Source of the DNA: an uncultured Bacteroidales bacterium
Lineage (GTDB): Bacteria > Bacteroidota > Bacteroidia > Bacteroidales > Paludibacteraceae
DNA length: 64,000 nucleotides
Assembly (NCBI GenBank): GCA_902785605.1
Contig: CACZZL010000014.1
Span: forward strand, 1 to 64,000
Reading direction: 5' to 3'
Below, in pieces: positions 1-64,000 of the stretch. The notes under the pieces were generated by a model that was not told the DNA's origin, ran no database searches, and saw only the letters and a list, made by a program, of their open reading frames with translations. The translations under genes were made by a program, and so were the position numbers. How positions within the stretch are numbered: position 1 is the first letter of the stretch; each line of letters begins with the position of its first letter.

Positions 1-2
1 AG

Positions 3-365
3 ACCGTCAGCGGTGCCCTCACCAAAATCAACAAAAAGTCGCAACACGCCGGTGACCAGAAGATGATCCTGGCAACCCACCGTGTAGCCGAAACCACCAG
101 CCCGGATTGCTCCCGCCTCTACATGCGCGGCCTGAGTTCCGTAACCCGCTCGACTCCGGTGACGACCAAGGAGATGCGTCTCCGTGTACGCTTCGCGTCT
201 GTCGCAGCTGCAGTAGCTGCTCGTAAGGACAGCCTCGAGTTCGCATCGTCCGACCAGGCAGCGTTCCTCGCGCAGAAAGACTCTGCGAACGGCAAAAAGA
301 CCATGAAGTCCTACCTCTGGTCCGTCTGCGCCGCAGCGTACGACGCAGAGCACCCGCAAGGGTAA
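3..365 (+). CDS. Unrecognised protein, 5' end outside the window
   Basis: The frame is open from the first bases of the window to a TAA at 363-365, so the start lies upstream. About 120 residues are visible, rich in Ala, Ser, Thr and Lys, with no membrane segment. A stretch RSTPVTTKEMRLRVRF is followed by an Ala-rich helix-like part and a C-terminus with SYLWSVCAA. I do not recognise the family. It converges on the minus-strand helix-hairpin-helix gene, and the two share a terminator hairpin at 386-410. Small repeated hypothetical proteins of this flavour occur in Bacteroidales, but that is recollection and not something the sequence shows. Confidence 0.6.
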   Translation, partial: TVSGALTKINKKSQHAGDQKMILATHRVAETTSPDCSRLYMRGLSSVTRSTPVTTKEMRLRVRFASVAAAVAARKDSLEFASSDQAAFLAQKDSANGKKTMKSYLWSVCAAAYDAEHPQG

Positions 366-385
366 GCGGCTTCGCCAAGCAAAGG

Positions 386-410
386 AAAAAGCGTCCTCGT
401 GGCGCTTTTT
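386..410. terminator. Bidirectional terminator hairpin
   Basis: AAAAAGCG at 386-393 pairs perfectly with CGCTTTTT at 403-410 around a 9-base loop. A-tract and T-tract are built into the arms, so it can work for both converging genes. Confidence 0.7.
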
Positions 411-434
411 CTGTTTTATTCAAAGAACGCGTTT

Positions 435-1181
435 TTACTCAAAACGCAGGTACGGAGAGAGGCGGGTGAGGTCTTCGTCGGACAGTTCGGGAAGGGTGCG
501 CAGTTCGTCCATGGAATGAAGGCGAATGCGTTGGCGGCGAAGCGTGTAGATGGCTTTCGCCTGGTTGTAACGTAAGTACGGGTGACGCTGCAAAGCGTCT
601 ATAGAACAGGAGTTTATGTCCATCGTGCGAATGGCTGCCGTGTCGACTGTGAAGTGCGTCAACAGGCTGTCCAGATGGCATTTGGCGAAAGGTTCGTCGG
701 TCAGTTGAGTGGGGCTGTAATAGCCTCCGAGTTGTTCACGGTAGTTGACGATCTGTATCGCCGTGTAGCGTCCGATGCCGCGGATGAATTGCAGTTCGGT
801 CGTGTCGCAGTGGTTGAGGTCCAGGATCGTATCTTTCTTCTCGTGTTTGACATAGCGGATACCCATCGAATCCCGCCATAACGAATCGGCTACACGTGCC
901 GAGTCCCGGAGTCGCTTCAATTGTGCTCTCAGTTCCACGCGACGTAACGAATCCGCTATGCGGAAGGAGTCATAGCGTTGTTCCCGTTCGGCTGCCCATT
1001 CGGCGTAGCGCAACGAATCGGCAAGGCGCATGGAGTCCTTGCGTTCTTCCCAGGTGCGGTATTTCTTTTTGGGAGCAGGCTCGCCTTTCGGTGTCTCCGG
1101 CCACACGGCCATCACAATCCACACCACGACCGCAAAGCCGAAGATAATCGATAGCCCTATCCGTTGTTCTTTGGCTAACAC
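435..1181 (-). CDS. ComEA-like helix-hairpin-helix membrane protein
   Basis: A 248-residue protein with one N-terminal membrane segment (about residues 9-27). A highly charged stretch with repeated ADSLR/DSMR units (about 35-110) follows, then two helix-hairpin-helix units. The first contains IRGIGRYTAIQIVNYRE (about 130-150) and the second fills the last 60 residues. Such modules bind DNA backbone, as in the competence protein ComEA, so an anchored DNA-binding role is likely. The only reasonable start is GTG at 1181. It abuts a heptamer array that separates it from xseA, and comEC lies two genes upstream in the same direction. A role in DNA uptake is inference. Confidence 0.75.
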   Translation of the reverse strand: MLAKEQRIGLSIIFGFAVVVWIVMAVWPETPKGEPAPKKKYRTWEERKDSMRLADSLRYAEWAAEREQRYDSFRIADSLRRVELRAQLKRLRDSARVADSLWRDSMGIRYVKHEKKDTILDLNHCDTTELQFIRGIGRYTAIQIVNYREQLGGYYSPTQLTDEPFAKCHLDSLLTHFTVDTAAIRTMDINSCSIDALQRHPYLRYNQAKAIYTLRRQRIRLHSMDELRTLPELSDEDLTRLSPYLRFE

Positions 1182-1184
1182 GAC

Positions 1185-1218
1185 GAATTGAAATTGAAAT
1201 TAAAAATTAAGAATTAAT
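1185..1218. repeat. Heptamer array (AATTGAA/ATTAAAA type)
   Basis: About five degenerate 7-bp units. The array includes the xseA stop codon, so the last residues of XseA are repeat-encoded, and it lies just before the GTG start of the next gene. Confidence 0.75.
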
Positions 1219-2280
1219 TATTGTGCTGTGCACAATGCCGTCGGCGAGATGGGTCGTGATTTGATCACCGGGTTGGAGCTCGTTGACCGAGCGGATGACA
1301 TGACCGTCCTTGGTGAGCAGGCTGTAACCCATGCGGTAGATGCGCTCGGGATTGCAGGCCGTCAGGCGTTGACGCAGCAGTTCGATGCGGTGGCGGCGAA
1401 TGAGAATCTGCCGCTCTTTGGTGCGTTGTAACCGTACTCGGAGGTCGGCTATCCGCGATTTCTGCTCGTCCATGCGGTGAATGAGCCATTCGGCTACGGC
1501 AGTCGGGGTCTTGAGCGACAGATGCGCTACCAGGTCCAAAACGGAGATGTCCCGTGTGTGTCCGATGCCGCTGACGATAGGCAGTTCGAACTGCGCACAC
1601 ACCGCACAAAGGGTGTAACTGTCGAAACAACTGAGGTCGGTCGTGGCACCGCCGCCGCGGATGATGACAACGATGTCGAATCCACCTACTGTGGATATCT
1701 CTTCGAGTGCGGCAAGAATGGATTTCTCGGCTCCGGCCCCTTGCATAGTCGCGCCAAATAGCTGTGTATCAAACCGATAAGGGCTGTTGTCCAATTGGTG
1801 CTTGAAATCTTCGTACCCGGCCGCGTTGGCGGAAGATATGACGGCGATACGGCGAATGAGGGTAGGGAGTTGTAGCAGTTGTTGCGCTTCGAGCAGTCCG
1901 TCCGCCTGTAGTTGCAGGATCGTCTGCTGCCGTTGTCGGGCGATGTCACCGAGTGTGTAGGACGGGTCGATATTAACGATGTTGAGACTCAACCCATAGA
2001 CAGGGTGGAACTGTATCTCTGTTTCTACCAGAATGGCCATTCCCGGCTGGAGCGTCTGGCCGGTCTCGGAGGCGAAATAAGCCAGCAGCAACTCTTTGTT
2101 ACCTGCCCAACAGGTGGCGCGCACCTTGGCGGATTTACCATCTACTAACTCCATATACAGATGGCCGCCCCGTTCGCTGAGGCTGCTAATCTCGGCTTTC
2201 ACCCAATAGGAAGGAGCCAGACTGTCGTCCAGCACTTCGCCGATGATGGCGCACAGTTCGGTGAGGGTAATTGGGGTCAT
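1207..2280 (-). CDS. xseA: Exodeoxyribonuclease VII large subunit
   Basis: XseA forms the nuclease with XseB and degrades single-stranded DNA to oligonucleotides. The 357-residue product has an N-terminal OB-fold (about 1-95) and the catalytic exonuclease VII domain. The latter shows IIRGGGATTDLSCF and GIGHTRDISVLD, and then KTPTAVAEW. I start at ATG 2280 (MTPITLTELC). The frame stays open further upstream, but that extension is only the translated promoter at 2298-2329. The end is encoded by a heptamer array. xseB is not in this window. The protein is somewhat shorter than typical XseA. Confidence 0.93.
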   Translation of the reverse strand: MTPITLTELCAIIGEVLDDSLAPSYWVKAEISSLSERGGHLYMELVDGKSAKVRATCWAGNKELLLAYFASETGQTLQPGMAILVETEIQFHPVYGLSLNIVNIDPSYTLGDIARQRQQTILQLQADGLLEAQQLLQLPTLIRRIAVISSANAAGYEDFKHQLDNSPYRFDTQLFGATMQGAGAEKSILAALEEISTVGGFDIVVIIRGGGATTDLSCFDSYTLCAVCAQFELPIVSGIGHTRDISVLDLVAHLSLKTPTAVAEWLIHRMDEQKSRIADLRVRLQRTKERQILIRRHRIELLRQRLTACNPERIYRMGYSLLTKDGHVIRSVNELQPGDQITTHLADGIVHSTIINS

Positions 2281-2297
2281 GGCTTTCAATTTGACTG

Positions 2298-2329
2298 CAA
2301 AATTACTACAAAAATTGCAAATACGCAAG
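2298..2329 (-). promoter_or_regulatory. Promoter of xseA
   Basis: On the minus strand, a -33 box CTTG (2326-2329) and a -7 box TAATTTTG (2298-2305) are separated by exactly 20 bp. The start codon at 2280 lies only about 12 bases beyond the expected transcription start. Confidence 0.8.
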
Positions 2330-2358
2330 TTTTTACGGATGAAAATGCAAAAAATCCG

Positions 2359-3411
2359 TTATTGTGTATCCGTCTGTTTTCTCAGGGCGACGAAGTAGAA
2401 TCCGATCAGCAGGACATAATAGAGCGCGATCAGGTACCCGTTGGTGTGGGCAGGGAACGTGCTGCCGGGCAGGCTCTCTATCCATCCGACAGAATGGTTC
2501 ATGAGCCATGCGAGTGCTTCGGTCGCTTTGCCGATCCATTGTCCCGCCCAAGTTCCTCCCAAGGCAATCGTAGCCAAGCCAAACGGCACCAAGAGTGTGG
2601 CGAGCGGTAGGACGATGAGGTTGGTGAGCAGGAAATATGCGGAAACCTGGTGGAAGTAATAGATGGTGATGGGTAGCGTGCCTAATTGGGCCGCGAGTGA
2701 GACAATGACAGTGCCCGTGATCCATGCTACGATTCGACCGGCCCAGCCGCTCAAATACTTTCGGCTAAACCAACCCTCGAAGCCTTTGGCACAGAGCACA
2801 ATCGCTGTGGTAGCCGCAAAACTGAGTTGGAAACTGACGCTCCACAGGTCTGTCGGGCGGAAGATGAGAATGAACACGGCAGCGGAAGCGATCGCATTGA
2901 GGCTGATGGGGTTGCGGTAGGCCATTCGGCTGATCTCGATCATACAGACCATGATGACGGCCCGCACGACCGAAGGAGTCATGCCGGTCAGCCACGCGTA
3001 CGCCCACATGACGGTCATGATGATAAGGCTGATGGTCCATCGTCCGAAGCGGTTCTCGTGCATCGGCCGTAACCGTCCGCCCAGCGTGAGGAGCCACAGC
3101 ACCAATCCGTAGATGATACCCGTGTGCAGTCCGCTGACGGCCAACACATGTGCGGCTCCGGATGCCTGAAAATGGTGTTTGAGTTCTTTGTTCAGGTCCT
3201 GCTTGTATCCCAAGGTGAGCGCCCCGACCGTGGCTAACTCGTCTCCTTCCAGGCCCGCGTCTGCCAGGCGTTGATAGAGCCGTTGCTGCATGGTGTTGGG
3301 CGTCTGTTTGGAATACGCGTACCGGTCCGGCGGGTCCATAAAAAGCAGTATTGCCGCCACCATCGGCAGCAGCAATACGATCATCGGATAGGAGCGGAAG
3401 TCAGCCATCAT
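2359..3411 (-). CDS. ComEC/Rec2-family channel protein, core domain only
   Basis: A 350-residue polytopic membrane protein with the Competence domain hallmark HVLAVSGLHTGII near residue 88 and about nine predicted membrane segments. ComEC forms the inner-membrane pore for single-stranded DNA uptake. Full ComEC proteins also carry an N-terminal OB-like domain and a C-terminal metallo-beta-lactamase domain. Both are absent here, and the flanking frames leave no room for them. It starts at ATG 3411, immediately after a heptamer array that also provides the purine-rich ribosome-binding region. It ends the long operon of minus-strand genes. A reduced transporter and a DNA-uptake protein are both possible. 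Confidence 0.8.
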   Translation of the reverse strand: MMADFRSYPMIVLLLPMVAAILLFMDPPDRYAYSKQTPNTMQQRLYQRLADAGLEGDELATVGALTLGYKQDLNKELKHHFQASGAAHVLAVSGLHTGIIYGLVLWLLTLGGRLRPMHENRFGRWTISLIIMTVMWAYAWLTGMTPSVVRAVIMVCMIEISRMAYRNPISLNAIASAAVFILIFRPTDLWSVSFQLSFAATTAIVLCAKGFEGWFSRKYLSGWAGRIVAWITGTVIVSLAAQLGTLPITIYYFHQVSAYFLLTNLIVLPLATLLVPFGLATIALGGTWAGQWIGKATEALAWLMNHSVGWIESLPGSTFPAHTNGYLIALYYVLLIGFYFVALRKQTDTQ

Positions 3412-3412
3412 T

Positions 3413-3440
3413 TTTCATCTTTCATCCTTCATCTTTCATC
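3413..3440. repeat. Heptamer array (TTTCATC x4)
   Basis: Units TTTCATC, TTTCATC, CTTCATC and TTTCATC. Read on the minus strand it encodes the last residues and the TGA of rpe and reaches the start of comEC. Confidence 0.9.
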
Positions 3441-4072
3441 TTCCGGATCGCTTCTTCGGGATCGTCGGCACCGAACACGGCACTTCCTGCCACGAGCACA
3501 TCAGCTCCTGCAGCGAACAGTTCAGCTGCGTTGCGGGTGTTGACACCGCCGTCTATCTCAATGAGCGTGTTCAAGCCGCGGCGGTCGATCTCCTGACGGA
3601 TGAAACGGATCTTATCCATGGTCTTGGGAATGAACTTCTGCCCACCGAAGCCGGCAAAGACGGACATGAGCAGCACCATATCCACTTGGTCCAGATACGG
3701 CACCAGACGCTGCACATCAATGTCGGGGTTGATGGTAAGGCAGGTACGCACCCCTTTGGCTTTGATGAGGTCCAGGATTGGCATAGGGTCTTCTACCGCC
3801 TCCAGGTGAAAACCGACCGACCATGCGCCGGCATCGCAGAAACGCTCCACGTACTTCTCCGGATGAACGATCATCAGGTGCACGTCCAACGGTTTGGTGC
3901 AGTATTGGCGCATTGGCTCCATGAGCGGAAAACCGAAGGAGATGTTGGGCACGAATGTTCCATCCATCACATCAATGTGTAACCAATCCGCTTCGCTGCG
4001 GTTGATCATCTCTAAATCGTCTGCCAAGTGTCCGAAATCGGCCGACAGAACAGAAGGGGCTATCAGTTTCAT
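3422..4072 (-). CDS. rpe: Ribulose-phosphate 3-epimerase
   Basis: Interconverts ribulose 5-phosphate and xylulose 5-phosphate in the pentose phosphate pathway. The 216-residue TIM barrel is complete: SVLSADFGHL at the N-terminus, LHIDVMDGTFVPN, DVHLMIVHPEKY, then MSVFAGFGGQKF and EIDGGVNTRNA near the end. The usual NPGFGGQ is FAGFGGQ here. The final KMKDEG and stop are encoded by the heptamer array. It follows the response regulator by 29 bases that hold a second array. Confidence 0.95.
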   Translation of the reverse strand: MKLIAPSVLSADFGHLADDLEMINRSEADWLHIDVMDGTFVPNISFGFPLMEPMRQYCTKPLDVHLMIVHPEKYVERFCDAGAWSVGFHLEAVEDPMPILDLIKAKGVRTCLTINPDIDVQRLVPYLDQVDMVLLMSVFAGFGGQKFIPKTMDKIRFIRQEIDRRGLNTLIEIDGGVNTRNAAELFAAGADVLVAGSAVFGADDPEEAIRKMKDEG

Positions 4073-4085
4073 AGTATTACATTCC

Positions 4086-4113
4086 TTTCATTTTTCATCT
4101 TTCATTTTTCATT
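4086..4113. repeat. Heptamer array (TTTCATT x4)
   Basis: Units TTTCATT, TTTCATC, TTTCATT and TTTCATT. The array overlaps the 3' end and stop of the response regulator gene and runs toward the rpe start. Confidence 0.9.
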
Positions 4114-4773
4114 CTGTACCAGTTTATACCCCTTGTAGCGCACGGCGATGATTTGGTAGCCGGCAGGGGTAAGGTATGTACGTAAGTGGTTGATATACAC
4201 GCCCAAGGAACGGGCGGTGAAAGCGTTGTCCTGTTTCCACAGGGCAGAGAGGATGCGGTGGCGGTCCACCACTTCTCCTTCATTGCGGCAGAGCATAAGC
4301 AGCAGGTCGCTCAGTCGGGAGGACATATGTTGTGTATCGAAAGTCTGATGCGTGGCATCGAACGTGTGCCCGTTGAGATTGAAGACCCGTTTCTTGCGTT
4401 CCTCATATTCGCGTACGCGCCGAAGAATGGCTTCGATGCGGCAGATGAGGATGTCCATGGAGAACGGTTTGGTCTGAAAATCATCGCAGCCCAACTGGAA
4501 CGCGCGCATCTGGTCTTCGCGGTCGTTGCGTGTGGTGAGCACGATGAGTGGAATGAAAGGCAAACGGTGACGGATGTCTTTGATCAGTTCGTATCCGTTG
4601 ATGCCGACACCCTGCAGTTCCATGAGTACCGCGTCCCAATATTCCCCGGCCAGCAGATCCAAACCCGCCTTGCCGTCACTGACGCGTTGCGCCTTGTAGC
4701 CGCGGCTGGTGAGGTAGTCGCAGAGCACGGTGGAAAGGCTGATGTCGCCGTCAATGATGAGAATCTTGGTCAT
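4102..4773 (-). CDS. OmpR/PhoB-like response regulator with altered phosphoacceptor
   Basis: A 223-residue protein with an N-terminal receiver domain (about 1-120) and a C-terminal winged-helix DNA-binding domain (about 130-223). The receiver looks degenerate. The phosphoacceptor Asp is replaced by Glu (AVLMELQGVGINGYEL), and the acidic pair near the N-terminus is DG (LIIDGD). The conserved Lys is kept (TKPF). This suggests regulation without ordinary phosphorylation, or constitutive activity. No histidine kinase gene is adjacent. Instead it is the seventh gene of an operon with a phosphatase/anti-sigma-like protein and alarmone enzymes, 5 bases after the tyrosine-type phosphatase. The C-terminus is repeat-encoded. 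Confidence 0.88.
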   Translation of the reverse strand: MTKILIIDGDISLSTVLCDYLTSRGYKAQRVSDGKAGLDLLAGEYWDAVLMELQGVGINGYELIKDIRHRLPFIPLIVLTTRNDREDQMRAFQLGCDDFQTKPFSMDILICRIEAILRRVREYEERKKRVFNLNGHTFDATHQTFDTQHMSSRLSDLLLMLCRNEGEVVDRHRILSALWKQDNAFTARSLGVYINHLRTYLTPAGYQIIAVRYKGYKLVQNEK

Positions 4774-4778
4774 GGAGA

Positions 4779-5582
4779 TCAGAGTAGGAATCGTTTGCGC
4801 AGCAGTTGTATATCATCGTGCGTAAGGCACAATATATCATGCAGATAAGCGGTCATGCCGCCGAACTCGCGGTCAATGAGTTGAAGCGTGGAGATGAAGT
4901 TCGCCGTGGAGACACCCATGAACGCTTGGATGACCGCCATCTCTTTCTCGCCTCCCCCGCGTGCCAGCACATCGGCATTCAGCTTGTTGACAATCGGCCG
5001 ATAGGCTTCGTTGCTCAGGTCAAAATCGGCAATGACGGTCTCGGGCTCCACGCCTAAGGCGAACATGAGGAACGCGGCTCCCCAGCCGGTTCGGTCTTTG
5101 CCTTGCGCACAGTGCCACAAGATGCCTCCGTCTTCGGGCGCCTCAATGATCAGACGCAGAAAAGCCGCGTACTGCAGTTGGGAGAACTCACTTCGGATGA
5201 GGGACGGGTACATATTCGCCGCCATGACCTGCACCTCGGGATAGAACGAGTAGTTGACGATGTGACGATCCAGTTCGAGGAAGGCCTCATCGGGAATGGG
5301 TTTACCGGTATCCTGCTCCGCCCGCATATCGATGGTCGGCAGCAGATGGTGCTGTACACCCTCTATCTCCCTGTCCGGCACCGCGTTGAACTCACCCAGG
5401 GAACGGAAATCGAAGATACGGCATAGGTTATACTCCTCCCGTAGCCGTTTTACATCCGCATCGCTGGCATCGTGCAAATGCGCGGTACGCAGCAGTCGGT
5501 GCGGCCGAATGAGTCGACCGCCTGCGCCTTGAATGCCGCCTAAGTCCCGCGCGTTGTCTATTTTGTCAAAAACAACTTTCAC
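4779..5582 (-). CDS. Tyrosine/serine-type protein phosphatase (HCxxGKDRTG)
   Basis: A 267-residue dual-specificity-like phosphatase (Y_phosphatase3 type). It has NARDLGGIQGAGGR near the N-terminus and the Cys-based signature HCAQGKDRTGWGAAF near residue 155. I start at GTG 5582 because it overlaps the TGA of the HD gene as GTGA, typical of translational coupling. The frame stays open upstream inside the HD gene, but that part has no family similarity. The substrate is unknown; family members act on phosphotyrosine, phosphoserine or phosphoinositides. Its place among alarmone enzymes and a partner switch suggests a signalling role. Confidence 0.85.
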   Translation of the reverse strand: MKVVFDKIDNARDLGGIQGAGGRLIRPHRLLRTAHLHDASDADVKRLREEYNLCRIFDFRSLGEFNAVPDREIEGVQHHLLPTIDMRAEQDTGKPIPDEAFLELDRHIVNYSFYPEVQVMAANMYPSLIRSEFSQLQYAAFLRLIIEAPEDGGILWHCAQGKDRTGWGAAFLMFALGVEPETVIADFDLSNEAYRPIVNKLNADVLARGGGEKEMAVIQAFMGVSTANFISTLQLIDREFGGMTAYLHDILCLTHDDIQLLRKRFLL

Positions 5583-6157
5583 TTTGCAAAAACATGATCG
5601 ATGAGTTGTACGAACTCTTTGTAAGCAAACGTGCCATCCAACTCTTTGAGCGAATCCGCCAAACCGCGGTAGTGCCATTCGTGCGAGGCTTTGTCCTTGA
5701 CGTGGAAGATGTTCCATAGTGCATCGCCTTGCACGGCATAGTCCCGTGCGATCGCGCGCATGTTACTCAGTTTATCGCCCAAAGCCACGATCTTGGCATC
5801 GTGCGAAGCTGTGCGCAAGCGGTCTATCGCGGCCTGCTTGCGGTCATGCCAGCTGTCCTCTTCGCTCACTCCTTCCGTGAACTGGTCACTCTCTGCATGC
5901 ACCAGTTCGGCTATGCGGTCTCCGAATTCACGGCGGATATCGTCCACGGTCACATCGGTGTCTTCGATGGTGTCGTGCAGCGCGGCGGCTGCCAGCAGTT
6001 CCTGATCGGGCGTGATGGTCGATACGATCTCTACCGCTTCCATGGGATGCACGATGTACGGAAAGCCCTTGCCTCTCCGCTCGGTGTTATGATGCGCTTG
6101 GACAGCGAAGATGATCGCGCGGTCCAACAGGTCGGTGTCTAAATATTTATTAGCCAT
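5579..6157 (-). CDS. MESH1-like HD-domain (p)ppGpp hydrolase
   Basis: A 192-residue single-domain HD phosphohydrolase. It has GFPYIVHPMEAVEIV, then the metal-binding HD pair in AALHDTIEDTDVT (about 58-70) and GDKLSNMRA (about 127-135). This matches the hydrolase half of SpoT and stand-alone MESH1 enzymes, which remove the 3'-pyrophosphate of (p)ppGpp. It lies between the kinase-like gene (6-base gap) and the phosphatase gene (overlapping GTGA). An alarmone synthetase-like gene sits two places upstream, so synthesis and hydrolysis may be balanced from one mRNA. Activity is inferred from family. Confidence 0.85.
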   Translation of the reverse strand: MANKYLDTDLLDRAIIFAVQAHHNTERRGKGFPYIVHPMEAVEIVSTITPDQELLAAAALHDTIEDTDVTVDDIRREFGDRIAELVHAESDQFTEGVSEEDSWHDRKQAAIDRLRTASHDAKIVALGDKLSNMRAIARDYAVQGDALWNIFHVKDKASHEWHYRGLADSLKELDGTFAYKEFVQLIDHVFAK

Positions 6158-6163
6158 CAGTAT

Positions 6164-7039
6164 TCAGTTTTTCAGAATGGTCTCATTCAGAACAGCTCTG
6201 AACTCGGGCATCGGGCAGTGTGTACAGCTCTCAATGAGCAGGGTCTTCAGACCTCCGTAAATCCGTACGGTCTTTTCTATCTCTTTCAGGTCAGCGTTCG
6301 GTCCGCATCCTTCGATAGGGCAGTCGGGCGAATGGAAATACTCCTCGGCGAAAGCATCCCAGAAACGCGCTGCGGTAGCGTTGGACATGTGGTACTGCTC
6401 CAGCGTCCAGGACTCGTCATTGAGCTTGCAGCACAGATAGACCATGCCAAGGTCGAACATCGGATAGCCGTAACAGAAATCGCCCAAGTCAATGAAGTAT
6501 TTGTCCCGCTTGCCGTCGTGATCGACGAAAATACCGTTGGAGAACTGAAGGTCCCCGTGAATAGCGGTGTCGGTATCCGGTGCCGCGGCAATGAACGCAC
6601 GAAGTTTGTCTTTCTCTTCGTCGGTGAAGAAGGGATTTTCCTTAATCCAGTTGTACTGCCGATCTTTGACGTTCTCGAACTGCGTTGTGCTGACGTGCGT
6701 GTTGTGCAGTTGGAGACACATCTGTGCGAACTCACGGGCGTACTCTTCGGTATGCTCCGGGTCATCGCCGCAAGCGCGGGAGTAGGATTTCTTCCCGTCA
6801 ATACGGCGGAAACGGATACCCAAGCGTTCGCCGTCGGTCACCAAGTCACCGGGTTCGGGACTCGGGATGCCGAGTTCATACACTTTCTTGGCCATCTCGA
6901 GTTCTGTACGTGCGGATTCGAAATTGCGCAAGTACAGTTTCATCATGATACTTGGGTCTGTCTTATGGTTAAAACTGGCACCATTGGCTCCTTCTCCGGT
7001 GCGTACGTAGTCGTTGAGGTCGATTAATATAGGTTCCAT
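6164..7039 (-). CDS. Aminoglycoside phosphotransferase-like kinase (TIGR02172-type)
   Basis: A 291-residue protein of the APH/choline-kinase fold. It shows a catalytic-loop motif AIHGDLQFSNGIF (about 160-172) and a DFG-like metal-binding motif FIDLGDFCYGYP further on. The N-terminus has a lysine in MMKLYLRNFESA consistent with ATP binding. It resembles the TIGR02172 putative phosphotransferase family, whose substrate is unknown. It is the fourth gene of the signalling operon, 5 bases after the synthetase-like gene. It could act on a small molecule or on a protein partner; the sequence does not decide. Confidence 0.75.
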   Translation of the reverse strand: MEPILIDLNDYVRTGEGANGASFNHKTDPSIMMKLYLRNFESARTELEMAKKVYELGIPSPEPGDLVTDGERLGIRFRRIDGKKSYSRACGDDPEHTEEYAREFAQMCLQLHNTHVSTTQFENVKDRQYNWIKENPFFTDEEKDKLRAFIAAAPDTDTAIHGDLQFSNGIFVDHDGKRDKYFIDLGDFCYGYPMFDLGMVYLCCKLNDESWTLEQYHMSNATAARFWDAFAEEYFHSPDCPIEGCGPNADLKEIEKTVRIYGGLKTLLIESCTHCPMPEFRAVLNETILKN

Positions 7040-7044
7040 AGATT

Positions 7045-8094
7045 TTATTTTTGCATAAATGGCAGTGCTGCAACTGCCTGGTTATATGTTAATTCTGCGA
7101 GTGCTTCGTTTTGGGGGTTGTGCCCGTTGAGGGCGTTGAAGAAGCGTAATAAACCAATCTTACCGCCCCCTTGATTGAGGATGCAGACGATACAGATGTT
7201 CTGCAGTCCGACGGCCGAGGAGATGATATCCAGATCGGTGTTGCCCAATTGATGCCGTGCGAGTGCATACGCATCCTCTTCGTACTTGTTACGCAATTGC
7301 CGTACATCTCCCAGCGTGTTGCACCCCAGCGCTTTGAGCACGCGCAGGTAGCGAATGAGGGGCACTTCTTGTATCTCTGCCTGGTTGATGGCCGCGATGC
7401 GTTTGTTGAGTCGCTCAAACGGTTTGGCTTGAAGGTAACTGTTGAACGTGTCTCCGTCCAGCAGCACGTCGTCCAGTTTGCCGTTCTGTACGAGTTGCTG
7501 TACCCGTCTGCGGTAGTCGCTTATCTCCATGCGGATACGGCTGAATTCATCGTCCACCATCTCCAGCATACCCGCCAAGCGGTTCATTCGCCGCATATAC
7601 TCACGCGGGATTTCCACACCGGACTTATAGCCGGTGTCATGGTTGATGGCTGCCCATGCGTGCTGCAGGGTCGTGCGTAACTGCAGTTCGAACCGGTACT
7701 CGTATCCGGGCAGCCGGCAGATGTAGTGCAGCGAGTTGTAGCCGAAGCTGTCCAACTGGTGCAAACGCCGTTTGTCCACGGAGTTGGTCCAGTCGATCTC
7801 AAAGAGTTGCTCCGACATAGCCGCAATGCGGTCCACATCATCCGTGTAGAACGTGATGATACGTGCACCGAGGATGTCGGTGATATCGCTGAGCGTGGCG
7901 TATTTGGATCCCTTCAACGCCAACTTGCCCTTCAGGCTCTCTTCGGTCTTGATGCGCGACTCAACAGCGGTCACTTCCATGCCGTTGCGCTCCAACGCTT
8001 CGCGGAGTGTGCGGGTCACCTCTGCCTGCATTTTTTCAAACACAGGCAGTGCCTCACGGTACTCCTCCAAGATCATTTCGCTGTGCAGATCCAT
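7045..8094 (-). CDS. RelA/SpoT-like alarmone synthetase
   Basis: A 349-residue protein with a RelA_SpoT nucleotidyltransferase domain (about 40-200): RIKTEESLKGKL, SDITDILGARIITFY, SFGYNSLHYI and ELQLRTTLQHAWAAINHD. These are the substrate- and GTP-binding segments of (p)ppGpp synthetases. It lacks HD, TGS and ACT domains. Its C-terminal half (about 200-349) is helical and not recognised, and is longer than in small alarmone synthetases. I start at ATG 8094, one base after the STAS stop. The operon context (SpoIIE, STAS, HD hydrolase) suggests a stress alarmone module. Confidence 0.85.
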   Translation of the reverse strand: MDLHSEMILEEYREALPVFEKMQAEVTRTLREALERNGMEVTAVESRIKTEESLKGKLALKGSKYATLSDITDILGARIITFYTDDVDRIAAMSEQLFEIDWTNSVDKRRLHQLDSFGYNSLHYICRLPGYEYRFELQLRTTLQHAWAAINHDTGYKSGVEIPREYMRRMNRLAGMLEMVDDEFSRIRMEISDYRRRVQQLVQNGKLDDVLLDGDTFNSYLQAKPFERLNKRIAAINQAEIQEVPLIRYLRVLKALGCNTLGDVRQLRNKYEEDAYALARHQLGNTDLDIISSAVGLQNICIVCILNQGGGKIGLLRFFNALNGHNPQNEALAELTYNQAVAALPFMQK

Positions 8095-8095
8095 A

Positions 8096-8398
8096 TCAGA
8101 TGATCTCAAAGAGACTGATAAAACCGGTCATCATGAATACTTGTCGGATGTCGGCATTGATGTTGCTCACTTGCAGCTTGCCCCCATCGGCCGCCGAAGC
8201 TTTCCGCAGGGTAAGGAACAAACGCAGACCGGAAGAGGAGATATACTCCAGCGCCGAGCAGTCCAGAATGATATGTTTGTCGGCCTGCTCCGCCAATTTC
8301 TGAATCTCCGGTGTGATTTCTGCAGCGGCTGCAGTGTCCAGTCTGCCGGTCAGACGGGCAACGATCGTGTTGCCGTCTTGTTCAATGTTGATGTTCAT
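8096..8398 (-). CDS. STAS-domain anti-anti-sigma-like protein
   Basis: A 100-residue RsbV/SpoIIAA-like protein made of one STAS domain. The phosphorylatable serine region is DCSALEYISSSGLRLF (about 47-62). In partner switching, an RsbW-type kinase phosphorylates this serine and a SpoIIE-type phosphatase removes the phosphate. Here both of those activities appear fused in the upstream gene, and the STAS start lies one base after its stop. No dedicated sigma factor of the SigB type is in the window, so the final target is unknown. Confidence 0.9.
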   Translation of the reverse strand: MNINIEQDGNTIVARLTGRLDTAAAAEITPEIQKLAEQADKHIILDCSALEYISSSGLRLFLTLRKASAADGGKLQVSNINADIRQVFMMTGFISLFEII

Positions 8399-8399
8399 A

Positions 8400-10466
8400 T
8401 TATATTTTTTTTGTAAGTGTCAAAATGTTCTTGTTTTCTTTCCGCTCATAGCGTACCTCGTTCATGATCTGCCGCACAAGGAAGATTCCCAGGCCACCGA
8501 TGGGACGGTCTTCTGCCGACTGCGTGATGTCCGGTTCTTCCTGTTGGGTAGGATCGAAGGGCACGCCGCTGTCGGTGATGGTGAACACGATCTGCTCGGC
8601 GGATTTGTCTGCTTCTACAAGCACTTGTCCGCTTTGACCCGGGTAAGCATACAACATGACGTTGCTGACGGCTTCTTCGAGTGCCAGATTAATCGGCATG
8701 TTCAGGTCCTGCGGCAGCCCAAGGGTGTCGATCCATTCCGCCAAGGTCGGTATCTGCTTGATATCGTTGCGCATGATGAGTGTGAAATGGGTGCTGGAGT
8801 CCGTTGACGTATGCCCGGCAGCCGGGGATGCGTTCAGCATCCGAATGGCGAACATGGTCAAGTCGTCACTCTGCTGCGCTTCGCCGACGAAGGCGGCGAC
8901 AGATTTTTGCATAGCAGCTACCAATTCGCCCGGCATCAACTGCGCGTTCTTCTCCAGGCACTCGTTCATTCGCTTTTCTCCGTATAACTCGTGCGCGCTG
9001 TTCTCCGCTTCGGTCAGGCCGTCGGTGTAGAGGAACAGGGTGTCGCCGACTGCCAGTTGCGCTTGTTGCTCTTCGTAGGTAAAACCGGCCAATACGCCTA
9101 ACGGTAGGTTCGGCTTTGCCGGAAGCGGACGGCAGGAGGCAGCGAGTAGGATGGGCGCATCATGTCCGGCATTGCAGTAACATAGTTCACCGGTGCGCAG
9201 ATCCAAGATACCGAGGAAGAGGGTGACGAACATGTTCTGGTTGTTTGCCTCTCCTGCCTGTGAGTCGTTCATCAGCGTCACAATCTGCGCGGGGCTGTCC
9301 ATATACGACGTGCAACTGCGGAACAGGGAATGGGTCACTGCCATGACGAGGGCTGCCGGTACGCCTTTTCCGCTCACGTCGCCGATACAGAAGAACAGTT
9401 TATTCTCGCGGATATAGAAATCAAACAGGTCACCGCCCACTTCTTTGGCAGGGAGCACCATGCCGTAGGCATTCAGGTTCGGGAAATCCGGGAAAGGCGG
9501 GAACCGGGTAGGCAGCATCGCCATTTGGATATTACGGGCGATATTGAGTTCGCTCTCCATACGCTCGTTCTGCTCGGTGGAGCGGATGAGTTGTCGGTTG
9601 CTGCGGCCGGCATACCAGACGATGAGAATGAGCAGTGCCAAACCCAGTAACATCAGCACACCGACGATGCGTCCTATATGGTTGAGGTCGCGGAACAGTT
9701 CCTCTTCGGGAATAATGATCTCAATATGCCATCCTGTAGCGGCTATCTCCCGCTCATAGATGTTGTATTTACGACCGGCTGCAGTGTCGGGAGCCGAGAC
9801 GATGTTCTGTCCCGTGCTGGACTGAATGGAGTAATAACTGTTGGCATAGACCTGCAGAAACTCCGACAGTCCTTGCAGATAGTCCAGTGACATGTCAATG
9901 CACACCACGGCCACCACGTTACTGTCGCGGTCATAGACGGGACAGGAACAGCTCACTACATACGTCCGTGCTCCCGCATTGTCCAGATACGGCTCGCACC
10001 ACCAGCAGCTGTCATGCACAAACCCGTTCTGATACCACTCCATCCGGGTGTAGTCGTGCTCGGCACTGCCTATCTGACGCGTAAAGATACTATCCTCCGA
10101 GATACGGCTGCTGCACACTTCGTAGAAATAGCCTTTTTCGGGATAATAATCGGGCACGAAAGCGACGGCCATGCTCGTGTTCTGTCGCAGCACACTGATA
10201 GCCAGCCGCGTAGAGGCATAAACCGCATCCGGATACTCCAGATTTCTCTCCACCATGGCAGCTAAGGTCTTGGCCGCTGTCTCCATCTCGATCGCATGCA
10301 CTTCTATCTCCAGATCCGCTTTACGCAACTCTGTTTTGGCACGCTGCTCCGCTTCGTGACGAATAGCGGCGCGGCTGCTGAAATACATAAGACAGGAGAT
10401 GGCTTCCAGCGCCAAAGCGGCGACCAGAACAACCCAAATTCCCGAAAAAGAGCGTTTTCTTTTCAT
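8400..10466 (-). CDS. Membrane sensor with SpoIIE phosphatase and RsbW-like ATPase domains
   Basis: A 688-residue protein. It has an N-terminal membrane segment (about 8-30), an extracytoplasmic Cache-like sensor region (about 35-260) and a second membrane segment (about 265-290). A short coiled linker carrying ELNIARNIQMAMLP follows, then a PP2C/SpoIIE phosphatase domain (about 310-545) with metal-site motifs GGDLFDFY, GDVSGKGVPAALV and SDDLTMFAIR. The C-terminus (about 560-688) is a histidine-kinase-like ATPase of the RsbW type with EEAVSNVMLYAYP and GGLGIFLVRQ. Phosphatase and antagonist kinase on one chain is unusual but known for partner switches. It heads the operon and has its own promoter at 10498-10529. 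Confidence 0.9.
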   Translation of the reverse strand: MKRKRSFSGIWVVLVAALALEAISCLMYFSSRAAIRHEAEQRAKTELRKADLEIEVHAIEMETAAKTLAAMVERNLEYPDAVYASTRLAISVLRQNTSMAVAFVPDYYPEKGYFYEVCSSRISEDSIFTRQIGSAEHDYTRMEWYQNGFVHDSCWWCEPYLDNAGARTYVVSCSCPVYDRDSNVVAVVCIDMSLDYLQGLSEFLQVYANSYYSIQSSTGQNIVSAPDTAAGRKYNIYEREIAATGWHIEIIIPEEELFRDLNHIGRIVGVLMLLGLALLILIVWYAGRSNRQLIRSTEQNERMESELNIARNIQMAMLPTRFPPFPDFPNLNAYGMVLPAKEVGGDLFDFYIRENKLFFCIGDVSGKGVPAALVMAVTHSLFRSCTSYMDSPAQIVTLMNDSQAGEANNQNMFVTLFLGILDLRTGELCYCNAGHDAPILLAASCRPLPAKPNLPLGVLAGFTYEEQQAQLAVGDTLFLYTDGLTEAENSAHELYGEKRMNECLEKNAQLMPGELVAAMQKSVAAFVGEAQQSDDLTMFAIRMLNASPAAGHTSTDSSTHFTLIMRNDIKQIPTLAEWIDTLGLPQDLNMPINLALEEAVSNVMLYAYPGQSGQVLVEADKSAEQIVFTITDSGVPFDPTQQEEPDITQSAEDRPIGGLGIFLVRQIMNEVRYERKENKNILTLTKKI

Positions 10467-10497
10467 GCTTTACCAACCGTTGTAATGAATACGGCTG

Positions 10498-10529
10498 CAA
10501 ATTTAATACTTTTTTTTGACATGTGCAAA
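10498..10529 (-). promoter_or_regulatory. Promoter of the SpoIIE/alarmone operon
   Basis: On the minus strand a -33 box TTTG (10526-10529) and a -7 box TAAATTTG (10498-10505) are 20 bp apart, with an A8 tract between. It is divergent from the ansA promoter about 35 bp away. Confidence 0.85.
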
Positions 10530-10563
10530 TAAATCTAAAAAATTACGGAAAAATACCCGTTTT

Positions 10564-10595
10564 CTTGCATATGTCAAAAAAAAGCAGTACCTTTG
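10564..10595 (+). promoter_or_regulatory. Promoter of ansA-pepD
   Basis: A -33 box CTTG (10564-10567), a 20-bp spacer with CATATGTC and an A8 tract, and a -7 box TACCTTTG (10588-10595). Confidence 0.88.
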
Positions 10596-10608
10596 CAGCT
10601 GCAAAGGT
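10589..10608. promoter_or_regulatory. 20-bp perfect palindrome over the ansA transcription start
   Basis: ACCTTTGCAGCTGCAAAGGT is self-complementary. It begins inside the -7 box and covers the likely transcription start, the position of a repressor operator or of a 5'-terminal RNA hairpin. Confidence 0.5.
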
Positions 10609-10626
10609 GTCAGAAAGAGGATCAAT

Positions 10627-11658
10627 ATGAGCAAAGTACTTTTGATTTCGACAGGTGGTACCATTACAATGGTACGCGACAAAAAATCGCGTGCCTTGGT
10701 TCCGGCAGACATAGAGACGTTCAAGTCCTATATGCCGGAATTGGTGGGTGGTGATATACAAGTGGATATCCAGGCGTTCGACCCGCTGCTGGACTCGTCG
10801 GATGTGGATCCGAAGAGTTGGGCGCTGATGGCGCAGATGGTGTATGACCGCTATGAGGAGTACGACGGTTTTGTGATCCTGCACGGTACGGACACCATGT
10901 CCTATTCGGCCTCGGCGCTGTCGTTCATGCTGGAGAATCTGTCGAAGCCGGTCGTGTTCACCGGTAGTCAGTTACCGGTAGGTGTGTTACGCAGTGATGC
11001 CAAGGAAAACCTGCTGACAGCCATCGAGATCGCGACTGCCAAAGACGAGGACGGCAACGCTATCGTACCCGAAGTGACCATCTATTTTGAGGACCGTCTG
11101 TTCCGTGCCAATCGTACGACGAAGCGCAACGCTGAGCATTTCTCCGCGTTCAATTCCTATAACTACCCCGCGCTCGCGAAGGCGGGTGTGCACATCACCT
11201 ACCAGCCGCATCTGGTACACTACAGTGACCTGAACGCTCCGCTCCTGCTCCACACGTCCTTCGACTGCAACGTGGCGGTGCTCAAACTGTTCCCCGGTAT
11301 TCAGCAGCCCGTCGTGCGCGCGCTATTACACACGCGCGGTTTAAAAGGTGTGGTGCTCGAGACCTTTGGCGCCGGAAATGCACCGACCGACAAATGGCTG
11401 TATCGCGAACTCAAAGCGGCTGTGGACAAAGGTATCCTCATCGTCAACAAGACACAGTGTAACACCGGTTCGGTGGAGATGGGTTTGTATGCCGTGTCGC
11501 TCAACCTGATGAAAGCCGGCGTGCTCTCGGGCTACGACATTACTACCGAAGCGTTGCTGACCAAGATGATGCTCCTGCTCGGCGAACACCCCGACGACAC
11601 AGACCGCGTACGCGAACTGCTCACCAAAGACCTCTGCGGAGAGGTGACGATAGACTAA
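10627..11658 (+). CDS. ansA: Type I L-asparaginase
   Basis: Hydrolyses asparagine to aspartate and ammonia, probably in the cytoplasm because no signal peptide follows the chosen start. The 343-residue product has the catalytic threonine segment STGGTITM near residue 10, HGTDTMSYSASAL near 89, and the lysine-containing TGSQLPVGVLRSDAKEN. I start at ATG 10627 (MSKVLLIS). Longer readings upstream only translate the promoter. It is followed after 25 bases by pepD, so the pair may feed amino-acid catabolism. Confidence 0.95.
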   Translation: MSKVLLISTGGTITMVRDKKSRALVPADIETFKSYMPELVGGDIQVDIQAFDPLLDSSDVDPKSWALMAQMVYDRYEEYDGFVILHGTDTMSYSASALSFMLENLSKPVVFTGSQLPVGVLRSDAKENLLTAIEIATAKDEDGNAIVPEVTIYFEDRLFRANRTTKRNAEHFSAFNSYNYPALAKAGVHITYQPHLVHYSDLNAPLLLHTSFDCNVAVLKLFPGIQQPVVRALLHTRGLKGVVLETFGAGNAPTDKWLYRELKAAVDKGILIVNKTQCNTGSVEMGLYAVSLNLMKAGVLSGYDITTEALLTKMMLLLGEHPDDTDRVRELLTKDLCGEVTID

Positions 11659-11678
11659 TGGACAATTGACAATTGAAC
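11657..11678. repeat. Heptamer array (AATTGAC type)
   Basis: Three units (AATGGAC, AATTGAC, AATTGAA) fill the gap between ansA and pepD, starting at the ansA stop. Confidence 0.65.
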
Positions 11679-11683
11679 AAGAT

Positions 11684-13144
11684 ATGAAAAACTTAGAACC
11701 CAAAGGTTTGTGGAACAGTTTCTACAGCCTTACGCAAATTCCGCGTCCGAGCGGTAAACGTAAAGAGATCGCAGACTTCCTGGTTAGTTACGGCAAGAGC
11801 CTTGGTTTGGAGACGCTGCAAGACGAGATCGGCAATGTGCTGATTCGTAAGCCTGCCAGCGCCGGCTATGAGAACCATCCTGGCGTTATTCTGCAGGGAC
11901 ACATGGACATGGTGCCGCAGAAGAACAGCGATAAAGTGTTTGATTTTGAGAAAGACCCGATAGAGGCCTATATAGAGGACAACGGCGAATGGGTGACGGC
12001 TGACGGCACGACGCTGGGTGCTGACAACGGTATCGGTGTAGCGACGGCACTGGCAATCCTGGCAGACAAGAACGCGGTTCATCCGCCTTTGGAGGCGTTC
12101 TTCACGATCGATGAAGAGACCGGTATGTATGGAGCCAATGACCTGAAAGGCGGCTGGCTGAAAGGTAAGTATCTGCTGAACCTGGATTCGGAGACCGAAG
12201 GCGAGTTGTACGTAGGCTGTGCCGGTGGTGTCGATGTAGAGTCCACGTTCACCTACGAACCGGTGGAGACCGAAGAGGGCGACATCGCGCTGAAAGTGAC
12301 GGTGAAAGGCTGTAAAGGCGGTCACTCGGGCTGTGATATTAACCTGCAGCGTGCGAATGCGATTAAGCTCCTGTTCCGTTTCCTGAAGGACGCGGTGGCT
12401 AATTACGAGGCACGTCTGGCATGTGTGGAAGGTGGTAACATGCGTAATGCGATCCCACGCGAGGCATCGGCTGTGATCACGATTCCCGAAGAGAGCTATC
12501 AGGATCTTCAGGATCTGGTGGACCGTTACGAGGACCTTTGGCTGCGTGAGTACGACGGCGTAGAGACCGATCTGCACTTCACGGCAGAAGAGGTTGAGTG
12601 CCCGAAGAAGGAGATGCCGGAGGATGTGCAGGATTTCCTGATTCATGCCATCACACTCTGTCCGCACGGAGTCTATCGTGTGATCCCGGAGATGCCGGAC
12701 ATCGTGGAGACCAGTAACAACCTGGCGATCATTGAGACCACACCGCAGGAAGAAGGCCGCGTACAGATTAAGGCCATCTGTCTGACCCGTTCAAGCGTCG
12801 AGAGCCGCAAAGAGGAATTGGCTTCCGTGATCCAGTCTGCTTTTGCACTGGCCGGTGCTGAGGTGCGTTTTGACGGCGCTTACCCGGGATGGAAACCGAA
12901 TTTCAAGAGCGGTTTGTTGAAGACGATGCATGATACGTACGTGAAGGAGTTTGGTACCGAGCCGCGTATTGTGACCATTCATGCCGGCCTGGAGTGCGGT
13001 ATCATCGGCAGTAAGTACGAGGGCATGGAGATGATCTCCTTCGGTCCGACGATCGAGCACCCGCACAGCCCGGACGAGCGTGTGAACATCGCTACCGTGC
13101 AGAAGTTCTACCGCTTCGTGCAGGCAGCGCTTAAAGCATTATAA
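11684..13144 (+). CDS. pepD: Aminoacyl-histidine dipeptidase (M20 family)
   Basis: A 486-residue cytosolic dipeptidase related to PepD/carnosinase, cleaving Xaa-His and other dipeptides with two metal ions. Visible metal-site motifs are ILQGHMDMVPQK (about 75), GADNGIGVA (about 113), the catalytic TIDEETGMYGA (about 143) and GGHSGCDI. ATG 11684 (MKNLEPKGLW) is the start that matches the family. It lies in the ansA transcription unit and ends at a strong terminator. Confidence 0.95.
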   Translation: MKNLEPKGLWNSFYSLTQIPRPSGKRKEIADFLVSYGKSLGLETLQDEIGNVLIRKPASAGYENHPGVILQGHMDMVPQKNSDKVFDFEKDPIEAYIEDNGEWVTADGTTLGADNGIGVATALAILADKNAVHPPLEAFFTIDEETGMYGANDLKGGWLKGKYLLNLDSETEGELYVGCAGGVDVESTFTYEPVETEEGDIALKVTVKGCKGGHSGCDINLQRANAIKLLFRFLKDAVANYEARLACVEGGNMRNAIPREASAVITIPEESYQDLQDLVDRYEDLWLREYDGVETDLHFTAEEVECPKKEMPEDVQDFLIHAITLCPHGVYRVIPEMPDIVETSNNLAIIETTPQEEGRVQIKAICLTRSSVESRKEELASVIQSAFALAGAEVRFDGAYPGWKPNFKSGLLKTMHDTYVKEFGTEPRIVTIHAGLECGIIGSKYEGMEMISFGPTIEHPHSPDERVNIATVQKFYRFVQAALKAL

Positions 13145-13147
13145 ACA

Positions 13148-13178
13148 AAAATTGGCGGCCAAATCGGCTGCCAATTTT
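13148..13178. terminator. Bidirectional terminator between pepD and ctpA
   Basis: A 13-bp stem (13148-13160 with 13166-13178, one G-U pair) with a 5-base loop and A/T-rich ends on both sides, placed between converging genes. Confidence 0.85.
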
Positions 13179-13181
13179 CCT

Positions 13182-13209
13182 ATAACCCATAACCTATAAC
13201 CTCTCACCT
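13182..13209. repeat. Heptamer array (ATAACCT x4)
   Basis: Units ATAACCC, ATAACCT, ATAACCT and CTCACCT. The ctpA stop codon lies inside the last unit. Confidence 0.85.
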
Positions 13210-14814
13210 GGAAAGCAGTTCTACTGCTTTCTTTGTGATCTCGTCGTCTCGTTCAAAGAGGGGGAAGAACCCTTCGTCGCCTAAGATGTTACGAACGATG
13301 TACGCATTGAGCAGTCGTGTCATCAGCGGGCGAGACTTGGCGATCTGCTCTTGGTTCGGCTCCACGCCTTTGTCTTTGGCGAACGCTACGAATTGCGGAA
13401 TGATGTCCTGCTTGAGCAGGTATTTCTCCAGCTCCTGCCAATCTTCGAATCGCGCCAACTCTTTGCGGTGCTCATCGGTGTACTTGTACGCGAACTGATA
13501 GGTGTAGGCCATGTTGACGCAGATGTTATACCACGGTGTGTTGAGGGTTGTGTCACGTCCGACGAACACGTCCGGCATGATACCACCGCCACCATGGACG
13601 ATGCGCCCGGCTTTGGTGCGGTACGTGGTCGTGTCGGCAAAATGGATCGAATCAGCGGAGTAGAACTCTCCGTGCTCATAGCGATCTATCAACTCGCGCT
13701 CGTAGTCTTCCTGGTCGCCGAGCGTGTAGGGTTTCTGAATGCAGCGTCCCGAAGGCGTGTAGTACCGTGCCACGGTCAGTCGTACAGCGCTGCCGTCCTC
13801 AAACGGCATCTGCTGTTGCACGAGTCCTTTACCGAACGAACGGCGGCCAATGATGGTGGCGCGGTCGTTGTCCTGCATAGCGCCGGCGAAGATCTCGCTG
13901 GCCGAAGCGGAGAAGTTATCAATGAGCACGACTAACTTAACATCCTTGAACCGTCCGGTGCCGTCGGCTTTGGCTTCGTAGCGCGGGTAGGCTTTGCCCT
14001 GCGAATAGACGATCATCTCGCCGCGTTGGAGGAACTCGTTGCTCATGCGGATGGCTTGCTCCATGTAACCGCCGGAGTTCTCGCGCAAGTCGATGATGTA
14101 GCGCGTAGCACCCTTGAACTGCAGTTCTGCCAAGGCGGAGAGGAACTCCTGGTATGTGGTTTCGCTGAACTTGTTGACACGAATAAAGCCTATTTTCTGT
14201 CCTTTGGACACGATGATGAACTTGGCATCCACGGAAGTGACGGGGATGTCACCGCGCGTAATGGTGAACGAGAGCGGCTCTTTGACACCGGCACGCAGGA
14301 TACCGAGTTTGACCTGTGTGTCTTTCGGACCGCGGAGGGTCTTCATCACCTTCTCGTTGTTCATTTTCTTTCCGACAAACGTCGAGTCGTCCACGGTGAC
14401 GATCTTATCACCGGCCAGCACACCCACACCTTCACTCGGTCCGCCCGGGATGACGGCTACGATGCGCACGGTGTCCTGTTGAATGGTAAACTGCACACCG
14501 ATGCCGGAGAACGAACCGGCTAACTCGGAGTTGACCATCTCCAGGTCCTCTTTGGGTATATATGCGCTGTGCGGATCCAGTTTGTGCACCAGTTCGGTCA
14601 TTGCCTCATCGGTGATGCTGTCTATGTCCAGATCATCAACATAAGCTGATTCCATCAACTGCAACAACCGGTCTACTTTCGATTGCTCAAAATGCCATTG
14701 TCCGTTCTGATACGTGATGCGTTGTGCGTTCGCCTGTTGGCTGAGTGCCATTCCAAGGATAATACCCAGCGCAACACCTAAGACGGTTAATGTCGGAAAG
14801 ATGTACTTTTTCAT
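13204..14814 (-). CDS. C-terminal processing peptidase (S41 family)
   Basis: A 536-residue periplasmic protease with an N-terminal membrane anchor or signal (about 5-28) and a PDZ domain (about 90-180) with SGIGVQF and GVGVLAGDKI. The tail-specific protease domain has the Ser site DNFSASASEIFAGA and the Lys site RSFGKGLVQ. CtpA-type enzymes trim C-termini of envelope proteins. It is the last gene of the typA-tig-mpl-deaminase run and follows the deaminase by only 5 bases. Confidence 0.92.
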   Translation of the reverse strand: MKKYIFPTLTVLGVALGIILGMALSQQANAQRITYQNGQWHFEQSKVDRLLQLMESAYVDDLDIDSITDEAMTELVHKLDPHSAYIPKEDLEMVNSELAGSFSGIGVQFTIQQDTVRIVAVIPGGPSEGVGVLAGDKIVTVDDSTFVGKKMNNEKVMKTLRGPKDTQVKLGILRAGVKEPLSFTITRGDIPVTSVDAKFIIVSKGQKIGFIRVNKFSETTYQEFLSALAELQFKGATRYIIDLRENSGGYMEQAIRMSNEFLQRGEMIVYSQGKAYPRYEAKADGTGRFKDVKLVVLIDNFSASASEIFAGAMQDNDRATIIGRRSFGKGLVQQQMPFEDGSAVRLTVARYYTPSGRCIQKPYTLGDQEDYERELIDRYEHGEFYSADSIHFADTTTYRTKAGRIVHGGGGIMPDVFVGRDTTLNTPWYNICVNMAYTYQFAYKYTDEHRKELARFEDWQELEKYLLKQDIIPQFVAFAKDKGVEPNQEQIAKSRPLMTRLLNAYIVRNILGDEGFFPLFERDDEITKKAVELLSR

Positions 14815-14819
14815 ACTAT

Positions 14820-15248
14820 TCAGTCATTATTCTTGTCATTGAGAAACTCCACTTGTATGCCGGCTCGTTTGAGCAGCTCCACACCGTCCATGATACGGTA
14901 CTCTTCGCCATAAACCACGCGCTTGATGCCCGATTGGATAATGAGTTTGGAGCACTCAAGGCAAGGAGAGGCGGTGACGTAGAGTGTGGCTCCGTCGGAA
15001 GAGTTGTTGGATCGTGCCACCTTAGTCAGCGCATTCGCTTCGGCATGCAATACATAGGGTTTGGAGACGTTGTTCTCGTCTTCACATATGTTCTCAAAAC
15101 CGGACGGAGTACCGTTGTAACCGTCGGAGATGATCATCTGATCCTTGACGAGCAGCGCACCTACCTTGCGGCGTACGCAGTAACTGTTCTCAGCCCATGT
15201 GCGCGCCATGCGCATATAGAGGTAGTCGCGTCGTTGTTGTTTATCCAT
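14820..15248 (-). CDS. dCMP/deoxycytidylate deaminase family protein
   Basis: A 142-residue zinc-dependent deaminase with the HAE motif (LHAEANAL) and PCxxC (PCLECSKLI), plus GYNGTPSGF typical of dCMP deaminases. It converts dCMP to dUMP for dTMP synthesis. I start at ATG 15248, which overlaps the end of mpl by eight bases. The frame also allows a start six codons earlier. Confidence 0.92.
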   Translation of the reverse strand: MDKQQRRDYLYMRMARTWAENSYCVRRKVGALLVKDQMIISDGYNGTPSGFENICEDENNVSKPYVLHAEANALTKVARSNNSSDGATLYVTASPCLECSKLIIQSGIKRVVYGEEYRIMDGVELLKRAGIQVEFLNDKNND

Positions 15249-16566
15249 GTAACAGTTCTTTTGCAAATTCTTTTACGTTAATTCCGTCGAAAGTGCCGCT
15301 GGACATCATGAGCAGTGCCGTGTTATCGTAATTGAGGCTCTTGAGACGTTCTTGCAGTGCTTCGGACTCTGTAAATACCTCTACATTTTTCGTGCCAAAG
15401 GCATCACGCACCTCTTCTTTTGTGATCGGAGTGAGTTGTTTGTGCTCAATGACCTTGGGGTTAAAATAGACGTATGCCACATCTGCTTCCTTCATACAAT
15501 CCTTGTATTGCGGCAGGAAATCCGCCATCAGACTCGAGAACGTATGCAACTCCATGCACGCCACCACCCTCTTTTCCGGATAGCGTTCGCGCACGGCGTT
15601 GACGGTGGCTTTGAGTTTGGAGGGGGAGTGCGCAAAGTCCTTGTAGGCCACGGATGTATCCGTTTCACAAATCTTCTCCAAACGATTGGAGGCACCGGTG
15701 AACGTGCTTATCTCACGATAGAAATCGTCCGGTGCCACACCGATACAGTGACAAGCGAGCATCGCGGCTTGCAGGTTCTGCATGTTATGACGACCGAACA
15801 CCTGCATCTCCACGTTTCCATCGTATGCGTCATACGGGATACAGGTGATATCCTTGCGTGCGTGCTCGGCGATGTTGCGCAGGTTCTCATCTCCTTTGTA
15901 ATAGATGAACGAACCGTCGGGTTCGAAACTGTCCACGAACTGACGGAAAGTGTCCACGTACTGCGGGAAGGTAGGGAAGACGTTGATGTGATCCCATGCG
16001 ATACCGGTCAGAATAGCTACGTGCGGGTGGTACCAGAGGAACTTCGACCGCAGGTCGAGCGGTGAAGTGAGGTACTCGTCTCCCTCGAAGACTGCGTATT
16101 TGGCGGTGTCGGAGAGGCGAACCATGCGCTCGAATCCTTCTATTTGCGCACCGACCATGTAGTCGGCTTCAATGCCGAGGCGGTTCAGTACATAGAGGAT
16201 CATGGAGGTCGTGGTCGTCTTACCGTGCGAGCCGCCTACAACGATACGGATCTTATCCTTGGTCTGCTCATAGAGGTACTCGGGGAAGGAGTATATCTTG
16301 ATGCCCAACTCACGTGCGCGGACCAGTTCGGGATTGTCCTCGCGAGCGTGCATGCCCAAGATGATGGCATCGATGTCGGGGGTGATACGCTCCGGGTGCC
16401 ATCCGATCTCATCAGGCAGCAGTCCGGCATCACGCAGGTGAGACAAAGCAGGCTCGAATATTTCATCATCCGAGCCCGTCACTTTGTATCCTGCCTTGGA
16501 GGCGACAGCGAGTGCCAAGTTATGCATCGCTGCGCCGCCAATAGCTATAAAATGGATGTGTGTCAT
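15241..16566 (-). CDS. mpl: Mur ligase family protein, Mpl-like
   Basis: A 441-residue ligase resembling UDP-N-acetylmuramate:L-alanyl-gamma-D-glutamyl-meso-diaminopimelate ligase, which recycles murein tripeptide. Motifs include the nucleotide-binding AIGGAAMHNLALA at the N-terminus, the ATP site VVGGSHGKTTTTSMI (about 109-123), EGDEYLTS, and FGRHNMQNLQAA in the central domain. The start lies 2 bases after the trigger factor stop, and the end overlaps the deaminase start. MurC is the main alternative, but AAMHNLALA favours Mpl. Confidence 0.85.
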   Translation of the reverse strand: MTHIHFIAIGGAAMHNLALAVASKAGYKVTGSDDEIFEPALSHLRDAGLLPDEIGWHPERITPDIDAIILGMHAREDNPELVRARELGIKIYSFPEYLYEQTKDKIRIVVGGSHGKTTTTSMILYVLNRLGIEADYMVGAQIEGFERMVRLSDTAKYAVFEGDEYLTSPLDLRSKFLWYHPHVAILTGIAWDHINVFPTFPQYVDTFRQFVDSFEPDGSFIYYKGDENLRNIAEHARKDITCIPYDAYDGNVEMQVFGRHNMQNLQAAMLACHCIGVAPDDFYREISTFTGASNRLEKICETDTSVAYKDFAHSPSKLKATVNAVRERYPEKRVVACMELHTFSSLMADFLPQYKDCMKEADVAYVYFNPKVIEHKQLTPITKEEVRDAFGTKNVEVFTESEALQERLKSLNYDNTALLMMSSGTFDGINVKEFAKELLHG

Positions 16567-16568
16567 TC

Positions 16569-17654
16569 TTATTGAAACAGTTTGTCGAAATCTTCTTGCG
16601 AGATGGTCTTGGGCTCGATTTTAGCGATGCCTTTGATGGCTTCGTAAATCTTGTCCTCGACCAGGCGCTCTACGATGCCGCGGAGTTGGTTCTCCTGCTT
16701 GAGCATCTCCTGTGCGTAGTTGGCGAGCATCTCGTCCTCTACGTTCATCAGACCGTACTGCATGAACTGCATCTTAGCAATGCGTTTAGCGAACTCTTCC
16801 ACTTCCTCTTTCTCTACGTTGATGTTATACTCTTTCATCAACTGGTCTTTTGCCAGGTGCCATTTGAGTTCCTCAAGCATCTTCGGGAAGTCCTTGTCGA
16901 GCTCCTCTTGGGTCATTTTCTCGTTGGTGGCGAGTACCCAGCGTTTGAGGAAGTCCTCCGGGAACGCTACTTTCTCCATTTTCTTGAGGATAGCTGCTTT
17001 CACATCCACACCGAAGCGGTATTTGGTCTCCTCGGCGAGGCTGCGCTCGATGTCTTCTTTCACTTTAGCGCGGAAACCCTTCTCGTCTTTCGGAGCGTCC
17101 GGTCCATACACTTTAGCGAAGAGCTCAGCATCTACTGCGCACGGTTTAACCTCTGCTTTAATACCTTTCTCCTTGTCTTCCGGGGTGTACTCACCAAAAC
17201 GGTTGGTGTACGCCTCGATCTGCTTGTTGATCATCTCTTCGGTAGCCTCGATGGTGTACTCCGGCAGTTTGTTCTTGCCGTTCAGTTTGGCATCGAACTC
17301 CGGTGCTACTGCGATGTCGAAAGCGAAGGTGAACGTGTCCTCGTGGTCGAGGTCGATGTTCTTGGTCAACTCGTCGTTGGGCATCGGGTCGCCGAGGATA
17401 TTCAACTTGTTATCCTCGATATGTTTCTGGAGGTTCTCACCTACGAGTTTGTTAAGCACATCAGCGAGGATGCCCTTGCCGTACATTTTCTTTACCAAAC
17501 CGGCAGGTACCATACCCGGACGGAAACCCGGCATCTGTGCTTTCTGGCGCACTTGTTTGAGTTGCTTTGCAACTTCCTCCTGATAGTCAGCCGGTTCAAT
17601 GGTCAAAGATACGACTGCTTGCAGGTCTTTCAATTCAGATTGTTCAATTTTCAT
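16569..17654 (-). CDS. tig: Trigger factor lacking the PPIase domain
   Basis: A ribosome-associated chaperone of 361 residues. The N-terminal ribosome-binding domain (about 1-115) has the signature MPGFRPGMVP and KMYGK. The C-terminal helical arms run from about 200 to the end. Bacteroidales and E. coli trigger factors are about 430-450 residues and carry an FKBP-like domain between these parts. Here residue 155 or so (RFGEYTPEDKEKG) joins almost directly to the helical part (VDAELFAKVYG), so this domain is essentially missing. It lies between typA and mpl in one run. Confidence 0.88.
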   Translation of the reverse strand: MKIEQSELKDLQAVVSLTIEPADYQEEVAKQLKQVRQKAQMPGFRPGMVPAGLVKKMYGKGILADVLNKLVGENLQKHIEDNKLNILGDPMPNDELTKNIDLDHEDTFTFAFDIAVAPEFDAKLNGKNKLPEYTIEATEEMINKQIEAYTNRFGEYTPEDKEKGIKAEVKPCAVDAELFAKVYGPDAPKDEKGFRAKVKEDIERSLAEETKYRFGVDVKAAILKKMEKVAFPEDFLKRWVLATNEKMTQEELDKDFPKMLEELKWHLAKDQLMKEYNINVEKEEVEEFAKRIAKMQFMQYGLMNVEDEMLANYAQEMLKQENQLRGIVERLVEDKIYEAIKGIAKIEPKTISQEDFDKLFQ

Positions 17655-17673
17655 TTTATAAATATTTTTATCT

Positions 17674-17736
17674 TTAAACTTTCAACTTTCTACGAGAAGA
17701 CTTCTCTCAACTCTCAACTTTCAACTCTCAACTTTA
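17674..17736. repeat. Heptamer array (TTTCAAC/TCTCAAC) with palindromic core
   Basis: TTTAAAC, TTTCAAC and TTTCTAC units, then GAGAAGACTTCTC (17695-17707, a perfect inverted repeat with one central base), then TCTCAAC, TCTCAAC, TTTCAAC, TCTCAAC. It fills the typA-tig gap and starts directly after the typA stop. Confidence 0.85.
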
Positions 17737-19536
17737 TCAAGCCCTTCCGGCGCGTTTGCGCTCCAGTTCATCAAGAATGATCTTGCGAATACGCATGGCG
17801 TGCGGAGTGACTTCCACGTACTCGTCCTCTTTGATGTACTCGAGTGCTTCCTCGAGCGACATACGTACGGGCGGTGGTAATACGGCTTTGTCATCTGCTG
17901 ATTTGGAACGCATGTTGGTCAGTTTCTTGGATTTGGTGACGTTGATGACGATGTCGCCCTCTTTGGCGTTCTCACCGACTACCTGTCCGGCATACACTTC
18001 CTCTTGCGGGTCAATGAAGAATTTTCCTCTATCTTGCAGTTTGTCAAGTGCGTACGCGTAGGCTGTTCCTGCCTCCATGGCGATGAGTGAGCCGTTGTTG
18101 CGCTTGACGATTTCACCTTTCCACGGCTGGTACTCCAGGAAACGGTGCGCCATGATAGCCTCACCGGCAGATACGTTCATGACGTAGGTGCGCATACCCA
18201 GAATACCGCGGGACGGAATGGTGAACTCGAGGTGTACACGGTCGTTGACCATCTCCATCTTGGTCATCTCGCCCTTGTGGGTGGAGACGAACTCAATAAT
18301 CTTACCGCTGCACTCTTCCGGTGTGTTGACCGTCAGGCTCTCCACCGGTTCACACTTGACACCGTTGATCTCTTTGATGATGACCTGCGGCTGTCCCACT
18401 TGCAGTTCGTACCCTTCGCGACGCATGGTCTCAATGAGCACGGACAAGTGCAGCACACCGCGGCCATAAACGCGCCAACTGGACTCTTCGGCTCCTTTCT
18501 CAACGCGCAGCGCCAGGTTCTTCTCCAACTCTTTGTTGAGTCGGTCTTGGATGTGACGCGAAGTAACGAACTTACCGTCCTGTCCGAAGAACGGACTGTC
18601 GTTGATGCAGAAGGTCATACTCATCGTCGGCTCGTCAATAGCGATCGGCTTGAGCGGTTCGGGATTCTCGGCATCACAGATCGTGTCGCCGATTTCGAAT
18701 CCGTCAATACCAATCATAGCACAGATGTCTCCGTTCTTGACTACATCGGTCTTCACGTGCCCCATACCACTGAACGTATGCAACTCTTTGATCTTGGTCT
18801 TGATCATCGTGCCGTCTTTCTTCGCAAGAGTGACAGCCTGCCCGTCTTTGAACTCACCGCGGTGTACGCGACCGATGGCGATACGTCCGACGTAGGAGTT
18901 GTAGTCCAGCGAGGTGACGAGCATCTGCGGCGTACCGGGGTTCTCTTCCGGTGCCGGGATGTACTCAATGATGGCATCCATCAGGTCGGTCAGATCGGTT
19001 GTCGGCTTGCGCCAGTCGGTGGACATCCATCCTTGCTTAGCCGAACCGTAGAGTGTCTGAAAATCAAGCTGATCGTCGGTTGCGTTGAGGTTACACATCA
19101 GGTCGAACACCTCTTCCTGAACCTCGTCCGGACGGCAGTTGAGTTTGTCCACTTTATTGATCACTACAATCGGCTTGAGACCCAACTCCAGTGCTTTCTG
19201 CAGCACAAAACGGGTCTGCGGCATGGCTCCTTCGAAGGCATCGACGAGTAGCAACACGCCGTCTGCCATGTTGAGCACGCGCTCTACCTCTCCTCCGAAG
19301 TCAGCGTGCCCCGGAGTGTCAATGATGTTGATTTTGGTACCCTTGTAATCGATAGCAACGTTCTTGGCAAGAATGGTGATACCACGCTCGCGCTCCAAGT
19401 CGTTGTTGTCCAAAATCAGTTCACCCTTGTTCTCGTTGTCACGGAACAGATGGGCAGTGTACAGCATTTTGTCCACGAGCGTCGTTTTGCCGTGGTCAAC
19501 GTGTGCAATAATTGCAATATTTCGTATATTCTGCAT
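17737..19536 (-). CDS. typA: Ribosome-associated GTPase BipA/TypA
   Basis: A 599-residue translational GTPase of the EF-G group. It has [15 protein letters not shown] (G1), RERGITI (G2), [15 protein letters not shown] (G3) and NKVDK (G4), followed by the OB, EF-G-like and C-terminal domains. BipA affects ribosome assembly and stress adaptation. It heads the run typA-tig-mpl-deaminase-ctpA and has its own promoter at 19581-19612, with a leader of about 40 bases. Confidence 0.97.
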
Positions 19537-19580
19537 AATCTATATTTTGATGGCCACAATATGCCAATTAAAATCGGGCA

Positions 19581-19612
19581 CAAAATTACAAAAAAAAAAC
19601 CATATGTGCAAG
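19581..19612 (-). promoter_or_regulatory. Promoter of typA
   Basis: On the minus strand a -33 box CTTG (19609-19612), 20 bp with a T10 tract, and a -7 box TAATTTTG (19581-19588). A GCGCGCGC tract lies immediately upstream. Confidence 0.8.
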
Positions 19613-19753
19613 CGCGCGCGCACTTTTTTTTTATTTGTCAACTTGAGTTTGTAAACTGCAAGTAGCAAATTGTAAACAAATGACGTGATAAAATAATATT
19701 TTGTAAACCGAACTCGTCATTTTGTAGAAATTTATCGCTTTTCCGCAAAAATA

Positions 19754-19785
19754 TTTGGTTGACTCAAAAATAAGCAGTACTTTTG
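19754..19785 (+). promoter_or_regulatory. Promoter of the 19862 gene
   Basis: A -33 box TTTG (19754-19757), 20 bp, GCAG directly before a -7 box TACTTTTG (19778-19785). Confidence 0.8.
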
Positions 19786-19861
19786 CATCGGATTTGAGAA
19801 AAGTCTATCCGACAAGAGGTAGAACAAATCTGAAAACGATCTTTTAAAGAAAGGAAAAGAA

Positions 19862-20146
19862 ATGAAAAAGGTATTAGTTAGTTTGGTGGCAGTAGTCACA
19901 TTGTTAACAGGAGTTACCTTCGCGGATGCCGCAAAAAGCAATGATAATTTCACTGTTCGCTTCCGCGAAAATACACTGGTGGTAGCATCCACTCAGATGG
20001 AGGAAGCACGAATCTACACCATGCAGGGTAAACTGCTGAAGAAAGAGCGTGGAAAATTCGCTGAGTTTGAATTGGAGCCGGGCACGTATCGTCTCTACGC
20101 CAAGGTAAACGGCGAAACAGTTACTCGTCGTGTAGAGCTCAGATGA
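19862..20146 (+). CDS. Small secreted protein resembling a T9SS sorting domain
   Basis: A 94-residue protein with a signal peptide (about 1-22, ending near TFADA). A single beta-rich domain follows, with ARIYTMQGKLLKKE, ELEPGTYRLYAKV and a TRRVELR end. This order resembles the C-terminal sorting domain of type IX secretion cargo, but here it is the whole mature protein. A good ribosome-binding site (AAGAAAGGAAA) precedes ATG 19862, and the gene has its own promoter and terminator. Function unknown; a decoy, a chaperone-like partner or an independent small surface protein are all possible. Confidence 0.75.
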   Translation: MKKVLVSLVAVVTLLTGVTFADAAKSNDNFTVRFRENTLVVASTQMEEARIYTMQGKLLKKERGKFAEFELEPGTYRLYAKVNGETVTRRVELR

Positions 20147-20179
20147 GAGCAAAGTAACTATTTAAGGTACAATTTTGTC

Positions 20180-20206
20180 GGGGTGCGCATTGCGTACCCT
20201 TTTTTA
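20180..20206 (+). terminator. Terminator of the 19862 gene
   Basis: GGGTGCG (20181-20187) pairs with CGTACCC (20193-20199, one G-U pair) and is followed by a T6 run that overlaps the converging lptG stop. Confidence 0.8.
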
Positions 20207-21277
20207 TTTGCTTGCGCGGATGTAAAGCGGAATGGAGATGGCGAGGAAAATGAAGTTCGGAAGCCATGCTGCCATAAATGGTGACATCACGTTGTTGACA
20301 GAGAATGTGGTGGATACGGTAGAAAATAGGATGTATCCTGCTGTGAGCACAATGCCGATTCCCAAGTTCTTACCCATACCTCCTCGCACTTTGCGGCTGG
20401 ACATGGTGACGCCCAGCAGCGTCATGATAAACGCACCGAGAGGTGACGCCCAGCGTTTATGGTACTCCACCTCAAACGCTTTGACGTTGCCGCTGCCGCG
20501 TTGGCGTTGACGCTCCATATAGTGCCTTAGTTCGGGCGTGGTCATTTGGTGTGCCTGCTGGGCGGAGATGAACATCTCGTCCGGGACGATGGGCATTGTG
20601 AAGTCGAGCCGTTTACCCCGGTCTAATACCTCGCGCATGGCATCAAACTGCCGGCGTGTGTAGTTGTCTAAGTGCCACAATTCCAGCGAGTCGTAATAGA
20701 TACGGTCAGCGGTGATACGCTCGATCAGCGTCTTGCCGTCGAACTTCTCGATGGAGCAGCGGTAGCCGATGGACGAACGGCGTTGAAACGATTCGATATA
20801 CAGGATCGTGCCCGGTTCTACCTCCATTTGGATGTTACGTGCATGGTCGGATGTGAAATGATCCACATACTGGTCGGTGAAGTGCAGCATGCGTTCGGAG
20901 GTGCGGGGAATAACCCATCCGCCAAGCACCATACCTAAACTGAACAGAATAGTAGCGGAGATGAAGTACGGCACCATCAGACGGTGGTAACTCATGCCTG
21001 AGGCCTGCATGGCGATGATCTCGGAATTGCCTGCCAATTTGGAAGTAAAGAAAATAACGGAGATGAAAATGAACAGCGAACTGAACATGTTCATGTAGTA
21101 CGGGATGAAAGGCAGGTAATAATCGAAGATGATCTCGCGCAGAGGAACTTGATTCTCAAAGAAATCGTCCATTTTCTCCGTGAGGTCAAACACGATGGCG
21201 ATAGACAAAATGAGCACGATGGAAAAGAAAAACGTGCCCAAGAATTTCTTGATGATGTAATAGTCCAAGCGCTTCAC
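20204..21277 (-). CDS. LptF/LptG-family LPS export permease
   Basis: A 357-residue permease of the YjgP/YjgQ family, which with LptB extracts lipopolysaccharide from the inner membrane. It has membrane segments near residues 10-30, 55-75 and 100-120, and three near the C-terminus. A periplasmic domain lies between. The motif GNSEIIAMQASGMSYHRLM is the cytoplasmic coupling region that contacts the ATPase. The start is GTG 21277, placed directly after a heptamer array. It follows tgt in the panD-tgt-lpt run. Confidence 0.9.
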   Translation of the reverse strand: MKRLDYYIIKKFLGTFFFSIVLILSIAIVFDLTEKMDDFFENQVPLREIIFDYYLPFIPYYMNMFSSLFIFISVIFFTSKLAGNSEIIAMQASGMSYHRLMVPYFISATILFSLGMVLGGWVIPRTSERMLHFTDQYVDHFTSDHARNIQMEVEPGTILYIESFQRRSSIGYRCSIEKFDGKTLIERITADRIYYDSLELWHLDNYTRRQFDAMREVLDRGKRLDFTMPIVPDEMFISAQQAHQMTTPELRHYMERQRQRGSGNVKAFEVEYHKRWASPLGAFIMTLLGVTMSSRKVRGGMGKNLGIGIVLTAGYILFSTVSTTFSVNNVMSPFMAAWLPNFIFLAISIPLYIRASK

Positions 21278-21281
21278 GCTT

Positions 21282-21316
21282 ATTCTTAATTCTTAATTTT
21301 TAATTCTTAATTATAG
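21282..21316. repeat. Heptamer array (ATTCTTA/ATTTTTA)
   Basis: Five units between tgt and the LptF/G gene. The last unit covers the tgt stop codon. Confidence 0.88.
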
Positions 21317-22444
21317 CCTTGCGGTGATTTGCGGCATCACGGAGGCTTTCCAGGTGCTGAAGTCTCCGGCGAGTATGTGCTGTCTGGCTTGTGTGACGAG
21401 ATCCAGATAGAACGCCAAATTATGGATAGAGAGGATCTCCAATCCAAGCATCTCTTGGGCGTGGACGAGGTGGCGTGCATAAGCACGAGTGTAAGCATGG
21501 TCGACGTACGAGCAGCCGGTCGGATCGAGTTCCGTAAAGTCGTCCTCCCATTTCTTGTTGCGCAGGTTCATTACACCTTGCCATGTGAAAATCATACCGT
21601 TACGTCCGTTACGAGTAGGCATGACGCAGTCGAACATATCCACGCCTCGTTCAATTGCCTCGAGAATGTTCCACGGCGTGCCGACGCCCATGAGGTAGCG
21701 CGGTTTGTCGGTGGGAAGAATATCGTTGCACACTTCGATCATGTCGTACATCACTTCGGTGGGTTCGCCTACGGCGAGTCCGCCAATCGCATAGCCGTCA
21801 CGGTCCAAGTCTCGCAGATGTTTGCAGGCGTCCTGACGCAAATCGGTGTAGGTGCACCCCTGTGCAATTGGGAATAGATGTTGTTGATAACCGTACAGAT
21901 TCTCTGTGCTGTCAAAACGCTCAATACAACGGTTGAGCCAACGGTGGGTGCGGTCCATGGAGTCCTTGGCGTATTTCTTATCTGCCGTGCCCGGACAGCA
22001 CTCGTCGAATGCCATCATGATGTCGGCTCCTATCTCGCGCTCGATGTCCATAACGCTCTCGGGCGTGAAAAGCAGTTTGCGGCCGTCGATATGACTACTA
22101 AACCGTACACCTTCCTCCGTCATCTTGCGGATGTCGGTTAGTGAAAAGACCTGAAAACCACCGGAGTCAGTCAATATAGGCCGCGTCCATCCTTCGAAAC
22201 GATGCAGGCCTCCTGCTCGGTGTAAAATGTCCGTGCCGGGACGCAGATAGAGGTGGTAGGTGTTGCCAAGAATAATCTGCGCCTTGATGTCGTTCTCCAG
22301 TTCGCATCGTTGCACACCCTTCACCGTGCCGACTGTACCGACCGGCATAAAAATAGGCGTGAGGATATCTCCATGATCCGTGTGAATCACTCCGGCACGC
22401 GGGCCGACACTTTGAGCCTCTGAGTGCAGTTCGAAAAATGCCAT
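21311..22444 (-). CDS. tgt: tRNA-guanine (queuine) transglycosylase
   Basis: Exchanges guanine for the queuosine precursor at the wobble position of tRNAs with GUN anticodons. The 377-residue TIM barrel has DSGGFQVFSL and the DECCPG segment. It also has GGLAVGEPTEVMYDMI, and the catalytic-loop region FDCVMPTRNGRNG. The usual zinc motif CxCxxC before YTRAY reads GCSYVD here, so the zinc site looks lost while the following histidine (LSIHN) is kept. Divergent zinc sites may be a lineage trait. It lies downstream of panD. Confidence 0.93.
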   Translation of the reverse strand: MAFFELHSEAQSVGPRAGVIHTDHGDILTPIFMPVGTVGTVKGVQRCELENDIKAQIILGNTYHLYLRPGTDILHRAGGLHRFEGWTRPILTDSGGFQVFSLTDIRKMTEEGVRFSSHIDGRKLLFTPESVMDIEREIGADIMMAFDECCPGTADKKYAKDSMDRTHRWLNRCIERFDSTENLYGYQQHLFPIAQGCTYTDLRQDACKHLRDLDRDGYAIGGLAVGEPTEVMYDMIEVCNDILPTDKPRYLMGVGTPWNILEAIERGVDMFDCVMPTRNGRNGMIFTWQGVMNLRNKKWEDDFTELDPTGCSYVDHAYTRAYARHLVHAQEMLGLEILSIHNLAFYLDLVTQARQHILAGDFSTWKASVMPQITARL

Positions 22445-22474
22445 ATTCGTTTTAGTTGACGGGTGACCAAAAGC

Positions 22475-22822
22475 TTAGTCGACCAGTTGGTTGTTTACTG
22501 GAAAAACGATCGCCGGTTTGAAACCCTTGGCTTCCTCCGGAGTCATGAGCGCATAGGCCATGATGATGACAGTGTCTCCTACGTTGACCAAGTGGGCCGC
22601 CGCTCCGTTAATGCAGATACAACCGCTGTTTCGCTTGCCGGGGATGACGTATGTCTCCAGCCGTGCACCGTTGGTGTTGTCCACCACTTGTACCCGTTCT
22701 CCGGCATAAATATCCGCAGCCTCCATGAGGGCTTCGTCAATGGTGATAGAGCCGATATACTCGAGGTTCGCCTCGGTTACTGCCACGCGGTGGATTTTGG
22801 ATTTTAGTATATTCAAAAGCAT
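22475..22822 (-). CDS. panD: Aspartate 1-decarboxylase
   Basis: Makes beta-alanine for pantothenate and coenzyme A. The 115-residue proenzyme carries the self-cleavage site EYIGSITID with Gly24-Ser25, where the pyruvoyl group forms. It also has [13 protein letters not shown]-like [12 protein letters not shown] and [11 protein letters not shown]. It is the first gene of the minus-strand panD-tgt-lpt run, with a promoter at 22842-22873 and a leader of about 15 bases. Confidence 0.96.
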
Positions 22823-22841
22823 ATTTATGCAAATTAGCGTG

Positions 22842-22873
22842 CAAAGTTACTACTTTTTTTTAATATATGCAAA
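22842..22873 (-). promoter_or_regulatory. Promoter of panD-tgt-lptF/G
   Basis: On the minus strand a -33 box TTTG (22870-22873), 20 bp with CATATATT, an A8 tract and GTAG, and a -7 box TAACTTTG (22842-22849). Confidence 0.88.
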
Positions 22874-22908
22874 TAAAACGGACGTTTTATCTAATTTTGC
22901 ATTTTTTC

Positions 22909-22940
22909 CTTGCTTATATGAAATAAATGTTGTATCTTTG
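22909..22940 (+). promoter_or_regulatory. Promoter of the 22966 gene
   Basis: A -33 box CTTG (22909-22912), 20 bp, and a -7 box TATCTTTG (22933-22940), divergent from the panD promoter. The leader is only about 20 bases. Confidence 0.75.
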
Positions 22941-22965
22941 CACGATTTTTGACTAAGTGGGTATT

Positions 22966-23523
22966 ATGACACTATCAACAGCTTTAGCAATTATCTCAGT
23001 CGTAGATATCATTGTCTTCACGGCATATGAGGTGGCGGTAGTGGTAAATTTCTGTATTCCGAACAATTTGTCGAATACGTATTATCACTTTGACCGCAAG
23101 TACCGCGGGTCAGGGAGACTGTTTCCTGCTATGTTGTACACGATGAGTACAACGGCTCTTCCTATGCAGGTCTATTTCACGTATCGTCTGCAGGACTGGC
23201 GTGCCAACTTTGCGTTTATGCCTTTGCTGGCAGCGATCTGTTTGGCGTTAGTCGGCGTCTCGTGCCGGTATAAGAAATCGGATTTCCGTATTTATTTCCA
23301 CTACACGGTGGCCATTATGGCAGGATTCTTCACGGTGTTGTGGTTCCTAACCGTAGGATTGAAAATCAGTTATATACTGATCATCTTCATCTTGGTAATG
23401 ATGCTGACGGGTACTTTGACCCGTACGTTGCGTATTTATCCGCTATTCTGGTTTGAGACTGCGGGCTTTTATGCGGTCATGTTTGCCAACTTGATAGTTG
23501 CGCTTGTTCCACAAGCCTTGTAA
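22966..23523 (+). CDS. Unknown membrane protein
   Basis: A 185-residue protein with about six membrane segments, starting with LAIISVVDIIVFTAYEVAVVV and ending with a segment near FYAVMFANLIVALV. I do not recognise the family. ATG 22966 is preferred; a GTG three codons earlier (22957) is possible because the leader is so short. It is followed after 17 bases by an alpha/beta hydrolase in the same direction, so the two are probably co-transcribed. Confidence 0.75.
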   Translation: MTLSTALAIISVVDIIVFTAYEVAVVVNFCIPNNLSNTYYHFDRKYRGSGRLFPAMLYTMSTTALPMQVYFTYRLQDWRANFAFMPLLAAICLALVGVSCRYKKSDFRIYFHYTVAIMAGFFTVLWFLTVGLKISYILIIFILVMMLTGTLTRTLRIYPLFWFETAGFYAVMFANLIVALVPQAL

Positions 23524-23540
23524 TATCCGATTTGCTCACG

Positions 23541-24809
23541 ATGAAAAAAGCATTCACATACGTCAATCTGGATGCGTACAGTCGTATCTATACCGAGGGA
23601 TGGAAAGTCCGTCGGACGCTTGGTGAGACGCTATTGCATGTAGCGAAGGACAATTTCAACCGTGTCAAATCGGAGATTAACAACCGGTTTGTGTCGGAGA
23701 ACGTGAACGCAGACCTGTTCTGGAGCATGCTCCGTGCCGCGTTGCGGGACGGTACACTGGTGAGCCGTATGGCCAATTATCAGTCGAACCGCAAAGCGGA
23801 TAAAGGTAGTGACCTGTTCCTCAAAACGCTCTACGCCTCCACGGAGGAGGTGCCGGTCCGTTACACATCGGTCGCTCCGAATGGGGAGCGGGTTGTGCTG
23901 TCGGGAAAAATATTCTTTCCGCCGCGTAAAAAAATCAAGAACATCATTGTCGCGAATCACTATACCATTTGTTCGAACAAGGAGGCACCGAGTCAGGCGC
24001 ACAGTATCGAGGGTATTTTTGCAACGAAGGACTATATTGTTATCATGCCTGACTACGTAGGGTATGGTATCTCGTCCAATCTGCCGCACCCGTATCTGCA
24101 ACTGGACAGCGCCGTCACGTCGTCTATCGACCTGCTTAAAGCGGCAATGCCGTATATTGCTTCACGGGGCTATCTGTTTCCTAAAGAGATCGTATTGGTA
24201 GGCTATTCGCAAGGTGCGGCTGTGACACTCGCGATGCAGAAGAAACTGGAGGAAGAGTACGCGGAGCGGTTCCCCATTCGCCGTGTGTTTGCCGGAGCTG
24301 GACCGTATAACTTGGCGCGAACGTATGATTTCTATGTCAGTCAGCCCAAAACGAATATTCCCTGTTCGCTTCCGATGCTCATCATTGGTATGGCGTATGG
24401 AGAGAACCTGCCGCTTAGGCGCGGGGACTATTTCCAACCGGTGCTAATGGAGAAATGTCAGGACCTCATTGAGTCGAAGAAATGGACGCTGTTTGAAGTG
24501 AATGAACGCTTAGACCCGCACATAGATGTGCTGCTCAAGCCGCTGATCTTCGATAAAGACCAGTATCCAACCTCGTTGCTTTATGCAGCGCTGAAGCGGA
24601 ACTCCATTGTAGGCTGGAAACCGAAAGCACCGCTGTATCTGTTCCATAGTACGGAGGACGATATGGTGCCGTTCCTCAATAGCGCGCAATTGGCGTACGA
24701 GTTTACCTCACAGCTGATGACGAATGTGGAATATAACTTCGGTCAGGAGGGAAGCCACATGTTAGCCTGCGCTACGTTCTTCGAGAAAGTGTACCAAGCG
24801 CTGTATTAG
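23541..24809 (+). CDS. Alpha/beta hydrolase (lipase/esterase-like)
   Basis: A 422-residue hydrolase. The nucleophile elbow is LVGYSQGAAVTLAM (about 217-230), preceded by MPDYVGYGIS. The likely acid and histidine are in FHSTEDDMVPF and EGSHMLAC near the C-terminus. There is no signal peptide, and the N-terminal 100 residues are helical and unassigned. It resembles secretory-lipase-type hydrolases, but substrate and location are unknown. Its stop overlaps the converging uvrB stop by four bases (24806-24809). It probably forms an operon with the upstream membrane protein. Confidence 0.8.
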   Translation: MKKAFTYVNLDAYSRIYTEGWKVRRTLGETLLHVAKDNFNRVKSEINNRFVSENVNADLFWSMLRAALRDGTLVSRMANYQSNRKADKGSDLFLKTLYASTEEVPVRYTSVAPNGERVVLSGKIFFPPRKKIKNIIVANHYTICSNKEAPSQAHSIEGIFATKDYIVIMPDYVGYGISSNLPHPYLQLDSAVTSSIDLLKAAMPYIASRGYLFPKEIVLVGYSQGAAVTLAMQKKLEEEYAERFPIRRVFAGAGPYNLARTYDFYVSQPKTNIPCSLPMLIIGMAYGENLPLRRGDYFQPVLMEKCQDLIESKKWTLFEVNERLDPHIDVLLKPLIFDKDQYPTSLLYAALKRNSIVGWKPKAPLYLFHSTEDDMVPFLNSAQLAYEFTSQLMTNVEYNFGQEGSHMLACATFFEKVYQALY

Positions 24810-26824
24810 CCTTGAATGGCTTGCAGTCTGTTCTGCATCTCCAACATCTCATCCCGTAAGAAAGCTGCCGTCTCAAAATCGGTCGCCTTGGCGGCTGCCA
24901 GCATCGCTTTGCGCTTGGCATCAATCGCTTTCTCCAGTTTCGCGGCATCCATACGTTGCCACTCGGCGTTCTTCCAACCGGCCTTGATCGAGTCGGTGAG
25001 TTTGCGTTTCTCTTCTTCCGGATCTTTATAGAGCCCTGCGAGAGCAGAGGTGGTGATCTCCTTTTTGATGGGCGTCGGTGTGATGCCGTGCTCTTCGTTG
25101 TAGCGCATCTGAATACGGCGACGGCGATTGGTCTCGTCAATCGTAGCCTGCATAGCCGGAGTGATCTTGTCTCCGTATAGCACCGCTTTGCCGTGCACGT
25201 GTCGCGCGGCTCGTCCTACGGTCTGCGTCAGACTGCGCTGGTCGCGCAAGAAACCGGTCTTATCGGCATCCAGGATAGCTACCAACGATACTTCGGGCAA
25301 GTCCAATCCCTCACGCAGCAGGTTGACGCCCACCAGCACATCGTACTCGCCACGCCGCAAGTCCTCCATGATCTTAACGCGCTCGATCGTGTCTATGTCC
25401 GAATGGATATATGCGGACTTGATGCGGTACTTACGCAAGTACTCGTCTAACTCTTCCGCCATGCGCTTGGTGAGGGTGGTGACCAAACAACGCTCGTTGC
25501 GGTGGATGCGGAACTTGATCTCGTCCATCAGGTCGTCCACCTGATCTTTGGTCGGACGCACTTCGATCTCGGGGTCGAGCAGTCCGGTCGGACGAATCAA
25601 CTGATCGATGACGATACCTTCGCTCCGGTTCAATTCATACTCGTCCGGCGTGGCGGAGACATAGATCGTCTGACCGGTCTTCTGTTCGAACTCATCGAAC
25701 TTCAGCGGCCTGTTATCGCGTGCAGCGGGCAAACGGAAACCATAGGTCACCAGGTTGTCCTTTCTTGCCTTATCCCCTCCGTACATACCGCGAATCTGCG
25801 GTACGGTGACGTGACTCTCATCGATAACCAGAAGCATGTCTTTCGGGAAATAGTCGAGCAGACAGTACGGCGGAGTGCCGGGTTCACGACCGTCAAAATA
25901 GCGGCTGTAGTTCTCCACACCGGTACAGTACCCGAGTTCGTCCAGCATCTCCAGATCGTACTTCACGCGCTCTTCAATCCGCTTGGCGTAGAGCTCTTCG
26001 CCTATTTCGGTAAAATAACGAATCTGCTTGGCCAGGTCGGCTTGTATCTGCTCCTTGGCTGAGGCGATGCGTTCTGCACTCGTCAGGAAGATAGTAGCTG
26101 GGCTGAGGTTATAGTGCTCAAACTCTTCCAATACCTGTCCGCTGATGGGATCGACAGTAAGGATAGCATCGATCTCGTTGCCGAAGAACTCAATGCGCAC
26201 CAGGTAGTCGGCGTAGGCAAGAGCGATATCAATCGTGTCTCCTTTGACGCGGAAACGCCCGCGCGCGAGTTCTATATCATTACGCACGTACTGCGCGCCC
26301 ACGAGTTGTTTTAATAAGGTGTCCATCGGGATGACCTCGCCCCGCTTCAACTCTACCACGTTTGCCGTGAAGTCCTGCGGGGACCCCAAACCATAGATAC
26401 AACTGACTGAACTCACGATGATGACATCCTTACGCCCGCTCAGCAAGGCCGCTACAGCACTCAACCGCAGTCGGTCAATCTCTTCGTTGATACTCAGGTC
26501 CTTGTCAATATACGTGTCCGTAGCAGGAATATACGCTTCCGGCTGGTAGTAGTCGTAGTAACTCACGAAATACTCCACTGCGTTATGCGGGAAGAACGCT
26601 TTCATCTCCGAGTACAACTGCGCCGCCAGCGTCTTGTTGTGGCTCATAATGAGGGTAGGGCGGTTGAGCTGCTGAATGACATTCGCTACCGTAAACGTCT
26701 TTCCGCTACCCGTCACACCGAGCAACACCTGCGCTTCCGCGCCGGCTTTCACACCTTCCACCAATGCCTTGATCGCTTCCGGCTGGTCTCCTGTCGGTTG
26801 ATATGGACTCTCTAATTGAAACAT
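24806..26824 (-). CDS. uvrB: UvrABC excinuclease subunit B
   Basis: The DNA-damage-verifying helicase-like subunit of nucleotide excision repair. The 672-residue protein has Walker A (LLGVTGSGKTFTVANV), the beta-hairpin region around YYQPEAYIPATDTYI, DExx-like VIDESH, and the helicase end QTVGRAARH. It closes with a C-terminal UVR domain that contacts UvrC. I start at ATG 26824 (MFQLESPYQPTGDQP); upstream translation runs through a terminator and rplS. It ends convergent with the hydrolase gene. Confidence 0.97.
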   Translation of the reverse strand: MFQLESPYQPTGDQPEAIKALVEGVKAGAEAQVLLGVTGSGKTFTVANVIQQLNRPTLIMSHNKTLAAQLYSEMKAFFPHNAVEYFVSYYDYYQPEAYIPATDTYIDKDLSINEEIDRLRLSAVAALLSGRKDVIIVSSVSCIYGLGSPQDFTANVVELKRGEVIPMDTLLKQLVGAQYVRNDIELARGRFRVKGDTIDIALAYADYLVRIEFFGNEIDAILTVDPISGQVLEEFEHYNLSPATIFLTSAERIASAKEQIQADLAKQIRYFTEIGEELYAKRIEERVKYDLEMLDELGYCTGVENYSRYFDGREPGTPPYCLLDYFPKDMLLVIDESHVTVPQIRGMYGGDKARKDNLVTYGFRLPAARDNRPLKFDEFEQKTGQTIYVSATPDEYELNRSEGIVIDQLIRPTGLLDPEIEVRPTKDQVDDLMDEIKFRIHRNERCLVTTLTKRMAEELDEYLRKYRIKSAYIHSDIDTIERVKIMEDLRRGEYDVLVGVNLLREGLDLPEVSLVAILDADKTGFLRDQRSLTQTVGRAARHVHGKAVLYGDKITPAMQATIDETNRRRRIQMRYNEEHGITPTPIKKEITTSALAGLYKDPEEEKRKLTDSIKAGWKNAEWQRMDAAKLEKAIDAKRKAMLAAAKATDFETAAFLRDEMLEMQNRLQAIQG

Positions 26825-26832
26825 AAAACAAA

Positions 26833-26854
26833 AGGGGAACCTTTCGGAACCCCT
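26833..26854 (-). terminator. Likely terminator between rplS and uvrB
   Basis: On the minus strand a GC-rich stem (AGGGG with CCCCT, plus a short inner stem across two mismatches and a GAAA loop) is followed by TTTTGTTTT just before the uvrB start. Confidence 0.6.
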
Positions 26855-26867
26855 GTTTGTTTGAGTT

Positions 26868-27221
26868 TTACTTAACGCGGCGCTCTTGAATGCGGGCTTT
26901 CTTACCCGTACGCTCGCGGAGGTAATACAGTTTAGCACGACGTACTTTACCGTACTTGTTCACTGTGATGCTCTCAATGAAGGGGCTGTCCATCGGGAAG
27001 ATACGCTCTACACCAACGTTGCCGCTCATCTTACGAACTGTGAAGCGCTTCTTGTCACCGCTACCGTGGATGCAGATGACATCTCCGCGGAACTCCTGAA
27101 CACGCTCTTTGTTACCTTCTTTAATACGGTATCCTACCGTAATTTGGTCACCTGCCTTGAATGCAGGGAACTCTTTCTTCTCGCCGGCAAATGCTTGCTC
27201 AGCTACTTTAATCAAATCCAT
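26868..27221 (-). CDS. rplS: 50S ribosomal protein L19
   Basis: A 117-residue ribosomal protein at the 30S-50S interface. It shows FKAGDQITVGYRIKEGNKER, FRGDVICIHGSG and the conserved GVERIFPMDSPFIESI. The C-terminus is basic and matches the usual length. It is transcribed alone or into uvrB, from a promoter about 130 bases upstream, with a heptamer array in the long leader. Confidence 0.98.
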   Translation of the reverse strand: MDLIKVAEQAFAGEKKEFPAFKAGDQITVGYRIKEGNKERVQEFRGDVICIHGSGDKKRFTVRKMSGNVGVERIFPMDSPFIESITVNKYGKVRRAKLYYLRERTGKKARIQERRVK

Positions 27222-27286
27222 TCTCTTTTCTTTATTTATGGATCAATACTGCGCGTTAGGCATATACTACTATTCGAGTGGGGCCC

Positions 27287-27314
27287 GTAACCGGTAACCG
27301 GTAACCCGTAACCC
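27287..27314. repeat. Heptamer array (GTAACCG/GTAACCC x4)
   Basis: Units GTAACCG, GTAACCG, GTAACCC and GTAACCC within the untranslated leader of rplS. Confidence 0.9.
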
Positions 27315-27354
27315 ATCTAATGCAATCGCCAGAGGCATAACGCGAAATGGGCTG

Positions 27355-27386
27355 CAAAATTACTGCTTTTTTTTGATATACGCAAA
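27355..27386 (-). promoter_or_regulatory. Promoter of rplS
   Basis: On the minus strand a -33 box TTTG (27383-27386), 20 bp with CGTATATC, an A8 tract and GCAG, and a -7 box TAATTTTG (27355-27362). Confidence 0.88.
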
Positions 27387-27411
27387 TATTTTGCAAAAAA
27401 AGTGCAAAAAA

Positions 27412-27441
27412 AATACAGCCTGCATTGCTGCAGGCCGTATT
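27412..27441 (-). terminator. Terminator of glgP
   Basis: On the minus strand AATACGGCCTGCA pairs with TGCAGGCTGTATT (one G-U pair) and is followed by a run of T. It lies just after the glgP stop. Confidence 0.9.
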
Positions 27442-27443
27442 GA

Positions 27444-30005
27444 TTAGAGCCAACGAACGTAGCAGAAGTCCATGCGGTGGGGCAGTAACTCGTTCTGCGG
27501 ATACATACGCAGACAGAATTTCATACCACCGGCATAGTCCACCTGATACGTGTTCTCGAAGAACAAGTGGCTACCTTCCGATTTAACCAACTTGAGCGGC
27601 TCTACTTCGTAGAGCTTGTCGTTGTTGTGAGTGGAGGTGCGAACTGCAACGAGTTCAACGCCGAGACCCTTATCGTTCAAACCGTGAGTATCCAACTCAA
27701 CAGCGATTTGAACCTTGTCACCTACGGTGAGGTTGCTCAGATCCTTCGAGATGGTCTTGTTGAGTACTTCGATCTCATCCCAATGTGCGACCATGTTCTC
27801 TTTCCATGCTGCAATCTCCTTCGCAACTTTGTAGTTGTCAGCGAGCAGCAGGTTGTGACGTTTAGCCAGTTTGTAGTAGAACTTATCGAAATAGTCGTCC
27901 ATCATACGCTTCATGGTGAAACGCGGAGTGATCTTCGTTACCGAGTTCTTGATGTATTGAATCCACTCAGGGCTGTAGCCTTTCGAGTTCTTTGCATAGT
28001 ACAACGGGATGATCTCGTTCTCGAGCATTTGATAGATGGTCGCAGCGTCGAGCTGATCCTGGTGTGCCTGGTTCTCGTAGGTGCGGTGCTCGGTCAGAGC
28101 CCAGCCTGCGCCCTCTACATAACCCTCGTACCACCAACCGTCTTTGACGGAGAAGTTGAGTACGCCGTTCATCTGGGCTTTCTCTCCGGATGTACCGGAA
28201 GCCTCCAACGGACGGGTCGGGGTGTTCAACCAGATATCCACACCGGAGATGAGGCGCTTCGCCAAACGCATATCGTAGTTCTCGAGGAAGATGATCTTAC
28301 CCAGGAACTGCGGCATACGGCTGATCTCAATGATACGTTTGATCAGACCCTGACCACCGCCATCTGCCGGGTGAGCCTTACCGGTGAACAGGAACTGAAC
28401 AGGATAGTTCGGGTTGTTAACCAGTTTGTCAAGACGCTCCAGGTCGGTGAAGAGCAGGTGAGCACGTTTGTACGTAGCGAAACGGCGACCGAAACCGATG
28501 ATCAGGTTGTTCGGGTTCATCTCGTTCAGCGCGCGGACGATACGAGCCGGATCACCCTGAGTCTTCATCCAGTCCTCACGGAATTTCTCCTTGATATAGT
28601 CCATCATCTTGCGCTTCAAGCTCATGCGGGTGTTCCATATTACCTCGTCGGGAATGTCGTTATACGGCTTCCACATCTCGAGGTTCGATTGGTCGCTCAT
28701 CCACTCTTTCGGCAGATATTTGGCGTAGATATCTTTCCACTCGTGAGCAGCCCAGGTCGGCATATGAACGCCGTTGGTCACATAGTCCACATGCAGCTCT
28801 TCCGGGAAATAACCGGGCCATACGGGGCTGAACATCTTCTTCGACACCTCGCCGTGCAGCCAGCTCACGCCGTTGGCCTCCTGGCACGTGTTCAGCGCGA
28901 AAACGCTCATCGAGAATTTCTCCGTGTTGTCGTCCGGATTGACGCGGCCCATGCCGATCAGGTCATGCCACTCGATGCCCAACTTCGGAGCGTACTCGCT
29001 CATATACTTGTAGAACAAGCCCTCTTCGAAATAGTCGTGTCCTGCAGGCACCGGAGTGTGGCAGGTGTACAAACCGCTTGCGCGTACCACTTCCTTGGCT
29101 TGGTTGAAGGTCAGACCCTCTTCCTGAACCAAATCCACGAGGCGCTGCAGACCCATCAGAGCTGCGTGACCCTCGTTGCAGTGATATACATCTTTCTTGA
29201 TGCCTAACTTCTTGAGTGCCAGCATACCACCGATACCCAGCAAGATCTCCTGTTTGATACGGTTCTCCCAATCGCCACCGTAAAGCTGGTGCGTGATCTG
29301 ACGATCCCACTCGCTGTTGAGCTCATTGTCCGTGTCGAGCAGGTAGAGGTCCATACGACCAACTGCTACTTTCCACAGATAAGCCTTTACCGTACGACCA
29401 GGATACGGAACCTCAACCACCATGTTGCTGCCGTCCTTCTCTTTCACCTGCGTGATAGGCAGGTTGCTGAAGTTCTGCGCCTCATAGTTAGCAATCTGTT
29501 GTCCTTCCGGACTGAGAGTCTGTGTGAAATAGCCGTAACGATAGAGGAAACCGATGGCGGTCATATCGATGTTGCAATCCGATGCCTCTTTGATATAGTC
29601 GCCGGCAAGAATACCCAGACCACCCGAGTAAATCTTCAGCACGTGCGTCAGACCGTACTCCATCGAGAAATAAGCGATCGTCGGTTTCTTCTTGTCTTTC
29701 GGAGTCTCCATGTATGCGCGGAACTCGCTGTACACTTTGTCCAACTGCTTCATGAACTTAGTGTCTTTCGTCAGCTCTACCATGCGGTCGTAACTGATGA
29801 TATTCAGCAATACCACAGGGTTAGACTCTGCACGATGCCATGCATCGTTGTCGATGTAGCGGAACAGGTCTTTTGCTCCCGCATTCCAGCTCCACCATAC
29901 GTTGTATGCAATCTCTTGCAGTTTACTCAGCTCTGCAGGAAGAGTTGCGTGTACGTTGCACTCTTTCCATGCCGGCTGATTCACATTACTTACTTTTACT
30001 TTCAT
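27444..30005 (-). CDS. glgP: Alpha-glucan (glycogen/maltodextrin) phosphorylase, GT35
   Basis: Releases glucose 1-phosphate from alpha-1,4-glucans with pyridoxal phosphate. The 853-residue product has an N-terminal DUF3417-like helical part ([14 protein letters not shown]), [21 protein letters not shown], then HCNEGHAAL. The cofactor lysine segment is [22 protein letters not shown] 30005 ([13 protein letters not shown]) is the start; longer frames translate the leader. Its promoter is at 30079-30110. A separate cluster at 38.5-43.1 kb holds debranching and glucan-transfer genes for the same polymer. Confidence 0.95.
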
Positions 30006-30078
30006 AGGTAATATATATTTTAATACTTTATCTCTTGTTTTCTGTGCTTTGATGCGAACTGACCGCAAAAAAGCGCTG

Positions 30079-30110
30079 CAAAATTACTACTTTTTTTTTA
30101 ATTGTGCAAG
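30079..30110 (-). promoter_or_regulatory. Promoter of glgP
   Basis: On the minus strand a -33 box CTTG (30107-30110), 20 bp ending GTAG, and a -7 box TAATTTTG (30079-30086). Confidence 0.85.
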
Positions 30111-30216
30111 ATTTTTCGTAAAAATTACCTTTGATTATTGAATTTGTTTATCTCATTTGTCAGTTTAGAACACTAATTGTCGCAAATCAATAAATGTGCA
30201 AAAAAATGCCCATAAA

Positions 30217-30248
30217 TTTGCGTATGTGCAAAATTTGTAGTAAATTTG
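30217..30248 (+). promoter_or_regulatory. Promoter of the RNB nuclease gene
   Basis: A -33 box TTTG (30217-30220), 20 bp with CGTATGTG and GTAG, and a -7 box TAAATTTG (30241-30248). Confidence 0.88.
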
Positions 30249-30269
30249 CAGTCAAATACGAAAATAACA

Positions 30270-31619
30270 ATGTCTATTATCGAACAGAGCGAGATTCTCC
30301 GCAGGCGCGACATGCGTGATGTGTTCACGTTTACCATCGATCCGGCAGACGCGAAGGACTTTGACGATGCCCTTTCGTTTGCGGTCGTGAATGACGAAGA
30401 CCAATCACCAATTTTCCAGATTGGTGTCCACATAGCCGATGTCTCTTTCTATGTGCGGCCGAATACCAAGGTTGATGACGATGCCTACAAACGTGGAACG
30501 TCTGTGTATCTGGTAGATCGCGTGCTGCCGATGCTGCCCGAAGAACTGTGTAACGACAAGTGCTCGCTGCGACCCAACGAGGACAAACTTTGTATGTCCG
30601 TCGTGTTCACGATGGACGCAGACGCGCGCGTACTCAAATATAAAATATGCCGCACCGTCATTCGCTCCAATGCCCGCCTCAACTACGACGAGGCGCAGGA
30701 AATTATAATTAAAAATTCAAAATTAAAAATTAAGAATGAAGAATTGTCGGACGCAATAACCATTCTCCATTCTTTAGCACAGAAGCTCCGCGCTGAACGC
30801 ATTGCCAACGGAGCACTCACCATCGAACAGGAAGAGATGCGGTTCCGCTTGGACGAACACGGACATCCGACGGAGATATACTTCGAGCAGTCCAACGAAG
30901 CGCACCATCTGATCGAGGAGTTTATGCTGCTTGCAAATCGTACTGTCGCCAAAGCAGTCGGTTCGGGAAGGCCGTTCGTCTACCGTGTGCACGACCTGCC
31001 GAACGCAGACAAACTGGATGAATTACAGGCGTTTAAACGCAAGATGGGCAAGCGTGTGTCGCAGCAGGCAATCGACATGCTCACCATTCGCGCCCAAGCG
31101 AAAGCCGTCTATTCGACCTATAACATCGGACACTACGGCCTGGCGTTCACACACTACACTCATTTCACCTCTCCTATCCGCCGATACCCGGATTTGATGG
31201 TCCACCGACTCGTAGAGAAGTATATCCTCACCGGCAAGAAAGAAACGCTTACCCGCGAAGAGTTGGAAGAGAAATGCGAGCACTGTTCGGCATGTGAGCA
31301 GGAAGCGGCACAGGCCGAACGCGATTCGATCAAACTGTTCCAGACCATGTGGATGAATGACCATATCGGCGAAATACTCCCCGGACACATATGCGGTGTG
31401 ACGGAATTCGGATTGTTTGTCCAATTGGACGAGTCCCGCTGTGAAGGATTGGTGCATATCTCCAAAATCGGTGAACCGGGCGAGTACTGGCAGTACGATG
31501 AGAAGAACTACCGACTCGTTTGTGAGAACAAGAAAAGTTATACCTTAGGCGACGCTGTAACCGTAAAAGTAGTCCGTGCGGACATTAATCGTGCACAAAT
31601 AGACTTCGAAATATCATAA
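30270..31619 (+). CDS. RNase R-like exoribonuclease without N-terminal cold-shock domains
   Basis: A 449-residue RNase II/R-type 3'-5' exoribonuclease. It starts directly with the catalytic RNB domain: TIDPADAKDFDDALSF near residue 24 contains the magnesium-binding aspartates. HYTHFTSPIRRYPDL follows near 300, then a C-terminal S1 domain (VTEFGLFVQLD). Full RNase R is over 700 residues with one or two OB-type domains first; the promoter directly precedes this start, so they are absent. A heptamer array at 30707-30741 encodes residues about 147-158 (KNSKLKIKNEE) in frame. Confidence 0.85.
   Translation: MSIIEQSEILRRRDMRDVFTFTIDPADAKDFDDALSFAVVNDEDQSPIFQIGVHIADVSFYVRPNTKVDDDAYKRGTSVYLVDRVLPMLPEELCNDKCSLRPNEDKLCMSVVFTMDADARVLKYKICRTVIRSNARLNYDEAQEIIIKNSKLKIKNEELSDAITILHSLAQKLRAERIANGALTIEQEEMRFRLDEHGHPTEIYFEQSNEAHHLIEEFMLLANRTVAKAVGSGRPFVYRVHDLPNADKLDELQAFKRKMGKRVSQQAIDMLTIRAQAKAVYSTYNIGHYGLAFTHYTHFTSPIRRYPDLMVHRLVEKYILTGKKETLTREELEEKCEHCSACEQEAAQAERDSIKLFQTMWMNDHIGEILPGHICGVTEFGLFVQLDESRCEGLVHISKIGEPGEYWQYDEKNYRLVCENKKSYTLGDAVTVKVVRADINRAQIDFEIS
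30707..30741. repeat. In-frame heptamer array (AATTAAA type) inside the RNB gene
   Basis: Five units AATTAAA, AATTCAA, AATTAAA, AATTAAG, AATGAAG, kept in frame within the catalytic domain gene. Confidence 0.9.
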
Positions 31620-31632
31620 ATAACAAATAAAA

Positions 31633-31664
31633 TTTGCGTATGTGCAAATTTTTTAGTAATTTTG
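31633..31664 (+). promoter_or_regulatory. Promoter of the 31673 gene
   Basis: A -33 box TTTG (31633-31636), 20 bp with CGTATGTG, and a -7 box TAATTTTG (31657-31664). The start codon lies only 9 bases past the -7 box. Confidence 0.85.
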
Positions 31665-31672
31665 CACCCGAT

Positions 31673-32410
31673 ATGAAAAAGTTAGCCCTCATCATAGTAC
31701 TTTGCTTCCTCTCGCTTGCATACGCGCACGCGGAAACAATAGTATTACACACAGGCGCGCGCGTAGAAGGCACTATCCTCTTCCAGAACGACGAAGTGGT
31801 GATCGTGCGCGATGAAGCGGGGGCGCGATTCCAATATCTGCGTACCGACGTAGCAGAGATCCTTTCGGACAATGCTGAAGAAGCCGAACAGGTTGACATA
31901 GAGGCGGAGCCGGAGATAACGACATCCAAGAAAGCCTCTATTCTTCTCGAACTATCATGCGCTCCCTCAATCATGATTCCGTTTTCTCCTTTCGGAAATG
32001 CCGCCATAGACCTGCTCGCCGGAACACATCATATCAAGGATAGACATATCTTTATTGGAGCCGGAGTGGGATATCATGGTTATTTCCAGGATGGCTGCTC
32101 CTATAACTTTTTGCCAATAGAGGCCAAACTGTCTGTCCCGTTCATGGAAGCCACGCATGCTCCTGTTTTCGGTATCGCACTCGGATATGGTGTCGCGCTC
32201 AGCAAGGACTATATAGGGGGTATATATACCGGCATCGATTTCGGCTATAGATATCAGATCAATCCGAAATCCGCTTTAGCTGTTATGGTTTTTGCTTCGT
32301 TTCAGCAGGCAAGGCTCAATACGACCGTGACCATCGATGGTAATACCTATACGCATAAAGCAGGTCGCAATTTTGTCTCACCGGGCATCAAATTTGCATT
32401 GTTCTTCTAA
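31673..32410 (+). CDS. Secreted outer-membrane barrel-like protein
   Basis: A 245-residue protein with a signal peptide (MKKLALIIVLCFLSLAYAHA). A short beta-rich N-terminal module (TIVLHTGARVEGTILF, about 22-65) is followed by an acidic linker. The rest is a likely beta-barrel (about 95-245) with alternating patterns and a terminal phenylalanine (KFALFF), typical of outer-membrane proteins. Function unknown. Earlier in-frame starts only translate the promoter. The mRNA has almost no leader. A ribbon-helix-helix gene follows after 14 bases. Confidence 0.75.
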   Translation: MKKLALIIVLCFLSLAYAHAETIVLHTGARVEGTILFQNDEVVIVRDEAGARFQYLRTDVAEILSDNAEEAEQVDIEAEPEITTSKKASILLELSCAPSIMIPFSPFGNAAIDLLAGTHHIKDRHIFIGAGVGYHGYFQDGCSYNFLPIEAKLSVPFMEATHAPVFGIALGYGVALSKDYIGGIYTGIDFGYRYQINPKSALAVMVFASFQQARLNTTVTIDGNTYTHKAGRNFVSPGIKFALFF

Positions 32411-32424
32411 TACCCTCATCCTGT

Positions 32425-32607
32425 ATGGCGAAAAAACAGCCGCGTGAACATAGAATCTCCATCTTGCTTAACGAAAGCGAACTGCGGGCATTGGAGCGTT
32501 TTTGCGGCAAGTACGATGTGGCGAACCGCAGCCGACTGATTCGCGAAACACTCATGCGCGCCATCCTCAAACAGATGGACAATGACCAGCCGACACTCTT
32601 TGATTAA
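32425..32607 (+). CDS. Small ribbon-helix-helix-like protein
   Basis: A 60-residue basic protein with HRISILLNESELRALERF followed by a helix and SRLIRETLMRAIL. This resembles Arc/MetJ-type ribbon-helix-helix DNA-binding proteins or antitoxin-like regulators. No toxin partner is adjacent; the upstream neighbour is a barrel protein with which it is probably co-transcribed. The target is unknown. Confidence 0.7.
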   Translation: MAKKQPREHRISILLNESELRALERFCGKYDVANRSRLIRETLMRAILKQMDNDQPTLFD

Positions 32608-32628
32608 ATGTCAAACAGCCAATAAAAA

Positions 32629-32650
32629 ACGCCTCCCGAAAAGGAGGCGT
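32629..32650 (-). terminator. Terminator of rpoD
   Basis: ACGCCTCC (32629-32636) pairs with GGAGGCGT (32643-32650). On the minus strand it is followed by a T6 run. Confidence 0.9.
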
Positions 32651-32659
32651 TGCCATAAC

Positions 32660-32694
32660 TTTAGCCAATAACCTTTAGCCTTTAGCCATTAGTT
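32660..32694. repeat. Heptamer array (TTTAGCC type)
   Basis: Units TTTAGCC, AATAACC, TTTAGCC, TTTAGCC, ATTAGTT between the rpoD stop and its terminator. Confidence 0.88.
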
Positions 32695-32701
32695 ATTGCA
32701 A

Positions 32702-33562
32702 TCATCCAAGGTAAGTCTGTAGTATGTGACTACGTTGACCGGAGTTCAGTTTCTTGATTGCTTTCTCTTTGATCTGACGCACACGTTCGCGGGTGAGATG
32801 CAGCTCATCGCCAATCTCTTCCAGCGTCTTTTCCGGTGTGCCGATACCAAAGAACTTACGCAAAATGTCCGCCTCACGTGGGGTGAGTGTGGCCAGCGCA
32901 CGGCTGATCTCGGTAGAGAGCGACTCGTTGATAAGGCCACGGTCCGCATTCGGCGAATCTTCGTTGACCATCACGTCGATCAGACTATTGTCCTCTCCTT
33001 CTACAAACGGCGCATCGACACTCACGTGACGACCGGACATCTTCAGCGTCTCTGCAATCTTGTCAACCGGCATATCCAGCTCTTCCGCCAACTCCTCCGC
33101 ACTCGGCTTGCGTTCGTGCTCCTGCTCGAAACGTTGATAAGCTTTGTTGATCTTGTTGAGCGAACCAACCTGGTTCAGCGGCAGACGTACAATACGGCTC
33201 TGCTCTGCTAATGCCTGAAGAATAGACTGACGAATCCACCATACTGCGTACGAGATAAACTTGAAACCACGTGTCTCATCGAATTTCTCTGCGGCCTTGA
33301 TCAAACCTAAGTTACCTTCATTAATCAAATCCGGCAAACTCAATCCTTGATTCTGATACTGCTTGGCTACAGATACTACAAAACGTAGGTTGCTTTTGGT
33401 CAGTTTCTCTAATGCAGCACGGTCTCCGTTTCGGATACGACCGGCCAGTTCCACTTCTTCCTCCACCGAAATCAAATCCTCACGACCTATCTCCTGAAGA
33501 TACTTGTCGAGAGAAGCAGACTCACGGTTGGTGATTGATTTTGTAATTTTTAATTGACGCAT
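32702..33562 (-). CDS. rpoD: Primary sigma factor RpoD, short Bacteroidota form
   Basis: The housekeeping sigma factor in 286 residues, lacking region 1.1 and the non-conserved insert as in other Bacteroidota. It has region 1.2 (LDKYLQEIG), region 2 ([17 protein letters not shown], then [18 protein letters not shown] and [13 protein letters not shown]), region 3, and region 4 ([14 protein letters not shown]-like [17 protein letters not shown]). It should read the -33/-7 promoters found throughout the window. A small hairpin sits two bases before its ATG. It may be co-transcribed with the upstream tRNA-Arg. Confidence 0.97.
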
Positions 33563-33564
33563 GT

Positions 33565-33580
33565 CTTAACTTTTGTTAAG
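33565..33580 (-). promoter_or_regulatory. Hairpin directly before the rpoD start
   Basis: CTTAAC and GTTAAG flank a 4-base loop two bases upstream of the rpoD ATG, where it could limit ribosome access. The arm merges with a heptamer array. Confidence 0.4.
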
Positions 33581-33611
33581 AGTTTAGAGTTTAAAGTTTA
33601 GAGTTTAGAGA
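33575..33611. repeat. Heptamer array (GTTTAGA x5)
   Basis: Units GTTAAGA, GTTTAGA, GTTTAAA, GTTTAGA, GTTTAGA in the rpoD leader. Confidence 0.88.
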
Positions 33612-33660
33612 AGTTTGTGAGTTTATGAGTAGCAAGTTATGCAGACTAATACCTATATAA

Positions 33661-33714
33661 CTTTCAACTTTCCACTAGAAGACTTCTTTCAACTTTCAAC
33701 TTTCAACTCTCAAC
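33661..33714. repeat. Heptamer array (TTTCAAC) with palindromic core
   Basis: TTTCAAC-type units on both sides of AGAAGACTTCT (33677-33687). The arrangement matches the array downstream of typA and lies between rpoD and tRNA-Arg. Confidence 0.88.
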
Positions 33715-33723
33715 TATATTCAG

Positions 33724-33797
33724 TGATCCGGTCGGGATTCGAACCCGAGACCCACAGCTTAGAAGGCTGTTGCTCTATCCAGCTGAGCTACCGGACC
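33724..33797 (-). tRNA. tRNA-Arg (anticodon UCU)
   Basis: Read on the minus strand it folds as a 74-base tRNA. The acceptor stem is GGTCCGG/CCGGATC with one G-U pair, the D-arm includes AGCTCAGCTGGATAGAGC, and the anticodon loop CTTCTAA carries TCT. The T-arm contains GGTTCGAATCC and the discriminator base is A. CCA is not encoded. It reads AGA codons and, by wobble, AGG. Confidence 0.97.
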
Positions 33798-33803
33798 CGG
33801 AGC

Positions 33804-33828
33804 GTAGGCACACAAAAACTGTGCCTAC
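33804..33828 (-). promoter_or_regulatory. Stem-loop in the tRNA-Arg precursor leader
   Basis: GTAGGCACA (33804-33812) and TGTGCCTAC (33820-33828) form a perfect 9-bp stem with a 7-base loop between the promoter and the mature tRNA 5' end. Confidence 0.55.
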
Positions 33829-33845
33829 TAAGGCAAAATAGGGCG

Positions 33846-33877
33846 CAAAGGTACTGCTTTTTTTTGATATACGCAAA
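33846..33877 (-). promoter_or_regulatory. Promoter of tRNA-Arg (and possibly rpoD)
   Basis: On the minus strand a -33 box TTTG (33874-33877), 20 bp with CGTATATC, an A8 tract and GCAG, and a -7 box TACCTTTG (33846-33853). Confidence 0.88.
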
Positions 33878-33913
33878 TAAAATCGTACTTTTTTGCGTTT
33901 TTAGTGCTCTTTT

Positions 33914-34228
33914 TTATAAAAGAACATCAAAAAGCTGTGCCAAATCCTGCTTACGGCATGCTCCTACGTGACGGTTTACCAACTCGCCGTTGTTGAAGAA
34001 CAACATCGTCGGGATGTTCATGATACCGTACTCTTCGCAAGTGTCCGGGTTATCATCTACATTCAGTTTACCTACCACCACTTTGCCGTCATACTCGTTG
34101 GAGAGCTCCTCCAGAATCGGAAGCATCATCTTACACGGGCCGCACCAAGCTGCCCAGAAATCAACGACTACCGGTTTGCCTGACGCAATCACATCCTTGA
34201 TGTTAGCGTCTGTAATTTCTACTGTCAT
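33914..34228 (-). CDS. trxA: Thioredoxin
   Basis: A 104-residue thioredoxin with the redox site WAAWCGPCKMMLPIL (about 26-40) and the cis-proline region IPTMLFFNNGE. It is a cytosolic disulfide reductant. Its ATG overlaps the clpC stop as ATGA, so translation is probably coupled to clpC, and it closes the run from manC. No separate promoter is visible. Confidence 0.96.
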   Translation of the reverse strand: MTVEITDANIKDVIASGKPVVVDFWAAWCGPCKMMLPILEELSNEYDGKVVVGKLNVDDNPDTCEEYGIMNIPTMLFFNNGELVNRHVGACRKQDLAQLFDVLL

Positions 34229-36516
34229 ACTGTTTGTTGTTTTATGTTTTTTATTGTGATTCGTTTTTGGTTGGGTCGGCGGAGCAAAATGTCCGTCAGC
34301 GGATCTTCCAGATACGTCTGCACCGCCCGTTTGACAGGACGGGCACCGTTCTTGGTGTCATAACTCTTCTCCACCAACTGTCCCACCACTTCAGAGGTGA
34401 CACTCAGTTGGTGTCCCTGTGTCCGCATACGTTGTTGCAGCATACTGATCTCAATGCGCACGATCTGGTTAATGGTCTCACGGCTCAGCGGTTCGAACGT
34501 CACTACATTGTCAATTCGGTTGACGAACTCCGGCGGGAACTGTTTCTGCAGCGCTTTGAGCAGCGTCTTATTCACCTCTTTCTGGCTCATCTCACCGGAA
34601 CCGAAACCGACACCGCCTCCGAACTCCTGCAACTGGCGTGTGCCGACATTGCTCGTGAGTACGATGATCGTGTTCTTGAAATCAACCACCTTACCCTGCC
34701 GGTCGGTCAGACGGCCTTCGTCCAACACCTGCAGCAGCACGTTGAAGATATCGGGATGCGCTTTCTCGATCTCGTCAAACAGCACAATGGAGTAGGGCTT
34801 GCGTCGCACAGCTTCGGTCAACTTGCCGCCGTCTTCATGCGCTACATATCCCGGAGGCGCGCCTACGAGCAGGCTCACCGCGTGCTTCTCCATATACTCT
34901 GACATATCGAACCGGATCATCGCATCCTTGCTACCGAACAACTCTTCTGCCAGACACTGTGCCAGATACGTCTTACCCACACCGGTCTGGCCGAGGAAGA
35001 AGAACGAACCGATTGGTCGTTTGGGGTCTCTCAATCCCAACCGGCTGCGTTGGATCGCACGCACGACTGTCTCTACCGCTTTGTCCTGCCCGATGATCTT
35101 GCGCTTGAGCACTTCCGCCATCGTTCGCAGACGTTCGGTCTCGGCGGTCGCCACACGTTGTACGGGCACACCGCTCATCATACTCACGACGCCGGCTACA
35201 TCATCCGTGGTGATCGTGTAGGCCTCTCCTTCCAATTCACCCTTCGCTTGTTGGCGTGCGTGACTGCGGGCACCGGCCTCGTCCATGACGTCAATCGCTT
35301 TGTCCGGGAATGCGCGGTCGGTCAGGTATCGCTCACTCATGCTCACACAAGCCTTGAGCACCTCTTCTGTGTACACCACATGGTGGTACTGTGCGTAGTG
35401 AAGGCTGAGGCGGGCAAGGATATTCAAGGTCTCTTCGGTCGTCGTCGGACGTACTTGCACTTTCTGGAAACGGCGTTCGAGTGCCCCGTCTTTCTCAATT
35501 GACTTGGCGTACTCAGCTGTAGTGGTAGCCCCAATACACTGCACTTCACCGCGGGCCAGCGCCGGCTTGAGGATATTAGCTGCATCGAGCGAACCCGATG
35601 CGTTGCCGGCTCCGATGATCGTGTGGATCTCGTCAATGAACAAGATCACCTCGGGATGGTTCTTCAACTCAGAGAGCACGTTCTTCATGCGCTCCTCAAA
35701 CTGACCGCGGTACGTAGTACCGGCTACCATTGACGCCAAATCGAGTGTCACAATACGTTTACCGTGCAACGCACCCGTCGTGTCGTCCTGAATACGCAGC
35801 GCCAGCCCTTCCACAATAGCCGACTTGCCCACACCGGGCTCGCCGATCAAAATGGGGTTGTTCTTCTTACGTCGACTTAATATCTGCACCACGCGTTCTA
35901 TCTCAGTCTCGCGTCCCACTACCGGATCGAGCTGTTTGAGCTCAGCCAACTTGGTCAGATCACGACCGTACTTGTCCAACGCGGTCGTCGTACCGGCTGC
36001 TTTCTTGTTGTTCTGCAGCGGTTTCTGCGGCTGCCAGTCACCGTCTTCCACATCCCCCATCTGCTGTGCGCTGTTACTCGGCGCATTCGTGCGGAACTGT
36101 GGCTGACCGTAGATGCCTACCAACTGCTGGTAATTGATATTCCACGTGTTCTCCAGATACGCGGCAGCTATGTTCAACTCCTCGCGCATGATGGCCAACA
36201 GCAGATGAGCCGAACCGACAGCTTCCGCTCTGTACTCGCGGCTGATGCTCTCCGCAATGCGTAAGATACGATCTGCATGCGCACTGCGTTGCACCGGTTC
36301 GATCATAGCGTGGTTTTGACGTAAACTCTCGTCCAGATATGCCTTCGCCTCCTCCGGCTTGAACGAGGTCTGACACAGCAAATCATAAGCCGTGCCTTCC
36401 CCTAACCGCAGAATACCCAACAGCAAGTGCTCCGGCTCAACGGTCTTGTTGAGCAGACGCTCTGCCTCCTCTTGGGCATAGACGATGATCTTGTTTAAGT
36501 TCTGTGTTACTATCAT
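34225..36516 (-). CDS. clpC: ClpC-type AAA+ unfoldase lacking the M domain
   Basis: A 763-residue Hsp100 protein that feeds substrates to ClpP. It has two N-terminal Clp_N repeats (about 1-140). The first ATPase has Walker [13 protein letters not shown]; the second has [15 protein letters not shown]. The ClpP-docking VGF tripeptide is in [11 protein letters not shown]. ClpC usually has a coiled-coil M domain between DEAGAR and the [10 protein letters not shown] segment. Here only about 20 residues separate them ([20 protein letters not shown]), so the M domain is missing. It follows the porin gene by 14 bases and overlaps trxA. Confidence 0.93.
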
Positions 36517-36530
36517 ATAAATCCTAACTC

Positions 36531-38474
36531 CTAGTTATAAAAGTGCCAAGCCAGGCCTGCGCGGAACACATCTCGGTTGGTCGGGTAGCCGGGCATGGTC
36601 AAATATCCTGTGTTGTTCTTAAAGAACCAATAACTGACATGTTGGTAATGCGCAAAGAAGCGCAAGCGGATCGAACGTACATAGAAATTGGCATATACGT
36701 TCATCCATGGGTAGTTTCCTACCGTTTCTGTCTGCTGCGTGGCATAAAGCCCCGTGGACGGACAGAGCACCGGTGCGTGGTACTTGGTGAAGTACCGTAA
36801 ATCCACACCGATCTGGGCATCCAGCGCCCGGAACCAGGTTCCGTGGTAGTACAGCCGATGCTGTAGAATAACCAGCGGAACAGGTAACACGCTGTCGTTG
36901 GTGGAGTGCTGAATGACTGCGCGGTTCTCTAAATTAATCCACGGCGTGGTCAAGTCCACTCCTGCGTCCCCGGTCAAGATCTGTACATTGCCTCCGTACT
37001 GGCGGGGACACCAGTCCGAAGCAGAGAAATAAATAGGACGGGTCTGATTCTCGAAACTGAAGTCCAGTCTCAACTTGACCCATTTGGTGGGGTAGGCGAC
37101 CGTTGCTCCTCCCAGGAAACGGTACGTGAACTTGAAATCGTTCTCCCACCGGATATGGTTAGAGCGGTAGTGCTGTAAGTACCAACTCGGTTTCTCGCTC
37201 TTCGCATAAGCGCGCGCAGCGATAATAAACGGATACTTACCGGCCATGAACTTCGTCTCCAAACGGCCGTTCACGTCAAACTCACCGATCTTATATCCCA
37301 CCACGCACACTTTGCCTTCCACGTTGTAGTGCACGTGCGTACCGCTGTGTTTGTGCAACGCACCTCCGACATACGTATTGTTCGTCCATTTGTAGTCGTA
37401 GATGCTGTCGTATGGAACCGTGTCGTTCAAGAACCGTTGGCACTCGTTCATCGCAAACGCGGTGATACCGAACTTGAGTTTGGTATTATACGCCTCGCAG
37501 AACGTGACCGCGATCGTGTTGCGAATGGTCAGCACATCGGTCGAATCGTGCGTCTTGCTCTGGTCGTAATACGTGGTATCATAAAAATCCTGATTCGCCG
37601 TCTTCTCAATATACCTACGATTAGAGTTATTAGTCTCGAACACATGACTGAATGTCAGCAACGGGATATACTCTACCTTGATCGTATCTTTTTTAATTCG
37701 CCGTCCGTCCTCAATCACATAAACCGAATCATGATACTCCCGCTCCGTGGAGATGGCGTACTGGTTATGCAGGTAGCCGCTCAAATACCGATAGCCGGTC
37801 ATGGCGTTCATCTTCACCGGTAAGTCTTCGGCACTCAGACTTCCGCCTAACTGGCTCACATCCCGTAAACCTCCGTTGTCGAACGAACTGAGCTTACTCC
37901 ATCCGAACGCTGCATGCATACTGTAATGCGCACCGGTGTAACTGCCCCATACCGATCCGCGGAACAGCTTTCCGGCTGTGTTGGCATAGTGACCGATCGA
38001 ATTGAGGTAGTCCATCTCCACTCCTAAGTTCAGCCGTTTGCTCAAGTTGCCGGTGAACAGAAAATCCACGTCGTTCTCCTCGTGTGCGCTCACAAAACCT
38101 TTCTTGTACGCCACCGTCGAATACGGCGTAGTGGTGTTGAAAAAACGTTGCTGCTGAGGCGTGACTACATAAGGCGCCAAGCTCCATGCAAACGGGTCGT
38201 CTATCGTACGCACGCGGTCATTGATGATGCGGCTCTCGATAGGCGAAACCAGCACGTTGCCATTAGTCACACTGCTCATCGAGTACAACTGCTGCACATC
38301 GACGTCGTGGAAATTGAGTGTGGCCGTGTCGGTGAACACCACCGTATCCGCCACCGCAGTGTAACCCGGCATCTGCCACGTATGCACAATAGTCGGTGTA
38401 CGCGGCTGTTTGGCAGCGGCCACAATGGTCGCTGCCAACAGCACTAATACTATTAAAAGTCTTTTAACTTTCAA
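36531..38474 (-). CDS. Putative outer-membrane porin (porin_10-like)
   Basis: A 647-residue protein with a signal peptide (about 1-21). A long beta-barrel pattern rich in Tyr and Asn ends in LTMPGYPTNRDVFRAGLAWHFYN. This end and overall plan match the Bacteroidota putative-porin family. The only start that keeps the signal peptide is TTG 38474, because a stop precedes it and the next Met is at residue 30. This start and the first residues lie in a heptamer array. It sits between the GH57-like gene and clpC. Confidence 0.85.
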   Translation of the reverse strand: MKVKRLLIVLVLLAATIVAAAKQPRTPTIVHTWQMPGYTAVADTVVFTDTATLNFHDVDVQQLYSMSSVTNGNVLVSPIESRIINDRVRTIDDPFAWSLAPYVVTPQQQRFFNTTTPYSTVAYKKGFVSAHEENDVDFLFTGNLSKRLNLGVEMDYLNSIGHYANTAGKLFRGSVWGSYTGAHYSMHAAFGWSKLSSFDNGGLRDVSQLGGSLSAEDLPVKMNAMTGYRYLSGYLHNQYAISTEREYHDSVYVIEDGRRIKKDTIKVEYIPLLTFSHVFETNNSNRRYIEKTANQDFYDTTYYDQSKTHDSTDVLTIRNTIAVTFCEAYNTKLKFGITAFAMNECQRFLNDTVPYDSIYDYKWTNNTYVGGALHKHSGTHVHYNVEGKVCVVGYKIGEFDVNGRLETKFMAGKYPFIIAARAYAKSEKPSWYLQHYRSNHIRWENDFKFTYRFLGGATVAYPTKWVKLRLDFSFENQTRPIYFSASDWCPRQYGGNVQILTGDAGVDLTTPWINLENRAVIQHSTNDSVLPVPLVILQHRLYYHGTWFRALDAQIGVDLRYFTKYHAPVLCPSTGLYATQQTETVGNYPWMNVYANFYVRSIRLRFFAHYQHVSYWFFKNNTGYLTMPGYPTNRDVFRAGLAWHFYN

Positions 38475-38530
38475 CTAAACTACTTTCAACTATAAGACTT
38501 CTCTCAACTCTCAACTTTCAACTCTCAACT
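38464..38530. repeat. Heptamer array (TTTCAAC) with reduced core
   Basis: TTTCAAC/TCTCAAC units flank AAGACTT (38494-38500), a short version of the core seen at 17695 and 33677. It spans the start of the porin gene and the stop of the GH57-like gene. Confidence 0.85.
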
Positions 38531-39790
38531 TTTTTTCTTCAACTTCGCTTGAAGAACTTGAATCTCCTCCTCCTGATTGCGGATAGTCTTGAGCAACTCG
38601 TTCAATTCTTCGTTCTCGATCGTTGTCGGATATTGCTCCTCTACCGTCTGCAGGAAGTCAGACAGCACGTTCATGTAGTTGATGAACGCATCGTAAGCCG
38701 ATTCATACTGCGTCTCGCCTTGGTCGATGTGGTTCATGTAGTGCAGATAGTTCACATCCTGCAGACGGAGCCAGTTGGTCTTCAGGCTCTTGTCCTGGCA
38801 CAGGTGTACACGCTCTGCTACAGCGAACAACTTATGAATAGCCTCTTGCTGCAGGTCATTACCGGCGTAAACGCTCAGGTCTTTCGCCTCTCCGCTCCAT
38901 GTCAACGGATACGGACTCGACAGTACGTCGTTAGCAGCCAGTTTCTTGGCAGCCTCAGCCGGGGTCATGAAGCCCATCTCACGCTCCAATGCATAGTACG
39001 GTAGCGCCTTGAGGAAATCGAAGATACCCGTTCCTGCATTCTGACGAACACCGAACGTCTCGGCGCCTACCCAGATATTGACGATCTCGTCCTCTGCAGG
39101 CAGAGACTGCAACATGTTCGCATATTTCTCCGCATCCATCGGGAAATTAGCCCAATTGGGGTCCGAGAAATGGAAACTCAACTCGTCGCTGAGATTGGTG
39201 TTGCGCAGCAGCACTTTCATCTTCGGTGCACCGGCCGACTGATACAGATGATTCGGGGTCTTCCAACTGATGATATGCTTGGCACCTTCGGTGAGCATCA
39301 CCTTATAACCCATCTTGTTCAACTGATAAGCGGTCTCATCCGTGTACAGCAACTCGGTGTTCCAAATAGTGGTAGCTTTCACACCGAAAATCGACTCCAG
39401 CAACTCAGCCTGTTTCTTGAACTGCTCTTTCATCTCGCTCTCGTTGTACTCCGATGCCAGCGAATAACTGTACGGGGTAGCCAGGAACTCAACGCACTTG
39501 GTAGCTGCCAACTCCTTGAGGATATCAATCATCTCAGGGTTGAACTGCTCGAACATCTCAATCATCGTTCCGCTTACGCTCAATGCGCAGTGGAATTTGC
39601 CTTTGCTCAACTTGATCATGTCATTGATAGTCTGGCAGAGCGGCATGTAGGAGGTTTGAACAAGCCAGTTAACATGTTCCTCGGTAGCCATGTCATCGTA
39701 GTAGTAATGATCATGACCGATTTCGAAGAAACGATAGCGCTTCAGACGATATGGGCTGTGCATCTGGAAGCAGAAACATATATTTTTCAT
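38525..39790 (-). CDS. GH57-family glycoside hydrolase-like protein
   Basis: A 421-residue protein of family GH57 (alpha-amylase/4-alpha-glucanotransferase type). The start CFCFQMHSPYRLKRYRFF is typical. The nucleophile Glu appears in IWNTELLYTDE. The acid/base segment that usually reads DYETFGEH is GAETFGVRQN here, with Asp replaced by Gly, so activity is doubtful or altered. The C-terminal 60 residues are coiled and charged. It follows a GT4 gene and the debranching enzyme, pointing to alpha-glucan metabolism. Confidence 0.85.
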   Translation of the reverse strand: MKNICFCFQMHSPYRLKRYRFFEIGHDHYYYDDMATEEHVNWLVQTSYMPLCQTINDMIKLSKGKFHCALSVSGTMIEMFEQFNPEMIDILKELAATKCVEFLATPYSYSLASEYNESEMKEQFKKQAELLESIFGVKATTIWNTELLYTDETAYQLNKMGYKVMLTEGAKHIISWKTPNHLYQSAGAPKMKVLLRNTNLSDELSFHFSDPNWANFPMDAEKYANMLQSLPAEDEIVNIWVGAETFGVRQNAGTGIFDFLKALPYYALEREMGFMTPAEAAKKLAANDVLSSPYPLTWSGEAKDLSVYAGNDLQQEAIHKLFAVAERVHLCQDKSLKTNWLRLQDVNYLHYMNHIDQGETQYESAYDAFINYMNVLSDFLQTVEEQYPTTIENEELNELLKTIRNQEEEIQVLQAKLKKKS

Positions 39791-39791
39791 A

Positions 39792-39832
39792 ATCTTAATT
39801 TTTAATTCTTAATTTTTAATTTTGAATTACAA
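39792..39832. repeat. Heptamer array (ATTTTTA/ATTCTTA)
   Basis: About six units between the GT4 stop and the GH57-like start. The last unit covers the GT4 stop codon. Confidence 0.88.
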
Positions 39833-41089
39833 CGTATGATTGATCACACCGTCATAGATTCTACGCACTTTCAGTCCTGCGTCAGACCACTTGATGTTGT
39901 TGACTTCCTCCATACCCAGCTCGTGCAGACTCTTGTACATCGCCGGGTACTTGACAATGGCGTAGATCGCATCGGCCATGGCATCAATGTCCCAATAGTC
40001 GGTCTTAATAGCGTGTTGCAGAATCTCTGCACAACCGGATTGGTGACTGATGATTGACGGACAGCCGACTTGCATAGCCTCCAACGGACTGATACCGAAC
40101 GGCTCACTCACGGACGGCATGATATACACGTCACTCATCGCCAGCATCTCCTGTACCTGCTTGCCGCGCATGAAGCCCGGGAAGTGGAACTTGTCGGCGA
40201 TACCGCGTTTGGCTACGAGATCAATCATCTCCGCCATCTTGTCACCGCTACCGGCCATCACGAAACGAACACCGTCCGTCTTGCTCAGCACGCGCGCTGC
40301 GGCTTCCACAAAGTACTCCGGTCCTTTCTGCATCGTGATACGGCCGAGGAACGTAACCAGCTTGTCCTTGCGCTCCGGCTTGGTGAACTCTTCCGGATGA
40401 GCCAAAGGCTCAACGGCGTTGTGCACCGTGCTCACTTTGCGCGGATCAATACCGTATTTCTCAATGACCGTGTTACGCGTCAAGTTACTTACACAGATGA
40501 TGTGGTTCGCCTCCTCCATACCGCGTTTCTCAATAGCGAACACGGTCGGGTTCACATTACCACGGCTTCTGTCAAAGTCCGTTGCATGAACGTGAATAAC
40601 GAGCGGCTTACCGCTGATCTGTTTTGCGAACACACCGGCCGGATAAGTCAACCAGTCGTGGCTGTGGATGATATCAAAATCCAGACTGTGTGCTAACACA
40701 CTCGCTACAGCCTCGTAGTTACCGATCTCTTCAATCAGGTTATCCGGATAACGGCCCGAGAAACTGATGCAGCCCAGATCATCCGTCCCGATACGACGGT
40801 AGTCGTAATGAATACCGTTGCGGAAATGGAAATACTCTTCGGGGCTCATCTTGCCCTCCATACGCTGCTTGACGTAGTCGTAACTGTTCTCTTTCCAAAC
40901 AACCGGGATACTGTTGGCACCGATGATGCGCAGGAAAGACTGATCCTCGTCGCCCCATGGTTTCGGGATAACGAACGTGATCTCCATGTCTTTCTGCTCG
41001 CTCATACCGCGCGTCAGACCGTAACTGGCTGTTCCTAAACCACCTAAGATATGGGGAGGAAACTCCCAACCGAACATTAACGCTTTCAT
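39827..41089 (-). CDS. Glycosyltransferase family 4, glycogen-synthase-like
   Basis: A 420-residue GT-B enzyme. The N-terminus MFGWEFPPHILGGLG carries the glycine-rich acceptor loop. IIHSHDWLTYPAGV follows, and the C-terminal donor site has LGRITMQKGPEYFVEAA and SVSEPFGISPLEAMQVG with the conserved EX7E glutamates. In Bacteroidota such genes next to debranching and GH57 genes are thought to build glycogen-like alpha-glucan. The first four bases overlap the debranching gene end. Confidence 0.88.
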   Translation of the reverse strand: MKALMFGWEFPPHILGGLGTASYGLTRGMSEQKDMEITFVIPKPWGDEDQSFLRIIGANSIPVVWKENSYDYVKQRMEGKMSPEEYFHFRNGIHYDYRRIGTDDLGCISFSGRYPDNLIEEIGNYEAVASVLAHSLDFDIIHSHDWLTYPAGVFAKQISGKPLVIHVHATDFDRSRGNVNPTVFAIEKRGMEEANHIICVSNLTRNTVIEKYGIDPRKVSTVHNAVEPLAHPEEFTKPERKDKLVTFLGRITMQKGPEYFVEAAARVLSKTDGVRFVMAGSGDKMAEMIDLVAKRGIADKFHFPGFMRGKQVQEMLAMSDVYIMPSVSEPFGISPLEAMQVGCPSIISHQSGCAEILQHAIKTDYWDIDAMADAIYAIVKYPAMYKSLHELGMEEVNNIKWSDAGLKVRRIYDGVINHTL

Positions 41090-43080
41090 TGTTGTGCCTC
41101 CTTTCCTTGAACATTAGCCTCTAACCTTTCGCCATTAGCCTCATTTTGATATTTCTTCAGCGTATCCAGCAGACTGATCACAGCCGCTACGCTCGGGGCG
41201 CTACTCATACCACCGCGTCCTCTGTAAGGCGGGTTCGGCTCGTAGAACTCACTCAACGTACCAATCGTCAACTCGTCCATCTCGGCCTCAAAGCCGACCA
41301 ACAGACGCTCCATGAAACTGGTTCCGCTATACTTGTACACGTTCATGTATGCACGCGAATAAGCAGTGATCGTGGACGGCCAAACGATACCGTTGTACAA
41401 CGCACGCTCGCGCTCTGCCGGATCGGTGCCGTAGTACGGATGATACAAACCGCTCTTCGGACTCAAGCTGCGCAGACCCTTCGGCGTGAGCAACTCTTTC
41501 GTACAGATATCCACAACCGCTTTCTGCTGTTTGCGATCCAGCGGACTGTACGGCAGACCGACTGCCCAGATCATGTTCGGACGAACCTCGCGATTCTGGT
41601 AGTTATCCACTACGTAGTCGTTCAGATACAGTCCGTTCCAGAATGTCTTAACGAATGCGTCCTTCGTGATCTCTGCCTGATATTCCATCAGATCAGCACT
41701 CGTCTCTTTACCCATCTCACGCAGCATCTCTGCCGTGAAACGCATCGCGTTGTACCACAGTGCGTTGATCTCAACTACATAACCGGTACGCGGTACAATA
41801 GGCCAGCCGTTCTCGGTCGCACTCATCCACGTAGCAGGACGCTGTGTGCCATCTACCCACAACAGACCGTTCTGGTGCAATTTGGCACGCGGGTGATTTT
41901 GCTTGCGATACCAGGTGATGATATCCAGACACAACTGACCGTATAGGTCGGCTGCTTCCCGTACCGTGTACTTATGAGCGTACTTCTGACAAGCGCGAAT
42001 GAACCACAACAGCACGTCCGGTTCGTCCATACCCGTCATCTTGTTCTCATTACCGCGGCCGTGCATGAAATTGAGCACTTCGTCAATCGCCGTCTTGTTC
42101 ATGATCGCATCCCAGTACTCAGGACGGTCAATATCGAGCGTGCAACTGGCAACCGAGAAGAACGTAGCTCTTGCGTTCGCATGGAACCACGGGAAACCGG
42201 CTAACAAATAGCACTTGTCGCCTTCGCGTTTGTAGAACTGGCTGGCGCTGTTCTTCAACGTGCTGAACATGTCCAGACGTTTATTGCGACGCTCCAACTC
42301 TTTCTTCCAAACCGTCTTCAACTGGTTCGTCTTGCACTCGGTCACACCGGCTGCGAAAATAACGCTCTCGCCCTTCTTCATCGGCAACTCGAAGTAACCC
42401 GGAACCAGCAAGTCCTCCTTGAACGCATAACCGCGTTCGCGCTCCTTGCGATACACGATGTCCTTGTACCACTGCGGATCGTGATGATACTCAACCGCCT
42501 TGCTGAACTGCATGTACAGATTCGGGAATCCCGGGTACATGCGGTTGAAACGACCATTCTCGCAGTCGTTCATGTCGGCATTAGCCAACGGGTTCTCGTG
42601 CGTCAACTCGTTCACACTGCGGAAAGCAAGGAACGGACGGAAACGTAATGTCGTCGGACTACCGCTCTCCAACAGCGTGTAGCGAATCAGTACACGCGGC
42701 TCGAAACTAACCAGCATACGCTCTTTCTCCAACACCATCGCTCCTACGCGATAAACCGTTTTTGAGATCAACTCGCAGTCAAACTCGCGGATGTACTTGT
42801 GTCCGTTCGGACTGAAATGGTTCTCTCCGTACTCGTGCAAGCCTAAGTTGAACTCCGCGCCGTGCTGGATCACCGTCTCGTCCAGCGAACTGAGCAACAC
42901 GAAGTTGTCATCGCTGATGTGCGGTAACGGCATCACCAACTGGCCGTGGTACTTACGCGTGTTACAATCTACCAACGTGGTCGAGTTGTACACACCTGCA
43001 CGGTTCGTCCGAATCATCTCTTTCTGAAGCGAGCGCTCCAGATTAACAAGCACTGTCTTGTCAAAATTAAGATAACTCAT
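41086..43080 (-). CDS. Amylo-alpha-1,6-glucosidase (glycogen debranching, GH133-like)
   Basis: A 664-residue protein with an N-terminal beta-sandwich (about 1-270, with NRAGVYNSTTLVDCNTRKYHG). A C-terminal alpha/alpha-barrel follows, containing DVLLWFIRACQKY, LLWVDGTQRPATWMSATENG and the late RALYNGIVWPSTITAY. It removes alpha-1,6 branch stubs from glycogen. Its last 20 residues (NEANGERLEANV and on) are encoded by a heptamer array. It follows manC by about 80 bases containing another array. Confidence 0.9.
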   Translation of the reverse strand: MSYLNFDKTVLVNLERSLQKEMIRTNRAGVYNSTTLVDCNTRKYHGQLVMPLPHISDDNFVLLSSLDETVIQHGAEFNLGLHEYGENHFSPNGHKYIREFDCELISKTVYRVGAMVLEKERMLVSFEPRVLIRYTLLESGSPTTLRFRPFLAFRSVNELTHENPLANADMNDCENGRFNRMYPGFPNLYMQFSKAVEYHHDPQWYKDIVYRKERERGYAFKEDLLVPGYFELPMKKGESVIFAAGVTECKTNQLKTVWKKELERRNKRLDMFSTLKNSASQFYKREGDKCYLLAGFPWFHANARATFFSVASCTLDIDRPEYWDAIMNKTAIDEVLNFMHGRGNENKMTGMDEPDVLLWFIRACQKYAHKYTVREAADLYGQLCLDIITWYRKQNHPRAKLHQNGLLWVDGTQRPATWMSATENGWPIVPRTGYVVEINALWYNAMRFTAEMLREMGKETSADLMEYQAEITKDAFVKTFWNGLYLNDYVVDNYQNREVRPNMIWAVGLPYSPLDRKQQKAVVDICTKELLTPKGLRSLSPKSGLYHPYYGTDPAERERALYNGIVWPSTITAYSRAYMNVYKYSGTSFMERLLVGFEAEMDELTIGTLSEFYEPNPPYRGRGGMSSAPSVAAVISLLDTLKKYQNEANGERLEANVQGKEAQQ
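41113..41140. repeat. In-frame heptamer array at the end of the debranching gene
   Basis: Units ATTAGCC, TCTAACC, TTTCGCC and ATTAGCC, read as coding sequence for the C-terminus on the minus strand. Confidence 0.88.
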
Positions 43081-43114
43081 GATTGTGATTTAATATTAAG
43101 TAATAATGTTAAAA

Positions 43115-43163
43115 AATCCTAAAACCTAAATCCTAAATTTGAAATCCTAAATCCCAAATTACA
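43115..43163. repeat. Heptamer array (AATCCTA x7)
   Basis: Seven units (AATCCTA, AAACCTA, AATCCTA, AATTTGA, AATCCTA, AATCCCA, AATTACA) from the manC stop toward the debranching gene. Confidence 0.9.
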
Positions 43164-44274
43164 ATTCATTTATGAATTGTTTAATCCGCTGCTCCTCCGC
43201 TTTCTTGCAGATGAGCAACGCACCGCTCTGCTCGGCAATGATCATATCATCCACCCCTTGTACAATCGCCACCTTACCGGGCTCTAACACCACAATATTA
43301 CCTTGCGCCTCATGGAAATGAGCGGTACTATGCAGACTCACGTTCTGCTGTTCATCCTTCTCGCTCAACTCATACAGGCTGCCCCAGGTGCCCAGGTCAC
43401 TCCAGCCGAAACTGGACGGCAACACATAGACATTGTCCGCTTTCTCCATAATACCGTAGTCAACGGATATATTCGGGCATTTGGGAAAATTATGCTCGAT
43501 GAAATCGCGCTCTTTCTCCGTTCCTATCAACCCCTCTCCCTGTGCAAAGATGTCCGCTATCTCCGGCATATAGCGCCGAATAGCCTCATCAATCGTCTTC
43601 AGACTCCACACGAAAATACCGCTGTTCCACAGATAGTCTCCGCTCGCCAGGTACTTCTTCGCTGTCTCTAAATCCGGCTTCTCCTTGAACTCCTTAACCG
43701 AATAGATACCATCTCCTTTCGCCTTCAACCTTTCACCTTTCACCTCATCCAATTCGTTCGCGAATTGGATGTACCCGTATCCGGTCTCGGGACGGGTAGG
43801 CTGCATGCCTAACGTACAGATAGCCTCGTTCTTGCCTACAAAATCAAACGCCTGCAATATCGTCTGACGGAACTTCTCCTCCTCCAGAATCAAATGATCA
43901 CTCGCCGCCACAACTATCTTTGCTTCCTGTAACCCGTAACCGGTAACCCGTAACCGCTCTTTTATCCAAGCAACGGCATACGCGATACACGGAGCTGTAT
44001 TACGCCGCGCCGGCTCGCACAGAATCTGACTCTCCTGCATGTCCGGAACCTGCTCCAAAATCAACTCCTTGTATGCCACATTCGTTACAATCACCATGTT
44101 CTCAATTGGAACAATCGGACGAAAACGGTCCACCGTCATCTGCAACAAACTTCTACCCGTACCGAAGAAATCCAAGAACTGCTTCGGCTTACGCTCTGTG
44201 CTGAACGGCCAGAAACGGCTTCCAATGCCGCCGGCCATGATCACGCAATAATTGTTTTTATGATTTTCTGTCAT
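43159..44274 (-). CDS. manC: Mannose-1-phosphate guanylyltransferase
   Basis: Forms GDP-mannose from mannose 1-phosphate and GTP. The 371-residue product has the nucleotidyltransferase signature MAGGIGSRFWPFSTERKPKQF (first 20 residues cited in part), CEPARRNTAPCI, and VKEFKEKPD with the catalytic lysines. ATG 44274 follows the promoter leader. Two in-frame heptamer arrays encode RVTGYGLQ (about residue 110) and ERLKAKG (about 180). It heads the run through glycogen genes to clpC-trxA. Confidence 0.92.
   Translation of the reverse strand: MTENHKNNYCVIMAGGIGSRFWPFSTERKPKQFLDFFGTGRSLLQMTVDRFRPIVPIENMVIVTNVAYKELILEQVPDMQESQILCEPARRNTAPCIAYAVAWIKERLRVTGYGLQEAKIVVAASDHLILEEEKFRQTILQAFDFVGKNEAICTLGMQPTRPETGYGYIQFANELDEVKGERLKAKGDGIYSVKEFKEKPDLETAKKYLASGDYLWNSGIFVWSLKTIDEAIRRYMPEIADIFAQGEGLIGTEKERDFIEHNFPKCPNISVDYGIMEKADNVYVLPSSFGWSDLGTWGSLYELSEKDEQQNVSLHSTAHFHEAQGNIVVLEPGKVAIVQGVDDMIIAEQSGALLICKKAEEQRIKQFINEL
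43717..43744. repeat. In-frame heptamer array 1 in manC
   Basis: Units TTTCGCC, TTCAACC, TTTCACC and TTTCACC, coding on the minus strand for a GERLKAKG-like surface stretch. Confidence 0.9.
43929..43956. repeat. In-frame heptamer array 2 in manC
   Basis: Units GTAACCC, GTAACCG, GTAACCC and GTAACCG, coding for LRVTGYGL on the minus strand. The same unit type occurs in the rplS leader and the dus gene. Confidence 0.9.
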
Positions 44275-44296
44275 GTTCAATTTTTGAAAAAGCGTG

Positions 44297-44328
44297 CAAA
44301 TATACAACTTTTATTTTATATATGCAAG
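44297..44328 (-). promoter_or_regulatory. Promoter of the manC-glycogen-clpC run
   Basis: On the minus strand a -33 box CTTG (44325-44328), 20 bp with CATATATA, and a -7 box TATATTTG (44297-44304). A CG tract lies directly upstream, as at typA. Confidence 0.82.
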
Positions 44329-44381
44329 CGCGCGCGAAAATATTTTTAAAAAAGTGACTTTTTGTTCAAAAAAAGCGTTTC

Positions 44382-44412
44382 TTTCAACTTTCAACTTTCA
44401 ACTTTCAACTTT
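44382..44412. repeat. Heptamer array (TTTCAAC x4) in the gldD promoter
   Basis: Four TTTCAAC units end 6 bases before the -7 box and occupy the place where the -33 box should be. Confidence 0.92.
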
Positions 44413-44418
44413 AATTAG

Positions 44419-44426
44419 TACCTTTG
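44419..44426 (+). promoter_or_regulatory. -7 box of gldD without a recognisable -33 box
   Basis: TACCTTTG matches the -7 consensus. At the 20-bp distance stands CTTT from the heptamer array instead of YTTG. Confidence 0.6.
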
Positions 44427-44445
44427 CATCGTAATTTGGAGTAAA

Positions 44446-45051
44446 ATGGAGTTTTTGCAAAAAAATAGAATTTTAAATTTTAAATTTTTAATTTTTAATT
44501 TGGCGGTGTTGTTAACATGCGTTGCTTGCAACCATGTGTCAACGCCTCGCCCCTACGGCTACTACCGTATCACGACGCCGGACACTGCATACCTGCCCTT
44601 CGATACACGTCATGCGAACTATCCCTACACTTTCGATCTGTCGCAAAACGCAGAAGTCAGACCGCGCACAGATGTGACCGAACCCTATTGGATCAACATC
44701 TACTACCCCGCTCTGGATGCAACCATCCACTGCTCCTACAAAACCGTGAACCGTAACCTGCGGGAGCTGACCAATGATGCACTCGAGTTTGTGTACCGCA
44801 ACGCATCCTTTGCCAATGCCATCCCGGAGAGAGAGTACTCCCATCCCGAAGCAGACGTCTATGGAGTACTGTTCGACTTGGAAGGCAACACCGCTTCCTC
44901 TTGTCAGTTCTTTGTCACGGATTCAACGCACCATTTCTTCCGCGCGTCCGTCTACTGTAACTGCCCGCCGAACGCCGATTCGTTGGCACCCGTATACGAC
45001 TATTTGCGCACAGATGTAATTCGCATGGTCGAGTCCTTTGAGTGGAGGTAA
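44446..45051 (+). CDS. gldD: Gliding motility lipoprotein GldD
   Basis: A 201-residue lipoprotein of the gliding/type IX secretion set. It matches GldD: GYYRITTPDTAYLPFD near the N-terminus, EPYWINIYYPALDATIH, and GNTASSCQFFVTDSTHHFFRA in the C-terminal half. It ends PNADSLAPVYDYL then VESFEWR. The signal region (about 8-27) ends at a Cys in LTCVAC. A heptamer array at 44470-44497 encodes much of its hydrophobic core. It heads the run gldD-pcrB/tadA-pgpH-dus-BASS. T9SS activity fits the secreted proteins at 50.7-59.4 kb. Confidence 0.92.
   Translation: MEFLQKNRILNFKFLIFNLAVLLTCVACNHVSTPRPYGYYRITTPDTAYLPFDTRHANYPYTFDLSQNAEVRPRTDVTEPYWINIYYPALDATIHCSYKTVNRNLRELTNDALEFVYRNASFANAIPEREYSHPEADVYGVLFDLEGNTASSCQFFVTDSTHHFFRASVYCNCPPNADSLAPVYDYLRTDVIRMVESFEWR
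44470..44497. repeat. In-frame heptamer array encoding the GldD signal region
   Basis: Units ATTTTAA, ATTTTAA, ATTTTTA and ATTTTTA, translated as ILNFKFLIFN. Confidence 0.9.
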
Positions 45052-45110
45052 ATCGTCAATTAAAATCAATCGTCAATCAATCGTAAATCGTAAATTTGTC
45101 AATCGTCAAT
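45051..45110. repeat. Heptamer-like array (ATCGTCA/ATCGTAA) at the pcrB start
   Basis: Imperfect ATCGTCA and ATCGTAA units fill the gap after gldD and include the TTG start and the first codons of the next gene. Confidence 0.8.
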
Positions 45111-46295
45111 AAAAATAGAAAAGCTCTCGCTCTCCTTCTCGACCCCGAGAAAGCAGATCTCTCCCGCCTTTCCTTTACCGAAGAGGTGCACCCCGACTAC
45201 GTTTTCGTCGGCGGTTCCACCGGTGGGGATACCACAGATTTTGTCCGTGCCCTCAAGAAAAAACTATCACCAATCACCAATCACCAATCACCAATAGTTT
45301 TATTCCCCGGAAACGCGGAGCAGTTCACACCCGAGGCAGATGCGATCCTCTTTCTCTCCCTTCTCTCCGGTCGGAACCCCGAGTACCTGGTAGAGCAGCA
45401 GATACGAAGTGCTGAGGCAATCAAAAAATCGCAGATTCGCTCGATTCCAACGGCCTATATCCTCATAGACGGTGGGGTAGAGACATCCACCATGCGTGTG
45501 ACCCATACTTTGCCGATTTCATCGGACAAAAAAGACGAGATAGTGGCTACTTGTGTAGCAGCTGAACTGATGGGTAAAGAGGCAATCTATCTGGAGGCTG
45601 GAAGTGGTGCAAAAGTGCCGGTTTCAACGGAAATAATCCAAGCCGTTCGTGCAGCTACAAAATGTACGCTCATCGTTGGTGGCGGAATTCGTACACCCCA
45701 AGCCATGAACGCCGCCTACGAGGCCGGAGCAGACATCGTCGTCATCGGAAACCACTTCGAGTCCCATCCCGAGGAATTGGCACAATTCTGTCGAGAGGTC
45801 GATCGTCAATCTAATCAATTGGACAATAAATCGTTAAATCGTCAATCGTCAAATCGTCAATTAGACGATGAGCGCTTCATGCGTCTCGCCTTGCTCGAGG
45901 CCGAAAAAGCCCTTGACGCTAATGAGATACCCATCGGTTGCGTGATCGTTTCGCAAAACCAGATCATCGGCCGCGGTCATAACCTCACAGAGACCTTGTC
46001 CGATGTCACCGCGCATGCCGAGATGCAAGCAATAACAGCTGCAACCCAGACCGTAGGAGGCAAATACATTCCCGATGCCACGCTCTATGTCACCGTCGAA
46101 CCCTGTCCGATGTGCGCAGGGGCGATCGGCTGGGCGCAGATAAGCCGAATCGTTTACGGCGCACCTGATCCCAAACGCGGCTACACGACCTACGCGCCTC
46201 GCGCCTTCCACCCCAAAGCAACCGTCACGGCAGGGGTGCTCGAAGCCGAGTGTCGCGAATTAATGCAGAACTTCTTTAAAAAGAAAAGAATATGA
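45096..46295 (+). CDS. Fusion of a PcrB/GGGP-synthase-like enzyme with TadA
   Basis: One 399-residue frame. Residues about 8-232 match PcrB/geranylgeranylglyceryl-phosphate synthase-like enzymes of Bacteroidota (LLLDPEKADL, DYVFVGGSTGG, VLFPGNAEQF, YLEAGSGAKVPV, LIVGGGIRTPQA). Residues about 256-399 match tRNA adenosine deaminase TadA, with AHAEMQAI and EPCPMCAGAI. The linker (about 236-255) is Asn/Gln/Ser-rich and encoded by a heptamer array. The start is TTG 45096; no ATG is available. An in-frame ATG at 45879 could make TadA alone. The end overlaps pgpH as ATGA. Confidence 0.85.
   Translation: MSIVNKNRKALALLLDPEKADLSRLSFTEEVHPDYVFVGGSTGGDTTDFVRALKKKLSPITNHQSPIVLFPGNAEQFTPEADAILFLSLLSGRNPEYLVEQQIRSAEAIKKSQIRSIPTAYILIDGGVETSTMRVTHTLPISSDKKDEIVATCVAAELMGKEAIYLEAGSGAKVPVSTEIIQAVRAATKCTLIVGGGIRTPQAMNAAYEAGADIVVIGNHFESHPEELAQFCREVDRQSNQLDNKSLNRQSSNRQLDDERFMRLALLEAEKALDANEIPIGCVIVSQNQIIGRGHNLTETLSDVTAHAEMQAITAATQTVGGKYIPDATLYVTVEPCPMCAGAIGWAQISRIVYGAPDPKRGYTTYAPRAFHPKATVTAGVLEAECRELMQNFFKKKRI
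45266..45293. repeat. In-frame heptamer array (ATCACCA x4) in the pcrB part
   Basis: Four identical ATCACCA units encode SPITNHQSPI just before the conserved VLFPG strand. Confidence 0.95.
45801..45863. repeat. In-frame heptamer-like array forming the PcrB-TadA linker
   Basis: Imperfect ATCGTCA/AATCGTC units lie exactly between the two enzyme domains and contain no stop in this frame. Confidence 0.85.
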
Positions 46296-48169
46296 AAAAT
46301 GACAAAGACAAAGTGCTGAATACCGTTTTGCGCATGGGCGCATTCGTTGTGCTGGCCGTTGTGCTGGTGTTGCTTTTTCCGCGATACAACAACTCGTTCC
46401 GATATCACTACGAGGTAGGTAAGCCATGGGGATATGCTACCCTGACGGCGGATTTCGACTTCCCGATATACAAAACGGACGAGCAGATGGCCAAAGAGCA
46501 AGAGCAACTGCTCTCAACCTTCGCTCCTACCTTCAAATATATCCCGCGAGTGCAGCGTGAGGTCAAAGTGGTGTCGCTCGAAACAATGGAGTGGCTTCAA
46601 AAAGAAGGGTACTCACGCATCGCTATCAACCAGAACAAATACCCGCTGTCGGAAATCTATACCCCCATGACAGCGCGTAAGAAATTCGGATACGACTGCG
46701 CGCTCAACCTGACGCTGGATACAGCACGGACAGAGTCATTGCGCGATAAACTGCTGGCCACCCTCTCACCGACCCAAGGCTTGGTGCAGAAAGGGGAGAA
46801 GATAGTAGAGCAGGGTGAGATTCTGTCCGAGCGGGACTATCAGCGTTTGCAGTCCTTGAGTCGCGCGTACAAGGATGAATCGCGCGGGAAGGCTGAACGC
46901 GTCCTGTCTATCGTCGGAGAATCGCTGCTCGTACTCCTCTTCCTCGGCCTTTTTGTGCTCTACTTGTACGTGTTCCGTCGCACCTACATGCAAAAAACAT
47001 CGACGGTGCTCTTCTTCTGCCTGCAGATCTTCATCGTCATCGCATTGGCATGTATCATCCTGCATCTGGGCTGGTCGGTATACCTCATCCCGTTTGCATG
47101 GGTACCCATCCTCACACGCGTCTTCTTTGACTCGCGCACCGCGCTCTATCTCCATTTCACAACGGTTCTGATCGCATCCGTGATCGTTCCGGCTCCGGTT
47201 GAGTTCTTCTTCATCCAGATCGTGGTCGGCATGGTTGCCGTCTCCTCGTTGTCCGATATGACACGCCGCGCACAACTGGTACAAACAGCCTTATGGATCC
47301 TGCTTGCACAGACGCTGGCATACACCGCTATCACCTTCGCCCAGATGGGTTCGATCACGGCCGTCAACCCCTGGATGTACCTATACTTCGCTATCTGCGC
47401 CATCTTTACGGTCGGTTGTTACGGCCTGATCTACGCCTTCGAGAAAGTGTTCCGTTTCATCTCGTCCATTACTCTGGTCGAACTGACGGATATCAACTCC
47501 GAACTGCTCCATACCTTGGCAGAGAAAGCGCCGGGCACTTTCCAACACTCCATGCAAGTCTCCAACTTGGCTGCGGAGGCAGCGAAAGCGATTGGTGCCA
47601 ATGCCCTATTGGTCCGCACCGGTGCGCTCTATCATGATATCGGTAAGATAGTCGATCCGCTCTCCTACATAGAGAACCAGAACGGAGTGGAGAATATGCT
47701 CCTGAAAATGGACCCGCGGGATGCCGCACAAGTGATCATGGCACACGTCACCGAAGGAGAGAAACTGGCACGTAAGAACCATCTGCCCGAAGTGGTTGTT
47801 AACTTCATCACGACCCATCACGGCACATCCCTCGTGCGCTATTTCTATAACACCTACTGCAACGCGCATCCCGACGAACAAGTGGACGACAAACAGTTCC
47901 GCTACCCCGGTCCCAAACCTTCGACCAAAGAAGGCGCCATCCTCATGATGGCAGATGCGATCGAAGCCCGTTCACGTAGCCTCAACGAGTTCACCGAAGA
48001 AGCGATCTCCAAAGCGGTGAACCAGATGATCGATACGCAGATTGCAGATGGCCAGTTCTCGGAGACACCGCTGAGTTTCAAAGATGTAGAGGATATCCGC
48101 CGCGTCTTCACTTCGCGTCTCATCGCCATGAACCATCATCGTATCAGTTATCCGACGCTAAACAAATAA
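46292..48169 (+). CDS. pgpH: 7TMR-HD phosphodiesterase, PgpH-like
   Basis: A 625-residue membrane phosphodiesterase of the type that hydrolyses cyclic di-AMP. It has an N-terminal membrane segment (about 15-32), an extracytoplasmic 7TMR-HD domain (about 40-200) and seven membrane segments (about 205-390). The cytoplasmic HD domain shows GTFQHSMQVSNLA, GALYHDIGKI and TTHHGTSLV. The HD pair HDIGK is intact. The start overlaps the tadA stop by four bases. A diadenylate cyclase is not in the window. Confidence 0.93.
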   Translation: MKNDKDKVLNTVLRMGAFVVLAVVLVLLFPRYNNSFRYHYEVGKPWGYATLTADFDFPIYKTDEQMAKEQEQLLSTFAPTFKYIPRVQREVKVVSLETMEWLQKEGYSRIAINQNKYPLSEIYTPMTARKKFGYDCALNLTLDTARTESLRDKLLATLSPTQGLVQKGEKIVEQGEILSERDYQRLQSLSRAYKDESRGKAERVLSIVGESLLVLLFLGLFVLYLYVFRRTYMQKTSTVLFFCLQIFIVIALACIILHLGWSVYLIPFAWVPILTRVFFDSRTALYLHFTTVLIASVIVPAPVEFFFIQIVVGMVAVSSLSDMTRRAQLVQTALWILLAQTLAYTAITFAQMGSITAVNPWMYLYFAICAIFTVGCYGLIYAFEKVFRFISSITLVELTDINSELLHTLAEKAPGTFQHSMQVSNLAAEAAKAIGANALLVRTGALYHDIGKIVDPLSYIENQNGVENMLLKMDPRDAAQVIMAHVTEGEKLARKNHLPEVVVNFITTHHGTSLVRYFYNTYCNAHPDEQVDDKQFRYPGPKPSTKEGAILMMADAIEARSRSLNEFTEEAISKAVNQMIDTQIADGQFSETPLSFKDVEDIRRVFTSRLIAMNHHRISYPTLNK

Positions 48170-48171
48170 AT

Positions 48172-48231
48172 CGTCAATTAATAACAATCGTCAATAAATC
48201 GTAAATCGTAAATTGGTAAATCGTAAATTAT
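48172..48231. repeat. Heptamer-like array (ATCGTCA/ATCGTAA) at the dus start
   Basis: The same unit type as before pcrB. It contains the TTG start and first codons of the dihydrouridine synthase. Confidence 0.8.
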
Positions 48232-49268
48232 ATCTGGCTCCCATGGAGGATGTGACAGATCCCGCCTTCCGCATGTTGTGCAAACGCTACGGCGCCGATC
48301 GTGTCTATACCGAGTTCGTCAACGCAGACGCACTCGTTCGGGATATCGCCTCCACAACACGCAAACTCACCATCCATGATGAGGAGCGTCCGGTCGCAAT
48401 CCAGATATACGGTCGTGAACCCGAATCAATGGCAGAGGCCGCACGCATCGTTGAGACGGCAAAGCCCGATTTCATCGACATAAATTTCGGCTGCCCGGTC
48501 AAAAAAGTGGCAGGGAAAGGAGCGGGAGCTGGCTTGCTCAAAGATGTTCCCAAAATGCTGGAGATCACCCGTGCTGTTGTCAACGCTGTTCACACACCCG
48601 TCACCGCCAAAACACGCCTCGGTTGGGATGAGTCCGATTTGATCCCAAGAATCAATCCTTTGGGATTGCCCGTAACCGGTAACCCCTCACCCGTAACCCC
48701 TGTTCCCTTCATCGTCGATCTCGCAGAGCGCCTGCAAGACTGCGGCATTCAGGAACTGGCTATCCACGGTCGTACCCGCTCTCAGATGTACCGCGGCGAG
48801 GCCGATTGGACACTCATCGGAGAAGTGAAAAACTGTCCCCGCATCCACATCCCCATCATCGGAAACGGCGATGTCACAACACCCGAACGGGCACGCGAGT
48901 GCTTCGACAAGTACGGTGTCGATGCCATCATGATCGGTCGCGCAACCTTTGGCGCCCCCTGGATATTTTCTGAGATGAAAGCAGCCCTTGATCCTTCTTT
49001 CCCTCCCTTGGGGGGAGGGGCAGGGAGGGGTTTCTCCATGAGCGAGAAAGTAGCTGTTCTCAAAGAGCATGTCCTGGCCTCGATCGCTTGGTGTGGAAAC
49101 GATGAGCGCAAAGGTATCGTTCATTCCCGTCGTCATTTTGCCGCATCACCCGTCTTCAAGGGCCTCGATAACTTCAAACAGACCCGCATTGCCCTCCTCC
49201 GCGCCGAAACCGTCTCCGAGGTCTTCGCTATCATGGACGAGATCGTTGCCAAATGGGGCAATGAATAA
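48213..49268 (+). CDS. tRNA-dihydrouridine synthase
   Basis: A 351-residue FMN enzyme that reduces uridine in tRNA. It has LYLAPMEDVTDPAFR at the start, FIDINFGCPVKKVAGKGAGA with the catalytic Cys, and AIHGRTRSQMYRGEADW. GNGDVTTPERARE and MIGRATFGAPWIF follow. The start is TTG 48213 inside a repeat array; the fold begins only about five residues later. Two repeat elements are carried in frame: GTAACCC heptamers (about residues 154-162) and a G-rich element coding PPLGGGAGRG (about 264-273). Confidence 0.9.
   Translation: MVNRKLYLAPMEDVTDPAFRMLCKRYGADRVYTEFVNADALVRDIASTTRKLTIHDEERPVAIQIYGREPESMAEAARIVETAKPDFIDINFGCPVKKVAGKGAGAGLLKDVPKMLEITRAVVNAVHTPVTAKTRLGWDESDLIPRINPLGLPVTGNPSPVTPVPFIVDLAERLQDCGIQELAIHGRTRSQMYRGEADWTLIGEVKNCPRIHIPIIGNGDVTTPERARECFDKYGVDAIMIGRATFGAPWIFSEMKAALDPSFPPLGGGAGRGFSMSEKVAVLKEHVLASIAWCGNDERKGIVHSRRHFAASPVFKGLDNFKQTRIALLRAETVSEVFAIMDEIVAKWGNE
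48672..48699. repeat. In-frame heptamer array (GTAACCC type) in dus
   Basis: Units GTAACCG, GTAACCC, CTCACCC and GTAACCC, coding TGNPSPVTP between two conserved barrel segments. An inverted repeat (CAATCC/GGATTG) lies just upstream. Confidence 0.9.
49001..49030. repeat. In-frame G-rich interspersed element in dus
   Basis: CCCTCCCTT is followed by four G runs (6, 4, 3 and 4 bases) one or two bases apart, a G-quadruplex-type pattern, read as PPLGGGAGRG. C-rich/G-rich elements like this recur in Bacteroidota genomes as far as I recall. Confidence 0.75.
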
Positions 49269-49306
49269 TTTTTGGGATCATTTTGGGTCTTTTTTGACTA
49301 ATAAAA

Positions 49307-49339
49307 AAATTGTTGGTTAATTGTTGATAATTGTTGACT
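49307..49339. repeat. Short ATTGTTG repeat between dus and the transporter
   Basis: Three ATTGTTG units spaced 10-11 bases apart precede the start of the transporter gene. Confidence 0.6.
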
Positions 49340-49341
49340 AA

Positions 49342-50325
49342 ATGCGTAAGTTTTTTGACAGCAATGCCCTCTGGCTCTCGATGCTGATCGGCGCCCTCGG
49401 TTACAAGCTCTTTTTGCCGCTGAAGCCTACCCTTCCGTGGTGGATATTCTTTATGCTCTTTTTTACGTTCTGCAAGGTTAATCCGCTCGATCTGCGGTTA
49501 CACAAATGGCATTGGGTGCTGCTCATCACGCAGATGGTTTTCTCCTTTGCGACGTACGCAGGGGTACTGTATTTTACCGCCAACCCCGTCCTCGCCCAGG
49601 GGCTGCTCATGTGCTTCATCATGCCTACCGCCACCGCCGCACCGATCATCGCCGGTAAGATGGGCGGGTCCATCCAAAACCTCACTACTTTCACCCTCCT
49701 CTCTAACTTCGCTACCGCCATCATCGTCCCCGCTACTTTCCCCCTCATCTATCCGGCGGCTGACATGAGTTTCTGGAGTGCATTTTTAATGATTCTGCAA
49801 AGAATTGCCCCACTATTATTAGGTCCTTTCTGTTTAGCCTGGCTCGTCCGGATCGCCTTTGAATGGCGTACTAAAAAAGAGTTTGTACTGCCGGTAAAAC
49901 TCGCCGTCGTCCCCTTCTATTTGTGGGTCTGTTCGATTACTGTATTGTCGTCGGTTGTCACCGAAACCGTCATCGCCAATTACCAATTGCAAATGACAAA
50001 TATGCTAATTTTATTAGCATGCTCCTTCCTTGCTTGCCTTCTCCAGTTCGGTCTTGGCAAACTGATCGGCTATTATTGCCCCGCACCTTCGAAGGGTCGT
50101 GACTACCAGGATGTGCTCATCAACCCTGCTGCCGCACCCAAAACAATGGCAGGTGTCTCTTCGATCACCGCAGGACAAGCCTTCGGACAGAAAAACACTT
50201 CCCTCGGTGTCTGGATGGCCAACACCTACCTCGATCCCCTCGCTTCGCTCGGAGCCGCTGCTTACATCATCTGGCAAAACCTCTTCAACTCCGTCCAACT
50301 CTTCATCGCTGCCCATAAAAAATAA
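49342..50325 (+). CDS. Bile acid:sodium symporter (BASS) family transporter
   Basis: A 327-residue inner-membrane protein with about nine or ten membrane segments. It has the family-like MPTATAAPIIAGKMGGS (about 93-109) and a second half ending with ITAGQAFGQKNTSLG and DPLASLGAAAY. BASS-fold members move bile acids, pantoate, pyruvate or other organic anions with sodium, so the substrate cannot be read from sequence. It is the last gene of the gldD run. Confidence 0.82.
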   Translation: MRKFFDSNALWLSMLIGALGYKLFLPLKPTLPWWIFFMLFFTFCKVNPLDLRLHKWHWVLLITQMVFSFATYAGVLYFTANPVLAQGLLMCFIMPTATAAPIIAGKMGGSIQNLTTFTLLSNFATAIIVPATFPLIYPAADMSFWSAFLMILQRIAPLLLGPFCLAWLVRIAFEWRTKKEFVLPVKLAVVPFYLWVCSITVLSSVVTETVIANYQLQMTNMLILLACSFLACLLQFGLGKLIGYYCPAPSKGRDYQDVLINPAAAPKTMAGVSSITAGQAFGQKNTSLGVWMANTYLDPLASLGAAAYIIWQNLFNSVQLFIAAHKK

Positions 50326-50426
50326 GGTATTCTCGTTCTTCAACCTGTTTCCTTTTGCCCCCTCGTTAACGTTGTCCCTTCCTCCTTACAACGTTCCTTC
50401 TTTCGTTTTCGGTCCTATAGTACGAG

Positions 50427-50492
50427 ATTAGTAGAATATTAGTAGGATATTAGTAGGTGATTAGTAGGTGATTAGTAGGTTATTAGTAGGTG
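50427..50492. repeat. Six tandem 11-bp repeats (ATTAGTAGGTG)
   Basis: Six uninterrupted copies: ATTAGTAGAAT, ATTAGTAGGAT, ATTAGTAGGTG twice, ATTAGTAGGTT and ATTAGTAGGTG. The period is close to one helical turn, so all copies face the same side of the DNA. Confidence 0.95.
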
Positions 50493-50582
50493 ATAATCGG
50501 TCCGATTAACGGATAATTACCTTACGTCTTTATCCCGTTTATGTCCGCTTACAGAGTAAAAATGAAAAATTCTGCAAATTTA

Positions 50583-50614
50583 TTTGCATATGTCGTAAAA
50601 AAGTAGTAACTTTG
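50583..50614 (+). promoter_or_regulatory. Promoter of the 50704 gene
   Basis: A -33 box TTTG (50583-50586), 20 bp with CATATGTC and GTAG, and a -7 box TAACTTTG (50607-50614). Confidence 0.88.
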
Positions 50615-50703
50615 CAGGCGATTTTGAAAAGCATATCGGCCCATACATGGGCGATCAAAAAATAACAAACCAATTTAATTACTACTAACAAAAATTTTTC
50701 TTT

Positions 50704-52095
50704 ATGAAGAAAATCTTCTCTATTTTTGCAGCTGTCCTCTTTGCAGGCAGCATGATGGCAGACTCGTTCACAATTTCCTTTAAGGACGCCGGTGCGGGTC
50801 AAGGCGACAGCAACACTAGTCTGACAAGTACGACAGTCGCTGATTACGTTGCAGCGGGTGCTGATTATGTATCAGCAGTTGCTGTCTCCGGAAAAGTTTA
50901 CAATGGACAGGATGGTTACGGTTTGAAGTTTGGTAACAGTTCTAACCCGGGTTCTATTACTTTAACCCTGGCTGCTTCTGTCACTCCGACATCCATCGTA
51001 ATGAATGCTTCGCCTTGGAGTGCAACGGAAGGCTCGGGCTTGCTCCAAGACTCTATTTTTGCAACGAAAAGCACGGGAGCTAAAGGCACTTTTGCTGATT
51101 TTACGTATGTGTATGACGGTGCTACTGCTGTTACGACAATTGTGGTGGGTACTTCCGCGAAGCGTGGTTATGTAAAATCAATTACCATCAACTGCGAAGG
51201 TGGAGAAGTTGTTCCTCCCGTTGAGGATGACTGCAACTGGGATGAGATCGACTTCCTCGGTAATGGATCGGGCAATGCAGCTTACACCGACCGCTTCAAA
51301 GTATGTGCCGGTGATCCCGCTCCGTCGAGCATTGTAAACATCCAATCGAGCTTCGGCACCGAGCCGGGTATCTATGTTACGTTCCCGAGCGCAGAGTTTG
51401 GCGATATCTCGCTGGACGAGGATCAATACGCTATCCAAGGCGCAGGTATGCTGCTCTATGTTTCGGCATTCTTGTATGACGCAGAAACCGAAGTTACCGT
51501 CGTTTGCCAGAACGTTGAGTACTCCCTCACCGTAAAGAACGTAGACCCCGAGACCGCTCCGGTGGTTATCGCGCAGTACGAAGTAGCTGAAGCTATCGCT
51601 GCCGGCTTGGCTGAGAACGACGAGATCGAGGTTCGCGGTATCATTACCAGAATGGAGATGAAGGGTAAAAACTTCGCTAAATACGGCTCAGTAAACATCT
51701 ACGTAGCGGATGCTACCGGTGCAGAGGGCGAGTTTGAGTTCTTTAACTGCTACTCGTTGGCAGCAGATACCTTTAAAACCACTGTTCCGGCTTACGATGC
51801 TAGCGCTACCGCGTTCGCTAATGTAACCGAGGTAACGGATAAGAATGGTCTCACTATTCACGTAGGGGATACAGTGATCGCTCACGGTAATTACACTTAT
51901 TACACGCAGACTTCGATGCACGAGCTCAAAACCGGTTGCTACCTCGTTTACGCAAAGACTCCGGGTGCTCCTTATCCGACAGACATTGACAACACTGCTG
52001 CTGAGCAGAAAGCTATCAAAGTGATCGAGAACGGACAACTCTTCATCATCAAGAACGGTGTTCGTTACGACGCACAAGGTGCTGTAGTTCGCTAA
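50704..52095 (+). CDS. Secreted surface protein with Bacteroidales sorting-type tail
   Basis: A 463-residue protein with a signal peptide (about 1-19). A beta-rich domain (about 20-165) ends SITINCEGGEV, and a central part carries a BACON-like beta pattern. A third domain (about 285-425) has EIEVRGIITRMEMKGKNF, similar in tone to OB-fold domains of secreted Bacteroidales proteins. The C-terminal tail AIKVIENGQLFIIKNGVRY plus DAQGAVVR is shared with the next two genes and probably directs export by a type IX-like route. Function otherwise unknown. Confidence 0.75.
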   Translation: MKKIFSIFAAVLFAGSMMADSFTISFKDAGAGQGDSNTSLTSTTVADYVAAGADYVSAVAVSGKVYNGQDGYGLKFGNSSNPGSITLTLAASVTPTSIVMNASPWSATEGSGLLQDSIFATKSTGAKGTFADFTYVYDGATAVTTIVVGTSAKRGYVKSITINCEGGEVVPPVEDDCNWDEIDFLGNGSGNAAYTDRFKVCAGDPAPSSIVNIQSSFGTEPGIYVTFPSAEFGDISLDEDQYAIQGAGMLLYVSAFLYDAETEVTVVCQNVEYSLTVKNVDPETAPVVIAQYEVAEAIAAGLAENDEIEVRGIITRMEMKGKNFAKYGSVNIYVADATGAEGEFEFFNCYSLAADTFKTTVPAYDASATAFANVTEVTDKNGLTIHVGDTVIAHGNYTYYTQTSMHELKTGCYLVYAKTPGAPYPTDIDNTAAEQKAIKVIENGQLFIIKNGVRYDAQGAVVR

Positions 52096-52111
52096 TCAGC
52101 ACTACGCTTAG

Positions 52112-52137
52112 GAGGGGGAACGTGGTTGTTCCTCCTC
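52112..52137 (+). terminator. Hairpin after the 50704 gene
   Basis: GAGGGGGAAC pairs with GTTCCTCCTC (one G-U pair) around a 6-base loop. The T-run after it is weak. Confidence 0.55.
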
Positions 52138-52230
52138 TTACAACTTTTCGATATCGCAACATTTCGATATTTCGAAAATACAAACCAAATTATTAATTAA
52201 CTCATTGTTTAACTAAAAAATCAAAGTATC

Positions 52231-52986
52231 ATGAGAAAGATTCTCTCGATCTTTACTGCGATGCTATGTGCAATTGCAGTGAACGCAGTCCCCGTCGTAC
52301 TGCCTGCTACCTTGGACGTCAACAACGTAAGTTTCCGTTCCGAGGGCATGCCTGACTTCGTGATTGAAGAAGGTCAAGACTATGCTGGTACCTATTTCGA
52401 CATGGGTGCCCATGACAGTTCCAACGACACTCTCCTCTATGCAGAGTGGGATGTAACGATTGAACCGATCAAGTACAACATTGCTGTTGATGTGTATAAC
52501 ACGAACAGCTGGCGTGTACAACTCTATCTCCTCAACCAAGCAGGTGACACTCTTAAGTCGCTCCGTTACAAAGGTTCGTCCGGTCAATGTGGACAATACG
52601 GTATCGGTTCGATGGACTTGAGCGATTTGGCAGCTGGTGACTACAAGCTTCGCGCACGCGCTGCTACCGCTTGGTCGGCTATGAAACTCAAAGATGTCAT
52701 CTTCGCAGCTGACTATCAGGGCGTTTCTGTTGACCTGCCGGGTACACTGCTCCCTGCTTACGCACAGTTGTCTTCCGGTGCTACCGCAACTTCCTCCGCT
52801 ATCGCATTTACTCCGAGCACGGCACAAAACGAGTATGCTACTTGGAACGTAAACTTCACGGAAGCAGGTAACTTCGATGTTACAATCGCCATTACTGTGC
52901 GGTCAATGAAGGTGGTCAGCAAGGAGACACCGGTGAGAAAACACTCGGTTCGATCGCTGTTCCCGAGGCTGGCACCTATATGGTAA
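52231..52986 (+). CDS. Secreted carbohydrate-binding-like protein A, N-terminal part (frameshifted)
   Basis: Signal peptide (about 1-19), then a beta-sandwich module (VNNVSFRSEGMPDFVIEEG to MKLKDVIFA, about 28-165) like a carbohydrate-binding domain. Half of a second module begins at YQGVSVDLPGTLLPAYA. At about 52897-52899 one base is missing; beyond it this frame gives about 30 meaningless residues. The correct continuation (AVNEGGQQGDTGEKTLGS) is in the frame of the following segment. The intact protein would have about 1220 residues. Leader bases before ATG 52231 are nearly identical to those of the 56012 gene. Confidence 0.75.
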   Translation: MRKILSIFTAMLCAIAVNAVPVVLPATLDVNNVSFRSEGMPDFVIEEGQDYAGTYFDMGAHDSSNDTLLYAEWDVTIEPIKYNIAVDVYNTNSWRVQLYLLNQAGDTLKSLRYKGSSGQCGQYGIGSMDLSDLAAGDYKLRARAATAWSAMKLKDVIFAADYQGVSVDLPGTLLPAYAQLSSGATATSSAIAFTPSTAQNEYATWNVNFTEAGNFDVTIAITVRSMKVVSKETPVRKHSVRSLFPRLAPIW

Positions 52987-53046
52987 AACTCACGAACTCG
53001 ATTCAATGGTCGGAAGCTGTGCTCAACAGCATTACTTTTGCTGCTG
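52300..53046 (+). repeat. Direct repeat A1 (paralogous coding segment)
   Basis: About 740 bp matching 56906-57643. Similarity is high overall and becomes identical over about 100 bp before and 43 bp after the frameshift site. Confidence 0.85.
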
Positions 53047-55892
53047 CAGTTCCTTATGAGCCGCTCATGAAGACCATCTACTGCAAGATGGAAAAAGGTT
53101 GGTGGAAGGCTGATGGCGCTGCTGTAGGTTGCTTTACTTGGAATGACGGTGGTGAACCGAAAGTTGCTTGGCCGGGTGAGCGTATGACTCCGGTTGAGGG
53201 CGAAGCTGACCTCTGGTCGTTCGAACTCGACATCAACACCTATCATATGTGTATCTTCACCCGCGTAAACGGCGAAGGTGACGTTGCTGAATGGGGTGCA
53301 AAGACAGCTGACCTCACGATCCCGACCGACGAGAACGACATGTTCACGATCACCAACGATGATCCTACTTGGGGTGACCCGGGTTGCACAGGCGCATGGT
53401 CCAAATACGAGCCTGCTGCTCCGGTAGTTGACGAGTGGGCTGAGATTGCTTTTAGTGCACCTGCTACTGCCGATGAGATTGCTGCAGACGCTTCGTTTAC
53501 GGTAGATGGTTTCACAGTAGCCATTACTGACCCGGACAACAAGATGTCTATTGATGCCAATGATTGCCGTTTCGGTACCGCTACGGATTATAAGATGTAC
53601 TCGCACCGCCTCAAATCAGGTGGTAAGTCCTCTGCAACGAAGAACTTCATTACCCTGACTATTCCTGAGGCAGGAACTCTTCGCATCGCTGTTCGTACCG
53701 GTTCGAACTCTGCTACCGACCGTAACCTTGTTCTCAAGCAAGGTGATGATACACTCTACAACCAGGTTATTGCTGAGACGATGGCTGTTAAAGTAATGGA
53801 GGGTGAAACAGAAGTATCTGTATATCCGTTCGTAGAGGTTCCTGTTGAGGCCGGTACTGTTGCACTGAGCTATCCGGTGAACGGTCTCAATTTCTATGCA
53901 TTTGTATTCAAGGCAGCAGGTGGTGAGACTCCTGTGGTTCTTGACGCTCCGGACGCTGCTCCTGCTGCTCCGACCTATGAAGGCTATCAAGTACACGCTG
54001 TTTACTCTGCTACCTACAATGCTGACTGCAACTTCGGCGAGTGGAGTTCTGGTACACAATACACCCAGGAAGAGTTCGGTAAGAAGTATGTAACCAACAG
54101 CATGGGTTACTTCGGCCTTGAGTTCACCGGTATGGATTGCTCCACTATGGAAGCTCTCCACCTCGACGTATGGACCGCAGCTGACGCTTCTATCCGTATT
54201 GTGCCTATCCACGGTGGTACGGAAGTGGGCATAACGGCTCAACTCGAAGGCCAGAAGTGGAACAGCATCGACATCGCTCTCTCTGAGTTCGAAGGTGTTA
54301 CCAACTGGAGCAATGTTTACCAGATCAAGATCGACAATGCGTCGAACCTGACCTTCTGGCTCAACAATGTTTACTTCTACACCACTCAAGAGAAGACCGT
54401 TGACCTCGTTGACGGTTACTACCTCATTGGTAATATCAACGGCTGGGATATCCACAACCTGACTGCAGATCATCTCTTCGCTGTTAATCCGGCTAACGAG
54501 GCTGAGTATGTTCTCCACTATACCCTCGCTGAGGGCAATGAGTTCAAAGTTGTAGCGGTTGCTAACAACGAGCTCGGCGCTTGGTATCCGGGTGAGGCAG
54601 GCAACTATGTAGTTGACTTCGCTCACGTAGGTGAGAAAGACATCCTCTTCCGTCCGGACTATCAGGGTGGCGAAGGCTGGCATGCTGGCTGCATCTTCGT
54701 AGAGGGTGACGCTAACGCTAATCCGTGGGAGACTTGGTTCGCAAGTGGTGACACTTGGAACACCGAGACCGAATCCTACCTGGAGTGGGATGGTGAGAAC
54801 CAAAAGGCTACCGTTCATATCAATGTAGATAAGTACGGCCAATGGCGTGCGCAAGTGAAGTATCACGGACCGGTTGCTGAGGCTGGTAAGTGCTACCGCG
54901 TAGCGCTCAAGCTCAAAGCAAACAACGCGATCAGCAATGTAACGATCAAGTATCAGGACAACGACCAGAACGGCGCTGAGATGGTTTACGTAAGCGACGT
55001 AGCTCTTGAGGCTGGTGTTGAGTACGTATTCGATCAGACCGCTGCTGGTATCGCCGGTGGTAACGGTATCATGGTTCTTGACTTCGGTTTCGCTCACACT
55101 GGTGACATCATCGAGATCTACGACGTAGTGATCGAAGAGACCGAGTGCCCGGCAATCGAGCATACTTACACCGTAGCAGGTGGTAGCGCTGACTTGTTCG
55201 GTACTACTTGGGATCCGGCTAACACCGCTAACGACATGACCAAATTGGAAGATGGTACCTACAAGTTTGAGAAGACTGAGATCACTCTTCCGGCTGGCAA
55301 CGTTGAGTTCAAGGTCGTAGAGGATCACGCTTGGACAGTTTGCTATCCGGCAGAGAACTATCAGCTCGTTATCCCGGAGGCTGGTGTTTATACCATCACC
55401 ATCACCTACAATCCGGAAGGAAACGTAGTAGCTGGCGACGCTGTTAAGACCGGTGACGCTCAGGTTGATCCTGTTGTTTCGATCGCAGGTTCGATGAACA
55501 GCTGGAATGCATCGGCTGATGTAATGGTTCTTGCTGAGGACAAAGCAACGGCTTCCCTTACACTCAACCTGGCAGCACAGACCTATGAGTTCAAGGTTGT
55601 CATCAACGGTGGTGACTGGCGTTCGAATGCACACGAGTTCACTCGTGAGAATGCAACGGCTGCTGACATGAGCGGTAACTTGGATAATATGCATCTCGTT
55701 GCTGACGTAGCAGGTGACTATATCTTCACTTGGACCTTCGCTACCAACACGCTTGTTATCACCTTCCCGCAGGGCGAAGGCATCAATAACACCGCTGTTG
55801 AGAACCAAGTTGTTAAGATGATTGAGAATGGTCAACTGATCATCATCAAGAATGGTGTTCGTTACAATGCTCAAGGTACGATCGTTCGTTAA
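52980..55892 (+). CDS. Secreted carbohydrate-binding-like protein A, C-terminal part (frameshifted)
   Basis: The frame is meaningful from about 52899; ATG 52980 is only the first Met. It finishes the second sandwich (VKLTNSIQWSEAVLNSITF). A CBM26-like starch-binding module follows (YCKMEKGWWKADGAAVGCF, GEPKVAWPGERM), then further beta modules including DGYYLIGNINGWDIHNL and a SusE/F-like module near the end (SIAGSMNSWNASADVMVL). The tail KMIENGQLIIIKNGVRY plus NAQGTIVR is the sorting-type end. An alpha-glucan-binding surface role is inferred. Long antisense frames here are coding shadows. Confidence 0.75.
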   Translation: MVKLTNSIQWSEAVLNSITFAAAVPYEPLMKTIYCKMEKGWWKADGAAVGCFTWNDGGEPKVAWPGERMTPVEGEADLWSFELDINTYHMCIFTRVNGEGDVAEWGAKTADLTIPTDENDMFTITNDDPTWGDPGCTGAWSKYEPAAPVVDEWAEIAFSAPATADEIAADASFTVDGFTVAITDPDNKMSIDANDCRFGTATDYKMYSHRLKSGGKSSATKNFITLTIPEAGTLRIAVRTGSNSATDRNLVLKQGDDTLYNQVIAETMAVKVMEGETEVSVYPFVEVPVEAGTVALSYPVNGLNFYAFVFKAAGGETPVVLDAPDAAPAAPTYEGYQVHAVYSATYNADCNFGEWSSGTQYTQEEFGKKYVTNSMGYFGLEFTGMDCSTMEALHLDVWTAADASIRIVPIHGGTEVGITAQLEGQKWNSIDIALSEFEGVTNWSNVYQIKIDNASNLTFWLNNVYFYTTQEKTVDLVDGYYLIGNINGWDIHNLTADHLFAVNPANEAEYVLHYTLAEGNEFKVVAVANNELGAWYPGEAGNYVVDFAHVGEKDILFRPDYQGGEGWHAGCIFVEGDANANPWETWFASGDTWNTETESYLEWDGENQKATVHINVDKYGQWRAQVKYHGPVAEAGKCYRVALKLKANNAISNVTIKYQDNDQNGAEMVYVSDVALEAGVEYVFDQTAAGIAGGNGIMVLDFGFAHTGDIIEIYDVVIEETECPAIEHTYTVAGGSADLFGTTWDPANTANDMTKLEDGTYKFEKTEITLPAGNVEFKVVEDHAWTVCYPAENYQLVIPEAGVYTITITYNPEGNVVAGDAVKTGDAQVDPVVSIAGSMNSWNASADVMVLAEDKATASLTLNLAAQTYEFKVVINGGDWRSNAHEFTRENATAADMSGNLDNMHLVADVAGDYIFTWTFATNTLVITFPQGEGINNTAVENQVVKMIENGQLIIIKNGVRYNAQGTIVR

Positions 55893-55915
55893 TACACGCG
55901 CGTGTATGTAATAAG

Positions 55916-55941
55916 GAGAGGGAGTTTGATCGCTCCCTCTC
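55916..55941 (+). terminator. Hairpin after protein A gene
   Basis: GAGAGGGAG (55916-55924) pairs perfectly with CTCCCTCTC (55933-55941) around an 8-base loop. A palindromic ACACGCGCGTGT precedes it. Confidence 0.7.
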
Positions 55942-56011
55942 TTACACATGTTTATTGCAAACATAAAAAAAATATTAATTAATCTTTTTGTTTAACTAAA
56001 ATCAACGTATC

Positions 56012-57505
56012 ATGAGAAAATTTCTTTCTTTATTGATGATGGTAGCATTTAGCGTGGCTATGTTTGCCAACTCCTATTGGTATAGAGGAGGCGACAATAG
56101 TTGGGGCGCTACTGCGATGACGGTTAGTACAGACGGTTTGTACGAGTACATCCAGTCGTCTAACAATGCTAACCAATTCAAGATTGCTACATCAGAGGAC
56201 AGTTGGGATTACGGCTGGACTTATGTGCAAGCAGGTTTCAACAGTACAGATGTCACCAACATCGGTGACTACGGACAGGACAACTGCTATTGTTGGCAGT
56301 CCGGTGACTATTACATTTTGGTGTACAAACCGAATACCGCTGTAAACACCACCGCTAACCCCATTATTTGTGCAGCAACCACTCTGCCGGAAGCGACAGC
56401 AAACGGTGCCATCAAGCTGACGTTTACCTACTTCGACAAAACAGATGGTGACGGCAGCGCAAAACTGAATACTGTTGCTGGTATCTTTGCAGAAGCCTGT
56501 CAGGCTTATGTAAGCGAAGTAAACGTAGGTACACAAGTGTATGCTGGCCGTAAGTACAAAGAGGGTAACGATTCTATCTTCTCGAACTTGAAATTAGGTT
56601 CCTCTTCGGCTGCGGGTGAGTTGAAGTTCACGCTTGCTAACGCAACGGAAGTGGATTCTATCGTATTCCGCGCTGCAATGTATGCGAATAATGAGGGTGG
56701 TGACGGTTTTTCGGTTAACGGTACGGCATTCACGCTTTCTACAGGTAAGTTGAAATTCGAGGACAAAGTTTGGAAACCGACAGGTGAAGTTTCGTCCATC
56801 GATATCGTTCAGACAAAAGCAAACAAAGGTCGTTTCTTCCTGACCTCTATTACGATCTATCCGAAGGCCGGCGAGACTCCCGAGCAACCCGCAGACCCTG
56901 TTGTCCTGCCTGCTACCTTGGACGTTACCAACGTAAGTTTCCGTTCTGAGGGTATGCCTGACTTCGTGATTGAAGAAGGCCAAGACTATGCCGGAACGTA
57001 CTTCGACATGGGTGCGCATGATAGTGCTAATGACACGCTCCTCTATGCAGAGTGGAATGTTACAATTGAGCCGATTAAGTACAACATCGCTGTGGATGTG
57101 TATAATACCAACAGCTGGCGCGTACAACTCTATCTCCTTAACCAAGCCGGTGATACGCTTAAGTCGCTTCGTTACAAAGGTTCGTCCGAACAGAAGGGAC
57201 AGTACGCTATCGGTTCCTTGGATATGAGCGATTTGGCAGCTGGTGACTACAAAGTACGCGTGCACGCTGCTACCGCTTGGTCGGCAATGAAACTCAAAGA
57301 TGTTATCTTCGCGGCTGACTATCAAGGCGTTTCTGTTGACCTGCCGGGTACACTACTCCCTGCTTATGCAGAATTGTCTAATGGCGCTTCAGCAACGGCT
57401 GAGGCTATCGCATTTACTCCGAGCACGGCACAAAACGAGTATGCTACTTGGAACGTAAACTTCACGGAAGCAGGTAACTTCGATGTTACAATCGCCATTA
57501 CTTGA
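56012..57505 (+). CDS. Secreted carbohydrate-binding-like protein B, N-terminal part (frameshifted)
   Basis: Signal peptide (about 1-19), then a module with SYWYRGGDNSWGATAMTV (about 20-110) and a beta-rich module (about 120-290). A copy of the same sandwich pair as in protein A follows from about residue 298. The frame meets a TGA at 57503-57505 exactly where protein A loses its frame. Relative to A, ten bases are missing after ATTACT. The remaining part continues in another frame from 57504. With the gap repaired the protein would have about 1140 residues. Confidence 0.75.
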   Translation: MRKFLSLLMMVAFSVAMFANSYWYRGGDNSWGATAMTVSTDGLYEYIQSSNNANQFKIATSEDSWDYGWTYVQAGFNSTDVTNIGDYGQDNCYCWQSGDYYILVYKPNTAVNTTANPIICAATTLPEATANGAIKLTFTYFDKTDGDGSAKLNTVAGIFAEACQAYVSEVNVGTQVYAGRKYKEGNDSIFSNLKLGSSSAAGELKFTLANATEVDSIVFRAAMYANNEGGDGFSVNGTAFTLSTGKLKFEDKVWKPTGEVSSIDIVQTKANKGRFFLTSITIYPKAGETPEQPADPVVLPATLDVTNVSFRSEGMPDFVIEEGQDYAGTYFDMGAHDSANDTLLYAEWNVTIEPIKYNIAVDVYNTNSWRVQLYLLNQAGDTLKSLRYKGSSEQKGQYAIGSLDMSDLAAGDYKVRVHAATAWSAMKLKDVIFAADYQGVSVDLPGTLLPAYAELSNGASATAEAIAFTPSTAQNEYATWNVNFTEAGNFDVTIAIT

Positions 57506-57643
57506 AGGTGGTCAGCAAGGAGACACCGGTGAGAAAACACTCGGTGCTATCGCTGTTCCTGCTGCGGGTAACTATATCGTAAAACTTACGAACTCGATTC
57601 AATGGTCGGAAGCTCAACTCAACAGCATTACCTTTGCTGCTGC
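56906..57643 (+). repeat. Direct repeat A2 (paralogous coding segment)
   Basis: The second copy of the segment at 52300-53046, shorter by about ten bases at the frameshift site. Confidence 0.85.
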
Positions 57644-59429
57644 TCCGGCACCCACAATTCCGGTAGTTAAACTTGCCGGTTCGCTCACTTCTTGGGAAGA
57701 GCCCGTTCTCATGGCTAATGCTGAAGACAACCTTAGTGCAACACTGACCCTCAACCTGGGTATTGATCACTATCAACTCAAGGTCGTTTCCGATGGTAAC
57801 TGGCTCTCCAAAGCCGGTGACGGCGATCTCTATACGATGCACCGTGATTGGAATCATGTAGATCATCTCGACCTCATCAACACCGGTGATAACATCAAAC
57901 TCATCACCGATGTAGCAGGTGAATATACCTTCACGTGGACCTATGCAGATAGTTCGCTCGTTGTTACTTTCCCGGAGGCTCCGGCACAGCCGAAGTTCTA
58001 CATCACCGGTAACGAGGACATCGTAGGCGAAGGCAATCCTACATGGGGCAAGAACGGCGCATTGGAGTCCTTCTCCGACACGCTCGTTATGAACCTCGCT
58101 GCCGGTTTCCATAAGTTTAAACTCATTACTCCGGCAGAACAATGGCTTGGCATGGAGGCTTTGACCGACACCGCTTATGGTCTCTTTACCGATGACGACA
58201 CCAATATCTGTTTCAATATCGCTGAGGCAGGTGAGGTAACCGTTATTTACAATGCAACAGAGTTCAAAGTAGAGGGTAACTTCTACATCGCTCCGGTGGC
58301 TAAATACTACCTCATCGGAGACTCTGCATTCGTTGTAGACGCTGGTGCAACGGCTGACAAGGCTTGGACGCCGGACGCTATCGCTTCCTTCAACGATACC
58401 ACCGTTCTTAACCTCAAGGCAGGCGTAGACTACATCATGCGACTCTCGCTGGAGGGTACTTGGGAGAACCATCGTGACTTCCGTCACCTCACCGACACTG
58501 CTGCCGGTCTGATCGAACTTCCGGATGAGTACCAGAACCGCAGCATCGGTTTCCGTCTCAACGAGGCTGGCCCTGTGACCATCATCTATATCCCGGCTGC
58601 CGAAGAGCAACCCGAGGTATTCAAACTCATCGGTGACTTCTACGTAGCTCCAGCTCCGGATCCTACCGTATCCGTATTCGGTACGATGACTGACCCGGCA
58701 TGGACTGTAGAGGTTCCGTTCACACTCTCAGATGACAAGTCCTATGCTACGCTCACCGTAGACAACATCGGCGCTGGCGAGTATAACTTCAAGTTCTTCG
58801 TAAACGGCGAATGGCGTTCGAACGGCTACCGTTTCCATCGTGAGTTCACAGGTGCTGCTGGCATCACCGAGAACAACGATGCGAACATGGTATTCGCAGC
58901 AGACCAGGATGGTCAATATACCTTCACATGGTTCTTCGCTAACGACTCGCTCGCTATCACCTATCCGGAATATATCGAGCCGGTCTATACCCTCACCAAC
59001 GGTTACTACCTCGTAGGTAAGTTCGGAGGCGTAGACGCATGGAGCGTAGAAGACCTCTCTGCTGAGAAACTGTTTGCCCAGAACCCGGACAACAATGCCG
59101 AGTACCAACTCGCTATCAACCTTGCTGTTGGTGATGAGATCAAGGTGGTAGAGGTTGAGAACGACGCAATCAAGACATGGTTCCCGGTAGAGGGTGACAA
59201 CTACCTGGTAGATGGTAACCACGCTGGTGCAACGACCATGTACTTCCGTCCTGACTATCAGGGTGGCGAAGGCTGGCACTACGGCTGCTTCTTCATCGTT
59301 CCAACCGGTACAGTCGACATCACCAACATTGATGCCAACGCTCCGGCTGTGAAGGCGATCCGCAACGGTCAGCTCTTCATCATCAAGGGTGAGAAGACTT
59401 ACAACGCACAAGGTACCTTGGTTAAATAA
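57483..59429 (+). CDS. Secreted carbohydrate-binding-like protein B, C-terminal part (frameshifted)
   Basis: Meaningful from 57504 (EGGQQGDTGEKTLGAIAV); the ATG at 57483 lies in the wrong frame's region and is only the first Met. After the sandwich come four SusE/F- or CBM-like modules starting VVKLAGSLTSWEE, KFYITGNEDIVGEG, KYYLIGDSAFVVD and VSVFGTMTDPAW. A module with NGYYLVGKFGGVDAWSVED and FRPDYQGGEGWHYGCFF is shared with protein A. The tail AVKAIRNGQLFIIKGEKTY plus NAQGTLVK is the sorting-type end. Binding of alpha-glucans at the surface is inferred. Confidence 0.75.
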   Translation: MLQSPLLEGGQQGDTGEKTLGAIAVPAAGNYIVKLTNSIQWSEAQLNSITFAAAPAPTIPVVKLAGSLTSWEEPVLMANAEDNLSATLTLNLGIDHYQLKVVSDGNWLSKAGDGDLYTMHRDWNHVDHLDLINTGDNIKLITDVAGEYTFTWTYADSSLVVTFPEAPAQPKFYITGNEDIVGEGNPTWGKNGALESFSDTLVMNLAAGFHKFKLITPAEQWLGMEALTDTAYGLFTDDDTNICFNIAEAGEVTVIYNATEFKVEGNFYIAPVAKYYLIGDSAFVVDAGATADKAWTPDAIASFNDTTVLNLKAGVDYIMRLSLEGTWENHRDFRHLTDTAAGLIELPDEYQNRSIGFRLNEAGPVTIIYIPAAEEQPEVFKLIGDFYVAPAPDPTVSVFGTMTDPAWTVEVPFTLSDDKSYATLTVDNIGAGEYNFKFFVNGEWRSNGYRFHREFTGAAGITENNDANMVFAADQDGQYTFTWFFANDSLAITYPEYIEPVYTLTNGYYLVGKFGGVDAWSVEDLSAEKLFAQNPDNNAEYQLAINLAVGDEIKVVEVENDAIKTWFPVEGDNYLVDGNHAGATTMYFRPDYQGGEGWHYGCFFIVPTGTVDITNIDANAPAVKAIRNGQLFIIKGEKTYNAQGTLVK

Positions 59430-59450
59430 AAGGTTCTACGTGCCAACAAA

Positions 59451-59482
59451 ATAGGGGCCCCTATCGGAGCCCCTATTTTTAT
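59451..59482. terminator. Terminator between protein B gene and alkaline phosphatase
   Basis: AATAGGGGC (59451-59459) pairs perfectly with GCCCCTATT (59470-59478), with T-rich flanks on both strands. The two genes converge here. Confidence 0.9.
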
Positions 59483-59487
59483 ATCCA

Positions 59488-59515
59488 TTAGCCTATAACC
59501 TTTAGCCTTTCACCC
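59488..59515. repeat. Heptamer array (ATTAGCC/TTTAGCC type)
   Basis: Units ATTAGCC, TATAACC, TTTAGCC and TTTCACC, ending right at the alkaline phosphatase stop. Confidence 0.88.
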
Positions 59516-60910
59516 TTACTGCACCGCTTTCAAAATCGTCGGTGCGATCTCCGTATTGTCATGCCAGCCGGAGAAGAGTTCAGCGTTCGGCCCGATGCTA
59601 AAAATAGGCACCGCGTGAGCAGAGTGCGCACGAGTGGTCCATCCGATATGTGCTTTCTCGTTCAGCAGCGCAATTCCGGCTTCACCCAGCGAATTAATAG
59701 TCTTGTACATCGTCTTCGTGTCTTTGCCTTTCTTGTTGCAGGCCGCTTTGTAGTACTCTTTCAACTTCTGCTCTTCCTTCGCACTGATCTCTACCGTGTC
59801 CCAGAATCCTAACTGCTCACGGTAGATCTGCTTCACTTGCTCCCAACTCGGTTTCTTGTTCTCCTTGAACAACTGGGTGAACAAATCGCTCAATACCCAT
59901 GCCGAGCACTGCTGATGCTGGATCATATCCAGATGAAGCGTGTAGTCGCTGTTGCCCAGCGCCAAGCCGCCTGTCTCATGGTCTGCTGTGACCACAATCA
60001 GTGTCTCCTCCGGGTGTTCCAGATAGAACTTATAGGCCACCTGCATCGCTTCGTCCATGTCCCATACCTCACCGAACGCCGTTGCGGCATCGTCGCCATG
60101 ACAGGCGTAGTCGATCATACCGCCTTCAACCATCATAAAGAACCGGTCATAACGATCCTTCAGGAACGGAATAGCAGTGCTCACGATCTGCGCCAGCGTC
60201 AGATCACCCTCCTTGCGATCAATAGCGTACGGCAGGTTAGAACCGTGCTGCGCACCTTGGTCGTCGTTCGCCTGAACCATAATAAGTCGCTCTGCCGACT
60301 GTGCTGACTTAATCGCCTCTTCGTATCCGTGCGCAACCGTGTAACCTTTCTTCTCGGCTAAACGGTAGAGGTTCTCCGGCTCGTCATCGTTCTTGCCCTG
60401 CGGGTGATGGAAACCCGCTCCGCCGAAGAAGTCAAAACTGCTTTCGGTCAACTGCATACCTACCTTATAATATTCATCGCGGTTGGGCACGTGCGCGTAG
60501 AATGCAGCCGGCGTAGCATGGTCGATTGCTACAGTCGTCATGATACCGATACCCCAACCTTTCTGCTTCAGCTCCTCTGCGATCGTCGTCAACTCCTTGC
60601 CCTCTCCGTCCAATCCGAGTGTGCCGTTTGTCGTCTTACTGCCCGTCGCCAGACAGGTACCTGCTGCCGCTGAATCCGTGATACCGTTGCTCTTTGAGTA
60701 CGAAGAAGCACTACCCGAATACGGAAAGGTCGTCATCAGTGTCTGCACACGGCCTAACGGCTGGCCCATCAACGCGGACTGATACATCTCGGCACCCAAC
60801 ACTTGATTGGAGCCCATGCCGTCGCCGATGAAGTAAAACACATATTTAACTTCAGCCGATACGGCAATAGCAATGACTAATAAAGTCAGTAAAAAAGTGA
60901 TTCGTTTCAT
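59516..60910 (-). CDS. Alkaline phosphatase (PhoA family)
   Basis: A 464-residue secreted phosphomonoesterase with a signal peptide (about 1-19). The metal site is FYFIGDGMGSNQ and the nucleophile Ser is in TDSAAAGTCLATGSKT. IDHATPAAFYAH is also present, and the metal-binding VTADHETGGLALG and RAHSAHAVPIF follow. ATG 60910 gives the signal peptide; a TTG two codons earlier is not needed. It follows the exonuclease gene by 6 bases and may share its transcript, starting at 62226-62257. Confidence 0.94.
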   Translation of the reverse strand: MKRITFLLTLLVIAIAVSAEVKYVFYFIGDGMGSNQVLGAEMYQSALMGQPLGRVQTLMTTFPYSGSASSYSKSNGITDSAAAGTCLATGSKTTNGTLGLDGEGKELTTIAEELKQKGWGIGIMTTVAIDHATPAAFYAHVPNRDEYYKVGMQLTESSFDFFGGAGFHHPQGKNDDEPENLYRLAEKKGYTVAHGYEEAIKSAQSAERLIMVQANDDQGAQHGSNLPYAIDRKEGDLTLAQIVSTAIPFLKDRYDRFFMMVEGGMIDYACHGDDAATAFGEVWDMDEAMQVAYKFYLEHPEETLIVVTADHETGGLALGNSDYTLHLDMIQHQQCSAWVLSDLFTQLFKENKKPSWEQVKQIYREQLGFWDTVEISAKEEQKLKEYYKAACNKKGKDTKTMYKTINSLGEAGIALLNEKAHIGWTTRAHSAHAVPIFSIGPNAELFSGWHDNTEIAPTILKAVQ

Positions 60911-60916
60911 ATACAA

Positions 60917-61723
60917 TTATTGTTCTTTTTTGGATTTCTTACGTGCTGACTGACGTTGCCGTTTGCGTTTGCGTGCCTCACGACGCCGCTCTGCCTGATG
61001 CGCCTTGCGCTCCTCTGCCGTCAGATGAGGAGGCGGCTCAATGCCCTGCTCACGCAGCCGCTGGTCCTGAACCTGCTGCTGATGTTCGATCATCTTCTCT
61101 TTCTCCTCCGTCATCAGTGATTCCACCTCTGCTTTCGACAACTGCTCGTGCTTGAGCAAATCCTCATAGATGAGCAGCGTCGCCCATGCGTCCGTGGATG
61201 CGTAACGTGCCTGCTCGGGAGTCAAATGACTGTTCTCCCAATTGGTCAACTGTTGCGCCTTGGAGATCTTGCGCCCGAAACAGATAGCGAACAGCTTCTG
61301 CAGACTCAGATCCAGAATACCGTACAGCGGAACCAACTTCTGTATGTCTACACAATTAGCCGGCGTGAAATCATGACGGCGGCGAAGACCGTTGATATCA
61401 TCTTTAAACGCCAAACCTACTTTGCATATCTGCTCGTCGGCAAACAGGTCCGCCAACTCCTGCGGCATGCCGATATGCGTGAGACGGAACAGGAAACAAC
61501 GCTTGCGATCTGCTATCTGCACCAACGCAGTAGGGTGGTGTACCCCCCGCTGAAAACTCGGACGAGACTCCGTATCTACCCCCAACACTTTGCTCTTGCG
61601 CAGATACGATACGGCCTCCGATACCTGCTCCGGACGGTCTATCACAATCACCTGACCCTCAAAAACCTGAACAGGCAACTGTTGCAACTCTTCTTTACTG
61701 ATATGATGTATCTGATATCTCAT
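60917..61723 (-). CDS. RNase D-like 3'-5' exonuclease (DEDDy)
   Basis: A 268-residue protein with one DEDDy exonuclease domain (about 25-195): exo I VLGVDTESRPSF, exo II VGLAFKDDINGL, exo III YASTDAWATLLIY. HRDC domains of true RNase D are absent. Instead there is an acidic/glutamine-rich stretch and a strongly basic C-terminal tail (last 35 residues, Arg/Lys-rich) that may bind nucleic acid. Its start overlaps the DUF5063 gene by 29 bases. Confidence 0.88.
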   Translation of the reverse strand: MRYQIHHISKEELQQLPVQVFEGQVIVIDRPEQVSEAVSYLRKSKVLGVDTESRPSFQRGVHHPTALVQIADRKRCFLFRLTHIGMPQELADLFADEQICKVGLAFKDDINGLRRRHDFTPANCVDIQKLVPLYGILDLSLQKLFAICFGRKISKAQQLTNWENSHLTPEQARYASTDAWATLLIYEDLLKHEQLSKAEVESLMTEEKEKMIEHQQQVQDQRLREQGIEPPPHLTAEERKAHQAERRREARKRKRQRQSARKKSKKEQ

Positions 61724-62201
61724 GGATTGCCCTTAATACAGCTAATACTTTTCTGCCCCAACTTTTATCAAACGACTCGCGACACAACACCACCGCATCG
61801 TGCATAATAGCCTGCTCGCCGGTTTGAAAAGCCGCGGCCATGTCCTTCAACTCCTGATAAACGTCCGCCAGACCCTCGGATATATAGGCCGTTTGTACCT
61901 CATCCGTATAAATGCCCTGATCTACAAACACATCCAAATAAGCATCGTCCGAACCCAACAGTTCCCGCATGCCGATCAGTACAAAATTATAGTCCTCTTC
62001 GCTCACAAACCGCTGCGGCTCTTCCTCCATTACCGTCTCGTCCGGCTCCAACAAACGTGTACGGAGGTACAAAACAGGCAACAAACGCAACAACTGCTCA
62101 CGCCACTCTTTCCGCTCGTACTCATTCGCTTTCTCAACCAACAGACAAGTCTGCGCTGCCGCTGTCACGAAAGCTATCGTGCTGTCATCGTAAATATTCA
62201 T
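61695..62201 (-). CDS. DUF5063-like protein
   Basis: A 168-residue mostly helical, acidic protein (LLRLLPVLYLRTRLLEPDE in the first half, LADVYQELKDMAAAFQTGE in the second). It resembles the DUF5063 family, which has no known role. In Bacteroidota it is typically found beside an RNase D-like exonuclease, as here, where the genes overlap by 29 bases. It is first in the run DUF5063-exonuclease-alkaline phosphatase. Confidence 0.78.
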   Translation of the reverse strand: MNIYDDSTIAFVTAAAQTCLLVEKANEYERKEWREQLLRLLPVLYLRTRLLEPDETVMEEEPQRFVSEEDYNFVLIGMRELLGSDDAYLDVFVDQGIYTDEVQTAYISEGLADVYQELKDMAAAFQTGEQAIMHDAVVLCRESFDKSWGRKVLAVLRAIHEISDTSYQ

Positions 62202-62225
62202 GTACTCAAATTAATAAAAACGCTG

Positions 62226-62257
62226 CAAAGTTACACTTTTTTTTGCATATATGCAAA
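62226..62257 (-). promoter_or_regulatory. Promoter of the DUF5063-exonuclease run
   Basis: On the minus strand a -33 box TTTG (62254-62257), 20 bp, and a -7 box TAACTTTG (62226-62233). Confidence 0.88.
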
Positions 62258-62273
62258 TTTTGTAGTATCTTTG
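62242..62273 (+). promoter_or_regulatory. Promoter of the 62297 gene
   Basis: A -33 box TTTG (62242-62245), 20 bp ending GTAG, and a -7 box TATCTTTG (62266-62273). Confidence 0.9.
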
Positions 62274-62296
62274 CAGCGTTTTTTAAATTAAACGTT

Positions 62297-62938
62297 ATGA
62301 GAAAACTATTTGTAATGGCCTTTATGGCTATGAGTATGGTGATGATGGCGCAGCATGTGACTCCGCTTAACATCCAAATTGCAGAGGTGAAACTGGATTC
62401 GCTGCGTACGTTGTATCAAACGGAGCCGACGATGTACCGCGCATCGCTCGATGTAGTGGCACAGCAATTGGCGCGTAACAATGAGGAAATCAAACAGGCG
62501 GAAGCAGAGCTGAAGTCCGAGCAGGCGCATGCCAAGGAGATGGAGAATGCCATCAAAGAGGCGACCAAAATGTCCGCATCCCTCAAGAAACTGTATGCCA
62601 AAGAGGAGTCGGAGATCAAATCCATGCAGAAGATCGTAGAGAAACAGCAGCGTGCACTCAACAAACAGAAAGCACTCAACGAAGCAAACAAACAGAACTA
62701 CAGCCAGTTGCTCGAGCAGCAGCAGAAAGAACTGGGCTACGAACTGCGCGAGATAGCAGAGCGTATACGCGCCATCTCCGACCTCGAGTCCGTGCTGCAG
62801 AATAGCCAAACCAACCTTATCGCTTTCATGCGCGAGATCGAGGATAAAGCAACCCGTTTGGCTACCCTCAAAGCGCAATACAAAGAGCGTCTGGCTATCC
62901 TCAAAGCAGAGCAGAAAGCCGCTAAATCGATGCAATAA
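62297..62938 (+). CDS. Periplasmic coiled-coil protein
   Basis: A 213-residue protein with a signal peptide (MRKLFVMAFMAMSMVMMAQ). After about 35 residues (LNIQIAEVKLDSLRTLYQ) it is almost entirely a long coiled coil rich in Lys, Glu, Gln and Ala. It recalls the tentacles of OmpH/Skp-like chaperones or EnvC-type proteins, but no catalytic or binding motif is seen. It may be co-transcribed with upp. Earlier starts only translate the promoter. Confidence 0.75.
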   Translation: MRKLFVMAFMAMSMVMMAQHVTPLNIQIAEVKLDSLRTLYQTEPTMYRASLDVVAQQLARNNEEIKQAEAELKSEQAHAKEMENAIKEATKMSASLKKLYAKEESEIKSMQKIVEKQQRALNKQKALNEANKQNYSQLLEQQQKELGYELREIAERIRAISDLESVLQNSQTNLIAFMREIEDKATRLATLKAQYKERLAILKAEQKAAKSMQ

Positions 62939-62941
62939 CAT

Positions 62942-62973
62942 CTAATTCTCTAATTCCCTAACTCCCTAATTCA
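62942..62973. repeat. Octamer array (CTAATTCC x4)
   Basis: Units CTAATTCT, CTAATTCC, CTAACTCC and CTAATTCA between the coiled-coil gene and upp. It is built like the heptamer arrays but with period 8. Confidence 0.88.
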
Positions 62974-62981
62974 CTCATCGA

Positions 62982-63656
62982 ATGCAAGTCATCAATCTAT
63001 CGGAGCACAACAGCGTGCTCAACCAATACTTGCGCGAGATCCGCGATATCAACATCCAGAAAGACAGCATGCGCTTTCGCCGTAACATTGAGCGTATCGG
63101 CGAAGTGATGGCTATCGAACTGAGCAAGAGCCTGTCGTACGAGCCGGTCGAGGTGCAGACACCTCTGGCTACTGCTACCGTCAACACGATCGCGGAACCG
63201 CTCGTTCTGGCCACTATCCTGCGTGCCGGCATGCCGCTCCACCAGGGCTTCCTCAATGTGTTTGACAATGCGGAGAACGCCTTCCTCAGTGCCTACCGCC
63301 GTGTCAATAAAGAGGGCGAACTCGAGATCGTGGCTGAGTACATGGCCGCTCCGGCAATTGATGGCAAAACGCTCATTATTGCCGATCCGATGCTGGCTAC
63401 CGGTATGTCGATGGAGGTGGGTTACCTCGCACTCCTTCGTCATGGCAAACCCAAGCACACGCACCTCTGCTGCACGATCGCGACACCGCAGGCTATTGAC
63501 TGCTTGCGCAAGTCCCTCAACGACAGCCCGGATATCACCGTCTGGTGCGCAGCTATTGACCCCATCCTGAACGAGAAGAAATACATCGTTCCCGGTTTGG
63601 GCGATGCGGGAGATTTATGTTACGGAACGAAAATACACCTGTCCGATCGCAACTAA
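62982..63656 (+). CDS. upp: Uracil phosphoribosyltransferase
   Basis: Salvages uracil to UMP with phosphoribosyl diphosphate. The 224-residue product has LATILRAGMPLHQGFL, the PRPP loop IIADPMLATGMSM (about 131-143), and the uracil-binding C-terminal IVPGLGDAGDLCYGT. The start at ATG 62982 fits the family. A VanZ-like gene follows after 10 bases. Confidence 0.95.
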   Translation: MQVINLSEHNSVLNQYLREIRDINIQKDSMRFRRNIERIGEVMAIELSKSLSYEPVEVQTPLATATVNTIAEPLVLATILRAGMPLHQGFLNVFDNAENAFLSAYRRVNKEGELEIVAEYMAAPAIDGKTLIIADPMLATGMSMEVGYLALLRHGKPKHTHLCCTIATPQAIDCLRKSLNDSPDITVWCAAIDPILNEKKYIVPGLGDAGDLCYGTKIHLSDRN

Positions 63657-63666
63657 AAAATCCTAT

Positions 63667-64000
63667 ATGGCCTTTGTTCCTGCCGTCCTCGTGGCGGCAG
63701 GAATAGCTGTGCTCAGCCTCTGGGAGAACCCGGTCCTCGCACCGCAACTCACCATGAGCGACAAAGTGCTGCACGGCTTGATGTACTCGCTGCTCTCAGC
63801 TGCGACGATGGGCGGCTGTGTCCTGATCCGCCGCACGCAGATTCGTACCTACGTGCACGTCATCCTCGCCGCTACCCTCTACGGCATTCTTATGGAACTG
63901 CTCCAGCATTTCTGTACGGTCTCCCGGACCGGTGAACTGGCAGATGTCTATGCCGACTGCCTCGGTGCCATCATCGGAGTACTCCTCATAGCCTTTTTAT
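63667..64000 (+). CDS. VanZ-like membrane protein, 3' end outside the window
   Basis: The frame is open from ATG 63667 to the window edge, 111 residues so far. It has four hydrophobic segments and the VanZ-like pattern SDKVLHGLMYSLLSA, then YGILMELLQHF and ELADVYADCLGAIIG. VanZ homologues are small membrane proteins; the vancomycin-cluster member gives low teicoplanin resistance, and most others have no known role. It lies 10 bases after upp and is probably co-transcribed. Confidence 0.8.
   Translation, partial: MAFVPAVLVAAGIAVLSLWENPVLAPQLTMSDKVLHGLMYSLLSAATMGGCVLIRRTQIRTYVHVILAATLYGILMELLQHFCTVSRTGELADVYADCLGAIIGVLLIAFL

Follow-up and report, generated by a model that had tools for sequence, protein, structure and literature searches.

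Heptamer arrays of changing unit sequence point to a process that rewrites small patches of a Paludibacteraceae genome

Short tandem arrays with a 7-bp period are a real feature of the genome of an uncultured ruminant-gut member of the Paludibacteraceae, where they reach a density of about 160 per megabase and where period 7 stands out alone. Relatives usually have a different sequence, a different array or next to nothing at orthologous sites, and these differing blocks in sister species point to a process by which short stretches of the genome are rewritten. The reading that we favour, with a probability of about 0.42, is slippage with a 7-bp step combined with copying of array patches of about 30 bp during replication or repair, the products being filtered by selection. 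The analysis started from a contiguous stretch of 64,000 nucleotides (64 kb, hereafter the window), the features of which are collected in Table 1.

In a lag scan of the window with a loose (score of at least 8) and a strict threshold (score of at least 12) and with locally dinucleotide-shuffled windows as control, lag-7 arrays numbered 27, 24, 22 and 17 at scores of at least 8, 9, 10 and 12, compared with means of 1.0, 0.3, 0.2 and 0.0 in ten shuffles; a second control with 20 shuffles agreed at scores of at least 10 and 12. Each of the other lags between 4 and 13 gave zero to two strict arrays, and Tandem Repeats Finder returned 26 period-7 rows. The excess extends to the genome, as a sample of 864 kb out of 2.08 Mb contained 139 strict lag-7 arrays versus none in one shuffled copy, while lags 6, 8, 9, 11 and 12 gave 10, 16, 9, 12 and 11 arrays. 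The original prediction of numerous arrays with a strict 7-bp period, accompanied by a single case of period 8, thus stands, and the window contains a period-11 array as well. The arrays, for which one occurrence about every 2 kb had been given, are unevenly spread: the last lag-7 array above the loose threshold ends at position 48213, beyond which Tandem Repeats Finder still lists a row of period 7 (48669-48701), which is weak, and one of period 14 (59480-59508), so that the range up to position 62973 given previously rests on these two rows and the period-8 array. Nor is the length strictly four units (28 bp). Arrays of 30-33 bp are commonest (39 of 119 with a score of at least 14), and 24 bp is also common (9 of 119). 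An origin of the arrays in faulty assembly is a negligible prospect: nearly all compared sequences are draft metagenome assemblies, but arrays were found in MAGs from several projects and the reading frame is kept in 82 of 86 pairs of in-gene sites.

Table 1. Repeat arrays and associated features of the 64-kb window
Feature	Position	Strand	Context
AAATTAA x3 array	1197..1217		over stop of gene 1207-2280(-); score 11
sense AAGATGA x5 array	3408..3442	-	over stop of 3422-4072(-) and start of 2359-3408(-)
sense AATGAAA x4 array	4086..4113	-	over stop of 4102-4773(-)
ATAACCT x4 array	13182..13209		between convergent genes
composite: short array, AGAAGACTTCT connector, array CTCTCAA x4 (17704-17733)	17672..17733		
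sense TAAGAAT x4 array	21282..21312	-	begins at stop codon of 21311-22444(-)
GTAACCG/GTAACCC x4 array	27287..27314		G003: 28/28 bases identical, flanks 82% identical
AATTAAA x5 array	30707..30744	+	within 30270-31619(+), one frame open
CCTTTAG x3 array	32672..32692		between convergent genes; score 11
GTTTAGA x5 and CTTTCAA x4 arrays, AGAAGACTTCT connector between	33575..33715		
tRNA-Arg(tct) gene	33723-33797	-	after two-array element 33575..33715
composite: irregular CTTTCAAC copies, AAGACTTCT connector, array CTCTCAA x4 (38501-38530)	38461..38532		
sense AATTAAA-type x5 array	39795..39828	-	from stop codon of 39827-41077(-) onward; junction A, 28 relatives compared
AAATCCT array	43114..43159	-	between stop codon and conserved leader of 41086-43080(-)
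ACCTTTC array	43728..43745	-	within nucleotidyl-transferase (ManC-like) gene 43159-44307(-); common to relative L022
GTAACCC (sense GGGTTAC) array	43929..43955	-	within ManC-like gene 43159-44307(-)
CTTTCAA x4.5 array	44381..44412	+	ends 6 nt before promoter-like TACCTTTGCA upstream of gldD (44446-45051)
AATTTTA x4.7 array	44469..44501	+	near gldD start
irregular AATCGTC repeats	45063..45110		part of dispersed ~62-bp repeat, also at 48167-48228
ATCACCA x4 array	45266..45295	+	near N-terminal end of 45096-46295(+)
TAAATCG array	48195..48213	+	
period-11 array ATTAGTAGGTN x6	50427..50491	+	
period-8 array CTAATTCC x3.6	62941..62969		

The fate of the arrays in relatives was followed over 309 orthologous site pairs, which cover 49 of 137 own arrays (the other 88 had no orthologous site in the compared sequence). 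The relative had other sequence in 200 of these pairs, an array, whatever its period, in 98, and no more than 12 bp in 11. In the 60 pairs with period-7 arrays on both sides, which involve 20 own arrays, unit sequences agreed within one base in 21.7%, compared with 10.7% for non-orthologous pairs. Single sites illustrate the pattern. At one junction compared in 28 relatives, ten had period-7 or period-14 arrays, three had arrays of period 15-16 and 15 had none. Four of the six relatives shown for the site at 43929..43955 have 80-152 bp of other coding sequence, and at 45266..45295 period-7 arrays occur in L010, L019 and L023, while inspection by eye revealed hairpin inserts in L011, L027 and L033.

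Genes were called with our own script, which leaves starts uncertain and may hide genes in some long gaps; context was counted for 137 arrays, after setting aside the two of 139 that had no flanking gene call. Arrays are found in short operon gaps, where they follow stop codons, within genes (52 of 137) and at a distance of 6-12 nt upstream of a few promoters. Per megabase, noncoding and coding densities are 668 and 67 in the own genome (464 kb), 277 and 23 in G002, 453 and 32 in G022, 539 and 19 in G015, and 173 and 145 in G003. Gaps of 21-100 bp contain arrays more often (47 of 174) than gaps of 101-400 bp (14 of 89; p = 0.045), the size classes including the array's own length. Inside genes, codon shuffling abolished the arrays (0 versus 52, one shuffle). 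The 52 in-gene units have stop codons in the sense direction only in three cases, in antisense only in 27 (3 vs. 27, p = 8e-6), in both in eight and in neither in 14. In-gene length differences are multiples of three in 82 of 86 pairs; since multiples of three also occur in co-directional (84 of 184 pairs) and divergent gaps (22 of 32), with differences of 150 bp or more omitted throughout, the comparison of frames gives no clear-cut contrast. That the arrays act as devices stopping translation in three frames, an idea suggested by a period that is not a multiple of three and by the stop codon in most units, is scarcely credible. A stop on either strand is indeed found in 0.847 of the units, above all of 200 unit-letter permutations (mean 0.762, maximum 0.842), and co-directional arrays have sense-only stops in 34 of 72 cases and antisense-only stops in 10 of 72; this strand bias, however, is gone in arrays whose start lies over 10 bp past the stop codon (7 versus 5 of 21), the rest of the arrays overlapping or closely following the gene's own stop. 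The absence of a sense bias in arrays past the stop largely refutes such a terminator.

The 139 strict arrays use 55 units. It had been proposed that each array has its own unit, which is true for the 35 units that were used once, but five units account for 59 arrays. Among 177 arrays with a score of at least 11 from five species, 359 pairs have identical units, compared with 22.6 for random noncoding 7-mers, and these pairs tend to share their boundary phase, ending alike in 126 and starting alike in 94 of the 359 cases against 51 expected. In the GTAACCC family, 22 of 24 arrays end ..AACC(C); in the CTTTCAA family, the end phase is not uniform. Variant units also follow one another partly in a common order: 48 pairs have an imperfect 26-mer in common, compared with 25.1 ± 4.6 (maximum 36) when the unit order was permuted 60 times, and shared imperfect K-mers exceed all permutations for K = 18, 20, 22 and 28, while K = 24 (58, maximum 58) and K = 30 (14, maximum 17) fall inside the permuted range. 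Between species, shared 26-mers are not in excess (27, mean 18, maximum 32), and copying across species was rejected on this ground. The array at 38501-38530 consists of the same 30 bp as that at 17704-17733, and one connector is common to three composite elements; its exact pattern AGACTTCTNTCAACT (N = C, T or A) has only three copies in the sequence searched, and blastn found dispersed composite-element matches in other genomes of the genus. The original prediction that a single generating process, and not a single repeat family, lies behind the arrays agrees with the many units, the one dominant period, the genome-wide excess and the restriction to a clade. Its view of the units as unrelated does not, as families recur within the genome with a common boundary phase and a partly common variant order. 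These three properties make it probable that the process includes copying from locus to locus, and the copying signal, derived by statistics from one genome per species, is moderate.

Under the reading that we favour, the arrays would be short repetitive patches, mostly of 23-35 bp, that arise from the cell's own replication and repair with no dedicated enzyme. Slippage between short direct repeats M situated 7 bp apart would generate arrays of the form M(NM)n, the 7-bp step presumably being a heritable bias of the clade. Array patches would then be copied to further sites of the genome that contains them, often replacing prior sequence, a step for which the above statistics speak and which would probably proceed through template switching guided by microhomology or through short-patch illegitimate recombination. 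Selection, evident for genes and presumed for gaps, would set where patches survive, namely in the interval that separates a stop codon from the leader of the next gene and in tolerant protein stretches with an open frame, and most other patches would be near-neutral DNA with fast turnover. MutS and RecJ are both present, so the loss of either does not explain the arrays of the clade. Several observations run against the favoured reading: short gaps are preferred, although long ones might be expected of a neutral process; the gldD promoter described below speaks against the neutrality of all arrays; and the moderate copying signal goes along with a CTTTCAA family lacking a single end phase and with a majority of single-use units. 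The latter, like the M(NM)n ends, would fit purely local slippage with a 7-bp step, a possible if doubtful alternative in which units would recur through AT- and pyrimidine-rich composition and short seeds and not through copying. In the sections cited here, heptamer over-representation in many bacteria is linked to the polymerase footprint (PMC4692102), and the tandem repeats of Borgs, unique to each locus, are judged to have formed locally (PMC9879509). Local formation is at odds, however, with the recurrence of units, the common end phase and variant order, the connector shared by three composites and the swapping of whole units with retention of the array at the gldD promoter described below. 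Insertion of heptamer patches of about 30 bp with defined ends, whether by a dedicated writer using a template or by a tiny mobile element, is very unlikely: it would agree with the phase-locked ends of some families, with lengths mostly of 30-33 bp and with composite elements whose matches are dispersed in the genus, but the many units would demand many templates, and the enzyme classes searched (RVT_1, Ku and Y1_Tnp) gave no match in the own genome, which is 83.5% complete. Among 25 genomes of the genus, RVT_1 was found in five and weak Y1_Tnp matches in ten (best E 2.9e-8); Ku was found in none of 41 genomes. Reverse transcriptase-templated (telomerase-like) repeats, NHEJ filler DNA and REP/RAYT elements are therefore not supported, given an own genome without RVT_1, the lack of Ku in all 41 genomes and an own genome without Y1 transposase, respectively. 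We regard it as distinctly unlikely that templated patch-writing constitutes a new mutational process, continually overwriting tolerant stretches of about 30 bp with heptamer arrays from a species-specific palette and with a lineage-specific step, which would be 7 in this group and more frequently 11 among a set of less closely related genomes; if true, it would supply new operon-junction, promoter and protein sequence genome-wide.

The gldD promoter bears on selection for the arrays themselves. Here, the array ends 6-11 nt before the TANNTTTG core in 13 of the 14 relatives with a matched site, and at least eight different units are used. Judged from this comparison, an array appears to be required at the gldD promoter and any T-rich heptamer unit seems to suffice, which makes the promoter a testable case of period outweighing sequence; as the array is kept, at least some arrays are not neutral. 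Selected elements with a role in spacing, binding or RNA at operon junctions and promoters, for which period and length would outweigh the bases, are nevertheless rather unlikely as the general explanation. In their favour, besides gldD and the higher array density in short co-directional gaps, the core lies 4-12 nt downstream of 11 arrays at the 28 named loci and nowhere else between -5 and 66 nt, and four arrays of the own genome have it in the 4-12-nt bin compared with zero to two in each other bin. Against them, 52 of 137 arrays are situated within genes, relatives have an array at only 98 of 309 site pairs, the 4-12-nt position is not occupied in any of the 80 arrays of G002, G003, G022 and G015, and of the 99 intergenic TACCTTTG(C/T) cores, no more than 4 are accompanied by an array in that position. 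Nor is there a general promoter enrichment, since TANNTTTG occurs within 30 nt on either side of 7 of 137 own arrays, compared with 0.073 per random intergenic position. A general role as promoter element was rejected, with 4 of 139 own arrays and none of the 80 from the four relatives in the 4-12-nt position. The nearest ORFs downstream of the four promoter arrays in the own genome, named by Pfam as GldD, FtsK-like, S9 peptidase and amidase, have no common theme beyond envelope and housekeeping functions.

Arrays of this kind occur in 16 of the 28 nearest named loci. Group counts use 77 of 80 loci (L055, L059 and L071 left out) and our own grouping. Similar strings had been mentioned for other Bacteroidales, and they exist in relatives and in G387 but not in most of the order sampled. 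Two pattern scans of viral contigs returned 12 and 21 stretches. With 24 congeneric species to compare with a genome this rich in arrays, each site can be examined for gain, loss and replacement. Patch copying, if true, would represent a class of mutation outside standard models, by which operon junctions and protein loops would be rewritten, apparently faster than neighbouring genes change by point mutation.

The link between heptamer over-representation and the polymerase footprint reportedly goes back to work by Mrazek in 2007. In short-patch double illegitimate recombination (SPDIR), short segments are replaced, often from the same genome, via microhomology; the likeness to our arrays lies in this replacement, and a spread of periodic arrays is, to our knowledge, not described for SPDIR. 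Open-licence articles in PMC yielded no account of such arrays in Paludibacteraceae. As far as the cited sections go, Borg tandem repeats are likewise genome-wide, fast evolving, located in and between genes and variable in unit length, but their in-gene units are all divisible by three and unique to each locus (PMC9879509), whereas units recur here and the 52 in-gene arrays have period 7. The TAACTGA direct repeats of Beggiatoaceae, Cyanobacteria and some Bacteroidetes resemble our arrays in being heptamers, mostly in few copies and partly over gene ends, and in forward copies that give stops in all frames; in the sections consulted, they consist of one fixed unit that in the main genome lies mostly just upstream of start codons (PMC4679880), and none of the 139 arrays has this unit. 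Closest in outline are the heptameric SSRs GGGAATC of Xanthomonas and GGGGA(C/T)T of Nostoc, presented in a paper which, in the part cited, dates the observation of bacterial heptamer over-representation to 2007 and leaves its cause as a hypothesis (PMC4692102). They share with our arrays the unit of seven, its over-representation, the intergenic excess and variation in length and sequence between close species. According to the same sections, they have one G-rich, quadruplex-prone unit per genus (PMC4692102), whereas here 55 units occur in 864 kb, most of them with little G on one of the strands (GGG or CCC in 19 of 139, none being GGGAATC, GGGGATT or GGGGACT), many arrays lie in genes and units differ at orthologous sites. 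Heptamer repeats are thus already known, and it is the many-unit, site-swapping form that is new.

The original prediction of an excess of 7-bp periodicity over shuffled sequence held: a lag scan (match +1, mismatch -2) of 864 kb of the organism's own genome, made up of the window and a further 800 kb, returned 139 lag-7 arrays, short tandem blocks of a 7-bp unit, at a score of at least 12, versus 0 in a single shuffled copy. The window alone holds 27 arrays at a score of at least 8 and 17 at 12 or more (shuffled windows averaged 1.0 and 0.0), and Tandem Repeats Finder lists 26 period-7 rows there. Other lags from 4 to 13 yielded 0-16 arrays apiece in the same 864 kb, and lags 14, 21 and 28 are echoes of lag 7.

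A glycosyltransferase encoded in the window groups the organism with uncultured Paludibacteraceae/Bacteroidales MAGs, chiefly from ruminant gut. When 77 of 80 loci were sorted into groups by our own assignment, the 28 nearest named loci (364 kb) held 52 lag-7 arrays at a score of at least 12, with at least one in 16 of the 28, other Paludibacteraceae 14 (144 kb), Paludibacter-like loci 3 (117 kb) and other Bacteroidales 3 (283 kb). Three more genomes of the genus gave 3, 2 and 1 arrays in 20 kb each, five genomes of the same order 0 in 260 kb, and one genome of another family 6 in 80 kb, with unit families as in our genome. Among 395 sampled Bacteroidota genomes, 9 contain the pattern CTYTCAAC; our genome has 25 such sites, and also 12 of the backwards-read control pattern. 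The step size varies by lineage: by our sums, loci L019-L033 carry 45 lag-7 versus 4 lag-11 arrays and loci L034-L045 plus L085 carry 7 versus 13, while in one related genome (G002) arrays of periods 8, 11 and 16 are numerous alongside period 7.

Of 137 placeable arrays in our genome, 72 lie in co-directional gaps, 52 in genes, 7 in convergent and 6 in divergent gaps. In 51 of the 72 co-directional cases the array starts at the upstream stop codon or within 10 bp of it. Of the 174 gaps that measure 21-100 bp, 47 contain an array; with the array subtracted, gap length has a median of 30 bp, array-free gaps one of 38 bp. Upstream of gene 41086-43080 the stop codon precedes the array, and a conserved leader of about 20-25 nt follows it. 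The site contains hardly more than the leader in several relatives, and different arrays or hairpin repeats in others. A single codon shuffle reduced the 52 in-gene arrays to 0. In-gene array sites differ in length from those of relatives by a multiple of 3, but not of 7, in 82 of the 86 pairs, or in 19 of 20 when each array is paired with its best relative only, and therefore these arrays often substitute for existing sequence and are not clean insertions. For co-directional gaps the multiples of 3 number 84/184, for divergent gaps 22/32. At C8:79306 the sequence is shorter by exactly 21 bp in four relatives and by 15 bp in one, and longer by 3 bp in another. Stop codons occur only antisense in 27 in-gene arrays, only in the sense strand in 3, in both in 8 and in neither in 14. 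Frame and stop-strand data thus place these arrays in translated genes, where selection filters them.

Orthologous sites, available for 49 of the 137 arrays (309 pairs), hold other sequence in 200 pairs, an array of some period in 98 and are near-empty in 11. In the gap behind gene 39827-41077(-), 10 of 28 relatives have a period-7 or -14 array, 3 one of period 15-16 and 15 none at threshold, with units varying between species. A minority of arrays is inherited, since the two units differ by at most one base in 21.7% of array pairs at orthologous sites and in 10.7% of non-orthologous array pairs. One window array is identical to its counterpart in G003, a related genome, at 28 of 28 bases, with flanks 82% identical, which may reflect recent transfer, copying or constraint.

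In the 28 named loci, TA(C/T)NTTTG follows 11 arrays at 4-12 nt, and no array has it elsewhere in the range from -5 to 66 nt. Our genome has four arrays in this bin (other bins 0-2 each), followed by gldD, an FtsK-like gene, an S9 peptidase and an amidase; in G002, G003, G022 and G015, 0 of 80 arrays have the motif at 4-12 nt. We take TANNTTTG to be the Bacteroidota promoter core. Ten of the 11 named-locus arrays occupy a similar locus position, where the promoter of the window's gldD (GldD by Pfam) would fall, and flank comparison also matches nine of these ten. The gldD promoter site was matched in 14 relatives, with an array in 13 and none in L015; its units are CTTTCAA, CTTTCAC, ATTTTTA, AATTATC, ATCAATT, TTTTCGA, TTTCGCC, CTTTCTG or AATTTTC. 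The array is kept while its letters change, which is compatible with a period-7 requirement for function and equally with copying from one array to another.

Copying of arrays between loci is likely, though not proven, as against local growth by slippage at each site. In its favour, units recur across loci; ends are phase-locked in the GTAACCC (22/24) and ATTTTTA (24/30) families, and overall 126 of 359 pairs have the same end; a connector is common to three composite elements; and shared variant order at K=26 (48 versus 25.1 +- 4.6) exceeds all 60 permutations, as it exceeds all permutations at K=18, 20, 22 and 28. The case is weakened by K=24 and K=30, which fall inside the permuted range, and by 35 singleton units. 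The permutation test found no cross-species excess of shared variant order, the CTTTCAA family lacks a single end phase, and our arrays have few flanks in common, many being stretches between adjacent arrays. The window also encodes a ComEC-like protein (competence channel core); natural DNA uptake would bear on the idea of patch copying.

A second junction filler, seen by eye, alternates a constant string of 8-10 bases with short hairpins of varying sequence and occupies places where relatives carry heptamer arrays. Period-11 arrays recur at differing loci in several species, and longer elements are dispersed.

Arrays and other features (C, contigs of our genome, G000; L, loci of relatives)
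Feature	Window	Elsewhere	Remarks
Arrays with TA(C/T)NTTTG at 4-12 nt	44381-44412	C5:38965; C8:98723; C3:23049	
Array identical in G003	27287-27314		
ComEC-like protein	2359-3411		
Promoter-like element, ~150 bp	44287-44438	C8:98627-98780; C17:29459-29637; C10:29277-29428	75-85% identity; CTTTCAAC array checked at window and C8 copies
Hairpin filler		L065 ~7125-7255; L025 upstream of 41086-43080 homologue; L014, L016, L021, L027, L037 at those junctions	TAATAGAACG, or TGTAAGACCG / AGACCGC..AAAGAC; by eye
Period-11 arrays	50418-50494	L115 5735; L026 2616; L035 10493	ACCTACTAATC / ATTAGTAGGT
Dispersed repeat, ~62 bp	45049-45110; 48167-48228	C8:98800-98864; C10:116728-116791	AAATCGTC type; copies 86-90% identical
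Dispersed sequence, ~60 bp		L118 17604-17666	many genus copies, 82-98% identity; 10 of 11 searched genus genomes among matches listed

Over-representation of heptamers is already known and has been linked to the polymerase footprint (PMC4692102). The TAACTGA (PMC4679880) and GGGAATC/GGGGATT (PMC4692102) systems have one unit each, whereas here many recurring units share one non-triplet step. Borg repeats (PMC9879509) are genome-wide, are judged local in origin and have in-gene units in multiples of three; the arrays described here, in contrast, keep a non-triplet 7-bp step inside genes. Many recurring units, the in-gene non-triplet step and wholesale swap at orthologous sites set these arrays apart from the known kinds.
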